Shown here: one piece after another, positions 1 through 64,000 of the stretch | Layout: each line of letters begins with the position of its first letter | Numbering within the stretch: position 1 is the first letter of the stretch | Origin: Methylobacterium segetis | GTDB taxonomy: Bacteria; Pseudomonadota; Alphaproteobacteria; Rhizobiales; Beijerinckiaceae | Direction of reading: 5' to 3' | DNA: 64,000 nt | NCBI RefSeq assembly: GCF_004348265.1 | Contig: NZ_SMNT01000002.1 | Location: forward strand, 1-64,000 | Made by a program: the position numbers and the translations under genes | Notes under the pieces: generated by a model | Database searches by the model: none | What the model was told of the DNA's origin: nothing | The model's input: only the letters and a program-made list of their open reading frames with translations

Positions 1-1800
1 GTTCCGCGGCTGGTCGACGTCTTTGCCCATGAATACGGCCGTGTGGTAGGCGATCAACTGCATCGGCACGGCGTAGACGATCGGCGCGATCACCGGGTCG
101 AGAGCCGGCATCGTCAGCGTCGCCAGCGTCTCGAGGCCCGCCTCCGCCGCCCCCTTGGCATCCCCCACCAGGATGATCCGGCCCCCCCGCGCGGCCACCT
201 CCTGCATGTTCGAGACCGTCTTCTCGAAGATCGCGTCGTGCGGCGCGATCACGATCACCGGCACGCTCTCGTCGATCAGGGCGATCGGGCCGTGCTTCAG
301 CTCGCCCGCCGCATAGCCTTCCGCGTGGATGTAGCTGATCTCCTTCAGCTTCAGCGCGCCCTCCAGCGCCATCGGGTAGGCCGTGCCCCGGCCGAGATAC
401 AGCACGTCCCGCGCCTTGGCGATCTCGCGGGCCAGCCCCTCGATCTCGGCCTCCTGCTTGACGGCCTCCGCCATCAGGCCCGGCACCGTGATCAGGGCGT
501 CCACCAGCCGCCGCTCCTCGGCCGCCGGGAGCACGCCCCGCTCGCGGCCCGCCTGCAGGGCGAGGCACAGCAGCACGGTCAGCTGGCAGGAGAACGCCTT
601 GGTCGAGGCCACCCCGATCTCGGGCCCCGCCAGCGTCGGCAGCACGGCCGAGGCCTCCCGGGCGATGGTCGAGGTCGGCACGTTGACCACACCGAGCGTG
701 TGCTGGCCCTGGGCGCGCGCGTAGCGCAGCGAGGCCAGCGTGTCGGCGGTCTCGCCCGATTGCGAGATCACCAGCGTCAGCCCGCCCGCCTCCAGCGGCG
801 CCTCGCGGTAGCGGGCCTCGGAGGCCACGTCGATCTCCACCGGCAGGCGGGCGATCTTCTCGAACCAGTACTTGGCGACCAGCCCGGCGTAGTAGGCGGT
901 GCCGCAGGCGGTGATCGAGAGGCGCGACAGGTCGGCGAACGAGAAGGGCAGCGGCTCGGGCAGGGCGATGCGGCCCTGGGCGAGGTCGACGTAGTGGGCG
1001 AGGGTGCGGCCGACGACCTCGGGCTGCTCGTGGATCTCCTTGGCCATGAAGTGGCGGTGGTTGCCCTTGTCGATGCGGTAGGCCTGGGCCGCGATCGTCT
1101 GGCGCGGGCGCTGGACGGGCCGGCCCGCGACGTCGCGGATCTCGGCGCCCTCGCGGGAGAGGATCGCCCAGTCGCCCTCCTCGAGATAGGTGATGGTGTC
1201 GGTGAAGGGGGCGAGCGCCAGGGCGTCGGAGCCGAGATAGGTCTCGCCCTCGCCGTAGCCGATGGCGAGCGGGGCGCCGTGGCGGGCGCCGATGAGGAGG
1301 TCGTCGCGGCCGGCGAAGAGGAAGCCGAGGGCGAAGGCGCCGCGCAATCTGGGCAGGGTGGCGGCGACCGCCTCGACGGGTCCGAGGCCCTGGGCCATGG
1401 CGTGGCTGACGGCCTGGGCGACGACCTCGGTGTCGGTCTCGGTCTCGAAGACGATGCCGTGGGCCTGGAGCTCGGCTTTCAGTTCGCGGAAGTTCTCGAT
1501 GATGCCGTTGTGGACGACGGCGAGGCGGTCGGTGGCGTGGGGGTGCGCGTTGGTCTCGTTGGGGCGCCCGTGGGTGGCCCACCGGGTGTGCCCGATGCCG
1601 ATGGCGCCGGACAGGGGGGCCTGGATGAGCTTGAGCTGGAGGTTGGCGAGCTTGCCCTCGGCGCGGCGGCGCTCGAGGCGCCCGTGCTCGAGGGTTGCGA
1701 TGCCGGCCGAGTCGTAGCCGCGGTATTCGAGGCGGCGCAGCGCCTCGATGACCTGTCCTGCCACCGCGTCGCGCCCGGCGATGCCGACGATGCCGCACAT
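1..1800 (-). CDS. glmS: Glutamine-fructose-6-phosphate aminotransferase (isomerizing), 3' end outside window
   Basis: Makes glucosamine-6-phosphate from fructose-6-phosphate and glutamine, the first step to UDP-GlcNAc for peptidoglycan and amino-sugar polymers; cytoplasmic. The protein starts MCGIVGIAG, so Cys2 is the N-terminal glutaminase nucleophile. The glutaminase loop HTRWATHGRPNETNAHPH follows, then two SIS domains with TACGTAYYAG and SQSGETADT. About 600 codons are present, reaching DVDQPRN, so only the last few residues (family length about 608) lie beyond base 1. The ATG at 1800 is preceded by a GGGAGGGTGGGGAG stretch. It lies downstream of the DUF4214 deacetylase gene on the same strand, with a hairpin between them. 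UDP-HexNAc supply would also serve the Pel-like locus, though that link is only inference. Confidence 0.97.
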   Translation of the reverse strand, partial: MCGIVGIAGRDAVAGQVIEALRRLEYRGYDSAGIATLEHGRLERRRAEGKLANLQLKLIQAPLSGAIGIGHTRWATHGRPNETNAHPHATDRLAVVHNGIIENFRELKAELQAHGIVFETETDTEVVAQAVSHAMAQGLGPVEAVAATLPRLRGAFALGFLFAGRDDLLIGARHGAPLAIGYGEGETYLGSDALALAPFTDTITYLEEGDWAILSREGAEIRDVAGRPVQRPRQTIAAQAYRIDKGNHRHFMAKEIHEQPEVVGRTLAHYVDLAQGRIALPEPLPFSFADLSRLSITACGTAYYAGLVAKYWFEKIARLPVEIDVASEARYREAPLEAGGLTLVISQSGETADTLASLRYARAQGQHTLGVVNVPTSTIAREASAVLPTLAGPEIGVASTKAFSCQLTVLLCLALQAGRERGVLPAAEERRLVDALITVPGLMAEAVKQEAEIEGLAREIAKARDVLYLGRGTAYPMALEGALKLKEISYIHAEGYAAGELKHGPIALIDESVPVIVIAPHDAIFEKTVSNMQEVAARGGRIILVGDAKGAAEAGLETLATLTMPALDPVIAPIVYAVPMQLIAYHTAVFMGKDVDQPRN

Positions 1801-1837
1801 CTCCCCACCCTCCCTGTTTTGACACGCAAGTTCGGTG

Positions 1838-1862
1838 ACCGGACGGCGCCTTGCCGTCCGGT
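1838..1862 (-). terminator. Hairpin between the DUF4214 deacetylase gene and glmS
   Basis: Perfect 10-bp stem (ACCGGACGGC/GCCGTCCGGT) with a 5-nt loop, 26 bp past the stop of the minus-strand gene ending at 1888. No clear T-run follows on the minus strand, so intrinsic termination is plausible but not certain. Confidence 0.5.
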
Positions 1863-1887
1863 ATCCTCTGATGGCCGCTCGCCGATC

Positions 1888-4800
1888 TCAGACGAGGTGC
1901 CATCCCGTCTCGATGAAGGACATGAGGTGCTGGTGCGCCTCGTCGCTCTCGGCGATGCCCACCGCGATCGCGGCGCGGGTGCTGCCCTGTGCCAGCAGGC
2001 CCGTCCAATAATCGTGCCCGCTGGTATCGGCCTGCCGCCCAAGGGCGTTCTGGTAGAGCGTGTCGACGAAGGCGGCGTCGGTCAGGCTCGCATATTTCTG
2101 CTGGTACTCGTTCGAGGTCAGCATGCCCTGCGCGGCGTCCCCATCGGCAAGGCCGCCCTTCAGCGCGCCCGTCCAGTATTCCAGGCCACCGGCATCCGGC
2201 GCCCGGTTGAGGATCCCGTAATAGAGCCGGGCCGCGTCGCCTGCATCCGCATCGGCCATGAAGATGCCGGCCGTATAGGCGGGTTGCAGGCCGGCCAGGT
2301 TCTCATCGGAGAAGGCGAAGCTGACCACCGCGTCCGCCCGCGACAGGCCCTGGTCGAGGGCGCTTGTCCACCATTGCACACCGGTCGCCTCGCCCTCGCG
2401 GTCGAGGGCCGTCCGGTACAGGGATTGGATGAAGGACAGGTTGTCGCCGGTGCCGAGATGCGACTGCCCCTCGGCGGAGTCGAGGAAACCCTGGGCGAGC
2501 TCGTGAAGCGACAGACCTGCGCTGTGCAAGCCGGTCCAGTAATTCTGGCCTCCGACGTCGGAGGGTCGGTGCAGCACCGCGTCATAGAGGGCGTAGACCT
2601 CGCCGGCCGCGCTGTGCGGATCGTGGATCACGTCCCCGAAGTAATGCGCATTCTGAGGCTGCGGGCCGCTGACGGTGCCGCCGCTGGTATTGCCCGTGAG
2701 AGTCAGGATGTTGCTCGCCAAGCCGCCGTTGCCGGTCGCATCGGCCCACGCGGACGTGCCGGTTCCGCTCGCCGCGACTTGGATCGAGGCCGACAAGCTG
2801 GCGGTCACAACCGGCGTGAACAGGGCGGTGTAGTGCGTTGCGTCGATCGAGGTGATCGCGCCAAGCGAGCCGCCGCTCAAGCTCAGGTCCTGCGCGTCGA
2901 AGCCGGTCACGCCCTCGCTGAACGTGAAGGCGATGTTCGCCGTCTGCCCAGCCGTCAGGGTCGATGCGTCGGAGGACAGCGTCACGGTCGGCGCCTTTGT
3001 ATCCCCCGCGAGGCTCAGGACGGAACTGGCCGAACCGTTGTTGCCGGCCGCATCGACCCACGAAGCCGTGCCCGTTCCGCTCGCCCCGACCTGGATCGAG
3101 GCTGACAGGGCGTCGGCTGCAACCGGCGTGAACAAGGCGGTGTAGTGGGTGGCGTCGATCGCCGTGAGCGCGCCCAGTGATCCGCCGGTCACGCTCACGT
3201 CCTGCGCATCGAAGCCCGTCACGGTCTCGCTGAAGGTGAAGGCGACGGCTGCCGTCTGACCAGCCTTCAGGCTCGTCGGGTCGGTGGATAGCGTCACGGT
3301 CGGCGGCACGATATCCGCCGCCGGCGGCGTACCCAGTTTGACGACGACATCATGCGTGGTGAGGCCAGCGAGGCTCAGCACGAGGCGAGCCCCCGCCGTG
3401 TCCTGCGTTTGACTGACGATCGTCGCGCCGGTGACCGTGACCGGCTGACCGTTGGGATCCGCCAGATCGAGGGTGACCTGTCCATCACCCGTCACCTGGA
3501 AGGAGAGATTGCGGCCGTCCCCGCTCAGAGACACCAAGTCTGCGCGCATCGGCAACGAGGTGATGTGCGTGACGCGACTGGCACTCGTTCCAAGCTGGAT
3601 GTTGTAGCTCACATTGGCCGCAGACGCCGGGAGGAACACGCTGTCGTCGTCGTAGGCGTACCATTGCCCGGTATTCGTCGACACGCTCGCGATGTGGGAG
3701 CCGGCGTCGAGATCGAGAGCAAAGTTTCCGAGATTGCTTCCGTTGATGTTCGCCGTGACAGTATTGGTGGCGCTGTTGTAATTGTAGTCGAAGGTGGCCT
3801 TCTCCGACGCGGCGACGCGTTCGGCCAAGTCGGCCAACGTGACGAACTCACCGCCTTTGCTATACGCATAGTTGATGAAGCTCGTGTACATGTCGGTTGT
3901 GTAGGGCGACGTGGTGCCGGGTCCATTCGTGGGCCACATCGCCGCTCCGTAATCGTGCCAGGTCCAGATCGCGACAGGGAGATCGGAGTGGGAGCTGAGG
4001 TCGTCGAATTCCTTCTGCCACTCCGCTGCTGCCTGTAGCGCACTCATCCCGCCGCCGAACTCGGGCGCTGCCTCCACGAGGCTGAAATCCGCCTTCATGT
4101 TCGGTGCGAGGAAGATGTGCTGCGTGTCTGTCTGAGACGGCGTCAGATATCCGATGGCGCCGGGGTAATTCGAGCCGACGCCGGTGTATCGGCCCGTGAT
4201 GTAGGAATAGCCGGGGGCCGCTGCGTAGATGTTCTCGTCCGTGCTCAGCGTTTCGGGAGCCCCGGGGAGTGCCGCTCCAACCACCGTATAGCCAGAGAGG
4301 TATTTCTCGATCAAAGTCTTGGAGGCGCCGAACTGATAGGCGAGATCGACAGCGGTGGCGTTCGTATCCTCCGGGTGCGTCATCGTGTGGCTGCCGATCT
4401 CGCCACCGAGCGCGATCAGCTGCTTATAAAACTCAGCCGACTTATTCAGCGACGCCGACGTCCCCGCGATCGTGTCGCTGGCATAGGTATCGGTTTGCCC
4501 ATTACCGATATCGACGTAGTAAGATCCCGCGAAGTTGTAAGCCTGCTTCCATTGCTGAACGATCGGCAGAAATTTGTCATAGATGCCAGGCCCGGCAGTG
4601 GGTTCGACGTCTTCCGGATACATGGCCTGATCCATGTCGACGCGCGTGGCCACGATCGACGCGAAGCGGCTCATCTGCAGGCTCAGTTCAGGGCCGGCCG
4701 GCTTCTGGCTCTGGATGGTGTAGTCCAGCGCATGGGCGAGCATGTTGCTGTCGGCCAGCATGCCTTCCGTCGAGAAAAAGACGTTGTTGCTGCCCGTATG

Positions 4801-5949
4801 CGTGGCGAGAACGGCGTTGAAGGGGCCGGACGCCGTTCCGCCCGTTGTCGTTTGGGTCGCGACGACCTGAGCCGAAGGGTCCACGCCGGAGAAATACGCC
4901 GTCCCGACCTTGGAGGTCGCGTTCTCAGTATAGGTGTGAATAGGGGTGCCGGCCGCGTAGCCGATGATTCCGGCACTATTCCCGGCCGCCGTCACTTGAT
5001 CCGTCGATACGTTGTCGCCGCCGTCCCGCTGGACGCCCAGCAACAGCTTCATGCGGGCGTAGGAATCTCCGGCGAAAGCGGTGTTGTTCTCATCACTGGT
5101 CATGAAATTGCCGGCCGCGATCAAGCTCACGCCGTATTTGTAGACGGCGTCCGACAACGTGTTCTGGATCGTGGAAAGTTCGGCCTGCTTGACGTTGGCA
5201 AACGACGGAAAAATCAAGGTGTCGTATTTCTTGAGCGTGTCGATGTTCGTAAGGTCGGTCTCGGAGAGGACATCATAGGGGATGCCCGCCATCGTCGCTT
5301 GGTTCTGAGCCGCCATGAAGAGATCGGAATAGGCCGTCGTATTGAAATATTTCGCCGCGCTCGTCTCCGAATAGACGATGCCGACTCGCAGCTGACCGTC
5401 GTTGATGTGCGCCGCCGGCGCTCGGATCGTGTATTGCTGGGCGAAACTGCTGGGAAGGAAGACGTTGCTGTCGTTGACGTCGAGAGCGATGCCCAGTCCC
5501 GGCAGAGTGCCCGGCGCAGAGGTCGTTCCGGGCGGCACGAGATTGCTTTGCGGGACGGCGAGTTCAACGGTTTGCTTGTCCGCAGAAAAAGCAAACTGAA
5601 CTCCATTCTGGATCGGCGTTCCATTGCCCGTGGCCGGGTCGAGCGCGAAGAGACTTGGATTGCCGTCTGCGCCGAACTCGATCTTGTACTCTGCTCCGAC
5701 CGAGTTGGTGAAAACCTGATATCCGGTGGTCACGTTGCGATCGGCGTTCAGCCAAATCGTCGTATTCGGACCAAACGACGTTTGCTGCGCTCCAGCGGTG
5801 GTACTCAGTTGGAGAGCGAGGAAGTAGATGTTCGTGCTCGCGTCGAATTTTCCGTAGACGCTGTAGCCAGCGACGGGAGCCGTCGTGTCAATGAGGTCGG
5901 AAGCCGTCCAGTCTTGCTGCAGGCTTCCATCAAGGGTGATGGTTGACAC
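1888..5949 (-). CDS. Large secreted NodB-type polysaccharide deacetylase-like protein with Ig-like and DUF4214 repeats
   Basis: 1,353 residues, GTG start with TTGGAG 8 nt upstream and no Sec signal peptide. Residues 1-170 form a beta-rich domain shared with the 47824-49068 protein. Residues 185-415 look like an amidotransferase/ThuA-type fold (LRVGIVYSE, LIFPSFANVK). Residues 430-720 look like a NodB deacetylase: VDMDQ (Asp438/Asp440), SHTMTHPED (His521/His525), LPGAPE, TWHDY and FVTLADLAERV. About 880-1085 are two Ig-like repeats of about 104 residues. About 1101-1345 are four DUF4214 modules. The missing Sec signal and the DUF4214 tail ending IETGWHLV suggest type I secretion (inference). 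It is divergent from the Pel-like operon, whose own deacetylase domain lacks its key residues, so a role in extracellular Pel deacetylation is proposed. Substrate unknown. Confidence 0.85.
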   Translation of the reverse strand: MSTITLDGSLQQDWTASDLIDTTAPVAGYSVYGKFDASTNIYFLALQLSTTAGAQQTSFGPNTTIWLNADRNVTTGYQVFTNSVGAEYKIEFGADGNPSLFALDPATGNGTPIQNGVQFAFSADKQTVELAVPQSNLVPPGTTSAPGTLPGLGIALDVNDSNVFLPSSFAQQYTIRAPAAHINDGQLRVGIVYSETSAAKYFNTTAYSDLFMAAQNQATMAGIPYDVLSETDLTNIDTLKKYDTLIFPSFANVKQAELSTIQNTLSDAVYKYGVSLIAAGNFMTSDENNTAFAGDSYARMKLLLGVQRDGGDNVSTDQVTAAGNSAGIIGYAAGTPIHTYTENATSKVGTAYFSGVDPSAQVVATQTTTGGTASGPFNAVLATHTGSNNVFFSTEGMLADSNMLAHALDYTIQSQKPAGPELSLQMSRFASIVATRVDMDQAMYPEDVEPTAGPGIYDKFLPIVQQWKQAYNFAGSYYVDIGNGQTDTYASDTIAGTSASLNKSAEFYKQLIALGGEIGSHTMTHPEDTNATAVDLAYQFGASKTLIEKYLSGYTVVGAALPGAPETLSTDENIYAAAPGYSYITGRYTGVGSNYPGAIGYLTPSQTDTQHIFLAPNMKADFSLVEAAPEFGGGMSALQAAAEWQKEFDDLSSHSDLPVAIWTWHDYGAAMWPTNGPGTTSPYTTDMYTSFINYAYSKGGEFVTLADLAERVAASEKATFDYNYNSATNTVTANINGSNLGNFALDLDAGSHIASVSTNTGQWYAYDDDSVFLPASAANVSYNIQLGTSASRVTHITSLPMRADLVSLSGDGRNLSFQVTGDGQVTLDLADPNGQPVTVTGATIVSQTQDTAGARLVLSLAGLTTHDVVVKLGTPPAADIVPPTVTLSTDPTSLKAGQTAAVAFTFSETVTGFDAQDVSVTGGSLGALTAIDATHYTALFTPVAADALSASIQVGASGTGTASWVDAAGNNGSASSVLSLAGDTKAPTVTLSSDASTLTAGQTANIAFTFSEGVTGFDAQDLSLSGGSLGAITSIDATHYTALFTPVVTASLSASIQVAASGTGTSAWADATGNGGLASNILTLTGNTSGGTVSGPQPQNAHYFGDVIHDPHSAAGEVYALYDAVLHRPSDVGGQNYWTGLHSAGLSLHELAQGFLDSAEGQSHLGTGDNLSFIQSLYRTALDREGEATGVQWWTSALDQGLSRADAVVSFAFSDENLAGLQPAYTAGIFMADADAGDAARLYYGILNRAPDAGGLEYWTGALKGGLADGDAAQGMLTSNEYQQKYASLTDAAFVDTLYQNALGRQADTSGHDYWTGLLAQGSTRAAIAVGIAESDEAHQHLMSFIETGWHLV
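2690..3312 (-). repeat. Tandem repeat encoding two near-identical Ig-like domains
   Basis: Two adjacent copies of about 312 bp inside the large deacetylase gene encode nearly the same domain. Both carry PTVTLS at the start, then GFDAQD, IDATHYTALFTPV and SASIQV. The in-frame length and high identity suggest recent duplication or gene conversion and a possible variable spacer between the enzyme part and the DUF4214 tail. Confidence 0.8.
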
Positions 5950-6691
5950 GGCGGTTTCTCCAATATTCTTTCATGAGCGGGATTGCGACGTGCTTGGATG
6001 GTAGCTGTCTTGACTATTGGCCGTGATTTTTGGTTCTCAGTTTTCGAGCTCTAGATATGTCTAAAAGTAATTATCGATTTTCAATGAAGTTTTGGCAGCA
6101 AATTTAATGTCACTATACTATATCTACGATTAATCCGCGTGGGCAGGAAAACAAGATTTACTTAAAGACAAGACTAAATTGAGCTTTTTCGTATGAACTC
6201 ACGACGTACTGAGATCGGCAAGTGGTAATTCACTCGGTGATCTCATCGAGACGGCTTCCATCACTCACGGGGGCATCTTGGTCTCCCTGAGCGGCGCCGG
6301 TTGCCAGGTCGCATTCGCTCGAGTGGGCAAAGAAGATCGTGCGCGCTGCTCGGAGAGAGCGCGTGAACGGTATTGTCGGGGACAAAGTGTGCCTCCGACC
6401 GGGCCGATTTGCCTATTTCTCGATCAAACCATAGTTTGATGACAACATTCCGCCTGAACCTCCGGCGTTATGTTTCTGCGCCTTAAATGGAATGCAAATT
6501 GAAGGAAACTTCAATCTAGCTCAAAGGTAGTAACTTATACTAACCACTATGAGCCCTGGCTTTGGATCCGGCGGCGGCTCTATCCAGAAATTGCAAAGGC
6601 GACGCTGCCCTGTGTTCGTCACGAGGGTCGACCGGACGGTGTCGACGTTCCCGCCGTGGGGCGAGAACTTCTCTAGCAAGGCGACCGGCAC
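5950..6691. other. AT-rich divergent intergenic region between the secreted deacetylase and the Pel-like operon
   Basis: 742 bp without a convincing gene. The part from about 6000 to 6250 is far richer in A/T than the surrounding DNA, as expected of a control region. Both flanking genes point outward, so it must hold two divergent promoters. I could not assign -35/-10 boxes with confidence. One inverted repeat (6423-6440) is listed separately. Short open frames here have no start signals or recognisable product. Confidence 0.7.
6423..6440. promoter_or_regulatory. Candidate operator: 7-bp inverted repeat upstream of the Pel-like operon
   Basis: ATCAAAC-CATA-GTTTGAT, perfect arms with a 4-nt spacer, about 250 bp before the PelA-like start. 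The size suits a dimeric regulator, but nothing shows which protein binds. Confidence 0.35.
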
Positions 6692-8974
6692 GTGGGATCG
6701 AGGCGCGGAGCGGCCCTGTCTGTTCTTCGGCGTAGGGTTGCGATCGCGTGCGCGGTCGCGGTGGCGGGCTTCGGCTGTGCCGTGCCACAGGCGCCGGCAG
6801 CGGCCGGACCGGAGGCCGGCCCCGTCATTCCCCGCGAGATCCTGGCTCTCTACGACGGCGCCCTGGAACGGGCGGCCGCAGAGACGCGGATCCATCGCTA
6901 CGCGGAGCTGCCGCTCAATCACCTCGGCTTCACCGTCACCTATCGCGATATCCGCGGGCCGCTGCCGGATCCGAGAGAGACCCGGCGCTATGCGGGCGTC
7001 CTGACCTGGTTTGCCGCGCCGCCCGCCTCCCGCGAGGCCTACCTGTCCTGGTCGCGCTCCGCAGTGCGGACGGCCAGGCGCTGGGTCATTCTCGGGACGA
7101 CCGGTGCCGCCTTCTGGACCGACGATGCCGAGACGGGCGACGCGCTGCTGGGCGAGATTGGGCTCAGGCACCGCCGCAAGGCGATCGACCTGACACTCGG
7201 CACCCAGATCGAATCGCGTGCGCCCGCTTTGACCGCCTTCGAGGGCGTGCCCGACCCCGTCTTGCCGACCTACGAGGTCGTGGAAGCCGCCGGACCCGAT
7301 CTGGAGACGTGGCAGGAATTGCGCCTGCCTCAGCGCGACGGCGGTGGCCGCAGCGTGACCGTGGCGGTGAGCCCGCGGGGCGGCTACGCGGCAGGCGGCT
7401 TCGAGATCGTCGAGGATCCGGGTCAGGGCCTCGCCCGCTGGCTGATCGATCCCTTCGCCTTCTTCGCGCGCGCGTTCCGCGACGGGCCCGCGCCGATGCC
7501 CGATGTGACGACCCTGTCCGGGCGGCGGATCTACTTCAGCCATGTCGAGAGCGAGGGCCTCAACAACGTCGTCCTCACGCGCGAGAAGGAGCAGGTGCTC
7601 GTGGCGCGGCTCTTCCTCGAGCGGGTCGTCGACGCTTTTCCGGACCTGCCCGTCACCTTCGCCCTGACACCGGGCGATCTCGACCCGACCATCGGTGGCA
7701 ACGAGACGCCGCGCGACATCGTGCGGGAGATCTGGGCGCTTCCGCAGGTCGAGCCGAGCGTCTCATCCTACACGCGGCCGTTCACGTGGCGCTTCTTCGA
7801 CGGGTACAGCCGGGCCCGGGAAGAGGAACTCGTCGCCGCGACCCGCCCGCCCGGACGCTTCGGGCTCCGACGCCTGACCGACCTCGTCAGCAGCGCAGCG
7901 CGCGTCGACCGCTTCGTCGCCAAGGCCCGCGAGTTTCCCCGCACCTACCTGCTGACGCCCTTCGACCTCGGCCAGGAAACCACCACCGCCCTGTCGGTCG
8001 CGAAGGATCTCGCGCCGCGCGCCAAGGGCGTGCACCTCTTCCAGTGGACGGGCGATGCGCAGCCTTCCGAAGAAGCCATTGCAGCGACGCGCAGCCTCGG
8101 GCTCCTCAACATCAACGGCGGGGAGGCGCGCTTCGATGCGACCTACCGGTCGGTCGCGCATCTGCCGCCGCTCACGCGCCCTGTCGGCGCGCAACGGCAG
8201 GTCTACGCCGTCTCCGGCGACGACCTGCCCGTCAGCAAGCTCTGGCGCTCGTCCGTCGCGAGCCTGCGCGGCTTGCGGACGACACTTGCTGCGACCGAGA
8301 CGCCGCGGCGTCTGACAGCCTTCAATCTGCATTACCGGCTGGCAGCCGTCGGAAACGCCGACGCGCTGGAGGTGATCGAGGGATATCTGCGCGAGGCCGA
8401 GGGTTCAGACCTCATCCCGATCCGGACGGGCGCCTATGCGGCGCTCGCGGACGATTTCTCGCGCGTCGAAATCGCGCGCGCCGGGGCCCGGCGCTGGGAG
8501 GTGCGGAACCGGGGCAGCGTGCAGACGCTCCGGTTCGACGAAGCCGAGGCGATCGAGGCCGATCTCGCCGCCTCTCGCGGCGTGATCGGGCAGACACGCC
8601 GCGGCGGCGCCCTCTATCTGACCCTCGATTCGAGCGTCGAACCCGTGCTTGTGGCCCTGCGGGACGGTGCCGACGCCTCGCGCGTCGTCGGCCTCTCGGA
8701 AAGCCGCTGGCAGGTATCGAGCCTGTCGCGGGACGAGGCGGGGTGGCGCTTCGCGGCATCCGGGTTCGGCCCGGGCGTGTTCCGGTGGTCCGACGCGCCG
8801 CCTGGTCGGTACGCCGTCACGGTCCACCGCGCCGAACGGCTCCTGTGGTCGGGCAACGCCGAGGCGGACTCGGTGGGGCGCCTTGCCTTCACGGTACCGG
8901 CCGCGGGTGCCGAGGCAGTCCGGATCAGCGTCGAATCGCTCAACGACGAGGGAGGCGGCGGTGTCCATCGCTAG
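6692..8974 (+). CDS. pelA: PelA-like protein, deacetylase-family domain with apparently lost catalytic residues
   Basis: 760 residues. The GTG start gives an N-terminal hydrophobic signal (VAIACAVAVAGFGCAV), so it is predicted periplasmic. It resembles the C-terminal two thirds of PelA (reductase-like plus deacetylase) without the GH114 part, which is a separate gene at 16729. Around residue 284 it reads FSHVESEGL where family members have SHxDGDG. At 354-366 it reads VSSYTRPFTW where members have SHTYSHPF-W. The metal-binding Asp and both His therefore appear replaced (E286/E288, S358, R362), and deacetylase activity is doubtful. It may act as a scaffold or polymer-binding factor. First gene of the operon; its last 14 nt overlap the next gene. 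The alignment is from memory of the family and should be verified. Confidence 0.75.
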   Translation: MGSRRGAALSVLRRRVAIACAVAVAGFGCAVPQAPAAAGPEAGPVIPREILALYDGALERAAAETRIHRYAELPLNHLGFTVTYRDIRGPLPDPRETRRYAGVLTWFAAPPASREAYLSWSRSAVRTARRWVILGTTGAAFWTDDAETGDALLGEIGLRHRRKAIDLTLGTQIESRAPALTAFEGVPDPVLPTYEVVEAAGPDLETWQELRLPQRDGGGRSVTVAVSPRGGYAAGGFEIVEDPGQGLARWLIDPFAFFARAFRDGPAPMPDVTTLSGRRIYFSHVESEGLNNVVLTREKEQVLVARLFLERVVDAFPDLPVTFALTPGDLDPTIGGNETPRDIVREIWALPQVEPSVSSYTRPFTWRFFDGYSRAREEELVAATRPPGRFGLRRLTDLVSSAARVDRFVAKAREFPRTYLLTPFDLGQETTTALSVAKDLAPRAKGVHLFQWTGDAQPSEEAIAATRSLGLLNINGGEARFDATYRSVAHLPPLTRPVGAQRQVYAVSGDDLPVSKLWRSSVASLRGLRTTLAATETPRRLTAFNLHYRLAAVGNADALEVIEGYLREAEGSDLIPIRTGAYAALADDFSRVEIARAGARRWEVRNRGSVQTLRFDEAEAIEADLAASRGVIGQTRRGGALYLTLDSSVEPVLVALRDGADASRVVGLSESRWQVSSLSRDEAGWRFAASGFGPGVFRWSDAPPGRYAVTVHRAERLLWSGNAEADSVGRLAFTVPAAGAEAVRISVESLNDEGGGGVHR

Positions 8975-10337
8975 GCTCCTCGTCGGCGTCGCTCTCGTGA
9001 TCTGCGCCGTCACCGCCTACCTGCTGCAATCGGGGCCGGAGGAGCGCATCGCCATGCTCGTCCGGGACGGCCGCAATGCGGAGGCCGTGACCGAGATCCA
9101 GCGCCTCCTGGCCACGGGGACAGCCAAGCCCCGCGTCCTCATGACCCTGGCGATGCTTGAGGATTCCGCCGGAGAGCGTTCCCGCGCCTCGGAGCTGATG
9201 GAGCTCTACATCCTTTCCCGGCCGCGGGATCGGGACGCCCTCGCCTGGCTGGTTCGGGCCTATGAGGGCGCGGACGACGTCGATGGCCTCTTGGAGGCGC
9301 AGGCCCGGCTCGCGGCCCTCGACCCGAGCCCGCAGCAGGTCGGCCGCCTGGTCGGGCTCTACCGCTACCACGGCCGCTATGCCGACGAATGCTCGGCCCT
9401 GGAGCGCTTCGCGGAGTCGGGTGTCCTGACCTCCGATCAACTCGAGCGGCTCGGGCAGCTTCTCGCCGCCGAAGGCCGCGTCCCGCGCGCCGTCGAGGTC
9501 CTGCGTGGGCTCGACGAGCGGCTCGGTGACGCGGGGGAGCGGCCGCGCCGTCTCCTATTCGAGTTGCTGATCGATTCGGGACGCTACGACGAGGCCGCCG
9601 AGCGGGCGGAGCGCTGGCTGAGCGCCTGGCGCAAGCCCTGGCTCGCCGCCCAACTCACCCTCCGACTCGCCGTGAAGGCGCCCCTTGCCGAGGCGCGCAA
9701 GCTTGCCGAGACGAGCGCCGCGCTCCACCCCGAAGCGCGGCTCTATCTCGCCAAGAGCCTCGCGGAGCAGGGCAACCGGCGCCTCGCGGTGTCGATGCTC
9801 CTCGGCTGGCCCTATGACGGCATGCCGCTGACGAAACCCAACATCGACGGCTACGTCGTCGCCTCGGCCGCGACTGGCATCCCGACCCTGATCTGGTCTC
9901 GGTTCGCATTGCTGCGCGGCCGCCCGGCGGAGGGAGAGGCACAGGCGCTGTTCGCGGAGGCCATCGCGGCGGAATACGGGCTCCCGGCGATCGCCATGCT
10001 GCAGCCGGCGCTGCCGGACGAGGTGCTGCGGCGGCGCCCGATCTTCGGCGCCCGCCTCGCGCTGCATCTCGGGCAGCAGATGCGGGCCCGCCACATCCTG
10101 GCGGAGGCCGATCTTGAGCTGCTGGCCCCGGCCGAGCGCGGGCAATGGCTCGATCTCCTTCTGCGCCTGAACACGCCGCAGGAAGCTTTCGCGACGCTCT
10201 CTCGCCTTGAGGCGCGCTCGCAGCTGCCGGGCAATCTGCACGCGGCCTATCGCGCCATGGCGATCCGCCTCGGACTTACCGCGGGACCGGCGGTCACGGT
10301 CGCCGCGAACCGGCATTTGGCGGGGATCCCACGGTGA
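8961..10337 (+). CDS. Membrane-anchored TPR protein in the PelB position (no beta-barrel)
   Basis: 458 residues from the GTG at 8961, preceded by GAGGGAGGCGGC; the open frame extends upstream but only inside pelA. One N-terminal transmembrane segment (ARLLVGVALVICAVTAYLL) is followed by helical repeats of TPR character (for example RVLMTLAMLEDSAGERSRAS, ALAWLVRAYEGADDVDG). In Pseudomonas, PelB has a TM segment, many TPRs and a C-terminal porin for export. This protein has about 460 rather than about 1,190 residues and no barrel sequence. It could bring PelA or hydrolase proteins to the polymer in the periplasm. Translational coupling to both neighbours (14-nt and 4-nt overlaps) supports a joint role. 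Confidence 0.7.
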   Translation: MSIARLLVGVALVICAVTAYLLQSGPEERIAMLVRDGRNAEAVTEIQRLLATGTAKPRVLMTLAMLEDSAGERSRASELMELYILSRPRDRDALAWLVRAYEGADDVDGLLEAQARLAALDPSPQQVGRLVGLYRYHGRYADECSALERFAESGVLTSDQLERLGQLLAAEGRVPRAVEVLRGLDERLGDAGERPRRLLFELLIDSGRYDEAAERAERWLSAWRKPWLAAQLTLRLAVKAPLAEARKLAETSAALHPEARLYLAKSLAEQGNRRLAVSMLLGWPYDGMPLTKPNIDGYVVASAATGIPTLIWSRFALLRGRPAEGEAQALFAEAIAAEYGLPAIAMLQPALPDEVLRRRPIFGARLALHLGQQMRARHILAEADLELLAPAERGQWLDLLLRLNTPQEAFATLSRLEARSQLPGNLHAAYRAMAIRLGLTAGPAVTVAANRHLAGIPR

Positions 10338-11428
10338 TCGCAGCACGGACCACACGGGACCCTCTGACGGCCGCCGCACCGGAACGGGCTCCGGATGATG
10401 CGAGCTGGCTCACCCGCCGCCTGTCGGGCATGCGCGGCAAGTACGAGGCGTGCTTCCTCTTCCTGCTCCTGATGATCATCGAGTGGATCATCCCGGGGCC
10501 GGCCTCGCTCGCGCAGATCGCACCGCACCCGTTCTGGATCCCCGTGGTGCTGCTCAGCGTGCAGTACGGCAGCGGTACGGGCCTCGCGGTGGCCGCTTTG
10601 GCCGCCGGGCTGAGCTGGATGGCGGGATGGCCGCCCCAGACCTCGCAGGAGGATTTCTACACCTACTCCCTTCGGGTCTGGCGCGAGCCCGTCCTGTGGA
10701 TCCTCTGCGCCATCGTGATCGGCGGCCTGCGCAACCGGCAGATCCGTGAGCGCCTCGCGCTGGAGGAGCGCCTCCGGATCACCGAGGAGCAGCGCGACAC
10801 GATCGCGGGCTTCTGCCACGAATTGCAGGAGCATGCCGCGGTCAACGAGCGACGGGCGGCCACCGCCCGCGCCGGATCGCTGGAAGCCGGGCTGGCGAGC
10901 CTCGAGCGGCTGCGCTCGGCGGGCGGGCGTGAGATCACGAGCGCGCTTCAGGGCGCGGTCGAAGCGTGGCTCGGGAACGCCCGCTGGACCTATTATCCGA
11001 TCCAGGATGGCGAGCTGCGCCACGCCCATGCCGAGCGCGCCCGGCTCGACGCCTGCTTCCCGGTGCGCGCGGCCCTGGTCTACGCGGTCGCCTGCCATCG
11101 CCTGCGTGTCCTCAGCGTGTTCGACGAGACCGAGGCCAACCTCCTCGACGGGGTCGGCATCTTCGCCACGGCGGTCCGGACGGGTGACGCGGCCACGGGG
11201 CTCGGACTTCTCGTTCTGGAGACGGTGCCGCCCGAGCGGCTCGATGCGGCCAGCGCCGCCGCGGTGGCGGTGATCGCCGACGCCCTCGGCGAGGCGGCCG
11301 GCCGGGCGCGCGGGCGCGGCCCTTGCCACGATGTCCGGCATCCGGTTGGTCCCGATCCGGACACGCTCGAATTCCGGTTCCCGCATCCCGCCGCGGCGCA
11401 CTCGATCTCCGCGGGAGACGCACCATGA
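10334..11428 (+). CDS. pelD: PelD-like inner-membrane GAF protein lacking the GGDEF domain
   Basis: 364 residues, GTG start in a GTGA overlap with the preceding gene. Three to four hydrophobic segments (about residues 35-135: CFLFLLLMIIEWIIPG, FWIPVVLLSV, LAVAALAAGLSW, LWILCAIVIGG) are followed by a charged, probably coiled linker (RERLALEERLRITEEQRDTI). A GAF-like domain spans about 160-325. PelD of Pseudomonas has about 455 residues and ends with a degenerate GGDEF whose RxxD site binds c-di-GMP. Here the chain stops after the GAF domain with a Pro/His-rich tail, so that receptor is missing. It probably still assembles the PelDEFG inner-membrane synthase complex, but control must differ. 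Confidence 0.8.
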   Translation: MIAARTTRDPLTAAAPERAPDDASWLTRRLSGMRGKYEACFLFLLLMIIEWIIPGPASLAQIAPHPFWIPVVLLSVQYGSGTGLAVAALAAGLSWMAGWPPQTSQEDFYTYSLRVWREPVLWILCAIVIGGLRNRQIRERLALEERLRITEEQRDTIAGFCHELQEHAAVNERRAATARAGSLEAGLASLERLRSAGGREITSALQGAVEAWLGNARWTYYPIQDGELRHAHAERARLDACFPVRAALVYAVACHRLRVLSVFDETEANLLDGVGIFATAVRTGDAATGLGLLVLETVPPERLDAASAAAVAVIADALGEAAGRARGRGPCHDVRHPVGPDPDTLEFRFPHPAAAHSISAGDAP

Positions 11429-12423
11429 GCTCCCAGAGCTTCGCAGCGCGCCTGTCGGCCGGGCCTGTCCTCGCCCTTCTTTTCCTGCTCGCGGCAGAAT
11501 CCGCATTGCTGACCGCATGGCTCCAGGAAGCCCTTTCGGAGGCGGCCGCACTCGCCGCGCACGGCGTGGTGCTGCTCGCCTTTCTCGCGCGGCGGGCCGT
11601 CTTCGCGGAGGACCTGACGATCCACGTCGTCGCATTGCTGCTCGCCGCGTGCAGCGGTCCGGCCGGCGCGGCGGCGGCCCTCGTCCTCTACGTCGTCCTC
11701 GCGCGGACGCCGGTCAGCCATCATGAATTGGAGAGCTGGTACCGGCAGATCTCAGGCGTCGGCGAGGCGAACCCGGCCGTCGCGCTCCATGCCCAGATCG
11801 TCGACGGTCGAGCCCGGCGGGCGGGCCGCGTCTCCATCGACCATTTTCCCAGCGTCCTCGAAGGTGCGCTCACCCAGCAACAGGCGCTCCTCGGGCTGAT
11901 CGGCCTCGCCTACCACCCCGATTACCGGCCCCTTCTGGGCCAGGCCCTCCGCAGCGCCGAGCCGAGCATCCGGGTCCACGCGGCCGCGGTCTCGGTCAAG
12001 CTGCGCGCCCGCGCCCGGCTGGAATTCCAGAAGGCCCGGGGGCGCGATCACCGCGCGGAGCCGCCAGCCAGCTTGTTCTCCCGGGCCACGGAACTCGCTC
12101 GCCTCGCGGCGGGCGGCTTTCTCGACGAGGCCGACGCCCGGAACGCCCGAGAGGTCGCGGCCGGGCTCTGTGAGGAAACCCTGACGCTGATCCCGGAGCA
12201 CCGCCCGGCACACGTGCTCCTCTGCACCCTGCTCGCACAGCTCGGCCGCTGGGAGGACGTGATCGCCCGATCCGCCGCGACACCCTTCCGTCGGGGCGAT
12301 CCCCAGGCCGAGGCCCTGACGCAGAGCCTGATGCAACTGGGCCGGACGAAGGAGCTTCACGCAATCCTCGCCCGCACAGCGGGTGCGGAAGCCCTGGGAG
12401 GCGGCCATGCGCTTCCTGTCTAG
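11425..12423 (+). CDS. pelE: PelE-like membrane protein of the Pel synthase complex
   Basis: 332 residues, close to the 329 of Pseudomonas PelE. The ATG at 11425 overlaps the pelD stop (ATGA). The N-terminus has two hydrophobic segments (VLALLFLLAAESALLTAWL and VVALLLAACSGPAGAAAALV) on either side of a short hydrophobic stretch, and the rest is soluble and alpha-helical with TPR-like pairs (AREVAAGLCEETLTLIPEHR, LLCTLLAQLGRWEDVIARS). In the known system PelE joins PelD, PelF and PelG at the inner membrane. Identification rests on architecture, length and gene order rather than on a strong sequence signature. Confidence 0.75.
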   Translation: MSSQSFAARLSAGPVLALLFLLAAESALLTAWLQEALSEAAALAAHGVVLLAFLARRAVFAEDLTIHVVALLLAACSGPAGAAAALVLYVVLARTPVSHHELESWYRQISGVGEANPAVALHAQIVDGRARRAGRVSIDHFPSVLEGALTQQQALLGLIGLAYHPDYRPLLGQALRSAEPSIRVHAAAVSVKLRARARLEFQKARGRDHRAEPPASLFSRATELARLAAGGFLDEADARNAREVAAGLCEETLTLIPEHRPAHVLLCTLLAQLGRWEDVIARSAATPFRRGDPQAEALTQSLMQLGRTKELHAILARTAGAEALGGGHALPV

Positions 12424-13945
12424 GCCGCTGCCCGAGCCGCCGGAAGCGGATGTCTGCCTCGTGGTCGAGGGCTGCTATCCCTATGTGCGTGGCGGCGTCT
12501 CGACCTGGATCGACTGGCTGATCCGCGGCAATCCGAACCTCACCTTCTCCATCGTCGCGATCGTGGCCGGCGCCGGACCACGCGAGATCCGCTTCAAGCT
12601 GCCGGAGAACGTCGTCGCGTTCTGCGATCTGCACCTGCACGCGGATTTTCGCGCCGAGCCCTGGCAGGAGGGCGTGCGCACGGCCGAGACCGAGGAGGCC
12701 CTCGCCGAGCAGCTGATCTCCCTCGTGCGAGGCGGCGGATTGGAGGCCTTCGACCGGCTGGTGCGTCTCGTGAACGACCCCGACCACGGGCTGTCGCACG
12801 CGAGCCTGATGGCCTCGCCGCTCTCCTGGCGCGTGACATGCCAGATGTACGAGCGGCTGATGCCGCACGCCTCGTTCCTGCACTTCTTCTGGGCGTGGCG
12901 TGCGCTGTTCGGCGGCCTCTTCGCCGTTCTCAAGGCCCCGCTTCCCCGGGCCCGGGTCTACCACACGATCTCCACGGGCTATGCGGGATTGCTGGCGGCG
13001 CGGGCCGCCCTGGAGACCGGCAGGCCGGCCATCATCACCGAGCACGGCATCTACACGAACGAGCGCCGCGTCGAGATCCTGATGGCCGAGTGGATCTGCG
13101 ACACGGTCGACAAGGGGATTTCGCTCAGCGATGACCGCGTCGACCTTCGTGACATCTGGATGCAGATCTTCGATGCGCACGCGTTGATCTGCTATCAGGC
13201 CTGCCGCCGGATCATCACGCTCTACGAGGACAACCAGCGTCTTCAGATGGCGCTCGGCGCGTCACCCTCGCGGCTCGCCATCATTGCCAACGGCATCGAC
13301 GTCGCGGGCTTCGCCGCCCTGCTTCCGGCGGCCGCGGAGAGCCGGCCGACGATGGCTCTGATCGGCCGCGTGGTCCCGATCAAGGACGTGAAGTCCTACA
13401 TCGAGGCGGCCGGGATCCTGCGGCGGCGCCTGCCGGGCCTGCGTGCCCTGGTTTTGGGGCCCACCGACGAGGATCAGGTCTATTTCGAGGAATGCCTCGA
13501 CCTCGTGCGCGAGCTTGAGCTCGGCGACACGGTCGAGTTCACCGGGGCTGTGAAGCTCGTCGAGTTTCTCTCCCAGATTCACGTCGTCGTTCTCACGAGC
13601 CTCAGCGAGGCGCAGCCGCTCGTCATCCTGGAAGCGGGGGCCGCCGGGATACCCTGCGTCGCCACCGACGTCGGATCCTGTCGCGAGATCCTGGAGGGAC
13701 GCTCCTCCGAGGAACCCCGCCTCGGCCCCGGAGGCGCGGTCACGCCCCTCGTCAGCCCCACGGACACGGCAGGGGCCGTCGAGCGCCTGCTGCGCGACGA
13801 GACTCTTCGACGGCAGCAAGGCGAGACCCTGCGCACCCGGGTCCGCCGCTATTACGCCTCGGAGGACGCGCTCGCGGCCTATCGGGAGACCTACGCCCAC
13901 TATCTCGCGCCCGCCCGGGCCGAAGATGCGCGCTCCGGGAGCTAG
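12407..13945 (+). CDS. pelF: PelF-type GT4 glycosyltransferase
   Basis: 512 residues. The ATG at 12407 follows GGGAGGCGGCC and overlaps pelE by 17 nt. Cytosolic polymerising glycosyltransferase of the Pel pathway; in Pseudomonas it uses UDP-GalNAc. The N-terminus has the DUF3492 signature (CLVVEGCYPYVRGGVSTWID). The middle carries ITEHGIYTNERR, and the C-terminal half is a GT-B domain with IANGID, ALIGRVVPIKDVKSYIEA and the EX7E motif in SLSEAQPLVILEAGAAGIP. Length matches PelF (about 507). This is the strongest single marker that the locus is Pel-like. Confidence 0.93.
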   Translation: MRFLSRPLPEPPEADVCLVVEGCYPYVRGGVSTWIDWLIRGNPNLTFSIVAIVAGAGPREIRFKLPENVVAFCDLHLHADFRAEPWQEGVRTAETEEALAEQLISLVRGGGLEAFDRLVRLVNDPDHGLSHASLMASPLSWRVTCQMYERLMPHASFLHFFWAWRALFGGLFAVLKAPLPRARVYHTISTGYAGLLAARAALETGRPAIITEHGIYTNERRVEILMAEWICDTVDKGISLSDDRVDLRDIWMQIFDAHALICYQACRRIITLYEDNQRLQMALGASPSRLAIIANGIDVAGFAALLPAAAESRPTMALIGRVVPIKDVKSYIEAAGILRRRLPGLRALVLGPTDEDQVYFEECLDLVRELELGDTVEFTGAVKLVEFLSQIHVVVLTSLSEAQPLVILEAGAAGIPCVATDVGSCREILEGRSSEEPRLGPGGAVTPLVSPTDTAGAVERLLRDETLRRQQGETLRTRVRRYYASEDALAAYRETYAHYLAPARAEDARSGS

Positions 13946-13950
13946 GGCAC

Positions 13951-15351
13951 ATGGCCGGGATCGGATTCGAGCTGAGGCGTCTGGGCAGCCGCGACGAGAT
14001 CCTCGGGCCGGTGGCCGCCGTCGCGCATGCCGCGATCGTGGCGGCGGGGCCTTGGCTCTACACGGTCATGGCAATTCTCGTGATCGGAGAGGCGGCTGCG
14101 CCGCTGATCGGCGAGGACGCGATGGCGACCTTCCGCGTGCTGGTCGTCTACGTGTTCTCCCTGTCCCTCGTCGGTACGTCGCCGGTGGCGATGGTCGGCA
14201 CCCGTGTGCTCGCGGACGCGCTCTACCGGCGCCAGTACGACGACGTGCGCTCCGTCTTCGTCCTCACGCTGCTCGCCGCGAGCGCCGCGACCGCCATCCT
14301 CTCGGTCCTCGCCTTCGTGCTGCTTCTGCGGGTGCCCTTCGACGTGGCTGTCACGGGGATCGCGGGCGCGCAGATCGTCAGCATGGTCTGGGTCGGGCTC
14401 GCCTTCTGCGGGGCCGTGCGCGACTATCTTCAGGTGACGCTCGCATTCGTCACGGGGCTTCTCGCGGGCGCGGGCCTCGCCGTCGTCGCCGCGGGACACG
14501 GCTACGGGCCGGTTCCGATGGTCTGGGGCCTCTCGGCGGGCTTCATGATCGTCTTTCTGTGGCTCACGGCGCGTTTCTCGGCGACCTTCCCCGCTCCCTG
14601 CCGAAGCCTCGCTTCGGTCCAGGCCGCTTTCGTCTCGCGCTTGCGTTGCACCCCCTGGTTGGCGGTGGGCGCGACGGCCGGCGCGGTCAGCGTCTGGATC
14701 GACAAATGGATCATCTGGACGAGCGACTACGGTGAGCGCGTCGAGGCCGGCCTGATCCACGCGCCGATCTACGACGGCCCCATGTTCATCGCGAGCCTGA
14801 CGGTGGTGCCGGCGCTCGCGCTCTTCGTCACCAGCCTCGAGACGACGTTCTTCGATCGCTACCGAGCCTACTTCCTCGCGATCGACACGCACGCGACCCT
14901 CAAGACGATCCGCGCGCAGGGACGCATCCTGGAGCGGGAGACGATCCGCACCCTCGCCAACATCATGGTGGTGCAGACGGCCCTGTGCGTGATCGTGGTG
15001 CTCACGGCGCCGGCCATCGTCGAGGCGGTGGGCCTCCAGTTCCGGCAGATCGGAATCCTGCGCATGGGCACGGTCGGCGCCCTGTTCCAGTACCTGTTCA
15101 TGTCCTGCTCGGCGCTGCTGATCTTCTTCGACGCGACCCGCGTCTACGCCGCGCTTCAGATCCTCTTCCTGACGAGCCTCGCCATCCTCACGGCCGTCGT
15201 CTCGCAGTTCGGGCCGGGCAGCCTCGGCACCGGGTACATGCTGGCCTGCATCGTCTCCGGCTTCGCCTCGCTCTTCGCGCTCATCCGGGTGCTCGGGTCG
15301 ATCGATTATCGCGTGTTCGTGGGCAGCGCGACGCAGGCGCGTCCGGTCTGA
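13951..15351 (+). CDS. pelG: PelG-type polysaccharide transporter
   Basis: 466 residues, about the length of PelG (456). Multi-spanning inner-membrane protein (roughly 12 hydrophobic segments) of the MATE/PST-like superfamily that moves the growing chain across the inner membrane with PelF. It begins MAGIGFELRRLG, the typical PelG start, and carries LVGTSPVAMVGTRVLAD and LRMGTVGALFQYLFMS. The start lies 5 nt after the pelF stop, so the two are certainly co-transcribed. Confidence 0.92.
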   Translation: MAGIGFELRRLGSRDEILGPVAAVAHAAIVAAGPWLYTVMAILVIGEAAAPLIGEDAMATFRVLVVYVFSLSLVGTSPVAMVGTRVLADALYRRQYDDVRSVFVLTLLAASAATAILSVLAFVLLLRVPFDVAVTGIAGAQIVSMVWVGLAFCGAVRDYLQVTLAFVTGLLAGAGLAVVAAGHGYGPVPMVWGLSAGFMIVFLWLTARFSATFPAPCRSLASVQAAFVSRLRCTPWLAVGATAGAVSVWIDKWIIWTSDYGERVEAGLIHAPIYDGPMFIASLTVVPALALFVTSLETTFFDRYRAYFLAIDTHATLKTIRAQGRILERETIRTLANIMVVQTALCVIVVLTAPAIVEAVGLQFRQIGILRMGTVGALFQYLFMSCSALLIFFDATRVYAALQILFLTSLAILTAVVSQFGPGSLGTGYMLACIVSGFASLFALIRVLGSIDYRVFVGSATQARPV

Positions 15352-15376
15352 CGGATCTTTGGGCAGGGAGGGGACG

Positions 15377-16732
15377 ATGGGATTGCACCGGCCATTCGAC
15401 GGACGCCGCGCCGGGTCTCGCGGATCGTGGCTGCTGCTGATCGCGGGGCTTCTCGCCCTGCTCGCCGCCCCCGCACGGGCCGCCGGTGACACCGTGCTGC
15501 GTGCCGGCGACCGGCTCAAGGTGATGATCTTCGAGACGATGGAGGTTCCGGAGCCACCCGAGGTCGACAAGCCGCGCAGCGGCGACGCGACCGCCGTCAT
15601 GCAGACGGTCTACCCGCGGGTCGATCTCTCGGGCGAGTACGGCGTCGAGCCGGGCGGCTCCGTGGTGCTGCCCCTCTTCGGGGGCATCGAGGCGGCGGGG
15701 CGCACGACCGCGGCCTTCAGGGCCGATCTCGGTGACGCCTTCGACCGCATGTTCCACCGCCGCTGCAACATCACGGTCTCGATCCTGCAGCGGGCGCCCG
15801 TCTACGTCGTGGGCGCGGTGCGCAACCCGGGATCCTTCGCCTACGTGCCGGGGCTTATGGTCCTGCAGGCCGTGGCGCTCGCGGGCGGCGACAACCAGAA
15901 TGGCCTGCCGGCCCAGGCGATCGAGGCGAGCCGCGAGCAGGAGCGGCGCGATGCGGCGCGCGACCGCCTCAAGCAACTCCTGCTGCGCAAGGCGGCGCTG
16001 GTCGCCGAGCGGGATGGGGCGCCTGTCGCCAAGGCCGCCGACGGACTGCGCCAGCTCGTCGGTGCGGACGGCTCGGCCTCGCTGATCGCGGGCGAGCAGC
16101 GCATGGCTCAGCTGCGCCTGCAGAATCTCGCGAGCGCGCGGGCGACGCGCGAGCGTGCGATCACCGCCACCCAGGATGAGATCGAACTCCTGAAGCAGCG
16201 GATGGCGAATTTCGACGCGCAGATCAGGGTGCGCGGCGAGAGGCTCAAGATGATGGAGGCCCTGTTCGCCCGTCAGGTGGTGGAGAACGAGCGGGTCGCC
16301 GACGTGCGCCGCGACTACGTCGACATGGAGGGCCGCCGCCGCGACATCGAGATCAGCCTCCTCCAGGCCGAGCAGCGACTCGAGACCGCCCGCAAGGCCC
16401 TGGTCCAGGCAGACCTCGAGCGCCGCCTGACCCTGGAGCGGGATCTCGCGACCGTGGAGAGCGAGGCGGACGCCGCGGAGCGGGCCTATCACGCTCTCGC
16501 CGCGACGGCGACGCTGATGGCGCGGTCGAGCCCGACGGCCGGCCGGGAAGGGGGCGTGCTGACCTTCGAGATCGTGCGCCGCACGATCGAGACGACCGAC
16601 ACGCTGCGCGCCGGCGAACTCGACGCTCTGGAGCCCGGCGACGTGCTGCGCGTGCGGCTCTCGCCGCCCGAGACGAGCCGCCCCGCAACCGCGTCCGTCG
16701 AGAAGGAGGCGGCTCTCGGGGGAGCGCCATGA
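15377..16732 (+). CDS. Wza/ExoF-type polysaccharide export protein
   Basis: 451 residues from the ATG at 15377 behind GGGAGGGGACG; an in-frame TTG at 15359 is less likely. Signal peptide (SWLLLIAGLLALLAAPARAA) followed by a Poly_export domain (GDTVLRAGDRLKVMIFET), a second beta-grasp/SLBB part (YVVGAVRNPGSFAYVPGLMV) and a long coiled coil (about residues 180-380, for example ARATRERAITATQDEIELLK). The layout recalls rhizobial ExoF/GumB-like export proteins. Classical pel loci use PelB and PelC to cross the outer membrane; neither is seen here, so this protein probably replaces them. Confidence 0.82.
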   Translation: MGLHRPFDGRRAGSRGSWLLLIAGLLALLAAPARAAGDTVLRAGDRLKVMIFETMEVPEPPEVDKPRSGDATAVMQTVYPRVDLSGEYGVEPGGSVVLPLFGGIEAAGRTTAAFRADLGDAFDRMFHRRCNITVSILQRAPVYVVGAVRNPGSFAYVPGLMVLQAVALAGGDNQNGLPAQAIEASREQERRDAARDRLKQLLLRKAALVAERDGAPVAKAADGLRQLVGADGSASLIAGEQRMAQLRLQNLASARATRERAITATQDEIELLKQRMANFDAQIRVRGERLKMMEALFARQVVENERVADVRRDYVDMEGRRRDIEISLLQAEQRLETARKALVQADLERRLTLERDLATVESEADAAERAYHALAATATLMARSSPTAGREGGVLTFEIVRRTIETTDTLRAGELDALEPGDVLRVRLSPPETSRPATASVEKEAALGGAP

Positions 16733-17646
16733 GCATCGCCATGAGCCGCCGCACGCTCCTGACCTCGGGTTTCTTTGGACTCGCGGCGCTGGCCGGTCTC
16801 GGCGCTGCGCCCCTGATCGGGCGGCGCGTGTCGGCCCGCCTCGACGGCGTCGAGGTCTCGCGCTGGGGCTGCCAATATCAGCAGATCGATCTCGACCGTG
16901 TCGCGGCCTCCGCCCTCGACCTGATCGTCCTCGACCCGGTCGTGGATGGCGCGCGGATCAACATCGCCGAGAGCCCGAACCTGCGCGTCAGGCCCGATGG
17001 CGGCCGGCGCCTGGTGCTGGCCTATCTCAGCGTCGGAGAGGCCGAGAGCTACCGCTCCTACTGGCAGGCCTCGTGGCGCGAGGCGCCGCCGGACTGGCTC
17101 GGGCCGGAGAACCCGCGCTGGCCCGGCAGTTTCGCCGTGCGCTACTGGCACCCCTCCTGGCAATCGATGATCACGGGGGAGGGGGGTGCAATCGAGGCCC
17201 TCTGTGCCGCCGGCTTCGATGGCGTCTTCCTCGACCGCGTCGACGCGTATGGCGATTGGCGCGAGCGCGAGACCGCAGCTCGCCGCGAGATGATCGACCT
17301 GATCGCTCGGCTCTCGGCCCGCGCAAAGGCGCTCAGGCCCGGATTCGTCGTCGTCGCGCAGAACGCGGAGCCGCTCCTGATGAACGAGGCCTATTGCGGC
17401 GCGATCGACGCCGTCAGCAAGGAGAGCCTTCTCTACAACCTGCACGGGGCCGGCGTGGAGAACACGGACGACGATATCCGCTGGAGCCTCACCTACCTCG
17501 AGCGCGCGCGCGGCTACGGTCTGCCCATCCTGGCGATCGAGTATCTCGACGATGCGGTGACGCGGCTGCGTGCGCGGGCGCGCCTCAGCCGCCTCGGTTT
17601 CGTACCCTTCTTCGGGAATCGATTGCTCGACCGCCTCCCGTCTTGA
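16729..17646 (+). CDS. GH114 endo-alpha-1,4-polygalactosaminidase-like protein (stand-alone PelA hydrolase half)
   Basis: 305 residues with an ATGA overlap to the export gene. N-terminal signal with twin Arg (MSRRTLLTSGFFGLAALAG), so periplasmic or extracellular, possibly Tat-exported. GH114 barrel motifs: LAYLSVGEAESYRSYW, GFDGVFLDRVDAYG (Asp169), VVVAQNAEPLL and SKESLLYN (Glu232, matching the catalytic Glu region of the PelA hydrolase). The family cleaves partly deacetylated galactosamine polymers. In Pseudomonas this domain is the N-terminal part of PelA; here it closes the operon as its own gene. The catalytic residues appear intact. Confidence 0.88.
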   Translation: MSIAMSRRTLLTSGFFGLAALAGLGAAPLIGRRVSARLDGVEVSRWGCQYQQIDLDRVAASALDLIVLDPVVDGARINIAESPNLRVRPDGGRRLVLAYLSVGEAESYRSYWQASWREAPPDWLGPENPRWPGSFAVRYWHPSWQSMITGEGGAIEALCAAGFDGVFLDRVDAYGDWRERETAARREMIDLIARLSARAKALRPGFVVVAQNAEPLLMNEAYCGAIDAVSKESLLYNLHGAGVENTDDDIRWSLTYLERARGYGLPILAIEYLDDAVTRLRARARLSRLGFVPFFGNRLLDRLPS

Positions 17647-17695
17647 GCCGCCTCCGCTCGGCAGGGTGGGCACCCCGCCGGGCGGCCCGCGGAGA

Positions 17696-18367
17696 CTATT
17701 TCGGGTAGATGCCGTGCTCGCGCGCCCAGATCGCGGCCTGCGTGCGGTTCTGCGTCTTGAGCTTGCGGAGGATGTTCTTGACGTGGATTTTCACGGTCGC
17801 CTCGGCGAGGTCGAACTTGAGGGCGATCACCTTGTTCGAGGCCCCGTCCGCGAGGCAGCGCAACACGTTGAGCTCGCGGCTTGAGAGCGGGTGGCAGGGC
17901 GCCGCCTCGGCCTCGTCCGCGCCCGCGACGATGATCTGCTGCCCGGGCAAGGACTCGGGGCCGATGCGCGCGCGATCGACCATCCACGAGAACAGGTTGG
18001 CCGACTGGACCGTCACGCCGGACATCACGGCGTCGAGCGCCTTGATCAGCGTCTCGCGCCCGATGTCCCGGTCGAGGACCGCCTGCGCGGTCAGGCAGAG
18101 GTCCCTTGGCAGTGAGGCCGGGGCATCGGGACGCCCGAAGATCACGAGGAGCGCGTCCGCGCGCGCGGCGCGAAGGGCCCGCGCCGTGTCGACGCTGGCG
18201 CCGTCATCGAGCGAGGCGAGAACCAGAAGGGGCTCGCCCTCCGGTCCGGACGCCGCATCGCTCGGGTGGATGGTCGTGACTTGAAAGCGTGTCCCGTTCA
18301 GGAAGGAGGTCAGACCCTCCCGCACGAACGAACGAACTCGACGCCACGAGAGCCGTCGGAACAACAT
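17696..18367 (-). CDS. LuxR-family regulator with receiver-like N-terminus
   Basis: 223 residues from the ATG at 18367; an upstream in-frame ATG (18475) adds only low-complexity sequence. The C-terminus is a LuxR/FixJ helix-turn-helix (PLSSRELNVLRCLADGASN, ATVKIHVKNILRKLKTQN). The N-terminal 130 residues follow the beta-alpha pattern of a receiver domain (LLVLASLDDGAS, ALLVIFGRPDAP, VLDRDIGRETLIKALDAV) but lack an obvious acidic pocket and phospho-acceptor Asp, so it may be unphosphorylated. Convergent with the Pel-like operon, 49 bp from its end, which makes it a candidate regulator of that operon. Confidence 0.85.
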   Translation of the reverse strand: MLFRRLSWRRVRSFVREGLTSFLNGTRFQVTTIHPSDAASGPEGEPLLVLASLDDGASVDTARALRAARADALLVIFGRPDAPASLPRDLCLTAQAVLDRDIGRETLIKALDAVMSGVTVQSANLFSWMVDRARIGPESLPGQQIIVAGADEAEAAPCHPLSSRELNVLRCLADGASNKVIALKFDLAEATVKIHVKNILRKLKTQNRTQAAIWAREHGIYPK

Positions 18368-18621
18368 CACCGGATGACATGTCGGTGCTCCCCTCGCCAA
18401 CGAGGTGTGGACGTTACTGGACGGTGCATCAGCACGAGCCTGTCTCGCCCTGGCTCGCGGGCGATCAGCGCACATGGAAAGCCCTTCTGTTCTTGCCGCT
18501 GCGAGACTTCATGCCGAAAAAGTCGGCGTCGCGGGAATAACGTTCTTCTCTAATCGAGCCGGATGTTTCATTCTTGCGCGCCATAGCGCGAGTGATCGAT
18601 TGTCTCACGCCGTACATATCC

Positions 18622-18658
18622 AGGTACTAATCATTAACATTTGCAGGAATTAGTACCT
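18622..18658. promoter_or_regulatory. 10-bp perfect inverted repeat followed by a T-run
   Basis: AGGTACTAAT and ATTAGTACCT separated by 17 nt, followed by TTTT. Either a paired operator (half-site centres about 27 bp apart) or a terminator-like hairpin with a long loop. Its position far from any upstream plus-strand gene end favours an operator. Confidence 0.45.
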
Positions 18659-18718
18659 TTTTGTCAACTAACTTACTGGATATCAACGAATAGTTAACCT
18701 TCTATACGAAATTCCTAG

Positions 18719-18734
18719 CGCTCAATATTGAGCG
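18719..18734. promoter_or_regulatory. 16-bp perfect palindrome, candidate operator
   Basis: CGCTCAATATTGAGCG, perfectly self-complementary, in AT-rich DNA 126 bp before the DUF6894 start and about 350 bp before the LuxR-type start. The shape suits a homodimeric helix-turn-helix protein. Confidence 0.45.
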
Positions 18735-18859
18735 TTGCAACATCTTATTAGGATCGTGCGCTTTCGCGCGTTGCGGTGGGCGGAGATGAGACGTCTCGCC
18801 GGCAAGGCTTCTCCTGCGGCGCCGCTTCCCTCGCCGCGCCCTATCTGTGGCGGATCCTG

Positions 18860-19072
18860 ATGCGCCGGATCTACTTCGATCTCACGGACGGGTTCACGGT
18901 GCTCTCGGACGAGACCGGCGTCGTCGTCGGCGACCTGGACGAGGCCCTTCGCCAGGCGATGACGGCCATCGAGGAGATGCGGCTCAGCGGTCAGCTACGA
19001 GGCGGGAACCGCTGGCGCATCGTGGTGCGGGATGCGAACCGCACCGTCCTGCATCTCCTGCCCCTGCGGTGA
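18860..19072 (+). CDS. DUF6894-type small protein
   Basis: 70 residues from the ATG at 18860 (MRRIYFDLTDGFTVLSDETG). The pattern of a short beta strand with YFD, then D-G, an acidic turn, and a helix rich in Ala (LDEALRQAMTAIEEM), followed by a final strand (WRIVVRDANRTVLHLLPL), is that of small DUF6894 proteins common in Methylobacteriaceae and Rhizobiales. Function unknown; cytoplasmic. An upstream in-frame GTG (18776) would add a non-conserved leader. Confidence 0.75.
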   Translation: MRRIYFDLTDGFTVLSDETGVVVGDLDEALRQAMTAIEEMRLSGQLRGGNRWRIVVRDANRTVLHLLPLR

Positions 19073-19077
19073 GCTGC

Positions 19078-20007
19078 TCAGCTGCGGCCCAGGATGACGA
19101 GCCACGCCAGGGTGGTCAGCGGCGCAGCGAGCGTGGAGACGAGGATGGAGGCTGCGACCAGGCCCGTCTCGGTCTTGTAGCGCGCCGCGAGCAGGTAGGC
19201 GTTGATGCCGACGGGCATCGCCGCGAACAGGGTGGCGACGCCGGCATAGGCCGCGGGCATGGAGAATACGTGGAAGGCGAGGAGCCACACTGCCAAGGGG
19301 TGTAGGATGAGCTTCAGACCGGCGATGACCGCCGCGCCGGGCAGGTCGAACAGCACGCGGTAGCGCGTCAAGCCAGCTCCGAGGGCGATCAGGGCACAGG
19401 TCGAAGCGGTGGCGGCAAGGGAATCGATGAGGGATTTCACGACGCCGACCGGGACGATCCCGCCGCTCTTCATGGCGAGCCCGACCAGGAGAGCGATGAA
19501 GATCGGGTTCTTGAGAAGGACGAGCGCCAGACTGCGAAGGCGGTGCAGGAGCGGTCGATCGCCCTCCGCCTCGATCAGGAAAGTGGCGCAACTCATCATC
19601 AGGGGCAAATGGACCGCGAGCAGGAGGAACAGCGGGAACGCGCCTTCCTCGCCGTAGGCCTGCAGGATCGTCGGGACGCCCACGAAGACCGTGTTCGATT
19701 GGCTCGCCGCGAACCCGTGCAGCACGGCGCCCTGTCGGCCGATCCCGTGGCGGCGGATGGCGATCAGAGATCCGGCCGCCCAGGACAGGGCCGCTCCGCC
19801 GAAATAGGCGAACCAGTAGGACCAGGCGAGTTCGCCGCTGAGGCCCGGCCGCGTCAGCGTTCCGATGATGAGGGCCGGCACCGCGATGGCGAAGACGTAT
19901 TCGGACAACCCGTCGCTGACCCGGTCCGAGAGCAGCCCGGCCACCGAAGCCGCCCAGCCGATCAGGATGACGCCGAAGATCGGGACGATGATCGTGACCG
20001 CGTTCAT
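19078..20007 (-). CDS. AEC-family (auxin efflux carrier-like) transporter
   Basis: 309 residues, about ten hydrophobic segments in the 5+5 arrangement of the AEC family (start IIVPIFGVILIGWAASVAGLL; then AASQSNTVFVGVPTILQAYG; second half LKLILHPLAVWLLAFHVFSM, LFAAMPVGINAYLLAARY). Bacterial members move small organic acids such as malate or malonate; the substrate here cannot be told from sequence. Stand-alone gene convergent with the DUF6894 gene. Confidence 0.9.
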   Translation of the reverse strand: MNAVTIIVPIFGVILIGWAASVAGLLSDRVSDGLSEYVFAIAVPALIIGTLTRPGLSGELAWSYWFAYFGGAALSWAAGSLIAIRRHGIGRQGAVLHGFAASQSNTVFVGVPTILQAYGEEGAFPLFLLLAVHLPLMMSCATFLIEAEGDRPLLHRLRSLALVLLKNPIFIALLVGLAMKSGGIVPVGVVKSLIDSLAATASTCALIALGAGLTRYRVLFDLPGAAVIAGLKLILHPLAVWLLAFHVFSMPAAYAGVATLFAAMPVGINAYLLAARYKTETGLVAASILVSTLAAPLTTLAWLVILGRS

Positions 20008-20199
20008 CGCACTCCTTCCGACCCTCGCGTCGGGAGGCCGCAGGGCTTGCAGGATCGGGTAGCAGGATGAGCCGGAAATGGGAGACCCCGGACGCGGGGG
20101 CGGAGTTATCCCCAGCCTGTCGGTCCGCCCGACCCCGAATCACAAAACGGCCACATGCCGGGCGCCGACTGCCCGGATGGGGGGCGTCAGGAGGGATTG

Positions 20200-20280
20200 A
20201 TGGCGATCGTCATTCTCGACCCCGTATCCGGCAAGCCCGTGATCATCACGCTTCCGCCGCGCGACGAACAGGCGTGCTGA
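20200..20280 (+). CDS. Possible 26-residue small protein
   Basis: ATG at 20200 preceded by AGGAGGGATTG, a very good ribosome-binding site, and ending at TGA 20280. The product begins MAIVILDPVSGKPVIITLPP, a hydrophobic, Pro-containing peptide of no known family. It lies between two minus-strand genes. The strong SD and the strand-switched position argue that it is translated, but length alone gives little support. Confidence 0.4.
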   Translation: MAIVILDPVSGKPVIITLPPRDEQAC

Positions 20281-20289
20281 CGAATCGGG

Positions 20290-21357
20290 CTACCGGTCGA
20301 AGACAGCTTGCAATGCTCCCGCGTCCTTCGACTGGGGCAGCGCGACGAGCCCGAGGATGCGGGCCTTGTCCGGCGTCAGGTCGCCGGCGAAGACCGCGCC
20401 CGCCTTCCGCAGGGTGCTGCCGCCACCCTTGAACCCGTAGACGGGCAGCGCGCGCCCGTCATAGACCTTTGTTGCGATGATGACCGGGACGCCCCGCTCG
20501 ACCGCGGCCTTGATCGCGTCGTGCATCGGCGCGTTGACGTTGCCCCAGCCATAGGCCTCGACGACGATGGCCTCCGCGCCGCTCTCGGCGGCGTGGCGAA
20601 CCTGACTCCCGTCCGCGCCCGCATACATCGCGACGAGGTCGATCCGCGGCATGCGCTCGGGCAGGGGCAGGGTCTGCCGGCGCAGCGACTTGCGGCTGAA
20701 CACCACCCGGTCCTCGTCCACGTAGCCGAGGATGCCCGCATCGCCCGAGTCGAAGGTCTCCACATTGCTCGTGTGCGTCTTGCGCACCTCGCGGGCCGCA
20801 TTGATCCGATGGTTCAGCGTCACCGTGACACCCATGCCGGTCGCGCCCTCCGCGAGGATCTGGCGGACGGCATTCAGGAGATTGCGTGGCCCGTCCGCGT
20901 CGTGGTCCGAGGCGTTGCGCTGGGCGCCGACGAGGACGACGGGCTTCTCGGTCTTGAGCGTGAGGTCGAGAAAATAGGCGGTCTGATCGAGGGTGTCGGT
21001 GCCGTGGAGGACGACTGCGCCGCGCGTTCCGGGATCGGCGAGCACCGATTCGACGCGACGGACGAGATCCGGCCAGCGATCCGGGCCCATATAGTCGCTC
21101 GGCACGTTGCTGAACTCGGTCACGGAGATCGAGGCGATGTCTTTGAGCTTCGGCACGGCCGCGACGAGATCCTCGCCCGAGAGAGCCGGCACAGGCGCCT
21201 GCGTCACGGGATCGAGCTTCATGGCGATGGTGCCGCCGGTCGCAATGATCGCGACCTTCGGTAGGTCGGCCGCAGCGGCAGGTATTGCGAGGAGAGCGAG
21301 ACCGGCGAGGCCGAGCGTTCCTCCGCGGAACAGCCGACGCGTTCCGTGCATGTTCAT
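20290..21357 (-). CDS. Type II L-asparaginase (periplasmic)
   Basis: 355 residues from the ATG at 21357 (GGCGGAGGCACC upstream). Signal peptide (GTLGLAGLALLAIPAAAA), then the asparaginase N-terminal signature IIATGGTIAMK (nucleophilic Thr) and the second motif VVLHGTDTLDQTAYFLDLTL with the Thr-Asp pair. The C-terminal domain carries VVEAYGWGNVNAPM. Hydrolyses Asn (and often Gln) to Asp and ammonia in the periplasm, giving access to external amide nitrogen. Length fits the family. The open frame upstream of this ATG is non-coding sequence. Confidence 0.93.
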   Translation of the reverse strand: MNMHGTRRLFRGGTLGLAGLALLAIPAAAADLPKVAIIATGGTIAMKLDPVTQAPVPALSGEDLVAAVPKLKDIASISVTEFSNVPSDYMGPDRWPDLVRRVESVLADPGTRGAVVLHGTDTLDQTAYFLDLTLKTEKPVVLVGAQRNASDHDADGPRNLLNAVRQILAEGATGMGVTVTLNHRINAAREVRKTHTSNVETFDSGDAGILGYVDEDRVVFSRKSLRRQTLPLPERMPRIDLVAMYAGADGSQVRHAAESGAEAIVVEAYGWGNVNAPMHDAIKAAVERGVPVIIATKVYDGRALPVYGFKGGGSTLRKAGAVFAGDLTPDKARILGLVALPQSKDAGALQAVFDR

Positions 21358-21440
21358 GGTGCCTCCGCCTTCCGAATCGTCGAGATCGCAGAACGGGAAT
21401 CGCCCGGTGGCGGACCGGTTCCAGGACGAGGACGGGCCTC

Positions 21441-21695
21441 TCAGCGTGACCTGCCGGTTCGAACGTCCGGGCGGGATGCGCGCATCGCACGCGCTGCCTC
21501 TGCCGCGCTCGGCGGTAACTCGCCGCTGCCGTTGGACGGGCGGCCGGAAGCGGCATTCGGTGCTGAAGCGTCGATCTCCCGGTCCCGCCCGAAGGCGTAA
21601 CCCGCATTCACGCCGGCGTAGAAGCCGGTGAAGTCCTCGGCTCGCGCTGCGGCGGAGAGAGCGAGGAGGATGAGCAGGACGGTGGCGAGGCGCAT
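21441..21695 (-). CDS. Small secreted protein with an outer-membrane beta-barrel N-terminal signature
   Basis: 84 residues. Clean signal peptide (MRLATVLLILLALSAAARA) followed by EDFTGFYAGVNAGYAFGRD, the exact kind of first strand found in OmpA-like/porin-opacity proteins of rhizobia, but only about 50 residues follow and they are Ala/Ser-rich without further strands. Either a degenerate or truncated barrel gene or a true small surface peptide. It lies 20 bp after the terminator of the cold-shock gene. Function unknown. Confidence 0.6.
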   Translation of the reverse strand: MRLATVLLILLALSAAARAEDFTGFYAGVNAGYAFGRDREIDASAPNAASGRPSNGSGELPPSAAEAARAMRASRPDVRTGRSR

Positions 21696-21715
21696 GACGC
21701 TCCTGCGAAACGAGA

Positions 21716-21738
21716 ACGGCGGCCCCAGGGGCCGCCGT
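21716..21738 (-). terminator. Terminator of the cold-shock gene
   Basis: Strong GC hairpin (ACGGCGGCC - CCAGG - GGCCGCCGT), 59 bp past the cold-shock stop, followed on the minus strand by a T-containing stretch (TTCTCGTTTCG). Confidence 0.65.
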
Positions 21739-21796
21739 CAAAGCGAGCGTCGTGAAGGCGGCAATCCTGTGGCCGCCTTCCTGACCGCGTCAGCGA

Positions 21797-22558
21797 TCAG
21801 TCGTCGACGTTGATGCTCTGGGCCTCGCGACCCTTCTGGCCCTCGACCACGCCGAGCGTGACCTGCTGGCCCTCGGCCAGCGAATCGAGGCCGGCACGAG
21901 ACAGGGCGGAGCGATGCACGAACACGTCCTTGCCGCCGTCATTGACGGAGACGAAGCCGAAGCCCTTGGCCGGATCGTACCACTTCACCGTGCCGGTCAT
22001 CTCGACCGAGGGGCCGGAAGCGAAACGACCGCCACCGCCGCCGCCACCCCCGCCGAACCGATCGCCGCCGCCGCCGAAGCGGTCGCCGCCACCGAACCGC
22101 TCACCCCCGCCGAAGCCGGAGCGCGGCGGGCGCGCGTCGCGCCGGGGCGGAGCCGCCTCGGCCGTGGAGGTGTCGACGCTGGTCACGTTCGTCACCTGCG
22201 GACCCTTCTGGCCCTGGGCCGTCTGGACCGTCAGCCGGGTGCCGGGCAGCAGGTCGGCATGACCGGCAGCCTCGACGGCGCGGATGTGGAGGAAGGCATC
22301 GCCCGAACCGTCGCCGAGTTCGACGAAGCCGAAGCCCTTCTCCTTGTTGAACCACTTCACCGTGGCATCACGCTCCGGTCCCGTAGGGACCGCTGCAGCA
22401 CGCGACGGACCACGGTCGAAGCCGCCGCCACCGCCATATCCGCCGCCGAAACCGCCACCGAAGCCGCCGCTCGGCGGCGCCTGATCCGGCCACCGCGGCT
22501 CGCCACTCTCATCGAAGCCGCGCTTCTGCGGCCCCCTGAAATCACGACCACGTCCCAT
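21797..22558 (-). CDS. Double cold-shock-domain protein with Gly-rich linkers
   Basis: 253 residues. Two CspA-type domains: residues about 60-125 (ATVKWFNKEKGFGFVELGDG, DAFLHIRAVE) and about 185-253 (GTVKWYDPAKGFGFVSVND, DVFVHRSALSRAG). Both keep the RNP1 (KGFGFV) and RNP2 (VFVH / AFLH) nucleic-acid-binding motifs. They are joined and preceded by Gly/Phe/Asp/Arg-rich segments (GGFGGGFGGGYGGGGGFD; repeats of GGGDRFGGG). Probable RNA chaperone for stress or cold; the RGG-like linkers recall eukaryotic RNA-binding proteins and may add weak RNA binding. A long 5' leader of about 300 nt could be regulatory. Confidence 0.93.
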   Translation of the reverse strand: MGRGRDFRGPQKRGFDESGEPRWPDQAPPSGGFGGGFGGGYGGGGGFDRGPSRAAAVPTGPERDATVKWFNKEKGFGFVELGDGSGDAFLHIRAVEAAGHADLLPGTRLTVQTAQGQKGPQVTNVTSVDTSTAEAAPPRRDARPPRSGFGGGERFGGGDRFGGGGDRFGGGGGGGGGRFASGPSVEMTGTVKWYDPAKGFGFVSVNDGGKDVFVHRSALSRAGLDSLAEGQQVTLGVVEGQKGREAQSINVDD

Positions 22559-22944
22559 TAGAAAGCTCGCAAACCCGTCCCGCCGACCATCGTCTCGAAT
22601 ACCGCGTGCGCGCCATCCCAGACAGCCCACGCTCCGCACTATCATTACTCCTGGTCGCGGTAACCAAGAATAACGCCTCAGTCCTGACGCAAACCCGGCC
22701 GTACCGCAAGAACCTTCTGCCGCGCAGAGGGCCGGTTCCATCACTTTCCGGTAGCGAACTACCGAGACCCGGCGCCCGGGCGGTGCGGCGATCGTCAATT
22801 GTGAAGGCCGGAAGGTACGCAACGGAACCGGCACCCTGCAACCGCCGGTACCCAGATCGGGACACGGGTCCGCGTTAGGGAACGGGAAAAGATGGTGGCG
22901 CTATCCTGTCTGCCGGCCGCTGCGCGCGGCCGTGTTCCGGCCCG
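22559..22944. other. Divergent intergenic region between the cold-shock and response-regulator genes
   Basis: 386 bp with no convincing gene. It holds the promoter and leader of the cold-shock gene on the minus strand and the promoter of the response regulator on the plus strand. One short hairpin with a CGAA loop (22749-22764, CGGTAG/CTACCG) is visible. Cold-shock genes often have thermosensitive leaders; here that is only inference. Confidence 0.6.
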
Positions 22945-23418
22945 ATGATCGCGACCCCGACTTTCCCCGATCTCTCAGCCCTCGTCGTCGACGAGAGCCT
23001 CTACATTCGCCGCATCGTGCGGGACATGCTGATGCGTGTCGGCATCAAGCGCGTGCTGGAGGCGCCGGACGGCGCGGAGGCGCTGGGCGTGCTGGCCGAG
23101 AGCAAGCCGGACCTCACCATCATCGACTGGGACCTCGCGATCCTCTCCGGAGAGGAGTTCATCCGCCTCGCCCGGACACCCGCCACCTCGCCGTGCCCCA
23201 CCGTCCCGATCATCCTCATGCTGGCACAGCCGCGCCGCAACGTGGTCGACAGGGCGATCTCGCTCGGCGTCAACGAGATCATCGCCAAGCCCTTCTCTCC
23301 CAAGACCCTGTGGTCGCGCCTCGACGAGGTGATCAATCGCCCGCGCCCCTACAGCCAGGTGAAGAGCCTGCTGCGCCCGACCCCTCGCATGGCCGGAACC
23401 GTCAAGGCCGTGGCCTGA
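22945..23418 (+). CDS. Single-domain response regulator (CheY-like)
   Basis: 157 residues with one receiver domain and a short basic tail, no output domain. Acidic pocket Asp16/Glu17 (LVVDESLYIRRIV), likely phospho-acceptor Asp61 (LTIIDWDLAILSGEE) and Lys115 (IIAKPFSPKTLW) are present. The conserved switch Thr/Ser after strand 4 appears to be Leu93 (PIILMLAQP), which may weaken the usual conformational switch. No kinase gene lies next to it. Probable signalling or phosphorelay component acting by protein contact. Confidence 0.85.
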   Translation: MIATPTFPDLSALVVDESLYIRRIVRDMLMRVGIKRVLEAPDGAEALGVLAESKPDLTIIDWDLAILSGEEFIRLARTPATSPCPTVPIILMLAQPRRNVVDRAISLGVNEIIAKPFSPKTLWSRLDEVINRPRPYSQVKSLLRPTPRMAGTVKAVA

Positions 23419-23542
23419 GGGCATCCGGCGGGGGTCGAACTGCATTCGAGGCTTTGCAGTTCTCAGGCGAGCTTGTAGGTTCCTTGAGAATGATGGCCGG
23501 GCTTTCCGCCCGGGCCACGCGTTGAGGATCTCGGCACCGCCG

Positions 23543-24694
23543 ATGAGGGACGAGAGTGCCGCCGCCGTGCCGGCCCGCCCTGCCGCGGCCGGCCCATCGG
23601 CAACCCGCGACGGGGCGCCGGTGACACGTTTCGCAGGCGACCCGCCGCGTGCTGCCGGCGCGGGCGCCGCGCCGCTGCGCCACGCCGGGCCGGCCCGACA
23701 GGGCCGCCGCAACGCCTACGCGGCCCTCGATCTCGGCACCAACAACTGCCGCCTCCTCATCGCGGAGCCCGCCTCGCATGGGTTCCGTGTCATCGACGCC
23801 TTCTCGCGGATCGTCCGCCTCGGTGAGGGATTGGGCAATTCCGACCGGCTCAGCGAGGCCGCGGTGGAGCGAACCGTCGAGGCCCTGCGCATCTGCCGCG
23901 CCAAGATGCAGTCCCGCGGCGTCGTGCGGGCCAAGATCATCGCCACGGAAGCCTGCCGGCTCGCCACCAACGGCGCCGACTTCGTCGAGCGCGTGCGCAG
24001 CGATGTCGGACTCGATCTCGAGATCGTTGATCGGCAGACGGAAGCCTACCTCGCCGTCACGGGCTGCGCCGCGCTGGCCGACCCGCGGGCGGAATCGGTC
24101 GTGATCTTCGACATCGGAGGCGGCTCGACCGAGATCGCGTGGCTCGACGGCGCGGCGACGAACCCGTCCGCCGATCCGACCCTGCGCATCCGGGCCTGGG
24201 ACTCGCTGCCCGTCGGCGTCGTCACCCTCGCCGAGCGCCACGGCGGCGCCGAGGTGACGCGGATGATGTTCGAGGGCATGGTCGAGGAGGTGGCGGACCT
24301 TCTGGCGCGCTTCGCGATCCGCGCCGCAGCCGCGGCCACGGCGGCGAATTTCCACCTGCTCGGGACATCCGGGACGGTCACGACGCTCGCCGCCATGCAT
24401 CTGCGCCTGGTGCGCTACGAGCGGCGCCGGGTCGACGGACTCTGGATGAGCGACGCCGAGGTGACGGACGCGATCGAGGATCTTCTCGATACACGGCTCG
24501 AGCAGCGAGCCGACAACCCTTGCATCGGCCGCGACCGTGCCGATCTGGTACTGGCGGGCTGCGCGATCCTGGAGGCGATCCGGCGCGCTTTCCCGTCGGA
24601 GCGCCTGCGCATCGCCGATCGCGGCCTGCGCGAGGGGCTTCTGATGAACATGATGCGCGAAGACGGCGTGTGGCGCCGTGGAGGCTACCGGTGA
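23543..24694 (+). CDS. Ppx/GppA-family exopolyphosphatase/pppGpp phosphatase
   Basis: 383 residues from the ATG at 23543; an upstream TTG (23522) is also in frame. A disordered Pro/Ala-rich leader of about 50 residues precedes the ASKHA fold: [18 protein letters not shown] (phosphate 1), [32 protein letters not shown] (phosphate 2) and [16 protein letters not shown]. Hydrolyses polyphosphate or the pppGpp gamma-phosphate. The last 4 nt overlap rlmE, a pairing common in alphaproteobacteria. Confidence 0.92.
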
Positions 24695-25398
24695 GCGACA
24701 GGCGTGGTGCCGGGGGAGGGGGAGGCGGCGTTCGGGGCGAGCTGAAGCAGCGGGTGAAAACGGGGCGCGGGCGCACCCTGTCCCAGAAGCGCTGGCTCGA
24801 GCGGCAGCTGAACGACCCCTACGTCGCCCGCGCCAAGCGCGAGGGTTACCGCTCCCGCGCAGCCTTCAAGCTCCTGGAGATCGACGAGCGCTTCGGCATC
24901 CTGAAACCGGGCCAGCGGGTGGTCGATCTCGGCGCGGCTCCAGGCGGCTGGTCGCAGGTGGCGGCGAAGGTGGCCGGCCCCGAGGGGCGGGTCGTCGGTA
25001 TCGACCTCCTCGAGATCGAGCCGATGCCCGGTGTCGAGTTCATCACCCTCGACTTCCTCGATCCGAGCGCGCCGCACCGTCTCACCGAACTGCTCGGCGG
25101 ACCGGCCGACCTCGTCATGTCGGACATGGCGGCCAATACGACGGGCCATAAGAAGACAGACCACCTGCGCATCATCGGGCTTGCCGAGACGGCCGCCGAG
25201 TTCGCGCGCGAGATCCTCGCCCCCGGCGGCAGCTACGTCGCCAAGGTCTTCCAGGGCGGGACGGAGGGGAGCTTGCTCGCCGACCTGAAGCGCGACTTCA
25301 CCCTGGTGCGCCACGTCAAGCCGCCCGCGAGCCGGGCGGATTCGAGCGAGCTCTACGTCCTGGCGACCGGCTATCGCGGCGCGGAGCGCGCGGACTAG
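24691..25398 (+). CDS. rlmE: 23S rRNA (uridine-2'-O)-methyltransferase
   Basis: 235 residues from the GTG at 24691 (GTGA overlap with ppx). Methylates the 2'-O of U2552 (E. coli number) in the ribosomal A loop, needed for large-subunit assembly. The K-D-K-E tetrad is visible: Lys in [12 protein letters not shown], Asp in [13 protein letters not shown], Lys in [10 protein letters not shown] and Glu in [11 protein letters not shown] motif [15 protein letters not shown] Gly-rich, basic N-terminal extension of about 25 residues is typical of alphaproteobacterial members. Convergent with the DUF779 gene, overlapping its stop by 4 nt. Confidence 0.96.
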
Positions 25399-25820
25399 AT
25401 CCGGCAGGCGCCGGCGAGCGCCTCGTTCTCGGCAGCCGAGAACAGGCGCGAGCGGATGTGAAAGCGCTTCTCTCGGCCGTTCTCGAGCGAGAACATGCCG
25501 CCGCGGCCGGGCACCACGTCGAGCATGATGTGGGTGTGCTTCCAGACCTCGAATTGCGAGCGGCTGATGAAGAAGTCGGCGCCGCCGACCTGGCCGAGAT
25601 GCACGTCGCCGTCGCTCGTGATGAAATCGCCGACGGGATAGCACATCGGCGAGGAGCCGTCGCAGCAGCCTCCGGATTGGTGGAACATGACCGGGCCGTG
25701 GTCGGCGCGCAGTTCCTCGATCAGCTCCAGCGCGGCGGGCGTGGCGGTGACGCGCAGGGGCGTGCCGTCGACGCCGGCTCGCTCTGCGGTGTTGGCCTGA
25801 AGGGTCTCGGGCTCGGACAT
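25395..25820 (-). CDS. DUF779 protein
   Basis: 141 residues. Signature Cys-rich stretch [17 protein letters not shown] and [16 protein letters not shown] are diagnostic of DUF779, a family of unknown biochemical function usually encoded directly after an NAD-dependent aldehyde dehydrogenase, as here. The Cys/His content suggests metal or cofactor handling for the enzyme (inference). It lies 164 bp downstream of the aldehyde dehydrogenase with a strong terminator in between, so it may depend on read-through or its own promoter. Confidence 0.92.
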
Positions 25821-25932
25821 GGGCGCATCCTCTCTGATCAGGTCCCGTCGCCGATGGTCGGCGGGGGCGCTCCCGTCCCATGTGGCGCGCGGCGGCGCGA
25901 TCGGCAGGGGCCGGCACGGGGGGCTCGATACG

Positions 25933-25960
25933 AAAACGCCCCGGCCTGACGGCCGGGGCG
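25933..25960 (-). terminator. Intrinsic terminator of the aldehyde dehydrogenase gene
   Basis: Perfect 10-bp GC stem (CGCCCCGGCC/GGCCGGGGCG) with loop TGAC, followed on the minus strand by TTTT, 24 bp past the stop. The clearest intrinsic terminator in the window. Confidence 0.85.
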
Positions 25961-25984
25961 CTCTCCTCGTGCGGGGCGAGGCTC

Positions 25985-27505
25985 TCAGAAGAAGCCGAGC
26001 TTCTTCGGGGAGTAGCTCACCAGCATGTTCTTGGTCTGCTGGTAGTGATCGAGCATCATCTTGTGGGTCTCGCGGCCGATGCCGGACTGCTTGTAGCCGC
26101 CGAAGGCCGCGTGGGCCGGGTAGGCGTGGTAGCAGTTCGTCCAGACGCGGCCGGCCTGGATCGCCCGGCCGAAGCGGTAGGCGCGGGTTCCGTCACGGGT
26201 CCACACGCCCGCGCCCAGGCCGTAGAGCGTGTCGTTGGCGATCGAGAGCGCCTCCGCGTCGTCCTTGAAGGTGGTCACCGAGAGCACGGGCCCGAAGATC
26301 TCCTCCTGGAAGATCCGCATCTTGTTGTGGCCCTTGAACACGGTCGGCTTCACGTAGAAGCCCTCGGCGAGGTCGCCGTCCTGCCGCTTGCGCTCGCCGC
26401 CGGTGAGCACCTGGGCGCCCTCCTGCCGGCCGATGTCGATGTAGCTGAGGATCTTCTCGAGCTGCTCGCCCGATGCCTGGGCACCGATCATGGTGGCGGG
26501 ATCGAGCGGGGAGCCCTGCACGATCGCCTCGACGCGCTTGATCGCCTTCTCGATGAAGCGGTCGTAGATCGACTCGTGGACGAGCGCGCGGCTCGGGCAG
26601 GTGCAGACCTCGCCCTGGTTGAGGGCGAACATCGTGAAGCCCTCGAGCGCCTTGTCGAGGAAATCGTCGTCCTCGTTGGCGACGTCGGCGAAGAAGATGT
26701 TCGGCGACTTGCCGCCGAGCTCCAGCGTCACCGGGATCAGGTTCTGCGAGGCGTACTGCATGATCAGCCGGCCCGTCGTCGTCTCGCCGGTGAAGGCGAT
26801 CTTGGCGATGCGCGGCGAGGAGGCCAGCGGCTTGCCCGCCTCGAGGCCGAAGCCGTTGACGACGTTGAGGACACCCGGCGGCAGGAGATCGCCGATCAAC
26901 TCGAGCACGACGAGGATCGAGGCCGGGGTCTGTTCGGCCGGCTTGAGCACCACGCAATTGCCCGCGGCGAGGGCGGGGGCGAGCTTCCAGACCGCCATCA
27001 GGATCGGGAAGTTCCACGGAATGATCTGGCCGACGACGCCGAGCGGCTCGTGGAAATGGTAGGCCACGGTGTCGTGGTCGATCTCCGAGATCGAGCCTTC
27101 CTGCGACCGCACGCAGCCGGCGAAATACCGGAAGTGGTCGATGGCGAGGGGGATGTCGGCGTGGGTCGTCTCGCGGATCGGCTTGCCGTTGTCCCAGGTC
27201 TCGGCCAGGGCGATCAGATCGAGGTTCTCCTCCATCCGGTCGGCCATCTTGTTGAGGATGCGGGCGCGCTCGGCCGGGGAGGTGCGGCCCCAGGCGTCCT
27301 TCGCCGCGTGCGCGGCGTCCAGCGCCTTCTCGATGTCCTGGGCGTCGGAGCGCGCGACCTCGCAGACGACGCGGCCGGTAATCGGGGAGGTGTTCTCGAA
27401 ATAGCGGCCGTTGGCGGGCGCGACCCACTGGCCGCCGATGAAGTTGTCATAGCGCGCCGCGAAGGGCGACTTCGTGGTCGAGCCCAGAAATTCCGGCTTG
27501 TTCAT
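25985..27505 (-). CDS. NAD-dependent aldehyde dehydrogenase (ExaC/AcoD type)
   Basis: 506 residues from the ATG at 27505, behind GGAGGAGATCCCC. Oxidises aldehydes such as acetaldehyde to acids, often after a quinoprotein alcohol dehydrogenase. NAD-binding and substrate motifs: [36 protein letters not shown] (general-base Glu) and [17 protein letters not shown] with the nucleophilic Cys followed by Thr-Cys, as in ExaC. The C-terminus carries [17 protein letters not shown]. The DUF779 neighbour confirms the subfamily. The real N-terminus is MNKPEFLG; upstream open frame is leader. Confidence 0.95.
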
Positions 27506-27620
27506 GGGGATCTCCTCCGGGTGGCGTTTCTTGTGCGGTGTTGATTTTCTCGGCCGCAGCCAATGGCAGATGGCCCCCCAAATCAAGTTGGACTTTTGGC
27601 CATAAGAATCTCGTACACAG

Positions 27621-27647
27621 GGCGCGGGCGGCGCGGGCGGCGCGGGC
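27621..27647 (+). repeat. Three tandem copies of a 9-mer
   Basis: GGCGCGGGC three times in a row, upstream of the aldehyde dehydrogenase start (116 bp). Low-complexity GC tract; no known role. Confidence 0.7.
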
Positions 27648-27761
27648 CGGCCCGCTTCGTACGGGATCACAGCCTCGCGTCCATCCGGCGCCGCCGCTGA
27701 AGCCGTCCGCGGCGCATCTTAGCCTCGAACGGCCGGGATGGCGACTGCGGCCCACCCGCCG

Positions 27762-29129
27762 TCAGTGCTGCGCCGGCTCCTCGATCCGCTCGGCCATCCG
27801 GTCGGTCGTGCCCCGGCTCAGGATGAGGCCGGTGGGTCTTCCGTCGGGCTCCGTGTCCATCGTGATGCGGGTGTCCCGCTCCCGGGACAGGAAGGTCCGG
27901 TCGCCTTCCGGCGCGAACGGGACGGCGGACTCGCCGGAGAGCGCGACCATGAGATGATCGCCCTCGCGCACGAGCGTCAGGATGGCCCCGTCTGACAGCC
28001 GGTAGCGCCCCGCATAGCGGTCCATGATCTCCGGCTCGAGCACGATATCGGATTTCGGCTCGAGATCGCCGAACCAGAGGGCCGCGATCTCGCGGGCCAA
28101 GGTCTGAACGGGAGCCGTCTCGGTGTTCGCGAGGACGAGAACCACGAGGTCGTCGTCGGGGTAGTTGTCCTTGATGGTCAGGAAGCCGTTGATGTTGCCG
28201 CCATGAGACCAGAGCCGGTGGCCATGAGCCGTTCCGAGGAACCAGGCGAGCCCGTAGCCGTAGCCGCCATCCGTGAACATCGCCCGGCGCGACGGCGCCG
28301 AGATCACCCGATCCGAGAACAGGGCGTGGTCCCAGGCGAGGAGATCGTCGAGGGTCGAGTAATGCGCGCCCGCGGCGTAGGGTATGCTGGAGGCGATCGG
28401 AAAGGCGTTGCGCCAGCGGCCGTTGGCGTGTCGGTAGCCTGCGGCCCGCCGGGGCAGGATCGTGGTCGCGTCGTCGTATCCGGTGTCGTTCAGGCCGAGC
28501 GGATCGAAGAACGTCTCGCGCAGGTAGCGCTCGTAGGAGAGGCCGGATGCCGCCTCGATCACGAGGCCCAGCAGGATATAGCCGGTATTGTTGTAGTCGA
28601 AGCCGCGACCGGGCTCGAACAGGAGCGGCTTGTCCGCTGTCAGCGCGACGATCGCCTGCGGACTCAATTCGAGCCGCTGGATGCGCGCGTAATAGTCCGG
28701 CAGGTTCGTGTAGCTCGGGATGCCGGACGTGTGGTTCAGGAGCATCCGGATCGTGACGCCTGCCCAGGCGTCCGGTGCCTGCGGATAGAAGAGCCGGATC
28801 GGATCCTCCAGCGTGAGCCGCCCCGTCTCGGCGAGCTTCAGGATCGCGGCTGCCGTGAACTGCTTGGTGATCGAACCGACCCGGAACCGCGTCTCGGGCG
28901 TGTTGAGAACCTCCCATTCCCTGTTCGCGTAGCCGTAGGCGCGGCGGAAGACGGGCACGCCGCGATGCGCCACGAGGATCGCGCCGGAGAACAGGCCGCT
29001 CCGTGCCAGCGGGAGGACGAGGGATTCCGCCCGGTCTGCGAAGTCCGGCGGCGCTTCGCCCCTCGCGGCCCCGATCGAGAGACCCGTCCAGCCGAGAAGA
29101 ATGAGCGCGAAGAGGCGGACGCCGTGCAT
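27762..29129 (-). CDS. Serine hydrolase of the beta-lactamase/AmpH-EstB type
   Basis: 455 residues from the ATG at 29129 behind GGAGGGCCAGC. Signal peptide (LFALILLGWTGLSIGAARG), so periplasmic or secreted. The beta-lactamase fold motifs are SITKQF (S-x-x-K nucleophile), YNNTGY (Y-x-N) and HGGNINGF (third-motif position). A C-terminal lipocalin-like domain (about residues 360-455, MDRYAGRYRLSDGAILTLV) follows, as in many class C-like peptidases and esterases. Substrate could be D-amino peptides or esters; true beta-lactamase activity is not implied. Divergent from the Bcr-type exporter. Confidence 0.88.
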   Translation of the reverse strand: MHGVRLFALILLGWTGLSIGAARGEAPPDFADRAESLVLPLARSGLFSGAILVAHRGVPVFRRAYGYANREWEVLNTPETRFRVGSITKQFTAAAILKLAETGRLTLEDPIRLFYPQAPDAWAGVTIRMLLNHTSGIPSYTNLPDYYARIQRLELSPQAIVALTADKPLLFEPGRGFDYNNTGYILLGLVIEAASGLSYERYLRETFFDPLGLNDTGYDDATTILPRRAAGYRHANGRWRNAFPIASSIPYAAGAHYSTLDDLLAWDHALFSDRVISAPSRRAMFTDGGYGYGLAWFLGTAHGHRLWSHGGNINGFLTIKDNYPDDDLVVLVLANTETAPVQTLAREIAALWFGDLEPKSDIVLEPEIMDRYAGRYRLSDGAILTLVREGDHLMVALSGESAVPFAPEGDRTFLSRERDTRITMDTEPDGRPTGLILSRGTTDRMAERIEEPAQH

Positions 29130-29317
29130 GCTGGCCCTCCGGAACGGGAGCGACGATCCCGAAGCTTGGCAGGTTGAGGGTTCATTGCGGCGTGAACGCG
29201 TCGGTGTGCGTCCACACATCGGCAGCCCGCCGCGCCGCCTAACCGGGCGGATTCCCGGCGGCGCCGAACCGGCCGCCCGCGCGTTCTCCGATCTCCAATC
29301 CCCAGCGAAGGCCGTCC

Positions 29318-30586
29318 GTGACCGCACCGCTCCGTCATTCCGAGGCTGCAACGCTGCGCGAGGCCCCAGCCTGGAGCGGGCCGGGCTTCGCCGAGTTCGT
29401 CGCCATCGTCGCGCTGATGATGGCCGTCACCGCGATCTCGATCGACAATCTGCTCCCCGCCTTCCCGGCGATCCAGGCCCGGTTCGGCATCGATGATCCG
29501 AACAGTCTGCAACTTCTCGTCTATGTCTACATGATCGGGTTCGGCCTCGCGCAGATCGTCTACGGACCGCTGTCCGACGCGCTCGGCCGGAGGCCGGTGC
29601 TGCTCGCGAGCCTCGCGATCTACGTCGCCGGCTGCTTCCTCGCCATGGCGGCACCGTCCTTCGGCTGGCTGCTCGCCGCGCGCGTCATCCAGGGGCTCGG
29701 CGCGGCGGGCGGGCGCGTGCTCTCGACGGCGATCGTCCGCGATCGCTTCGCCGGGCGCGAGATGGCGAGTGTGATGTCGCTCATCATGATGGTTTTCCTG
29801 ATCGTGCCGATGATCGCGCCCGCGATCGGGGGCATGATGCTGGCGCTCGGTTCCTGGACCTACGTCTTCGTCTCGATGCTGGTGCTCGCCGGCATTCTCG
29901 TCGTCTGGTTCACGGCGCGGATGCCCGAGACGCTGCACCCGGAGTTTCGTCGCCCGCTCTCCCTGAGGGCGACGGGGCAGGCGCTGCTCCTTACGCTGCG
30001 AAACCGGACCGCTGTCGGCTATGCCACGGCGCTCGGGCTCCTGACCGGGTGCATCATGGGCTATGTCGGCTCGGCCCAGCAGGTGTTCGACACGGGGCTC
30101 TATCACCTCGGCAGCCTGTTCCCGCTGGCCTTCGGCGCCGTCGCGGGCGCCATGGGCGCGGCGACCCTGGTCAACGCCCGCGCGGTGCGCCGGCTCGGCA
30201 TGCGCCCGCTGTCGCATGCCGGCCTCATCGCCTTCGTCGTCGTCGGCATCGCTCAGGTCTGCAGCAGCCTCGCCTATCACGGGCAGCCCCCGCTCGCCCT
30301 GTTCCTCGGCGTGCTGGCGCTCAACCAGTTCCTGCTCAGCTTCGCGATGCCGAACTTCAACGCGCTGGCGCTGCAGCCCCTCGGCGCCATCGCCGGGACC
30401 GCTTCGTCCGTCCTCGGGTTCTACACGACCATCCTCGGCGCCTTTTGCGGCTACCTGATCGGCCGGGCATTCGACGGCAGCACCCTGCCGATCGGAATCG
30501 GCTACGCGGGGCTCGGCACCCTCGCCCTCATCGTCGTCGCCTGGACCGAGCACGGGCGTCTGTTCCGCGGCGGCGTCTCCGGTTGA
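29318..30586 (+). CDS. MFS drug exporter of the Bcr/CflA type
   Basis: 422 residues, GTG start at 29318, 12 hydrophobic segments. Motif A of the DHA1 family is present between helices 2 and 3 (YGPLSDALGRRPVLLASL), and helix 4-5 reads RVIQGLGAAGGRVLSTAIVRDRF, typical of Bcr/CflA. Exports drugs or small metabolites (bicyclomycin, sulfonamides, Cys-peptides in other bacteria) by proton antiport. Substrate not predictable. Confidence 0.93.
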   Translation: MTAPLRHSEAATLREAPAWSGPGFAEFVAIVALMMAVTAISIDNLLPAFPAIQARFGIDDPNSLQLLVYVYMIGFGLAQIVYGPLSDALGRRPVLLASLAIYVAGCFLAMAAPSFGWLLAARVIQGLGAAGGRVLSTAIVRDRFAGREMASVMSLIMMVFLIVPMIAPAIGGMMLALGSWTYVFVSMLVLAGILVVWFTARMPETLHPEFRRPLSLRATGQALLLTLRNRTAVGYATALGLLTGCIMGYVGSAQQVFDTGLYHLGSLFPLAFGAVAGAMGAATLVNARAVRRLGMRPLSHAGLIAFVVVGIAQVCSSLAYHGQPPLALFLGVLALNQFLLSFAMPNFNALALQPLGAIAGTASSVLGFYTTILGAFCGYLIGRAFDGSTLPIGIGYAGLGTLALIVVAWTEHGRLFRGGVSG

Positions 30587-30613
30587 GAACCCCGCATCCT
30601 TAACCCGGTCTTC

Positions 30614-31168
30614 ATGCGGCCCCGCGAGCCTGCGGGCGACCCTTTCGAGACCGGAGTCTCTCACGTGATCGCCCGCGCCCAGGACGGTTTGCTACTCACC
30701 TCGCGCCTGCTGCTCGCGGCGGCTCTCCTGCCCACCGGCATCGCCCGGGCACTCAACGTCTCGGGTTTCGCCTTGACGCTCGCGGGCACCGGTCTGCCCT
30801 CTCCGAACGTGCTCGCCACGGCTGCGGTGATCGTTCAGGTTTTCGGTCCGCTGGCCATCATCCTAGGGGTGCTACCGCGCCTGACCGGCCTTGCGCTCGC
30901 GGGCTTCGTCGCGACGATGGCGTTCCTGCTTCACCCGTTCTGGCACTTCGTCGGAGCCCCGTCGGTCGCCGAGCGCACGCTGTTCCTGGCCGACCTCGGC
31001 CTCGCCGGCGGGTTCCTGATCTACGCGCTGATGGGGCCGGGAGCCTGGAGCTGGCAGGGCTGGCGCATCGGGCGCGCCTCCGCGAAGCCGGCCAAAAATG
31101 CTCCGAAGGCTGCAGCTCGGGCGCCCGCGCGACCGAAGCGGGCGTCCGCCGCGCGAGCAGCCGCTTAG
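30614..31168 (+). CDS. DoxX-family membrane protein
   Basis: 184 residues with four hydrophobic segments (LLLAAALLPTGIARAL, VLATAAVIVQVFGPLAIILG, LALAGFVATMAFLLHPF, LFLADLGLAGGFLIYALMG) matching the DoxX/SURF4-like fold, then a basic Ala/Lys/Arg/Pro tail. DoxX proteins are often tied to respiratory or redox stress functions; the exact role is unknown. The true start may be the GTG at 30665, 8 nt behind GGAG, which removes a non-hydrophobic leader of 17 residues. Confidence 0.85.
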   Translation: MRPREPAGDPFETGVSHVIARAQDGLLLTSRLLLAAALLPTGIARALNVSGFALTLAGTGLPSPNVLATAAVIVQVFGPLAIILGVLPRLTGLALAGFVATMAFLLHPFWHFVGAPSVAERTLFLADLGLAGGFLIYALMGPGAWSWQGWRIGRASAKPAKNAPKAAARAPARPKRASAARAAA

Positions 31169-31200
31169 CCGTCCTCCCAAAGCCGCTCCAGGCCGCCGAG

Positions 31201-32622
31201 TCAGGTGCGGCCCGGGGCGCCGGCGGGCTGTGCCCTCGCGATGCGCTGGCCGGAGACCTCGGCACCCGCATCCGGCGCGAGCCGGCGGAAGGCCAGGACC
31301 GAGGCGCCCGAGACCAGCGCGACCGCGAGGAAAGCCGGGGCGAAATCCTCGGCGCGTATGGCATTCCGACCCTGCCAGCCGGCTGCCGCTTCCAGCGCGA
31401 GCGCGCCGATCGTGACGCCGAGGCTGAGCGAGATCTGCTGGGCGACGCTGGCGAGGCTCGTGCCCGCGCTCATGTCGCGGGATTCGAGATCGGCGTAGGC
31501 GATGGCGTTCACGCAGGTGAACTGGAGCGACCGAAGGCAGCCGCCGACGAAGAGCAAAGCCACGATCAGCCAATGCGGCGTCTGGGCCGTGAAGAGGCCG
31601 TTCACGGCGAGAAAGCCGGCCGCGAGCACCGCGTTCGTCACCATCACGCGGCGGAATCCGAACGCCCGGAGGATCCGGGGTCCCACCGTCTTGACGAACA
31701 TGGCGCCGGCCGCCGCCGCGAAGGTGATGAGGCCCGATTGCAGCGGATCGAGGCCGAAGCCGATCTGCAGCATGAGCGGCAGCAGGAAGGGAATCGCGCC
31801 CGTGCCGATCCGGAAGAGGCTGCCTCCGACGACGGAGGCACGAAAGGTGGGGTGACGGAAGAGGTCGAGCCTGAGCACCGGATGCGCCACCGCACGGGAA
31901 TGCCGCAGATAGAGGACAAGGAGGGCCGCACCCACACCGAGGCAGGCCCAGCTCAGCCAGTCCGGAAGAAGGTGGCGCCCGGTCGAGGCGAGGCCCAGCA
32001 TCAGGGTTGCGAGGCCGAGGGCCAGCATCAGGAAGCCGCTCAGGTCAAGGGGAGGGCGCTCGGGCTCGCGCAGATCCTCGAAGAAGGCGGTCGCGAGGCC
32101 GATCCCGATCAGGCCGATCGGGATGTTGATGAGGAAGATCCAGCGCCAGTCGAGCCAGGTGGTGATGAGGCCGCCGAGGGGCGGCCCCATGATCGGTCCG
32201 ATCAGAGCGGGAATGGTGAGGTAGGCGAGTGCCGTGACGAGCTCCGCCTTCGGCACGCTGCGCAGGATCACGAGGCGGCCGACCGGCACCATCATCGCGC
32301 CGCCGATCCCCTGCAGGAAGCGGGCGGCGACGAACCAACCGAGGCCGTTCGAGGCCGCGCAGGCCAGTGAGCCTGCCATGAAGACCGTCAGCGCCGCGCG
32401 GAACACCGTGCGGGCACCGTAGCGGTCGGCCATCCAACCGCTGATCGGAATGAAGATCGCGAGGCTGACGAGGTACGAGGTGAGCGCGAGCTTCAACGCG
32501 ATCGGGTCCTCGCCGAGGCTTGCCGCAATGGTGGGCAGAGCCGTCGCGATCACCGTCGAGTCGGTGTTCTCCATGAAGAGGGCGGTGGCGACGACGAGGG
32601 GGACGATTCGGGACGTGCGCAT
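31201..32622 (-). CDS. MFS exporter of the DHA2 family (MdtD-like)
   Basis: 473 residues from the ATG at 32622. DHA2 signatures: ATALFMENTDSTVIATALPT in helix 1, SGWMADRYGARTVFRAAL (motif A), LQGIGGAMMVPVGRLVILRS (motif in helix 4) and LIGPIMGPPLGGLI (motif C, marker of antiporters). Length and the helix-1 motif fit the MdtD/EmrB side of the family, with about 14 segments. Probable proton-coupled drug or metabolite efflux. No regulator is adjacent. Confidence 0.92.
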   Translation of the reverse strand: MRTSRIVPLVVATALFMENTDSTVIATALPTIAASLGEDPIALKLALTSYLVSLAIFIPISGWMADRYGARTVFRAALTVFMAGSLACAASNGLGWFVAARFLQGIGGAMMVPVGRLVILRSVPKAELVTALAYLTIPALIGPIMGPPLGGLITTWLDWRWIFLINIPIGLIGIGLATAFFEDLREPERPPLDLSGFLMLALGLATLMLGLASTGRHLLPDWLSWACLGVGAALLVLYLRHSRAVAHPVLRLDLFRHPTFRASVVGGSLFRIGTGAIPFLLPLMLQIGFGLDPLQSGLITFAAAAGAMFVKTVGPRILRAFGFRRVMVTNAVLAAGFLAVNGLFTAQTPHWLIVALLFVGGCLRSLQFTCVNAIAYADLESRDMSAGTSLASVAQQISLSLGVTIGALALEAAAGWQGRNAIRAEDFAPAFLAVALVSGASVLAFRRLAPDAGAEVSGQRIARAQPAGAPGRT

Positions 32623-32932
32623 CGGGCGGAGAATGGTCGAGGTGCGATCGAGGTTGCGTGGGGCGCCGACGTCGCGAAAGCCGCGGGATGAAGCGCGCGC
32701 CACAATCGTATGTTGCTGGTTCGTGTCGCCCGGGCCACACGGCCGGTCGTAAGTGCTTCGTTAACGGCGAATCCCGTTCCGGGCGAGCCGGAAGGCGCTT
32801 AAGCTCAGCCGCAACACGCCGGCCTGCCGCCGCTCCAGCCATCACTGCGCGACGGGCCTAGCCCCTGCGCCGCGGGACGGTTGCGACGGGGGCTGTCGCC
32901 GTCGCACGAGACCTCGCCGCGAAAGTGACAGG

Positions 32933-33814
32933 ATGCCTCTTCGGCTGAAAACGCCCCGTTCCCTGCCCCGCCTCACCGCCGGAATCACCCTGCTCACGGC
33001 CCTCGCCGCCTGCGGCACGGTGCTCCTGAACGAGACGGGCTCGCTGACCCGCTACGACCGTCTGGCCTCCAGCGAGGAGACGGCGAGCAGCGCCCGCATC
33101 TATCTCGACCGCGCAGCCCTGCCGCAGACCCGCACGGTCCGCATCATCCCGACGGAGTTTTCGCAGGCCGTGGCGCCGGGTCTCACGCCGGCCGAGCGCA
33201 AGCTCGTCGCCAATGCCGCCGACCGCGCCCTCTGCTACGAGCTGTCGCTGCGCTACGACGTGGTCTCGACCCGCAAGGCCGACCTGACGATCCGCGCCGC
33301 CGTCACCCGCGCCGAACTCACCAACGTGCCGGCCGCGGGCGCGACCATCGCGACCTCGGCCGCTGTCACCGTGGCCTCCCAGGTCGGGGTCGGCTTCGCC
33401 ACCGCGGTCGGTCGCGTGCCGATCCCACGCCTGCCCATCGGCCTCGGGAGCCTCACGGTCGAGGCCGAGGCGCTCGACAGGCGCCACGATCAGCGGGCCG
33501 CGATGGTCTGGGGCGGGGCGGCGAACGCCTTCACGAACCAAGCGCGCTTCTCGCCGGCGAGCGACATCTACGATCTCGCGGGTGAGTTCGGGCAGGATTT
33601 CGGCTTCTTCCTCGCCACCGGGCAGGACCCGTTCAAGGCGCCGCTGACGCTCCCGACCTACGACCGCATCCGCATCACGGTGCTCGGCGAGGCGCCGCTC
33701 GATCCGGATTGCGAGGCCTTCGGCCGCGCCCCCGGGATCGACGGCATGATCGGCGACTACATCGGCCTGCCGCCCGACTGGACGGACAAGGGCCCTGCCG
33801 GCCGCTCGAACTGA
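32933..33814 (+). CDS. DUF3313-type lipoprotein
   Basis: 293 residues with an N-terminal signal and lipobox (LTALAACGTVLL; Cys27), so anchored in the membrane facing the periplasm, probably the outer membrane. The body matches DUF3313 proteins of rhizobia in layout: LTRYDRL near the N-terminus, ADRALCYELSLRYDVV and a C-terminal hydrophilic part. Function unknown. Single gene upstream of guaB. Confidence 0.75.
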   Translation: MPLRLKTPRSLPRLTAGITLLTALAACGTVLLNETGSLTRYDRLASSEETASSARIYLDRAALPQTRTVRIIPTEFSQAVAPGLTPAERKLVANAADRALCYELSLRYDVVSTRKADLTIRAAVTRAELTNVPAAGATIATSAAVTVASQVGVGFATAVGRVPIPRLPIGLGSLTVEAEALDRRHDQRAAMVWGGAANAFTNQARFSPASDIYDLAGEFGQDFGFFLATGQDPFKAPLTLPTYDRIRITVLGEAPLDPDCEAFGRAPGIDGMIGDYIGLPPDWTDKGPAGRSN

Positions 33815-33825
33815 CACGGGATGCG

Positions 33826-33851
33826 GCGCCGGGCCGCCATGCGGCCGGCGC
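33826..33851 (+). terminator. Weak terminator-like hairpin after the lipoprotein gene
   Basis: 11-bp GC stem with one bulged G and loop CAT, 12 bp past the stop. A TTTT run lies about 17 nt further on, too far for a classical intrinsic terminator. Confidence 0.35.
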
Positions 33852-33982
33852 AGGGCGGGCCTGACCGTTTTCCTGTTGCCCCGCCCGCGTCCCGCTTTGC
33901 GCGGACCTGCCGCGCATGATACTGGCCCGTGCCAACCCAGTGACGCCGTTGCGCCGAATCCGGCCCGGCGCGATGCCCGTGA

Positions 33983-35488
<1,506 letters not shown>

Positions 35489-35531
35489 GGCTGACGCACC
35501 CGATCCTTCTTCTCAGGGGAGGGCGCGCACG

Positions 35532-35990
35532 ATGGTGCGCGCCCCCGCGGACTTCCTCATGACCGTCCAGGCCATCCTCGCGCCCGTCTTCGTGCAGGTG
35601 CTTCTCGTCTTCATCCTGATCGGCGTCATGGGGCGGCGACGCTTCGCCGAGATCGGGGCTGGGCGAGTCCGGATCGGGGACATCGCGCTCGGCGAGCGCA
35701 ACTGGCCCCCGAAGGTCCAGGCCGCGGCCAACGCCTTCGCGAACCAGTTCGAGATCCCAGTCCTGTTCTTCGCGCTCGTGCCTCTGGCGCTCTACACCCG
35801 CAAGGCGGACGTCGTCTTCGTCGTGCTGGCCTGGATCTTCGTGCTGTCGCGCTACGCCCACGCCTACATCTTCGTGACCTCGAACCACGTGCCGAGCCGC
35901 TTCCGCGCCTACATGGCGGGCGTCCTAATCCTCGGCCTGATGTGGCTCATCTTCGCCTGGCGCATCCTCTTCACGCCGCTCGGGACCTGA
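35532..35990 (+). CDS. MAPEG-family membrane protein
   Basis: 152 residues with four hydrophobic segments; start ATG at 35532 or 35559 (MTVQAILAPVF). Features of MAPEG proteins are the loop between helices 1 and 2 with NWPPKVQAAANAFANQFE and the helix FVLSRYAHAYIFVTSNHVP. Eukaryotic members are glutathione transferases and eicosanoid enzymes; the bacterial function is unknown. Lies 43 bp after guaB and could be co-transcribed. Confidence 0.85.
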   Translation: MVRAPADFLMTVQAILAPVFVQVLLVFILIGVMGRRRFAEIGAGRVRIGDIALGERNWPPKVQAAANAFANQFEIPVLFFALVPLALYTRKADVVFVVLAWIFVLSRYAHAYIFVTSNHVPSRFRAYMAGVLILGLMWLIFAWRILFTPLGT

Positions 35991-36062
35991 AGCTCCGTTG
36001 CATCCGCGTGCCGTCGCGCGCATGGAGGGCCGGCACAGGGTCCTGGCGGCAGGAGAGGTTCG

Positions 36063-37013
36063 ATGCGGGTGCTCGTGGTTGGAGCAGGGGCGACCGGCGG
36101 CTATTACGGGGCGCGCCTCGCCGAGGCTGGGCGCGACGTCACGTTCCTCGTGCGTCCGGCGCGGGCGGAGAAGCTCCGGACAGACGGTCTCGCCGTCCGT
36201 AGCCCGCTCGGCGACGCACATATCCCCGAGCCCCAGACGGTGACGGCCGACGCGCTCTCCGCGGGCAAGGGAGGCGTCTTCGATCTCGTTCTTTTCTCCT
36301 GCAAGGCCTACGACCTCGACGGGGCGATCCGCGACGTCGCGCCCGCAATCGGCCAAGACACGAGCGTGCTGCCGATCCTCAATGGCGTGCGCCACCTCGA
36401 TGCCCTCGACGCCCGCTTCGGATCCGAGCGGGTCCTCGGCGGCTCATGCGCGATCGTGGCGACCCTCGGTCAGGCGGGTGAGATCCGCCACATGAGCGAA
36501 TTCTGCACCCTGACCTTCGGCGAGCGCGACGGCACGCGCTCGGCCCGTGTCGAGGCGATCGATGCCCTGATGGAAGGCGCGCGTTTCCAGCCGAAGCTCA
36601 GCGCGACCATCCTGCTCGAGATGTGGGAAAAGTGGGTCTTCCTCGCGACGCTCGCGGGCAGCACCTGCCTGATGCGCGGCAGCATCGGCGACATCGTCGG
36701 TGCGCCGGGCGGGAGAGACTTCGTCGAGGGGCTCTACGCCGAGTGTGTGGCGGTGGCCTCGGCGTCCGGCTTCGAGCCGCGGGCCAAGGTCGCGGCCGGT
36801 GCCCGCACGATGTTGACGCAGGAGGGCTCGCCCGTCACCGCTTCGATGCTGCGCGACATCGAGGGTGGTGGCCGGATCGAGGCCGACCACATCGTGGGCG
36901 ACCTGATCGCGCGGGGGAGAGATGCTGCGCAGGGCGCCGCGCGTCCGCATCTTGAGCGGGCCTACACCCACCTCAAGACCTACGAACGGCGGCGCGCCCG
37001 CGAGGCGGCCTGA
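36063..37013 (+). CDS. Ketopantoate reductase family protein (PanE/ApbA)
   Basis: 316 residues. Rossmann start MRVLVVGAGATGGYYGARLA (NADPH-binding), ILNGVRHLDALDARFG, then a C-terminal helical domain with LEMWEKWVFLATLAGSTCLM (Lys of the KPR family) and a distal signature SMLRDIEGGGRIEADHIVGD. PanE reduces 2-dehydropantoate to pantoate for coenzyme A, but many paralogues of this family act on other substrates, so the symbol is withheld. RBS GCAGGAGAGGTTCG. Confidence 0.9.
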   Translation: MRVLVVGAGATGGYYGARLAEAGRDVTFLVRPARAEKLRTDGLAVRSPLGDAHIPEPQTVTADALSAGKGGVFDLVLFSCKAYDLDGAIRDVAPAIGQDTSVLPILNGVRHLDALDARFGSERVLGGSCAIVATLGQAGEIRHMSEFCTLTFGERDGTRSARVEAIDALMEGARFQPKLSATILLEMWEKWVFLATLAGSTCLMRGSIGDIVGAPGGRDFVEGLYAECVAVASASGFEPRAKVAAGARTMLTQEGSPVTASMLRDIEGGGRIEADHIVGDLIARGRDAAQGAARPHLERAYTHLKTYERRRAREAA

Positions 37014-37022
37014 GCGGATGGC

Positions 37023-37196
37023 TCAGTAGCGCGGGCCGGGCGGCGGGGGCGGCGGGCTGCCGTATTCGAGCTGCGTCTTGGCATCGACCGGCCGGCGCGG
37101 CGGCGGCGTGAGGTCGGGCGCGGCCGGCGCCGTCGAGCAGGCGGCGACCGCGAGAGCCAGGAGGCCGGCGGCGGCAAGATGGATGACGGGCGACAT
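37023..37196 (-). CDS. Small Pro-rich lipoprotein
   Basis: 57 residues from the ATG at 37196. N-terminal signal with lipobox (LLALAVAACSTAP; Cys18), then a short Pro-rich tail (DLTPPPRRP, SPPPPPPGPRY). Likely a small outer-membrane or periplasmic lipoprotein of unknown role. Convergent with the ketopantoate reductase gene (10-bp gap). Too small for confident family assignment. Confidence 0.6.
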   Translation of the reverse strand: MSPVIHLAAAGLLALAVAACSTAPAAPDLTPPPRRPVDAKTQLEYGSPPPPPPGPRY

Positions 37197-37332
37197 GGCT
37201 GGCTTGTTGGCTCCGGCGTTGACGAAGGGCAGGCCCTCGCGTTCTGAGCCGGGATCGCGCCGGAAGCTCGGCCGTAATGTGGCCCGGCTGGGCGCGAAGC
37301 GTGGCCGTATCGCGGCAGCGTGAATCGTTTCT

Positions 37333-37338
37333 GAAGGA
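37333..37338 (+). promoter_or_regulatory. Shine-Dalgarno AAGGAG placing the rsmB start at CTG 37348
   Basis: Sits 9 nt before CTG 37348 in the frame of rsmB, directly after an in-frame stop (TGA 37321). No ATG, GTG or TTG occurs in frame until ATG 37537, which is inside the conserved region. Confidence 0.6.
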
Positions 37339-37347
37339 GAGTTCGAC

Positions 37348-38646
37348 CTGACCCCCGCCGCACGCTGCTCCGCCGCCATCGAGGTTCTGGCCGACATCAC
37401 CGAGCGCCGCCGGCCGGCCTCCGATGCCCTGAAGGATTGGGGCCTCGCCCATCGCTTCGCCGGCTCGGGCGATCGCGCGGCGATCGCGAGCCTCGTCTAC
37501 GACGCACTGCGCCGCCGCGCCTCCGCAGCCTGGATCATGGGCGCGGACAGCCCGCGCGCCGTGCTGATCGGCTCGCTGCGCCTGCAGCAGGGCCTCGCCG
37601 CGCCGACGATCGCCGGTTTGTTCAGCGGCGAGCGCTTCGCGCCGGCGCCGCTCACCGAGACGGAACGCGAGCGGGTGGAGGCGGGCAGCCTCGCCGGGGC
37701 GCCCCCGGAGATCGCGGGGGACGCGCCCGATTGGGTGCTGCCCTCGCTCCGGGCCATACTGGGCGACGACCTGCTGCCGGAATTGCGCGCGCTCGGCCGC
37801 CGGGCGCCGCTCGATATCCGCATCAACAGTTTGAAGCGGAGCCGGGCCGATGCCCTCGCGAGCCTCGGCCACCTCTCCGCCGCGCCGACGCCGCACGCGC
37901 CCCAGGGCCTGCGCATCCCGATCGGCGCCGACGGGCGGGGTCCCGCGCTGCATGTCGAGCCGGAATTCCTCGAAGGCTGGTACGAGATCCAGGATGAGGG
38001 TTCGCAGATCGCGAGCCTGCTCGCGGGGGCGGAGCCCGGCGAGACGGTCGTCGATCTCTGCGCCGGGGGTGGGGGCAAGACGCTCGCCCTCGCGGCCGAG
38101 ATGGGCAATCGGGGCCGCCTCGTCGCAACGGACGGTGACCCGCGCCGCCTCGCGCCCATCCACGAGCGGCTGCGCCGGGCCGGCGCCGAGGCGGAGGTGC
38201 GCACGCCCCGCACCGGGCGCGCCCGCGCCGACGTCCTCGAAGATCTCGACGGCACCGTCGATCGTGTCGTCGTCGACGCTCCCTGCACCGGCACGGGCAC
38301 CTGGCGCCGCAACCCGGACGCGAAGTGGCGCCTGCGTCCGGGCAGCCTCGCGACCCGGCTCAGTGAACAGGCCGCGGTTCTCGACCGCGCGAGCCGCCTC
38401 GTCCGCCCCGGCGGGCGCATCACCTACATCACCTGCTCGATCCTGCCCGAAGAGAACGACGGCGCGATCGCGGGCCTGCTGGGGCGAAGCGGAGGCGCCT
38501 TCGCGGTTGTGCCGTCGCGGAGCGTCGTGGATCGGCTCCTGCCGGGTCTCGCGGACTTCCTGCGCTTCACGGAGCACGGATTGCAGATGAGCCCGGCGTT
38601 GACCGGCACGGAGGGGTTCTACGTCGCCACGCTGGAGCGGTCCTGA
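37348..38646 (+). CDS. rsmB: 16S rRNA m5C methyltransferase RsmB-like, apparent CTG start
   Basis: 432 residues if it begins at CTG 37348 (TPAARCSAAIEVLADI is the expected RsmB N-terminus). From ATG 37537 it would be only 369 and lose part of the NusB-like RNA-binding domain. Catalytic domain motifs: DLCAGGGGKTLALAAEMG (SAM), DAPCTGTGTWRRNPDAKW (motif IV with Cys) and TYITCSILPEEND (motif VI with catalytic Cys). Methylates a cytosine such as C967 in 16S rRNA. The start codon is unusual: a sequencing error or a real CTG start. Other features are intact. Confidence 0.9.
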   Translation: MTPAARCSAAIEVLADITERRRPASDALKDWGLAHRFAGSGDRAAIASLVYDALRRRASAAWIMGADSPRAVLIGSLRLQQGLAAPTIAGLFSGERFAPAPLTETERERVEAGSLAGAPPEIAGDAPDWVLPSLRAILGDDLLPELRALGRRAPLDIRINSLKRSRADALASLGHLSAAPTPHAPQGLRIPIGADGRGPALHVEPEFLEGWYEIQDEGSQIASLLAGAEPGETVVDLCAGGGGKTLALAAEMGNRGRLVATDGDPRRLAPIHERLRRAGAEAEVRTPRTGRARADVLEDLDGTVDRVVVDAPCTGTGTWRRNPDAKWRLRPGSLATRLSEQAAVLDRASRLVRPGGRITYITCSILPEENDGAIAGLLGRSGGAFAVVPSRSVVDRLLPGLADFLRFTEHGLQMSPALTGTEGFYVATLERS

Positions 38647-38651
38647 AACGG

Positions 38652-38678
38652 CGAATGGCCCCGGAGCGGGGCCATTCG
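38652..38678. terminator. Hairpin between convergent rsmB and a small secreted protein gene
   Basis: Perfect 12-bp stem (CGAATGGCCCCG/CGGGGCCATTCG) with loop GAG in the 49-bp gap between the two stops. Shared bidirectional terminator by position; the T-run is poor. Confidence 0.7.
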
Positions 38679-38695
38679 GAGGTCTTTCAGGATGT

Positions 38696-38923
38696 TCAGA
38701 AGCAGCGGCGCCGGCGTTCCACGACCACCCGGCCGTAGGGGCCGCGTCGCTTGACCACGACCGTCTTGCAGCGCGGGCCGCGGATGACGGTGCGCGAGAC
38801 CACGCGCGCCTGCTCGATTCCGGTGGCGGGTGCCACGAGCGGGTTGCCGGCGATCGGCAACGCGGCGGCGGGAGTGATGCCGGCGAGCGCGACGGCGGTG
38901 AGTCCGAGGATCGTTGCTCTCAT
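38696..38923 (-). CDS. Small secreted basic protein
   Basis: 75 residues from the ATG at 38923. Signal peptide (MRATILGLTAVALAGITPAAA), then a basic C-terminus with two Cys (GPRCKTVVVKRRGPYGRVVVERRRRCF) that could form a disulfide. No family recognised; similar short Arg-rich, signal-bearing proteins are common in Methylobacteriaceae. Periplasmic location predicted. Confidence 0.65.
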   Translation of the reverse strand: MRATILGLTAVALAGITPAAALPIAGNPLVAPATGIEQARVVSRTVIRGPRCKTVVVKRRGPYGRVVVERRRRCF

Positions 38924-39108
38924 GGCGTGAGGCTCCTGAGCGTGTGGACTGGGCGGCCCCTTTCGCTGCCGGGGCGTGAACATCCCCTTAATGCTGCGGT
39001 CCGCCCGGATCGTCCTCGCGCTCCCGATCCCCAGCCTTCGAGCCGGTGCCTCCCAGCCCTGCGGGCAGGCGCGTTGCACGGGCGCGGGCGCTCGTCTAAC
39101 TGCAGGCC

Positions 39109-40668
39109 ATGACGACCACCGACCACGACAAGATCCTCATCGTCGATTTCGGCAGCCAGGTGACGCAGCTCATCGCGCGGCGCGTGCGCGAGGAGGGCGT
39201 CTACTGCGAGATCGTGCCCTTCACGAAGGCAGCCGAAGCCTTCGCGGAGACAAAGCCGAAGGGCGTCATCCTCTCGGGCGGCCCGGAATCGGTGACCACG
39301 GAGGCCTCGCCCCGGGCACCGCAGGTGGTGTTCGATTCCGGCGTCCCCGTCTTCGGCATCTGCTATGGCCAGCAGACCATGGCGGCCCAGCTCGGCGGCG
39401 AGGTCGAGGGCGGGCACCACGCCGAATTTGGCCGGGCCGAGATCGAGATCCTGGCCGAGTGCGCCCTGTTCAACGGCGTCTGGCACATCGGCGAGCACTA
39501 TCCCGTCTGGATGAGCCACGGGGACCGGGTCACGAAGCTGCCGGACGGGTTCACCACGGTCGCGATCTCGAAGAACGCACCCTTCGCCGCGGTGGCCGAC
39601 GAGGCGCGCAAGTTCTACGCGGTGCAGTTCCACCCCGAAGTGGCCCATACGCCGCACGGCGCGCTCCTGATCCGCAACTTCGTGCGCGACATCGCGGGCT
39701 GCTCCGGCGACTGGACCATGGGTGCCTATCGCGAGGAGGCGATCGAGAAGATCCGCGCGCAGGTCGGAAAGGAGCGCGTGATCTGCGGGCTCTCCGGCGG
39801 CGTCGACTCGGCGGTGGCGGCGGTTCTCATTCACGAAGCGATCGGCGAGCAGCTGACCTGCGTCTTCGTCGATCACGGCCTGCTGCGGGCGGGTGAGGCC
39901 GAGGAGGTCGTGCGCCTGTTCCGCGACCATTACAACATCCCGCTCGTCCACGTGGAGGCGCAAGACACCTTCCTCGGTGCGCTCGAGGGCGTCAGCGACC
40001 CGGAGGTGAAGCGCAAGACGATCGGCCGGCTCTTCATCGACGTGTTCGAGGCGGAATCGAAGAAGATCGGCGGCGCGGCCTTCCTCGCGCAGGGCACCCT
40101 CTATCCCGACGTCATCGAGAGCGTCTCGTTCACGGGGGGGCCGAGCGTCACCATCAAGTCCCATCACAACGTGGGCGGCTTGCCCGAGCGCATGAACATG
40201 CAGCTCGTCGAGCCGCTGCGCGAACTCTTCAAGGACGAGGTGCGGGTGCTCGGTCGAGAGCTCGGCCTGCCGGAGGCCTTCGTCGGCCGCCACCCCTTCC
40301 CCGGCCCGGGCCTCGCGATCCGCTGTCCCGGCACGATTACGGCCGAGAAGCTCGATGCGCTCCGGAAGGCGGATGCGATCTACCTCGAAGAGATCCGGAA
40401 GGCCGGGTTGTACGATACGATCTGGCAGGCCTTCGCGGTGATCCTCCCCGTGAAGACGGTCGGAGTGATGGGTGACGGCCGGACCTACGACCATGTCTGC
40501 GCGCTCCGTGCCGTCACCTCCGTCGACGGCATGACGGCGGATTTCTATCCCTTCGACATGGCCTTCCTCGGGCGGGTTGCCACCCGCATCATCAACGAGG
40601 TGAAGGGCATCAATCGCGTCACCTACGACATCACCTCGAAGCCGCCCGGCACCATCGAGTGGGAATGA
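39109..40668 (+). CDS. guaA: GMP synthase (glutamine-hydrolysing)
   Basis: 519 residues. Converts XMP to GMP using ATP and glutamine, acting after GuaB. N-terminal class I amidotransferase: GGPESVT, catalytic Cys in [10 protein letters not shown], His in [14 protein letters not shown]-pyrophosphatase domain: P-loop [19 protein letters not shown]-terminal dimerisation domain with [11 protein letters not shown] and KPPGTIEWE end. Family-typical length. Confidence 0.98.
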
Positions 40669-40928
40669 CCTGAAGAGGCGGCGGCCGCGCATCGCGGCGC
40701 CGCGGTGCTTCATCGCCATCCTGCTGCGCGCGGCCGCATCGGCGGTCACGGCCGGACCTGACCCGCATCGGAAGGCCGCGGCACAGGCCCCGATCCCAAA
40801 GCCCCCCACCTTCGCTGCAGGATCGAAACCGCGCTCCGGCGCGCACGGCCTTCGCGGCGCGGACCTGCGGCACCTCGCTGCCTCATCGAACGCCGGATTC
40901 CCGTGAGCCGCGCTCCGGGGCGCCGCCC

Positions 40929-41861
40929 TCAGAACCGGAAAGTGCCGAGTTGGAAATCGGCGAGGTGCGGCGCGTTCGGCATGTCGAGGGCCGTCGGGAA
41001 AGTCTCGTCGCTGGGCTCGAGACGGCGACGGTCGCGCCTCAGCAGCGTCAGTTCCAGGACGGAGGGAAGTGGAATGCCGCCGAGGATGAAGTAGGGCGCG
41101 CAATTATTCGCGTGAACGTGGACGACGCGGTGGTTCGCGGTCAGGGCAAGCACGCCTCGACGGAGCGTGTCGAGGAAGGCGTCGTTTTCGAGGCGATCGA
41201 GAAGATGGATCTCGATCACGATCTGCCGGAAGCAATCGAGCAGATTCGAGGAGAGATGGCTCAGCATCTCCCATTCGTGCCCCTCGATGTCGCATTTCAG
41301 CACGAGGTCGGTGCGGTCGCGATGGGCGTTCCGGGCCAGGATGTGGGTCAATGTGTCGAGTTCCTCCTGCTCGCTCGACACGCCCTCGATTCCGAGCTTC
41401 GACCAGTGCAGAAGCGGGTGCTCGACCGGGCTGTTCTCGATGGTGTGATCGAACTGGAAGACCTCGATCCCCCGATTGGCGAGGTCGAGATCCCAGGAGA
41501 CGTCGTCGCTGATGCCGAGGGAATAGGCGGCTGCGATTCCATCGAGGTCGTCCACCATCACGTACCCGCCGTCATGGTCGCGTCCGACCCGGATCTTGTC
41601 TGTGCCGACCGGCCGGTGCGGTCGCAGGCGGCGCAGAATCGGCAGGAGGCGGGGCTGCAACGTCGGTGACAGATCGTAGACGGCACCTCTGTGCGCACCC
41701 TGCCTGTTCGCGACGGCCTCGCTCGAATGAACCAGTCTATCCACAAGATGCCGGAGGTCGATCGCGTTGCTGGCCCAGAAGGCGCGTGCGTCGTCCGACT
41801 CTGCCGGCCGGCCGAAAGCGAGCTTATAGGCCCAATCAACTTCGTCTTCGGTCACGGGCAT
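40929..41861 (-). CDS. FkbM-type methyltransferase with N-terminal DUF4214-like module
   Basis: 310 residues. Residues about 5-55 (YKLAFGRPAESDDARAFW, LVHSSEAVA) match the DUF4214 pattern of the secreted proteins in this window. Residues about 85-270 form an FkbM-like SAM methyltransferase: DHDGGYVMVDDL, YSLGISDDVSWDLDLA, LVLKCDIEGHEWEML (conserved acidic/His pocket) and QIVIEIHLLD. Such enzymes O-methylate sugars in EPS, LPS or glycoproteins. First gene of the surface-glycan block. Confidence 0.82.
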   Translation of the reverse strand: MPVTEDEVDWAYKLAFGRPAESDDARAFWASNAIDLRHLVDRLVHSSEAVANRQGAHRGAVYDLSPTLQPRLLPILRRLRPHRPVGTDKIRVGRDHDGGYVMVDDLDGIAAAYSLGISDDVSWDLDLANRGIEVFQFDHTIENSPVEHPLLHWSKLGIEGVSSEQEELDTLTHILARNAHRDRTDLVLKCDIEGHEWEMLSHLSSNLLDCFRQIVIEIHLLDRLENDAFLDTLRRGVLALTANHRVVHVHANNCAPYFILGGIPLPSVLELTLLRRDRRRLEPSDETFPTALDMPNAPHLADFQLGTFRF

Positions 41862-44302
<2,441 letters not shown>

Positions 44303-44445
44303 TGGGGGCGACGTCCCGGCTCATCCTCCCATCGCCCCGCATGCTAAGCGCCGGCCCTGCCCGTCGCGATGATCGATCGCGCTGAGAGCCCGCGTTCTCC
44401 CGGCCCTGCCGGACTTCGATACATGATCCAAGGTTGGTAGCGTCT

Positions 44446-45642
44446 ATGCCGAAGCGTTTCCTAATCGATATCACGACGAGCCGGCACTACATCGGTAAGC
44501 ACGCCGTCGGGATCGTTCGAACCGAGCGGGAGATCGCCAAGGAATATCTCGCGAGCGAGAAGCGGACGGAGTTCTTCTATTACGACCATCTGAACGCGGA
44601 ATTCCGCAGCATCGGTCGCGAGAAAGCCTGCGAGATCCTCTACCAGGACCCGAAACAGGTCCCCAAGCGGATGGATCCGCAGGCCGGGCCTCGCGTCCAG
44701 TATGGATCGAAGGTCAATTTGCAGAGTGGGGATGTCGTCGTCAGCGCGGGATTGCTGTGGGACTTCGATTATCTCAGCTTGCTCTACACGGCGAAAAAAC
44801 GAAAAAACATCTTCGTCGCGCAGGTCATCTACGACATCATCCCGATCGTGATGCCGGAATATTGTGTGCCCGGCATGGACAAGAAGTTCCCGAAATTCAT
44901 TCTTGATGCCGCGTGGACGGCCGACATCCTGTTTTGCATCTCGGATTCAACCCTGCGCGACGTCGAATCCTACCTCGCGCGCCTGGAAACCCGGCAGCCC
45001 GCTCTCGCACGCATGGAACTCGGTGCCGACGTGCATCCGAGTTCCCCGCGCCCCACCGAGAGCTGGCGCTCGCTCGCATCGGGCCGCTTCGTCCTCTACG
45101 TGAGCACGATCGAGCCGCGGAAGAACCACCAGATGCTCTTCAACATCTGGCGAGAGCTGCATGAACGCGCACCGGGCGAGGTGCTGCCGCTCGTCTTCGT
45201 CGGGCGGCCAGGCTGGAATGTCGAGAACCTCCTGAGTTGCATCGAGGGCTGTCACCGCCTCTTTCCCGACCGGATCCGGATTCTGGAGGACGTCTCCGAC
45301 GAGGATCTGAGCTGGCTCTACGCGAACGCGCGCTACACCGTTTATCCCTCGCTCTACGAGGGCTGGGGATTGCCGATCGCCGAGAGCTTGGCGGCGGGCA
45401 CGCCCTGCCTCGCCTCCAGCAGCGCTTCGATGCCCGAAGTCGCCGGCGACATGGCCGAGCTCCTGGACCCGCTCGACTATGCCGCTTGGCGGGACGCCAT
45501 CCATCGCTACACGGTCGACGACGACCTCGTGCAGGCGAGGCGGGCGCGGATCGCCTCGACCTACGAGCCGCGCAAATGGGAGCAGGTCATCCCGCTGTTT
45601 CGTCGGAAGCTCGACGCCGTCCTGGCCGAACGCGGCTTCTGA
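44446..45642 (+). CDS. GT4 glycosyltransferase
   Basis: 398 residues from the ATG at 44446. GT-B fold: N-terminal FLIDITTSRHYIGKHAVGI, C-terminal GT1 domain with VLYVSTIEPRKNHQMLFNI and the EX7E motif in PSLYEGWGLPIAESLAAG. Retaining glycosyltransferase, donor probably GDP-mannose or GDP-rhamnose given the gmd neighbours (inference). Not membrane-bound. Confidence 0.88.
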   Translation: MPKRFLIDITTSRHYIGKHAVGIVRTEREIAKEYLASEKRTEFFYYDHLNAEFRSIGREKACEILYQDPKQVPKRMDPQAGPRVQYGSKVNLQSGDVVVSAGLLWDFDYLSLLYTAKKRKNIFVAQVIYDIIPIVMPEYCVPGMDKKFPKFILDAAWTADILFCISDSTLRDVESYLARLETRQPALARMELGADVHPSSPRPTESWRSLASGRFVLYVSTIEPRKNHQMLFNIWRELHERAPGEVLPLVFVGRPGWNVENLLSCIEGCHRLFPDRIRILEDVSDEDLSWLYANARYTVYPSLYEGWGLPIAESLAAGTPCLASSSASMPEVAGDMAELLDPLDYAAWRDAIHRYTVDDDLVQARRARIASTYEPRKWEQVIPLFRRKLDAVLAERGF

Positions 45643-45731
45643 CGGGCAAATCCGAGGCGCTCGCCGGTGGCGGGCCACGTCCGGCGACCGCAGCTGAGAT
45701 GAGGCGGCACGCCGCTGAATGGGATCCTTTG

Positions 45732-47525
45732 ATGCGGTATCTCTCGCTCGCCACCTATCCGATCTCCGTTCCCCGGCACGGCGGCCAGATCCGGGTCAAC
45801 GCGCTCCACCGCGTGCTGCGCGAGCGGGGATGGATCACGGAACACATCGCTGTCTACGAGGCGGCTGCCCAGCCTGAAGAGCCCGACAGCGAATTCCTGT
45901 TCCCGGTGAGCGCAGGTTTCCGACGTGAGCTGACACGGCGGGAGGGGCGGGTCGATGTCGATGCTTCCGACGTCCTCCTGCAGGATCCGGAGGCGTGGCA
46001 GAGGTTCTGCCGGGTCGTGGACGAGTTCCACCCCGACATCATCGCCTGCGAGCAGGCCTGGCTCTGGCCCGCGTTGCGCGAGTATCTGCGTCAGCGGCCC
46101 GGCATCGACGTGCGGATCCTCTACTCCTCGCAGAACGTCGAAGGCCATCTGATCGAGAACGTGACGGCGGCCCAGTCCGCGGAGGGCCGCGCTCGGCTCG
46201 CCTCACGCGCGAGAGAGATCGAGGACGATCTGGCCTCGCGTGCCGACGCCATCATCGTCGTGAGCACGCATGATCACGATCATTTCGCACCTGTCGGCAA
46301 GCCCATCCTCGTTGCGCCGAACGGCGTCTGGCCCCTCGTCCCGCCTCCCGCGGAGGATCATTGGCGCCGCACCCTGTCGCTTTTCTCCACGATGGTGTTC
46401 GTCGGATCCGGGCATCCGCCGAACGCGGTCGGCTTCGCCGAGATGCTCGGTCCCCGGATGAGCTATCTCGCGCCCGACGAGCGCATCATCGTGGTCGGCA
46501 GTGTCGCGGGCCTGCTCGATCGCACGCCCGGCTATGCCGATTGGTACGGGTTGAACGCAGCCCGGCTGATCGTCGCGGGCGTCCAGGACGAGGCGGGCCT
46601 CAGCACGTTGTTCGACCTGGCGGGCGGCGTCGTCCTGCCGATCACGCTCGGAGGCGGCACGAACCTGAAGACGGCTGAGGCCCTCTACAATCGAAAGCGC
46701 ATCGTCGCCACGACGACCGCGATGCGCGGCTACGAGGACTTCATCGGCTTTCCAGGGCTGACGATCCACGACGAGCCGGACGCCTTCAAGCAGGCGGTCC
46801 GGGCCTGCCTCTCGGAGCGCGCCGCGCCGCTCACCTACACGATCGAGCAGATGGAGCTCCTGGACGGGCTCCTGTGGTCCTCGACCCTGAGGCGGGTCGG
46901 CCCCTTCCTCTCGCTTCTCCTCGCGGGCAAGCGCCCGGCCGTTCCGCGTGCCAGCAAGCCGGGTTCGGAGACAGGGCCGGATTCGCGACATTCGCTCACC
47001 CCCCATCTCTTCTCCGGCTGGTACGGGGCCGAGCCGAACGGCGTCTGGAGCAAGGAGACGGTGGCGATCCTGAGGATCGAGACCGAGCCGGGCCAGCCGA
47101 TGCCGATGCGCGTGCGGTGCCTCGTGACCGGCATGGCCTCGAAGGGCAGACCGCAGGCCATCGACGTCTTCTGTCCCTCCGGGCACAAGGCCAACCTGAC
47201 CTACCGTTACAAGGCGCGTGCGATCCCGGTCGCTTTCGAGGTGACCGAGGACGACATCGACCCGAGCGGCGTTCTGGAGATCTATTTCCAGGTGAACCGC
47301 CTCGTCTCGCCGCGGGACCTCGGCAGGAGCGCCGACGATCGAAAGCTCGGCCTCTGCCTGGTCTCGATGACGATCGATCGAGCGGTGGGGACGAGCGACG
47401 GCAAGCCTCCGCCACGAGGCGAGGGCGTCATCCGAATGCCTCACCTGAATGCGGCGAGGCGGATCCAGCACGGTTCCGCCGCCTTCGTTCGGGCCATCGG
47501 GAAGCGGATGCGGCCGAAGGGCTGA
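45732..47525 (+). CDS. GT4-like glycosyltransferase with C-terminal beta domain
   Basis: 597 residues from the ATG at 45732. N-terminal GT-B half begins YPISVPRHGGQIRVNALH; residues about 210-395 are a GT1-like donor domain (VFVGSGHPPN, VLPITLGGGTNLKTAEAL). Residues about 420-570 form a beta-rich module (LFSGWYGAEPNGVWSKETV), a kind seen fused to surface-glycan glycosyltransferases; function of that part unknown. The 89-bp gap to the previous gene suggests one operon. Confidence 0.8.
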   Translation: MRYLSLATYPISVPRHGGQIRVNALHRVLRERGWITEHIAVYEAAAQPEEPDSEFLFPVSAGFRRELTRREGRVDVDASDVLLQDPEAWQRFCRVVDEFHPDIIACEQAWLWPALREYLRQRPGIDVRILYSSQNVEGHLIENVTAAQSAEGRARLASRAREIEDDLASRADAIIVVSTHDHDHFAPVGKPILVAPNGVWPLVPPPAEDHWRRTLSLFSTMVFVGSGHPPNAVGFAEMLGPRMSYLAPDERIIVVGSVAGLLDRTPGYADWYGLNAARLIVAGVQDEAGLSTLFDLAGGVVLPITLGGGTNLKTAEALYNRKRIVATTTAMRGYEDFIGFPGLTIHDEPDAFKQAVRACLSERAAPLTYTIEQMELLDGLLWSSTLRRVGPFLSLLLAGKRPAVPRASKPGSETGPDSRHSLTPHLFSGWYGAEPNGVWSKETVAILRIETEPGQPMPMRVRCLVTGMASKGRPQAIDVFCPSGHKANLTYRYKARAIPVAFEVTEDDIDPSGVLEIYFQVNRLVSPRDLGRSADDRKLGLCLVSMTIDRAVGTSDGKPPPRGEGVIRMPHLNAARRIQHGSAAFVRAIGKRMRPKG

Positions 47526-47823
47526 CGGGCCTCGGGCGCCGCGATCCCGCCGGAACCCTCGGTAAGGCAAACGAAAGTCCCCGCTTTTCCAGTCTTGTGC
47601 CTCGGTCGCACGAGGCTAGGCAAGATGTAGCCGATGCTTCGACGTACCTCGAAGCGACTAATCCCATATCGGCCCTGAAGAGCACCGGAATCTCGCTTCG
47701 GTTTGTCGACGTGCAAGCCGATAAGAGCCTCGACTGGAATTGCCGTTGGCGGTCCTGCTCTTCGCGCCTCGATCTGCCGAGGCCTGTCGATCGCGGCCCG
47801 TTGCGGATCAGGGAGGCTGCTCC

Positions 47824-49068
47824 ATGGCACATGTCGTCGATGGCAATCTTGCGGACTGGACGATCGCGGAGCGGCTCGATACCGCCCGGACAGGTGCTGC
47901 GAACTACGCGCTCTACGCAACGCGAGAGGGCGACCAGTACATCTTCGCCCTTCAATCACCGGTGGCCATCGCCGCCTTCACGACGTTCTGGCTGAACACC
48001 GATCGCAACGAGAGCACGGGCGCGCAGCCTTTTACCGGGGCCGGCACGGGCGCGGAATTCTACGTCGATTTCGCGACGGACGGACTGCCATACCTTTTCA
48101 GCGGGACGGATGTCGGGACGAATCTGTCGGTGACGCCGCTGGCCCATGTGTTCAACGCGGACAAGACCATCGTCGAATTTGCCGTCCCGATCGGCTTGTT
48201 GAACGGCATCACGAGCGGCTTCGACCTGAAGGTCGATGTCAACAACGCAACGTTTCTGCCGAACGATTACAACCTCTACAAATATAGTGTCGCGCCGAAT
48301 TTCTTCTACACCTTGTACGGGAATTCCACGCACGACGTTCACAGCATCGGCGGGCAGGTCTACTCGCTCTACGCCGGCCTTCTCGGACGCGCACCCGATG
48401 ATCTCGGGCTGGAGTTCTGGGCCGACCAACTGGAGCACGGCGCTTCGGTGCGCGACCTCGGTCAGCAACTGCTCTTCTCGGCCGAAGGCCAGGCACGCGC
48501 CGGTGCGCTCGACAATGCGGCCTTCGTGGAGCAACTGTACCAGAGCACGTTGCATCGGTCGGCGGATAGCGGCGGCCTCGCCTTCTGGACCGGGCAGTTG
48601 AACCAGGGCGCCGCGCGCGTCGATGTCGCCAGTGGGTTCGTGTTTTCGGACGAACATCTGAGCAGCCTGCAGAGCGTCTTCGACGCGGGGCTGTTCGTCC
48701 CCGACAGGCAGGCGGCGGACGTGGCCCGCCTCTACTACACGATGCTCAACCGGGCTCCGGACGCCGGAGGCCTGGAGTTCTGGACCCACCAACTCGATCA
48801 GGGCGGGAATCTCAGCGTGCTCGCGCAAGGCTTCCTCGCGAGCGCCGAGAGCCAAGCCAAGTACGGGTCCCTCTCGAACTCGGCCTATGTCGAGGCGCTC
48901 TACATGAGCGCTCTCGGTCGGCCGGCGGAGGCGGAGGGTTTGCAGTTCTGGACCGCCCGCCTCGACAGCGGCGTCTCCCGGGCCGATCTCGCCGTTCAGT
49001 TGACGGACAGCGCCGAAGCACACAGCGCGCACGTCGCCCAGATCGAGCAGGGCTGGTTCCTGTCCTGA
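47824..49068 (+). CDS. Secreted DUF4214 protein sharing the N-terminal domain of the large deacetylase
   Basis: 414 residues from the ATG at 47824, behind AGGGAGGCTGCTCC. Residues 1-160 match the first 170 of the 1888-5949 protein (FWLNTDRNESTG versus IWLNADRNVTTG; then AEFYVDF). Four DUF4214 modules follow (about 178-410), each with the pattern LYxxxLgR-D-GGLxFW (for example MLNRAPDAGGLEFWTHQL). The C-terminus IEQGWFLS resembles IETGWHLV of the large protein and may be a type I secretion signal. No enzyme motif. Possibly a surface adhesin or matrix protein linked to the glycan genes around it. Confidence 0.85.
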   Translation: MAHVVDGNLADWTIAERLDTARTGAANYALYATREGDQYIFALQSPVAIAAFTTFWLNTDRNESTGAQPFTGAGTGAEFYVDFATDGLPYLFSGTDVGTNLSVTPLAHVFNADKTIVEFAVPIGLLNGITSGFDLKVDVNNATFLPNDYNLYKYSVAPNFFYTLYGNSTHDVHSIGGQVYSLYAGLLGRAPDDLGLEFWADQLEHGASVRDLGQQLLFSAEGQARAGALDNAAFVEQLYQSTLHRSADSGGLAFWTGQLNQGAARVDVASGFVFSDEHLSSLQSVFDAGLFVPDRQAADVARLYYTMLNRAPDAGGLEFWTHQLDQGGNLSVLAQGFLASAESQAKYGSLSNSAYVEALYMSALGRPAEAEGLQFWTARLDSGVSRADLAVQLTDSAEAHSAHVAQIEQGWFLS

Positions 49069-49153
49069 GGGTGATGAAACCGGAATGCGCCGCGAGGCGG
49101 CCTCTCACGGATTCCGATGCGCGGTGGTTCCATCCTCCGCTGCGGGTCGGTGC

Positions 49154-49861
49154 TCACGACGGTTCGGTGAGCAAGGCCGCCACGATCACCGGTTCGAGAT
49201 CGCGTCTTTTCCGTCCTTCAGCGAGTTGACCGCTCCAATACGCGAGGCCGCCCGCATCGATGCAGCGGTGCCCCTTCGAGAAATAGATATGATGCAGCCA
49301 TTCCTCGTCGGTGAGGCTGTAGATTTCGCTCGAGAGGCGAAATTCGAGTTCGAAAAGCCAGAGATCCCGAATCCACGCGCGGCTTACGATCAGCCCGGCT
49401 TCCCTGGCATTGGTCGTCACCGTCCAGGGCGTGTACCCGCAGAGATGGTAGTCTCCGGGATAGGCCTGCGTTCCATAGGCCATCTGCACGAGGTATTGCT
49501 GGCGCTCCTCGTTCTGCCAGTCGGGGTGTTTGGCAAGTTTCGCCAGATCGTGAAAGCTGGGGACGCGAACGCTCAGCACGCCGCTCGGCGAGAGAAGGCG
49601 CCCCCATTCGATCAATGTGGAGACCTGCCGGGTCCTCGGTATGTGCTCCAGAACGTCCTGCGCGACGATCTCGACGAAATGCCGGTTGGGAAGCATTGGC
49701 AGATCGGTGATGTCCGCGATCATGTCGGGATTGTGCCAGTCGCCGCTGTCGACGTTCAGCCATCCCTCGCGGATGTCGTGCCCGCATCCGACGTTGAGGC
49801 GGTCCGGGATCGGATCCGGCGGCACGGCCCTCGCGCTCACTGTCGCCGCGACCTCGCTCAT
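49154..49861 (-). CDS. Class I SAM methyltransferase with C-terminal DUF4214-like tail
   Basis: 235 residues from the ATG at 49861. Methyltransf_11-type core: RLNVGCGHDIREGWLNVDSG (motif I), VAQDVLEHIPRTRQV (motif after strand 4) and LSPSGVLSVRVPSFHDL. Residues about 195-235 (YFSKGHRCIDAGGLAYWSGQ, LAEGRKRRDLEPVIVAALL) match the end of a DUF4214 module. Convergent with the DUF4214 protein gene (85-bp gap). Substrate unknown, perhaps a sugar in the surface glycan. Confidence 0.8.
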   Translation of the reverse strand: MSEVAATVSARAVPPDPIPDRLNVGCGHDIREGWLNVDSGDWHNPDMIADITDLPMLPNRHFVEIVAQDVLEHIPRTRQVSTLIEWGRLLSPSGVLSVRVPSFHDLAKLAKHPDWQNEERQQYLVQMAYGTQAYPGDYHLCGYTPWTVTTNAREAGLIVSRAWIRDLWLFELEFRLSSEIYSLTDEEWLHHIYFSKGHRCIDAGGLAYWSGQLAEGRKRRDLEPVIVAALLTEPS

Positions 49862-49950
49862 GATTCCACTCCGCCGCTTAGGATGGCGAGTGCGTCTACC
49901 AGAAGTCGCAAATGAGCGCCATTTCTCGCGGGAGGCGTGACTGGCCGGTC

Positions 49951-50247
49951 TCAGGTTGCGAATGCAGGCGGATTGGCGACGATTCGGGTGCTGGTATTGA
50001 TCAGGCGCACGATCACCCGGTCGTCTCGACCCGACAGACCGACGTATCGGCCGGATACCCGGCACGACGACACATCTTCGCGGCAGCCGCGCGTCGTCAC
50101 GCCCGTACTCGGCGGGGACAGGTTCAGTTTCCGGCGGTCGAGAGAGGCGTTCGCCAGGGCCGCGAGCGGCAGAGGCACCTCTCCCGGAAGGGCGGGACGG
50201 AGCGGCAACGGGCGCGTGCTGGACTTTGAGCGATCGCCCGTCATCAT
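49951..50247 (-). CDS. Hypothetical protein, 98 residues
   Basis: ATG at 50247 (or 50244) preceded by GGAG 6 nt upstream. Third positions are mostly G/C (for example the run LPLAALANASLDRRKLNL). The C-terminal half is beta-like (SGRYVGLSGRDDRVIVRLIN). No family or signal recognised. A plus-strand frame (49937-50422) shares the same third positions, so strand choice is uncertain; the minus product has the more natural amino-acid make-up. Confidence 0.4.
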   Translation of the reverse strand: MMTGDRSKSSTRPLPLRPALPGEVPLPLAALANASLDRRKLNLSPPSTGVTTRGCREDVSSCRVSGRYVGLSGRDDRVIVRLINTSTRIVANPPAFAT

Positions 50248-50408
50248 GACCCGCTCCGCCGTGATGAATCTGCGCAGCGTGCGCCGGTTCGAGCCGGCAG
50301 TTCGGCCAATGTCCGGAACCGGACGAAGGTCCCGCAGAGCTGCCCGGCCTATAGGGTCGACGTCCATCCGGTCGGTTTGCGGCGTGGCGAGATTGGGCAG
50401 GGATCGAA

Positions 50409-51389
50409 ATGCGCTACGGTGAGATGAAGAAGGTTCTGGTCACCGGCGGCGCCGGCTTCCTCGGTTCTCATCTTTGCGAACGGCTGCTCGCACAGGGTCA
50501 CGAAGTCCTCTGCGTCGATAATATTTTCACGGGATCGAGGAGAAACATTGCACATCTTCTCGGGAACAGCCGCTTCGAGTTCCTTCGCCATGACGTGACC
50601 TTCCCACTCTATGTGGAGGTCGATGAAATCTACAATCTGGCCTGTCCGGCTTCGCCCGTCCACTATCAATTCGACCCCGTTCAGACGACCAAGACGAGTG
50701 TCATCGGCGCGATCAACATGCTCGGCCTCGCCAAGCGTCTCAAGGCCAAGGTGCTCCAGGCATCGACCAGCGAGGTCTACGGGGATCCCGAAATCCATCC
50801 CCAGCCGGAGGAGTATTGGGGACGCGTCAATCCGATCGGTTTCCGTTCGTGCTATGACGAAGGCAAGCGTTGCGCGGAAACGCTGTTCTTCGATTATCGG
50901 CGGCAGCACGACATGCCGGTGAAGGTGGTGCGCATCTTCAATACCTATGGCCCGCGAATGCATCCGAATGACGGGCGCGTGGTGTCGAACCTGATCGTGC
51001 AGGCGCTGCACGGCGATCCGATCTCGATCTACGGCGATGGATCGCAGACCCGGTCGTTCTGCTACGCCGATGATCTGATCGACGCGATGATCAGGATGAT
51101 GGATACCGGGCCGGATATTGTCGGACCGATCAACATCGGCAACCCTGGAGAGTTCACGATCCTCGAACTCGCCAAGCTCGTCATCGAGATGACGGGCTCG
51201 AAGTCCCCGTTGGTCTTCAAGGATCTTCCGCCCGACGACCCGAAGCAGCGTCGCCCCGACATCACGAAGGCGCGCGACATTCTCGGCTGGGCGCCGAAGA
51301 TTGCGTTGAGGGACGGACTTGCGAAGACGATCGACTATTTCGACGCCTTTCTGACCGAGCAGCGAAAGACGATCGCGGGCAGGGCGTGA
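50409..51389 (+). CDS. UDP-glucuronate decarboxylase (UDP-xylose synthase)
   Basis: 326 residues (possible start also ATG 50424). Decarboxylates UDP-glucuronate to UDP-xylose. Extended [63 protein letters not shown]-x3-K in [14 protein letters not shown] and [16 protein letters not shown], all characteristic of UXS. Supplies xylose for surface polysaccharides. Its codon usage has more A/T third positions than the rfb genes that follow. Confidence 0.93.
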
Positions 51390-51540
51390 CTGGGCCGCTG
51401 TGCCACCCCCACGCCCGTTCGCGACGCGTCGATCCGGAGCGGATCGGTGCGGATCGTACTTGGCTTGACACGGGGCCGACCGGGGGGCAGGCCCCGCGGC
51501 GAGGAAGAGGGTGCGCGAGCGCCGCGGAACGAGTTTGCCG

Positions 51541-52095
51541 ATGCGTGTGATCGACACCGAGATCCCAGCGGTCAAGCGGCTGCTGCCCCAGCGCTTCGGC
51601 GACGCCCGTGGCTGGTTCTCGGAGACCTACCGCGCCGACCGCCTCAGCCAGCACGGCCTCGACATCGCCTTCGTCCAGGACAACCAGTCCTTCTCCGCCC
51701 CGCAGGGCACCCTGCGCGGCCTGCACTTCCAGATCCCGCCCGCCCCCCAGGCCAAGCTCGTGCGCGTGCTCGCCGGCGCCATCCTCGACGTCGCCGTCGA
51801 CCTGCGCCGCGCCTCGCCCACCTACGGCCGCCACGTCGCGGTCCGCCTCGACGCCGAGGCCGGCGAGCAACTCCTCATCCCGCACGGCTTCGCCCACGGC
51901 TTCTGCACGCTTACCCCCGACGCCATGGTCGCCTACAAGGTCGACGCCTATTACAGCCCGGAGCACGACCGGGCGCTCCTCTGGAACGATCCCGACCTGG
52001 CCATCGCCTGGCCCGTTACGCCGCAGACCGCCATCCTCTCCGACAAGGATCGCGCCGCGCCCCGGCTCGCCGACCTGCCGCCCCTGTTCGACTGA
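51541..52095 (+). CDS. rfbC: dTDP-4-dehydrorhamnose 3,5-epimerase
   Basis: 184 residues from the ATG at 51541. Cupin enzyme, third-from-last step to dTDP-L-rhamnose. Motifs: FGDARGWFSETYRADRLS, QDNQSFSAPQGTLRGLHFQI (catalytic His), ILDVAVDLRRASPTYG and PHGFAHGFCTL. Extreme G/C third positions. Forms an operon with rfbB, rfbD and rfbA downstream. Confidence 0.95.
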   Translation: MRVIDTEIPAVKRLLPQRFGDARGWFSETYRADRLSQHGLDIAFVQDNQSFSAPQGTLRGLHFQIPPAPQAKLVRVLAGAILDVAVDLRRASPTYGRHVAVRLDAEAGEQLLIPHGFAHGFCTLTPDAMVAYKVDAYYSPEHDRALLWNDPDLAIAWPVTPQTAILSDKDRAAPRLADLPPLFD

Positions 52096-52206
52096 CCGCC
52101 CGCCGCCCCACCGGCGACACGATCCTCGGCCATCCGGTCGCGCCTCGGCTTTCGAAACGCGATCCCGTGATCCCGAGCAGACCCGATTCTGAGCGAGACT
52201 GACCCC

Positions 52207-53268
52207 ATGCGCATCCTGGTGACCGGCGGCTGCGGCTTCATCGGCTCCGCCCTCGTCCTCCACCTCGTCGAGGATCTCGGCCACGAGGTGCTCACCCTCG
52301 ACGCGCTCACCTACGCCGCCAATCCCGTCTCGCTTGCCCCCCTCGCCGGCGACCCGCGCCACCGCCTCGTCGAGGCCGACATCTGCGACCCCGCGGCCGT
52401 GGCGGCGGCCTTCTCCGCCTTCGCGCCCCAGGCCGTGATGCACCTGGCCGCCGAGAGCCATGTCGACCGCTCGATCTCCGAGCCCGGCGCCTTCATCCGC
52501 ACCAACGTCACCGGCACCCAGGTCCTGCTCGACGCCGCCCGGCGCCACTACGAGGGGCTGGCCGGGGCCGAGCGCGCGGCCTTCCGCTTCCTGCACGTCT
52601 CGACCGACGAGGTCTACGGCTCGCTGCCGCCGGGCGGCTTCTTCACGGAAGACAGCCGCTACGACCCGCGCTCGCCCTACTCGGCCTCGAAGGCGGCCTC
52701 CGACCATCTGGCCCGGGCCTGGCACGAGACCTACGGCCTGCCGGTGCTGGTGACGAACTGCTCGAACAATTACGGGCCGCGCCACTTCCCCGAGAAGCTG
52801 ATCCCGCTGATGATCCTGAACGCGCTCGAGGGCAAGCCGCTGCCGGTCTACGGCGACGGGCTGAACGAGCGCGACTGGATCCACGTGGAGGACCACGCCC
52901 GGGGCCTCGTGGCGGTGCTGGAGCGGGGCCGGGTCGGCGAGACCTACCTGCTCGGGGGGCGGGCGGTGCGCAACAACCTCGCGGTGGTGCGGGCGCTGTG
53001 CGCGGCCTTCGACCGGCTGCGGCCGGAGGCCGGCCCGCACGAGCGGCTGATCACCTTCGTGGCGGATCGGCCGGGGCACGACCGGCGCTACGCGATCGAC
53101 CCGGGCAAGGCGGAGGCCGAGCTCGGCTGGGCGCCGACGAAGCGGTTCGAGGCGGCGCTGGAGGAGACGATCCGCTGGTATCTCGAGAACGAGGCGTGGT
53201 GGCGGCCGATCCGGGAGGGCCGCTACCGGGGCGAGCGGCTGGGGCTGGCGCCCGCCCGGGCGAGCTGA
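52207..53268 (+). CDS. rfbB: dTDP-glucose 4,6-dehydratase
   Basis: 353 residues. NAD-dependent SDR that makes dTDP-4-dehydro-6-deoxy-glucose. Motifs: VTGGCGFIGSALVLHLVE, HLAAESHVDRSISEPGAF, STDEVYGSLPPGG and Y-x3-K in SPYSASKAASDHL, NCSNNYGPRHFPEKLIP. Preceded by GACTGACCCC; the 111-bp gap to rfbC contains no gene. Confidence 0.97.
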   Translation: MRILVTGGCGFIGSALVLHLVEDLGHEVLTLDALTYAANPVSLAPLAGDPRHRLVEADICDPAAVAAAFSAFAPQAVMHLAAESHVDRSISEPGAFIRTNVTGTQVLLDAARRHYEGLAGAERAAFRFLHVSTDEVYGSLPPGGFFTEDSRYDPRSPYSASKAASDHLARAWHETYGLPVLVTNCSNNYGPRHFPEKLIPLMILNALEGKPLPVYGDGLNERDWIHVEDHARGLVAVLERGRVGETYLLGGRAVRNNLAVVRALCAAFDRLRPEAGPHERLITFVADRPGHDRRYAIDPGKAEAELGWAPTKRFEAALEETIRWYLENEAWWRPIREGRYRGERLGLAPARAS

Positions 53269-53275
53269 GGGCGGC

Positions 53276-54178
53276 ATGGAGATCCTGATCCTCGGTGGCG
53301 CCGGCCAGGTCGGCACGGAGCTGCAGGCGCTCGACTGGGGCGGGGCGGGCGTGCGGCTGCACGCGCCGGGCCGGCTTGATCTCGACATCACGGACGAGGC
53401 GGCGCTCGGCCGCCTGTTCGGCGCGCGTGCCTATGCGGCGGTGGTGAACGCGGCCGCCTACACGGCGGTGGACCGGGCCGAGAGCGAGGCGGCGGCGGCC
53501 TGGCGGCTCAACGCGCTGGCGCCGGCCTATCTCGCGGCGGCGACGAAGGCGGCCGGCATCCCGCTGGTGCAGGTCTCGACCGACTACGTGTTCGACGGGA
53601 GCAAGCCGGGCGCCTACGAGCCCGAGGACGCGATCAACCCCCAGAGCGTCTACGGCGCCTCGAAGGCGGCGGGCGAGCTCGCCGTGCGCACGGGCAACCC
53701 GCGCCACGCGATCGTGCGCACGGCCTGGGTGGTGAGCCCGCACCGGGCCAACTTCGTCAAGACGATGCTGCGGCTGGCCGGCGAGCGCGAGCGGCTCGGG
53801 GTGGTGGACGACCAGCACGGCTGCCCGACCTCGGCCGCGGATCTCGCCGCGGCCCTGCGCACGATCACCCTGCGGCTGGTTGCGGATGCGGGGGCGCCGA
53901 CCGGCACCGTGCATTGCGTGAACGCGGGCGCGACGACGTGGTGCGGCTTCGCCCAAGCGATCGTGGCGGGGGCGGCGCGCCGCGGCGGGCGCGCGGTGCC
54001 GGTCGAGGGGATCGCGAGCTCGGCCTACCCGACGCCGGCCAAGCGCCCGGCGAACTCGCAGCTCTCGACCGCGCGCCTGACGGCAGCCTACGGCATCCGG
54101 CCGCGGCCTTGGGAGCAGGCGCTCGAGGAGATCCTCGACCGGCTCGTGGGGCCGGTCGCGGCGGAGACGACACGATGA
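53276..54178 (+). CDS. rfbD: dTDP-4-dehydrorhamnose reductase
   Basis: 300 residues, 7 bp after rfbB. NADPH-dependent last step to dTDP-L-rhamnose. Short Rossmann motif GGAGQVGTELQAL, NAAAYTAVDRAESE, STDYVFDGSKPGAYE and Y-x3-K in SVYGASKAAGELAVR. Full length. Confidence 0.96.
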   Translation: MEILILGGAGQVGTELQALDWGGAGVRLHAPGRLDLDITDEAALGRLFGARAYAAVVNAAAYTAVDRAESEAAAAWRLNALAPAYLAAATKAAGIPLVQVSTDYVFDGSKPGAYEPEDAINPQSVYGASKAAGELAVRTGNPRHAIVRTAWVVSPHRANFVKTMLRLAGERERLGVVDDQHGCPTSAADLAAALRTITLRLVADAGAPTGTVHCVNAGATTWCGFAQAIVAGAARRGGRAVPVEGIASSAYPTPAKRPANSQLSTARLTAAYGIRPRPWEQALEEILDRLVGPVAAETTR

Positions 54179-54191
54179 AGGGCGTCAGATC

Positions 54192-55061
54192 ATGAAGGGC
54201 ATCGTTCTGGCCGGCGGCTCGGGCACGCGCCTGCACCCGGCCACGCTGTCGATCAACAAGCAGCTTCTGCCGGTCTACGACAAGCCGATGATCTACTATC
54301 CGGTCTCGGTGCTGATGCTGGCCGGCATCCGCGAGATCCTGATCATCTCCTCGCCCGAGCACCTGGACAATTACCGGCGGCTGTTCGGCACGGGCGAGCA
54401 GTTCGGGGTGAGCTTCTCCTACGCGGTGCAGCCGCGGCCGGAGGGGCTGGCGCAGGCCTTCCTGATCGGACGAGAGTTCGTCGGCGGGGACGACGTGGCC
54501 CTGATCCTGGGCGACAACCTGTTCTTCGGGGCCGGCATGAGCGAGCTGTTGGCGAGCGCGGCGGCGCGGCGCGAGGGCGCGACGGTGTTCGCCTACCATG
54601 TCGACAACCCGCAGGCCTACGGGGTGGTCAGCCTGGACGCGTCGGGGCGGCCGACCCGGATCGTGGAGAAGCCGCAGGAGCCGGACTCGACCTGGGCCGT
54701 GACGGGTCTGTACTTCTACGACAACCAAGTGCTCGACATCGCGGCCGCGGTTCGGCCGTCTTCGCGGGGGGAGCTTGAGATCACGAGCGTGAACGAGGCG
54801 TATCTGGAGCGCGGTCAGCTGCACGTGGAGCGGATGAGCCGGGGCTACGCGTGGCTGGACACGGGCACGCATGACAGCCTGCTGGAGGCGTCGGAGTTCG
54901 TGCGGACGATCCAGCACCGGCAGGGCCTGCAGGTGGCGTGCCTGGAGGAGATCGCGTTCCTGCAGGGCTTCATCGGGCGCGAGCAGCTGGTGGCCCGCGG
55001 CGAGCTGTTCTCCAAGACCAACTACGGACAGAACCTGCTTCGATTGGCGCGAGAGCACTGA
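54192..55061 (+). CDS. rfbA: Glucose-1-phosphate thymidylyltransferase
   Basis: 289 residues, 13 bp after rfbD. Makes dTDP-glucose, first step of the rhamnose pathway. Nucleotidyltransferase start LAGGSGTRLHPATLSINKQL and KPMIYYPVS, LGDNLFFGAGMSELL, then EKPQEPDSTWAVTG. Completes the RfbCBDA set. Confidence 0.97.
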   Translation: MKGIVLAGGSGTRLHPATLSINKQLLPVYDKPMIYYPVSVLMLAGIREILIISSPEHLDNYRRLFGTGEQFGVSFSYAVQPRPEGLAQAFLIGREFVGGDDVALILGDNLFFGAGMSELLASAAARREGATVFAYHVDNPQAYGVVSLDASGRPTRIVEKPQEPDSTWAVTGLYFYDNQVLDIAAAVRPSSRGELEITSVNEAYLERGQLHVERMSRGYAWLDTGTHDSLLEASEFVRTIQHRQGLQVACLEEIAFLQGFIGREQLVARGELFSKTNYGQNLLRLAREH

Positions 55062-55198
55062 GCCTGCCGGGTCCGGAGCGCCGCGCCGGTGTCGTTCCCG
55101 AGCCACAGCTCGGTACGATCGAAACCGTTCGGCAAACGAATGGTTAACCCTGTCGGCTCTATGTCCTAACCGGAGGCATCCGGAACAGTCGCCAAAAG

Positions 55199-56461
55199 AT
55201 GCTGACACGCGCTCGCCTGATTCGATCCTGCTGTCTGGCTCTCGCTCTCGTCGCGATGAGCCCGGCCGGCGCACAGGATGGCGACAGGAGCCGAGGAGGC
55301 GCGGTCGCGATCGCGGCGGACGTGTCCGGTGCGCCAGGCGGCTCCACCAAGCTCACCCTGACCTTGTCGAAGCCCGTCGAGGCGCGCGCCTTCGTGATGG
55401 AGCGGCCGGACAGGGCCGTGATCGATCTCGCCGAGGTCAATTTCCAGCTCGACCCGGAGAGCGGGCGCCGGCGCGAGGGACTGATCCAATCCTTCCGATA
55501 CGGTCTCTTTGCCCCGGGCCGCTCGCGCATCGTCATCGATCTGGCGAGCCCGGCCACGGTCGTGCGGGCCGAGACCGTGACGCGCCCCCGCGACGGGGCC
55601 GTCCTGTTCACGGTCGAATTGCAGCGCACCGACCGCGAGGCGTTCCGCAAGGCGGCGGTGGCGAGCGATCCGGCGCCGTCGCAAGCCAAGAGCGCGGCGC
55701 CGACCGACACGGGCGATCTCCGCCCGCTCATCGTGGTCGATGCCGGCCACGGCGGCACCGACCCGGGAGCCATCGCGGCGACCGGGGTCTTCGAGAAGGA
55801 TATCGTGTTCGGCTTCGCGCAGGCGCTCGCGAAGCGCCTGGAGGCCGCCGGCCGCTATCGCGTCCGGATGTCCCGTGACCGCGACGTCTTCGTGCCGCTC
55901 GGCGAACGGGTCCGGATCGCGCGGGAGGCCAAGGCCGACCTGTTCGTCTCGATCCACGCCGATTCGATCTCGGCCGCTCCGCAGGTGCGGGGCGCCACCA
56001 TCTACACCGGCTCCGAGAGGGCGACGGACGCCGAATCCGCCCGGCTCGCCGATCGCGAGAACAAGGCCGACGCGGCGGCCGGCACCGATTCGAGCGAGGC
56101 GCCGGCGGACATCGCCGACATCCTGCAGGAACTCACCCTGCGCGAGACCCGCGGCTTCTCCTCGTCCTTCGCCCGCACCCTGATGGGCCAACTCGGCCCG
56201 GTGATGGAGATGAGCCCCAAGCCCCACCGCGAGGCGGGCTTCCGGGTGCTTCGCTCGCCCGACGTGCCGAGCGTGCTGGTCGAACTCGGCTATCTGTCGA
56301 GCAAGCGCGACCTCGACCTCCTGCAATCCGAGGAGTGGCGCGAGACGGTGACGGGCTCGATGGCGAAAGCGATCGACCTGTTCTTCACGAACCGCGCGAG
56401 CCTGACGCGCCCCGGCCCGAGCGCGCGCAAGGCCGCGTCGATCGCCCCAGTTTCACCATAG
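55199..56461 (+). CDS. N-acetylmuramoyl-L-alanine amidase with AMIN domain
   Basis: 420 residues. Signal peptide (LIRSCCLALALVAMSPAGA), an N-terminal AMIN domain (about 30-145), and a zinc amidase_3 domain: VVDAGHGGTDPGAIA (first zinc His), VFEKDIVFGFAQAL (zinc Glu), LFVSIHADSIS (second zinc His) and VLVELGYLSSKRDLDLL (catalytic Glu). Cleaves the stem peptide from MurNAc during daughter-cell separation. Paired with the PBP1A gene downstream, a common alphaproteobacterial order. Confidence 0.95.
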   Translation: MLTRARLIRSCCLALALVAMSPAGAQDGDRSRGGAVAIAADVSGAPGGSTKLTLTLSKPVEARAFVMERPDRAVIDLAEVNFQLDPESGRRREGLIQSFRYGLFAPGRSRIVIDLASPATVVRAETVTRPRDGAVLFTVELQRTDREAFRKAAVASDPAPSQAKSAAPTDTGDLRPLIVVDAGHGGTDPGAIAATGVFEKDIVFGFAQALAKRLEAAGRYRVRMSRDRDVFVPLGERVRIAREAKADLFVSIHADSISAAPQVRGATIYTGSERATDAESARLADRENKADAAAGTDSSEAPADIADILQELTLRETRGFSSSFARTLMGQLGPVMEMSPKPHREAGFRVLRSPDVPSVLVELGYLSSKRDLDLLQSEEWRETVTGSMAKAIDLFFTNRASLTRPGPSARKAASIAPVSP

Positions 56462-56639
56462 ATCCGGTGTCGATACGGGGCCCATGAGAGCCCCGCCCGC
56501 GGCGTCGAGACATCGACATTCGCCAGGGGGCGTGACACCACCGCCATGAGCCTCGGACAGTGCCCGCGAGGCGGGTCGCCGCCCAGGGGCTCGGCGCGGC
56601 CCGCCGCGGCGGCAGAGCACTCGACGGACGGGACACCGG

Positions 56640-59063
56640 ATGCGCTTCATCCTTCGATTCTTTGCCTTTCTGTTCAGCGCGGGCGCCGTGGTGTTCGTCC
56701 TGCTGGCGGCGGCGGGCGCCTTCTTCTACTGGAAATACAGCCAGGACCTGCCCGATCACGCCGCCCTGGCGAATTACGAGCCGCCGGTGATGACGCGCCT
56801 GCACGCGGCCGACGGTTCGCTGCTCGCCGAATATGCCCGCGAGCGGCGGCTCTATCTTCCGATCCAGGCGATGCCGAAGATCGTCGTGGCGGCCTTCCTC
56901 TCGGCCGAGGACAAGAACTTCTACAAGCACGGCGGTATCGATCCGGAGGGCATCGTTCGCGCGGTGCTGACGAACGCCAAGAGCGGCAAGAAGCAGGGCG
57001 CGTCCACGATCACGCAGCAGGTCGCCAAGAACTTCCTGCTGACGAACGAGCAGACGATCGACCGCAAGGTGCGCGAGGCGCTGATCGCGCTGCGGATCGA
57101 GGCGGCCTATTCCAAGGACAAGATCCTCGAACTCTACCTGAACGAGATCTTCCTCGGCACGATCGTGCCGGGCCGCAACCTTCACGGCGTCGCGGCGGCC
57201 GCGCTCGATTATTTCGGCAAGTCCGTTCACGAATTGACGATCAACGAGGCCGCCTATCTGGCGGCCCTGCCGAAGGGGCCGAACAACTACCATCCCTATC
57301 GGCAGACCCAGAAGGCGCTCGACCGGCGCAACGAGATCATCGGTCTGATGGCGCAGAACGGGTACATCACCCGCGAGGAGGGCGATGCCGCGAAGAAGAT
57401 GCCGCTCGGCGTCAACCCGCGCGTCGCCTTCCCCAACGCCGCCAATGCCAACTACTTCACGGAGGAGGTCCGCCGCGAGATCTCCGAGCGCTACGGCGAG
57501 AAGAAGCTCTACGAGGGCGGTCTCTCGGTGCGCGCCACCCTCGATCCGAAGATGCAGGCCTGGGCCCGCAAGGCCCTGGTCGACGGGCTGATCCGCTACG
57601 ACCAGCAGCATGGCTGGCGCGGGCCCCAGACCCGGGTCGACCTGACCGGCCGCGACTGGGGGATGGCGGTGGCCGAGGTGCCGGCGCTCGGCGACGTCGC
57701 ACCCTGGCGGCTCGCGGTGGTGCTCTCGACGGCGGGCGGTTCCGTGCAGGTCGGTCTGCAGCCGCGGCGCGAGGCGTCGGGCGCGGTGACCAAGGAGCGC
57801 GAGACCGGCACGATCCCCCCCGAGGGCATGCGCTGGATCGGGCGCGGCGCCGGCGCGCTCTCGGCCGGAGACGTGGTCTACGTCGAGGCGATGGAGGGCG
57901 GGCGCGGCCAGTTCCGCCTGCGCCAGAAGCCGGAACTCTCCGGCGCCATCGTGGCGATGGACCCCTATACGGGCCGCGTCCACGCGATGGTCGGCGGCTT
58001 CTCCTTCGACGAGAGCGAGTTCAACCGGGCGACGCAGGCGCAGCGCCAGCCGGGTTCGTCCTTCAAGCCGATCGTCTACTCGGCCGCGCTCGACAACGGC
58101 TACACGCCGTCCTCGATCGTGCAGGACTCGCCCATCACCATCGAGGCGGGGCCGGGCCAGGAGGCGTGGACGCCCTCGAACTACGACGGCAAGTCGGGCG
58201 GCCCGCACACCCTGCGCTACGGGATCGAGCATTCGAAGAACCTGATGACGGTGCGGCTGGCAAAGGATGTCGGCATGCCGCTCATCGCGGAGTATGCCCG
58301 CCGCTTCGGCGTCTACGACGACATGCTCCCCGTCCTGCCGATGTCGCTCGGCGCCGGCGAGACGACGGTGATGCGCATGGTCACCGCCTACTCGATGCTC
58401 GCCAATGGCGGCCGCCGCATCCGCCCGACGCTGATCGACCGCATCCAGGACCGTACCGGCGAGACGATCTACCGGCACGACAACCGCAAATGCGTCGGCT
58501 GCGACGCGGAGAAATGGTCGGGCCAGGACGAGCCGAAGCTCGTGGACGATTCCGAGCAGGTGCTCGATCCGCTCACCGCCTACCAGATGGTCTCGATCAT
58601 GGAGGGCGTCGTTCAGCGCGGCACGGCCACGATCCTGAAGCAGATCGGCAAGCCGCTCGCCGGCAAGACCGGCACGACGAACGACGCCAAGGACGCGTGG
58701 TTCGTGGGCTTCTCGCCGGATCTCGCGGTCGGGATCTATCTCGGGTTCGACAAGCCGCGCTCGCTGGGCGACCGGGCGACCGGCGGCGGCCTCGCCGCGC
58801 CGATCGCCCTCGATTTCCTGAAGAACGCGCTCAAGGACAAGCCGCCGACGCCTTTCCGCGTGCCGCCGGGCATCAAGCTGATCCGCGTCAGCGCCTCCTC
58901 CGGCATGCGCGCCGGCTCGGGCGAGGGCGCCGGCACGATCCTCGAGGCCTTCAAGCCCGGCACCGCGCCGCCGGACGCCTACGTCGCCCAGCCCGCCGCA
59001 CCGCCGCCGGGCGCCGTCCCGCCCGACGCGGACCGGGCCGCACAGGCCGGTGGGCTGTACTGA
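56640..59063 (+). CDS. mrcA: Class A penicillin-binding protein 1A
   Basis: 807 residues. N-terminal membrane anchor (FILRFFAFLFSAGAVVFVLL), transglycosylase GT51 domain with SAEDKNFYKHGGIDPEGIVR and GASTITQQVAKNFLL, an OB-like insert (about 310-420) and the transpeptidase domain: S-x-x-K in PGSSFKPIVYSAAL, S-x-N in EHSKNLMTVRLA, K-T-G in AGKTGTTNDAKDAW. Polymerises and cross-links peptidoglycan. A Pro/Ala-rich tail ends the protein. Confidence 0.97.
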   Translation: MRFILRFFAFLFSAGAVVFVLLAAAGAFFYWKYSQDLPDHAALANYEPPVMTRLHAADGSLLAEYARERRLYLPIQAMPKIVVAAFLSAEDKNFYKHGGIDPEGIVRAVLTNAKSGKKQGASTITQQVAKNFLLTNEQTIDRKVREALIALRIEAAYSKDKILELYLNEIFLGTIVPGRNLHGVAAAALDYFGKSVHELTINEAAYLAALPKGPNNYHPYRQTQKALDRRNEIIGLMAQNGYITREEGDAAKKMPLGVNPRVAFPNAANANYFTEEVRREISERYGEKKLYEGGLSVRATLDPKMQAWARKALVDGLIRYDQQHGWRGPQTRVDLTGRDWGMAVAEVPALGDVAPWRLAVVLSTAGGSVQVGLQPRREASGAVTKERETGTIPPEGMRWIGRGAGALSAGDVVYVEAMEGGRGQFRLRQKPELSGAIVAMDPYTGRVHAMVGGFSFDESEFNRATQAQRQPGSSFKPIVYSAALDNGYTPSSIVQDSPITIEAGPGQEAWTPSNYDGKSGGPHTLRYGIEHSKNLMTVRLAKDVGMPLIAEYARRFGVYDDMLPVLPMSLGAGETTVMRMVTAYSMLANGGRRIRPTLIDRIQDRTGETIYRHDNRKCVGCDAEKWSGQDEPKLVDDSEQVLDPLTAYQMVSIMEGVVQRGTATILKQIGKPLAGKTGTTNDAKDAWFVGFSPDLAVGIYLGFDKPRSLGDRATGGGLAAPIALDFLKNALKDKPPTPFRVPPGIKLIRVSASSGMRAGSGEGAGTILEAFKPGTAPPDAYVAQPAAPPPGAVPPDADRAAQAGGLY

Positions 59064-59073
59064 GGGCAGGATT

Positions 59074-59097
59074 CGGGAGGCCGCGTGCGGCCTCCCG
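59074..59097. terminator. Hairpin between convergent mrcA and the TonB-dependent receptor gene
   Basis: Perfect 11-bp stem (CGGGAGGCCGC/GCGGCCTCCCG) with a 2-nt centre in the 45-bp gap between the two stops. Probably serves both directions; no T-run is visible. Confidence 0.7.
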
Positions 59098-59108
59098 GAC
59101 CGGGCGCA

Positions 59109-61211
59109 TCAGAACGAGGCCCGCACCCCGCCGAAGATCGCCCGACCGACGCCGGGATAGAAGGCGACGAGCGGCCCCGCGCTCGCCCTCGCATCCGCGA
59201 CCACGGAGATGTCCGACACGTAGCGCGCATCCGTGAGGTTCCGGGCATCGACGAAGAGCGACACGCCGTTGGCGAAGTCGATTCCGGTCTGGATGTTGAA
59301 CAGGGCGTAGCCCGGCACGCGCAGCGTGTTCGCGTGGTCGGCGAAGGCGCCCTGGGGAACCCAGTCGAGGGAGGGGGAGACGTAGAACCCGCTCGGATGG
59401 GCATAGGTCGCCACCGTCCGCAGCACGTCCCGTGGCACCCCGGCGATCTGGTTGTTGCCGTAGATCCGGTTGCCCACGAAGCGGAAATCGTTGTGCGTCC
59501 AGATCTGCCCGAGGGTTAGCCGGTCGCCGGCGGCGCCGAGATCCCGAGCCACGTCGAGGAAGGCGGCGGCCTCGACGCCCTGGTGGCGCGTCCGCGGCGC
59601 GTTGAAGGTCGCGGCCGGCACCCCGATCGCCGCTCCGCCCGCCGTGTTGAAGTTGATCAATTCATCCCGGATCTCCGAGCGGTAGACGGTGACGTCCCAC
59701 CCGAGCGGGCCGATCCGGCCCCGGCTGCCCGCCTCGTAGGTCCAGGCGCGCTGAGCCTCCAGCGGCACGAAAACGGTGCGCAGGGTGTTCTGCTGTACGA
59801 GGTCCGAGAAGTCGGGCACGTCCCGCGAGCGGGTGACGTCGCCGAAGACCTGGATGTCCGGCAGCGGCTGCCAGAGGAGCCCGATCTTCGGGTTCACCCC
59901 CTCGTAGGTGCGGCTCGCGAATTGCGGCACCGGGCTCGCCGCCAAGCCGCCGAAATTCCGGTAGGTGCGGTCAGAGGAGAACACTTTCGCGCCGGTCATC
60001 AGCGCCACGTCGGGCAGGAACCAGAACCGGTTCTCGCCATAGGCCTCGACATTCGAGGCGCGCTGCTCCGAGTTCAGGGTCTGCGCGCCGCGCTGGCCAT
60101 TGATGTTCACGAATTGCAGGGCGGAGTTCACGCCGGCATAGGCGCGCAAGCCCAGGATCGTGTCGTTGCGGAAGCCCGCGACGTCGTAGGTGCCGGCCCA
60201 GCGCGGCGCGAGGCCGTAGGTCCAGCCATCCTGGTCGATGACCTGGAAGATCGGGTGGAACAGCGCCTTGTGGATCGCCCAGGTGTCGATATCGAGCTTG
60301 CCCACGTCGAGCAGGAACGAGGTGCGGTTGGCGACCCGCTCGGTCTCGACCTTGCGCGACTGATTGCCGGCGATCGCCGCGGGGTTCGCGATGCGCGGAT
60401 TCTCGAGCGCGTTGAACAGGCTCAGCGTTCCGGGCAGCTTCTGGTCGGTGAGGTAGGCGCCGACATAGAAGCGGGTCTCGGCGTCTGGGGCGAGCTGGTA
60501 GCCGATATTCGCGTTGACGTTCTGCGTCCGCTGCACCTCGTGAAAGCGGTAGCTGTCCGAATTCGTGAAGGTGGCGTTGATGAGGGCATCGACGGGACCG
60601 GAGATGCGGGAGACCTGGACGTTCTCGCGGATCGTGTTGAAGGCGCCCCCGTCGATGCGCAGGATGTTCGGCGCGAAGGCCGTGTAGGCGGTCGGCGTCA
60701 CGAAATTGACCGCGCCGCCGAGGGTCGTCGCGCCGAAGGCCAGGGCATTGCCGCCCTTGAAGACCTCGACCGAGCGGAGGGCGAGCGGATCGATCTGGTA
60801 GAAATCGCCGCTGCCATCCGCGAGGTTGAAGGGGATGCCGTCCTGCAGCACCTCGATTCCGCGCAGGTGGAAGCCGCGGCTGAGGCCGGAGCCGCGTATC
60901 GACAGGCGCAGTTCCTGCCCGTAGCGCTCCTGCACGTAGACGCCGGGAACGTCCTTGAGCACGTCCCGCAGGGTGTTAGCGTAGCGGTTCTGGAAGTCCT
61001 GCGCGTCGACGAAGGCGACGGAGCCGACGGTGCCGTTGAGGGCGCGCCGCTGATCCGCGACGCTTGGCACGGTGAGCGAGCCGGCGGTTCCGGCGCCGCT
61101 CACCGAGAGCTCGGGCAGCGCCGCGCTGGCGCTGTCCTGAGCCCGGCTCGCGAGCGGCGAAGCCGCCATCACCGCGAGGGCGAGGACGCCCGTTCGGGTG
61201 GGGGAGGGCAT
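59109..61211 (-). CDS. TonB-dependent receptor, probably copper-related
   Basis: 700 residues from the ATG at 61211; an extended reading upstream is non-coding. Signal peptide (VLALAVMAASPLASRA), plug domain (about 55-170: ANTLRDVLKDVPGVYVQERY, IRGSGLSRGFHLRGI, GGNALAFGATTLGGAVNFV) and a 22-strand barrel ending VGRAIFGGVRASF with C-terminal Phe. Outer-membrane uptake powered by TonB. Located 177 bp after the YcnI-PCuAC gene on the same strand, so the ligand may be copper or a copper chelate (inference). Confidence 0.9.
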   Translation of the reverse strand: MPSPTRTGVLALAVMAASPLASRAQDSASAALPELSVSGAGTAGSLTVPSVADQRRALNGTVGSVAFVDAQDFQNRYANTLRDVLKDVPGVYVQERYGQELRLSIRGSGLSRGFHLRGIEVLQDGIPFNLADGSGDFYQIDPLALRSVEVFKGGNALAFGATTLGGAVNFVTPTAYTAFAPNILRIDGGAFNTIRENVQVSRISGPVDALINATFTNSDSYRFHEVQRTQNVNANIGYQLAPDAETRFYVGAYLTDQKLPGTLSLFNALENPRIANPAAIAGNQSRKVETERVANRTSFLLDVGKLDIDTWAIHKALFHPIFQVIDQDGWTYGLAPRWAGTYDVAGFRNDTILGLRAYAGVNSALQFVNINGQRGAQTLNSEQRASNVEAYGENRFWFLPDVALMTGAKVFSSDRTYRNFGGLAASPVPQFASRTYEGVNPKIGLLWQPLPDIQVFGDVTRSRDVPDFSDLVQQNTLRTVFVPLEAQRAWTYEAGSRGRIGPLGWDVTVYRSEIRDELINFNTAGGAAIGVPAATFNAPRTRHQGVEAAAFLDVARDLGAAGDRLTLGQIWTHNDFRFVGNRIYGNNQIAGVPRDVLRTVATYAHPSGFYVSPSLDWVPQGAFADHANTLRVPGYALFNIQTGIDFANGVSLFVDARNLTDARYVSDISVVADARASAGPLVAFYPGVGRAIFGGVRASF

Positions 61212-61387
61212 GGAGGGATCTCCGGACGCGTCCCGGCTCGTGCGGCGGGCACGCGCGTCTGACAGAGGGAGAGGGCGCGCGGAGCTTCGCGCGCGAGATG
61301 GTTCGGGACCGGCCGCCCCGTCGGTCTGTCCGAGAGGGGCGCGGGTCGGGCACGCATCACGTCCGGCGGATCGCCGGGCGGGACGCC

Positions 61388-62368
61388 TCAGTGATGCTGA
61401 TGCCCGCCGCCGGCAGCGGCCGGCGCCTGCGCGCCGATCGGGGCCACGGCGAAGGTCACGGGTACGGCGCCGGCCTTCTCGAAGGTCAGGCTGCCCTTCA
61501 CGGGCTCGCCGACCTTCGGCGCCCCCGTGAGGTCGAGGAACATCAGGTGCAGGCCGCCGGGCTTCAGCTCCACGGTCTCGCCGGGCTTGATGGCGAGGCC
61601 GCCCTCGACCGGCGCCATCTTCATGACGCCGCCATCCATCGACATCGAGTGGATCTCGCCGCGCCCGGCGAGGGCCATGCTGGCCCCGGTCAGGCGATCG
61701 GGCTGCGAGCCGGTGTTGGTGATGCGAACATAGCCGCCCGCCACCTTCGCGCCGCCGGGCGTCGCCCGGAGCCAGGGCGTTTCGATGGCGAGGTCGCCCG
61801 CACGCGCCGCCGGGGCGGGGGAGGGCGACCGCTCGGCGGCCGCGGCCGCGGCGACGACGCGCACCGCCGGCGCCGGCGTTCTGAGGTCGGCCGCCTTCCC
61901 GCCCTCCGCGGGGATCTCGCTCCAGCGGTAGCCGCCCTTGGCGCAATCCTGCTCGACGGGGAAGTAGATCGCGGCGCCGGGGCTGAACGCGTCCGAGATT
62001 CGGGCGAAGAAGGTGAACTCGTCGACCTGATCGTCGGGCAGCTCGCCCCCGCTCCAGGTGATCGTCTTCACCCCCTCGCTGACGGTGCCGTGGAAGGAGG
62101 GATAGGGCTTGTCGTAGGCGCCACGCGCGGTGGCGATCTGCCAGCCGGCCTTCGGCATCGGTTTCGCGCCGGTCACGCCCTCGGGGATCGTGACGCTGAC
62201 CCGGGTCGTCGGCTGGCCGTCGCAGCCGTGCATGATCTGGACGACGCCGCGATAGGCGGCGTTCGGGCTTGCCTCCTTCCGTTCGAGCACGGCGTGGGCG
62301 AGGGCGGCGGAGGTCGAGGCGGTGAGGAGAAGGGCGGCGCAGAGCTCGGCCCGGGGAATGCGGTTCAT
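61388..62368 (-). CDS. YcnI (DUF1775)-PCuAC fusion, periplasmic copper chaperone
   Basis: 326 residues. Signal peptide (ALLLTASTSAALA) and then, exactly after cleavage, His-Ala-Val: the N-terminal His used for copper in YcnI. DUF1775 domain covers about 24-165 (HGCDGQPTTRVSVTIPEG, DEFTFFARISD), followed by an Ala/Pro linker and a PCuAC domain (about 195-310) with the H(M)x10M-like site in GEIHSMSMDGGVMKM and GGLHLMFLDLTG. A His-rich tail (GGGHQHH) ends it. The fusion probably binds copper and hands it on, for example to cytochrome oxidase. Confidence 0.92.
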   Translation of the reverse strand: MNRIPRAELCAALLLTASTSAALAHAVLERKEASPNAAYRGVVQIMHGCDGQPTTRVSVTIPEGVTGAKPMPKAGWQIATARGAYDKPYPSFHGTVSEGVKTITWSGGELPDDQVDEFTFFARISDAFSPGAAIYFPVEQDCAKGGYRWSEIPAEGGKAADLRTPAPAVRVVAAAAAAERSPSPAPAARAGDLAIETPWLRATPGGAKVAGGYVRITNTGSQPDRLTGASMALAGRGEIHSMSMDGGVMKMAPVEGGLAIKPGETVELKPGGLHLMFLDLTGAPKVGEPVKGSLTFEKAGAVPVTFAVAPIGAQAPAAAGGGHQHH

Positions 62369-62410
62369 GATCGTGGTCCGTCGTCTGAAGGAATCGGGAT
62401 GCGAGAGCCT

Positions 62411-62782
62411 TCAGGCGGCGGGGGGACCTCTCGGGTGGGGAATCTGCCCGGGGGGGGCGCGCGGCAGCGTCTCGGTCGCGGGGACCCAGGAGATCCGGCT
62501 CGCGGCTCGGGGCATCCAGGCCGCCGTGCTGAGCGTGACGCGGGGTGGCTCGGCCGTCCCGAGGAGCGGGGCCGCCGTGCAGCAATCGGCATGGTGATGG
62601 ACGGGCGCCGGCTTGCCGTGCGCCGAGGCGGTGTCGGATTCGTGAAGGCAGAGGATGCCGTCGGGACCGGAGGCCGCGATCGGGATGATCCCTGCGATCA
62701 TGATCTGGAGCACGAAGGCGTAGAGCGCGATCACGGCCGTCGCCGCGCGCCATCCGCCCCGTCTCGTGCTCCCGGCCCTCAT
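62411..62782 (-). CDS. DUF2946-like small membrane or periplasmic protein
   Basis: 123 residues from the ATG at 62782 behind AAGGGGTGCCGCG. One hydrophobic N-terminal segment (AVIALYAFVLQIMIAGII), then CLHESDTASAHG and HHHADCCTAAPLLG, a Cys/His-rich stretch like that of DUF2946 proteins, which are often encoded next to copper-transport genes. First gene of the copper cluster, 42 bp before the fusion gene. Confidence 0.7.
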   Translation of the reverse strand: MRAGSTRRGGWRAATAVIALYAFVLQIMIAGIIPIAASGPDGILCLHESDTASAHGKPAPVHHHADCCTAAPLLGTAEPPRVTLSTAAWMPRAASRISWVPATETLPRAPPGQIPHPRGPPAA

Positions 62783-63007
62783 CGCGGCACCCCTTAAGCG
62801 ATCGCGCCACAGCGCGCCATTCCTGCCACAGTCCGGGCGACGGCGCTGTTGCCGCAGGGCCGCACCGCGAAGGCGTGTGCGCTTGAGCACCGCCGTGCCA
62901 CATTCTGGCCCGGAGAGCATGGGTTCTTAACCGTACCTCGACACCCTGAGGGCACGCAGTTTCCGGCGCGTCGGCGTCCCTCGGCCCGAAACCGCCGTGC
63001 TCCATTC

Positions 63008-64000
63008 ATGGACCAGAGCTTCCGACCGATGCTGACCCAGGCACACACCACCCGCACGCTCGGCTTCGCGCTCCTCGCCGCCGTGGCGATCGCGCAGCCG
63101 GCCGCCGCCCGCGACGCCGGCGGCTTCGCCCAGGCCGAGTGGGCGCAGGACTACGCCTCGCCCGCCGCCATGCAGGTGCAGCGCTCGCTCACCCCGATCC
63201 TGTCGCCCCAGACGGTGACGGCGACCGAGCAGATGGTCGAGCGCTACCGGGACATCGTCGCCCGCGGCGGCTGGCGTCCGGTCTCGGGCGCGGACCGCCT
63301 GCGCATCGGCGGCCGCGGCCCCGCCGTCGCCGCCATCCGCCAGCGCCTGATCGTCACCGGCGACCTCGACCCGGTGGCCGGCACCTCGGGCGTCTACGAT
63401 TCCTACGTCGCCGCCGCCGTGAAGCGCTTCCAGGCCCGCCACGGCCTCAGCCAGACCGGCCAGATGAGCACGGCCACGCAGCAGGCGATGAACGTCCCCG
63501 CCGACGTGCGCCTGCGCCAGCTCGAGATCAACGTGGTGCGCCTCCGCTCCTACGCGGGCAATCTCGGCAACCGCTTCGTGATCACGAACATCCCGGCGGC
63601 CCTCGTCCAGACGGTCGAGAACGGGCAGGTCGTGACCCTGCACGCCGCGGGCGTCGGCAAGATCGACCGGCAGTCGCCGATCATGAACACCAAGGCGACC
63701 GAGATCAATTTCAACCCGACCTGGACGGTCCCCGCTTCCATCGTGAAGAAGGACCTGATCCCGAAGATGCAGAAGGATCCGAACTACCTCACGGACAACA
63801 AGATCCGCATCCTCTCGGGCGCTGGCGAGGTCTCGCCGAAATCCGTGAACTGGTTCTCCGACGAGGGCACCCGCTACACCTACCGCCAGGATTCGGGCGC
63901 CGACTTCAACTCGATGGGCATCGTGCGCATCAACATCCCGAACCCGCATGGCGTGTTCATGCACGACACCAACACGAAGGGCGTGTTCGGCGACGATTTC
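63008..64000 (+). CDS. L,D-transpeptidase (YcbB-type), 3' end outside window
   Basis: 331 codons present, no stop before the window edge. ATG at 63008 or 63029; signal peptide (LGFALLAAVAIAQPAAA). PG_binding_1 domain (about 100-160: GRGPAVAAIRQRLIVTGDLD, VKRFQARHGLSQTGQMSTAT) and the start of a YkuD domain (about 190 on: FVITNIPAALVQTVENGQVV, INIPNPHGVFMHDTNTKG). The catalytic SHGC motif must lie beyond base 64000. Cross-links peptidoglycan 3-3. Divergent from the copper operon over 225 bp. Confidence 0.92.
   Translation, partial: MDQSFRPMLTQAHTTRTLGFALLAAVAIAQPAAARDAGGFAQAEWAQDYASPAAMQVQRSLTPILSPQTVTATEQMVERYRDIVARGGWRPVSGADRLRIGGRGPAVAAIRQRLIVTGDLDPVAGTSGVYDSYVAAAVKRFQARHGLSQTGQMSTATQQAMNVPADVRLRQLEINVVRLRSYAGNLGNRFVITNIPAALVQTVENGQVVTLHAAGVGKIDRQSPIMNTKATEINFNPTWTVPASIVKKDLIPKMQKDPNYLTDNKIRILSGAGEVSPKSVNWFSDEGTRYTYRQDSGADFNSMGIVRINIPNPHGVFMHDTNTKGVFGDDF

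Follow-up and report, generated by a model that had tools for sequence, protein, structure and literature searches.

The window, comprising the first 64,000 nucleotides of Methylobacterium segetis contig NZ_SMNT01000002.1, contains a Pel-type exopolysaccharide locus with a tightly packed plus-strand operon in the order pelA′-TPR-pelD′-pelE-pelF-pelG-OPX-GH114. The operon opens with pelA′ (6692–8974, start codon placed to within about 10 codons), encoding a 760-residue protein that lacks a hydrolase domain and has an altered deacetylase site. At the position of pelB lies a gene for a 458-residue TPR protein with an N-terminal hydrophobic segment and no β-barrel (8961–10337), followed by pelD′ (10334–11428; membrane segments and a GAF-like part, no GGDEF) and a pelE-like gene (11425–12423; hydrophobic segments and TPR). 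The GT4 polymer synthase is encoded by pelF (12383–13945, alternative start 12407; NCBIfam PelF 425 bits, cut-off 100) and the inner-membrane transporter by pelG (13951–15351; Pfam PelG 345 bits). Downstream are an OPX gene (15359–16732), whose product combines Poly_export, SLBB, a long coiled-coil-like stretch and a C-terminal stretch, and a separate gene for a GH114/TM1410-type hydrolase that begins with a twin-arginine-like leader (16729–17646; Pfam 71 bits, TIGR01370 197 bits). Both flanking genes reside on the minus strand: a LuxR/NarL-type regulator with a GerE HTH match converges on the operon (17696–18475), and a 1,353-residue PelA-like deacetylase (1888–5949, PelA-like core at about 3325–5427) diverges from it across a 742-bp intergenic region (5950–6691, G+C 50%) in which both promoters presumably lie. 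No Rfam family was found in the window, this region included.

All genes between 6692 and 17646 abut or overlap their neighbours; a PelB barrel or PelC therefore cannot fit inside the operon. Its frames are uninterrupted in the window, with dN/dS of 0.12–0.34 against a related locus (L011). The G+C content of the divergent gene is 63% as opposed to 71% for the pel operon. A close copy of the regulator (80–84% by BLAST) adjoins the operon in L011 and L013, and none was seen by BLAST in L012, L014 or L015. The GH114 protein also resembles, though more weakly, the hydrolase domain of PelA (5tcb, E 3e-9) and, judged by its sequence, is the counterpart of that domain. The gene content agrees with the first-pass annotation, which had described PelD-, PelE-, PelF- and PelG-like genes in canonical order, a PelA split in two, a Wza/ExoF-type export protein, a stand-alone GH114 gene and a convergent LuxR regulator. 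Active-site loss in PelA, a PelD devoid of GGDEF and the PelA fold of the divergent protein did not figure in that annotation.

The 760-residue protein has no Pfam match; it matches residues 251–845 of the solved PelA structure 9cgy (E 7e-39), from which it follows that PelA is truly split in two. According to excerpts of PMC12022489, D528 acts as the base, D530, H600 and H604 bind the metal and H761 is the catalytic acid in P. aeruginosa PelA, and alanine mutants of the base and the three metal residues of the P. thermotolerans enzyme are inactive. The window protein carries D528E, D530E, H600S, H604R and H761R (HVESEG at 7541–7558, SSYTR at 7763–7777, HYRLAAV at 8330–8350). With the base, all metal ligands and the acid altered, it is not predicted to be an active PelA (CE21) deacetylase. 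D528 and both histidines are altered in all seven PelA-bearing Methylobacterium genomes of the set and D530 in six, being kept in G028; the position of the catalytic acid holds arginine in the window, L011 and L013 and histidine in L014, L015 and L047. The altered residues are themselves kept, HVESEG in six and SYTRP in all seven of the Methylobacterium PelA proteins. Every altered PelA that has the region shows both metal-binding histidines changed, and the altered forms vary among clades (L037, L081). The structure model of PelA′ superimposes on 9cgy with Z 38.8 over 584 aligned residues, and dN/dS of 0.15–0.22 in three of three pairs indicates purifying selection on the deacetylase region. 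Since the fold is retained, the catalytic residues are lost and selection persists, PelA′ is predicted to have lost deacetylation and to have been kept as a non-catalytic periplasmic subunit that binds the polymer or serves as a scaffold.

The first-pass annotation had called the divergent product a secreted NodB-type protein of 1,353 residues. The reading frame and its length stand, and the NodB match scores 17.2 bits, under the Pfam cut-off of 23.1. Four DUF4214 and two Big_12 stretches lie within 1888–3330. The catalytic motifs TRVDMDQ (4627–4647), GSHTMTHP (4372–4395) and WTWHDYG (3946–3966) precede them in the protein, and all 22 sequences compared retain DMD, HxxxH and WHD, the residue roles being assigned by analogy. 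In VIA-align the best match to the model of the core is PelA 9cgy (Z 23.1, rmsd 5.1, 544 residues aligned at 12% identity; model residues 5–698 on chain residues 243–926), and the next row reaches Z 20.8 over 246 aligned residues. PelA comes first only with VIA-align; the top Foldseek matches are CE4 deacetylases and GH42 galactosidases. As modelled, the core is thus a structural twin of PelA minus its hydrolase domain, and the link is structural only. Sequence homology to PelA is not asserted, the profile–profile comparison having given no match in the deacetylase region. The protein shows CE21 features (a PelA-like domain arrangement, D-x-D, H-x-x-x-H and a C-terminal catalytic histidine); it is not assigned to CE21, since the equivalent of H526, the histidine two residues before the catalytic aspartate, is arginine in 22 of 22 divergent proteins (R-x-DMDQ) and there is no profile match in the deacetylase region.

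Secretion of the divergent protein, by a type I system, is suggested by its relatives. RTX repeats form the tail in 8 of the 11 relatives scanned, five of these with a serralysin-type C-terminal domain, and DUF4214 is found in the remaining three (L011, L013, L014) as in the window. The DUF4214 tail is therefore not a constant part of the gene: of the DUF4214–NodB combination put forward earlier as a subtype marker, the deacetylase core holds and the tail does not. HlyD and ABC genes stand beside the divergent gene in 3 of 22 loci (L035, L037, L040), and none adjoins it at the window locus. The L013 copy is only 49% identical to that of the window, as against 67–89% for the other L013 pel proteins, which argues that the gene has been exchanged and may serve beyond the Pel-type polymer. 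The divergent protein is a candidate enzyme for the deacetylation of GalNAc polymers, and PelA′ a candidate natural pseudoenzyme.

As for export, whole-genome search with PF24604 and an alphaproteobacterial barrel alignment recovered no PelB barrel from the window genome, nor from any of the 21 genomes of the order that carry pel genes. The positive controls were recovered in one of two cases by PF24604, which failed on Azospirillum, and in two of two by the alphaproteobacterial alignment, whose one weak, short match was in G047 (E 0.016, 33 positions). The previously noted lack of a barrel is thereby upheld within the operon and across the genome. The companion statement on PelC holds for the operon, where there is no room for it; genome-wide, the lack of a match rests on a single 8-row alignment with no positive control and is weak evidence of absence. 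By sequence, the TPR protein has generic TPR similarity to PelB only, and its description as PelB minus the barrel consequently rests on gene order. The OPX protein exceeds the Pfam cut-offs for Poly_export (44 bits) and SLBB (28 bits), its profile matches include Wza and PslD, and its long stretch resembles type I secretion adaptors (a LipC match). A Pel-type OPX of at least 367 bits occurs in 14 of the 21 genomes and accompanies all ten dead-site PelA proteins seen in the order (G000, G006, G019, G022, G028, G030, G047, G417, L047, L081). Three genomes with the divergent gene (G383, G426, G435) have neither PelA nor a Pel-type OPX, their best OPX scores being 71, 68 and 175 bits; the OPX is hence not a general condition. 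HlyD adaptors that reach about 215–225 bits through the coiled-coil stretch (L035, the second match of L037, L040) were rejected as OPX proteins, and a 204-bit match in L056 was likewise excluded from the count. The OPX protein is a candidate replacement of the PelB barrel and PelC.

PelD′ stops soon after its GAF-like part, and pelE begins on an ATGA overlap. Past a reference column in PelD the window protein has 28 residues, and none of the 37 Hyphomicrobiales-type rows (29 distinct loci) has more than 56, compared with about 110–140 in most canonical rows. A c-di-GMP-binding GGDEF domain (RxxD) is missing from the window protein, whose sequence retrieves no relevant solved structure whereas canonical PelD does match one. 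As the receptor domain is absent, post-translational control by c-di-GMP has probably been lost, and regulation may rest on transcription instead.

The pel genes are patchy in the genus, occurring in 10 of 79 genomes. The divergent gene is present in all 10 of these and in none of the 69 others; in the order sample it is found in 7 of 13 genomes with pel genes and in 0 of 384 without. This survey, which the first-pass annotation had suggested, supports its proposal of a distinct alphaproteobacterial Pel subtype with rebuilt modification and export: among the 21 genomes of the order with pel genes the divergent core is encoded by 15, the Pel-type OPX by 14 and the barrel by none. Neither of the outcomes that the annotation had named as contrary to it, an ordinary PelA-PelB-PelC elsewhere in related genomes or a divergent gene never associated with pel genes, was borne out. 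The subtype is nested, in that the split PelA and the GGDEF-less PelD extend across the Hyphomicrobiales loci seen, and the OPX and divergent genes each mark a part of it. Duplicate rows, recognised by the length of their contigs and their positions, were removed (L046=L014, L049=L039, L050=L034, L056=L042, L070=L038, L078=L044, L087=L036, L098=L016). Among the 17 genomes that carry the divergent gene, 15 have a dead PelA or none; among the 23 that do not carry it, 22 have an intact one. Counted the other way, the gene is present in 15 of the 16 genomes whose PelA is dead or missing, and 22 of the 24 with an intact PelA do not have it (Fisher p 5e-8, kinship ignored). This table leaves aside the genomes of L071, for which there was no genome-wide PelA search, and L081; from 46 further genomes lacking the gene it took 16 with intact PelA plus L083, the other 29 lacking a complete set of the four PelA columns. 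Four of five independent pairs on supported branches behave as expected and the fifth shows no difference or the opposite (sign test p 0.125). On the PelF/PelG tree without L083, PelA state changes at least five times and the divergent gene at least six, counts by which gain and loss are indistinguishable. Exceptions are L069, with an intact PelA plus the divergent gene; G417, in which the divergent gene and a dead PelA coexist with an intact PelA at a second pel locus; and L083 (Bryobacterales), where the PelA deacetylase is without its catalytic half and the genome without the gene. The sister species Aureimonas endophytica (L081) and A. ureilytica (L074) differ jointly in PelA state and divergent gene at the locus. 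In G063 the divergent gene and pelG lie deep inside two separate long contigs and are hence non-neighbours; G015 and G065 likewise carry them on separate contigs, though near contig ends.

The reading we favour, and hold to be somewhat better than evenly supported, is that of a Pel-type locus with modification and export rearranged across the envelope, in which the polymer would leave through the OPX, be deacetylated extracellularly by the divergent protein and be attended by a non-catalytic PelA′. By homology, PelF would synthesise a GalNAc-type polymer that PelG, together with PelD′ and PelE, would move across the inner membrane. In the periplasm, PelA′ would bind the polymer or act as a scaffold, and the OPX channel would replace the PelB barrel and PelC funnel as the exit. 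The divergent protein, exported by type I secretion, would then deacetylate the polymer outside the cell, and the stand-alone GH114 enzyme would trim it.

The exceptions listed above lend some weight to a different account, which we regard as rather unlikely: the divergent deacetylase would act in the matrix as an accessory enzyme, modifying the polymer further or remodelling it, and the loss of PelA activity would be a separate event, the polymer staying acetylated in the periplasm and export being independent of charge. The intact PelA beside the gene in L069 and G417, and the PelA of L083, without its catalytic half in a genome that lacks the gene, would fit such a scheme; the reciprocal distribution of the gene and an intact PelA and the joint switch in the Aureimonas sisters argue against it. 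Conservation of the altered residues, in a region under purifying selection, could also mean that E-x-E in place of D-x-D supports a new chemistry in PelA, and that the substrate of the divergent protein is some other glycan, for example peptidoglycan or lipopolysaccharide. We consider this improbable given the alteration of both metal-binding histidines wherever an altered PelA has the region, the differences between clades that loss would predict, and the absence of the divergent gene from every sampled genome without pel genes. Drift, with a decaying Pel locus and an adhesin-like neighbour hitchhiking on the same island, would accommodate the lower G+C content of the divergent gene and the patchiness of pel in the genus. 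It seems very improbable nonetheless, as the operon frames of the window are intact at the dN/dS values given above and G063 has retained both genes as non-neighbours.

Among biofilm polymers Pel is widespread, and the deacetylation carried out by PelA is regarded as indispensable. According to excerpts of PMC10269871, no Pel is detected outside a P. aeruginosa D528A mutant, and PelC is thought to guide deacetylated Pel to PelB; a dead PelA would therefore make sense given another deacetylase and another exit. Whether fully acetylated Pel gets exported had not been settled in the same excerpts. A natural lineage with a dead PelA, a second, intact look-alike and no PelB barrel could show directly whether the polymer has to be deacetylated before it is exported. 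A study from 2025 reported that full-length PelA homologues keep the deacetylase residues, and suggested that these activities might be essential wherever a species has a pel operon; because it admitted only homologues with >85% coverage as full-length, a split PelA would have been excluded (PMC12022489). Among the matches listed from the open-access literature (titles and abstract openings, as distinct from subscription papers and preprints), there was no Pel in Methylobacterium or Hyphomicrobiales, no inactive PelA and no OPX exporter for Pel. The wider claim, to which we give an even chance, is that of a new Pel architecture in which uncharged polymer passes through the OPX, a secreted look-alike deacetylates it outside, PelA is a pseudoenzyme, PelD is not gated by c-di-GMP, and the handover has occurred several times.

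Several known systems invite comparison. The window shares with pelABCDEFG of P. aeruginosa the PelF, PelG and PelD/PelE-like genes in the same order, a TPR gene where pelB would lie, a protein with the fold of PelA and an enzyme resembling the PelA hydrolase. It differs in its split PelA with a lost deacetylase site, the lack of a PelB barrel, a PelC that was not seen, a PelD without GGDEF, the presence of an OPX, and a second PelA-like deacetylase with a DUF4214 tail (RTX in most relatives scanned). Poly_export and SLBB are common to the window OPX and export proteins of the OPX/Wza type such as Wza and PslD, a type to which ExoF also belongs. In contrast to Wza and PslD, the window OPX is tied to a Pel synthase core, is encoded in an operon without a co-polymerase gene and carries a LipC-like long stretch. 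Agd3 of Aspergillus fumigatus (CE18) acts outside the cell. It shares CE4-like motifs with the divergent protein and, in excerpts of PMC12022489 and PMC13254593, deacetylates the GalNAc-containing galactosaminogalactan; this enzyme is, however, fungal, matches the PelA′ model with only Z 11.8 and rmsd 10.3, and is absent from the best 50 rows for the divergent model. Separate PelADA and PelAH proteins, and thus a split PelA, also occur in the Gram-positive pelDEADAFG operon of Bacillus cereus ATCC 10987, described in excerpts of PMC7112168 and PMC13254593, so that the split alone is not new (PMC7112168). In that system, PelADA is active and membrane-tethered and PelD binds c-di-GMP via GGDEF; here the site of PelA′ appears dead from its residues, GGDEF is missing from PelD′, and an outer membrane surrounds the cell. 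The Gram-positive model nevertheless places deacetylation where the polymer exits the outermost membrane, as proposed here (PMC7112168, PMC13254593).

The pel locus of the window is a real, recurring variant of the Pel system. The first-pass annotation had proposed a reorganised locus with a split PelA, no PelB barrel, a Wza/ExoF-type export protein (here termed OPX) and a divergent secreted deacetylase; its gene content and coordinates are correct, and the variant is more unusual than was proposed there. The genomic facts are solid. Eight overlapping or abutting genes (6692-17646, + strand) encode, in order, a PelA-like protein (6692-8974), a TPR protein, PelD, PelE, PelF, PelG, the OPX and a GH114 protein. 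A LuxR-type gene is convergent with this operon, and the divergent gene (1888-5949, - strand; 1,353 residues) points away from pelA and adjoins glmS. The nearest named relatives of PelG belong to Methylobacterium planeticum (79%) and Methylobacterium sp. J-090 (63%). Elsewhere in the window, the plug and barrel of a TonB-dependent receptor ORF (59109-63005, - strand; 1,298 residues) are confined to its second half, with no Pfam match at E 1e-5 over residues 1-650.

PelG is present in 10 of 79 genus genomes; of the 397 order genomes, 13 carry it above cut-off, and two more with PelG below cut-off were counted as lacking it. The full-length core of the divergent protein (at least 873 bits) occurs in exactly the 10 PelG-positive genus genomes (0/69 others) and in 7 of the 13 PelG-positive order genomes (0/384 others), and the remaining matches, among those listed, stay below 30 bits. 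Three of 49 further PelG-positive genomes also carry the gene. In one genome (G063), the divergent gene and pelG each lie well within their own long contig, so that co-occurrence there is not mere linkage.

The window PelA-like protein is a predicted pseudo-deacetylase. Its alignment with the solved P. thermotolerans PelA (251 to 845; E 7e-39) leaves out the hydrolase domain, and its model overlays 584 residues on PelA 9cgy (Z 38.8). At the positions assigned in P. aeruginosa PelA to the catalytic base (D528), the metal ligands (D530, H600, H604) and the acid (H761; PMC12022489), it carries E, E, S, R and R, respectively. PelA is present in 7 of the 10 PelG-positive genus genomes, D528 and both histidines being altered in all seven and D530 in six. 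The PelA of the J-090 locus (L047), additional to this sample, has kept both aspartates and lost both histidines. At the acid position, L014, L015 and L047 have retained His, and the window protein and those of L011 and L013 carry Arg. Outside the genus, the site is lost in L037 and Aureimonas endophytica (L081) and kept in Aureimonas ureilytica (L074), Bosea (L044) and the Hyphomicrobium and Pseudovibrio loci. The dead deacetylase domain is under purifying selection (dN/dS 0.15-0.22, three pairs) and is therefore retained for some role.

Structural modelling predicts the divergent protein to be a second PelA-like enzyme. In VIA-align, the model of its core (coding positions 3325-5427; mean pLDDT 82.5) pairs best with PelA 9cgy (Z 23.1, rmsd 5.1, 544 aligned residues, 12% identity). 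This match spans PelA 243-926, that is, the whole of PelA except the hydrolase, and the runner-up reaches Z 20.8 with 246 residues aligned. Foldseek ranks CE4 enzymes top, and sequence-profile comparison gives no link to PelA. Pfam detects DUF4214, Big_12 and a deacetylase match below cut-off, the last rising above cut-off in 4 of 11 scanned relatives (L013, L015, L016, L069). All 22 sequences have kept R-x-DMDQ, H-x-x-x-H and W-x-WHDY motifs intact. The protein was not assigned to CE21 because an Arg always stands two residues ahead of the first Asp, where CE21 PelA has His.

The window protein and those of L011, L013 and L014 have a DUF4214 tail. In L015, L016, L035, L038, L040, L069, L071 and L081 the tail consists of RTX repeats, a classic mark of type I secretion, and five of these eight have a serralysin-type C-terminal domain. 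Type I export is therefore likely for the family and, by tail exchange, for the window protein. In three of the 22 loci examined (L037, L035, L040) the divergent gene has ABC and HlyD genes as neighbours, which in L037 run in line with a complete pel set. Window-type loci contain two deep forms of the gene (window/L011/L014 versus L013, at 15353-18775, with L015/L047/L230/L231), which split deeper than the more closely related neighbouring pel genes; one genome (G030) has one of each on separate contigs. These forms and the differing tails suggest that genes and tails have been swapped repeatedly at a single position.

Both traits were readable in 40 genomes. A dead or absent PelA accompanies the divergent gene in 15 and an intact PelA its absence in 22, PelA having been read at the pel locus only in 16 of the latter. 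Two genomes combine intact PelA with the gene (G417, also with a dead copy, and L069), and one has a dead PelA without it (L083). Over the 40 genomes, Fisher p is 5e-8, uncorrected for kinship. In L083, a Bryobacterales locus and thus from another phylum, the truncated PelA (2-1462) lacks the catalytic half of the deacetylase domain and is followed by a long PelB-like protein with a barrel-like C-terminus; a second deacetylase of the divergent family was not found in the genome. A quick tree built from PelF and PelG of 45 loci has at least six changes in each trait, and four of five independent pairs on supported branches switch jointly, the fifth showing no difference or the opposite. Since such pairs are so few (sign test p 0.125), the association is strong in number but may yet reflect shared descent.

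Among 21 PelG-positive order genomes, no PelB barrel was found with the Pfam model (control Methyloversatilis detected, Azospirillum silent) or with an alphaproteobacterial barrel alignment that detected both controls and gave a lone weak 33-position match (G047, E 0.016). Downstream of the pel locus of G047 (L012, 6579-18217) lie genes for an ABC exporter and for a haem-peroxidase protein of 3,270 residues that carries RTX repeats. A Pel-type OPX (at least 367 bits) is present in 14 of the 21, and each of the 10 dead-site PelA seen in the order is accompanied by one. Three Devosia-type genomes (G383, G426, G435) have the divergent gene and neither Pel-type OPX nor PelA. Reduced Devosia/Pelagibacterium-type loci (L035, L038, L040, L071) retain PelE, PelF, PelG and GH114, and of PelD a short remnant (ORFs of 187-266 residues); they also encode a short TPR protein and a 1,900-residue divergent enzyme. 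In Hyphomicrobium-type loci with intact PelA (L034, 14192-19901; L036, L039, L048, L059), pelG has three or four neighbouring GH114 genes, and the stretch contains no OPX. PelD stops soon after its GAF-like part in 37/37 Hyphomicrobiales-type rows (29 distinct loci), some of which are unaligned at the GAF column as well; most canonical rows extend 110-140 residues further and include an RxxD-like site.

In P. aeruginosa, extracellular Pel is absent from a PelA D528A mutant, and PelC is thought to guide deacetylated, cationic Pel to PelB (PMC10269871). Replacement of the barrel by OPX would remove the need for deacetylated, cationic Pel at the exit; deacetylation could then shift outside the cell, leaving the periplasmic PelA site free to decay. 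We infer this order of events, which fits the existence of OPX loci with intact PelA (L043, L044, L074) and the fact that every dead PelA seen in the order is accompanied by OPX. The functional reading as a whole appears moderately probable.

The open-access literature listings searched contained nothing on a PelA dead by nature, on a further secreted deacetylase resembling PelA or on an OPX exporter for Pel, nor, in searches aimed at subjects other than PelD, on a Gram-negative PelD without GGDEF. Outer-membrane pel genes are already known to have been lost or rearranged (PMC7112194), and a derived pel cluster in which PelB and PelE probably have equivalents is reported from free-living Rickettsiales (PMC9352585). 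In Gram-positive loci PelA is split too, and PelADA is active there (PMC7112168, PMC13254593).
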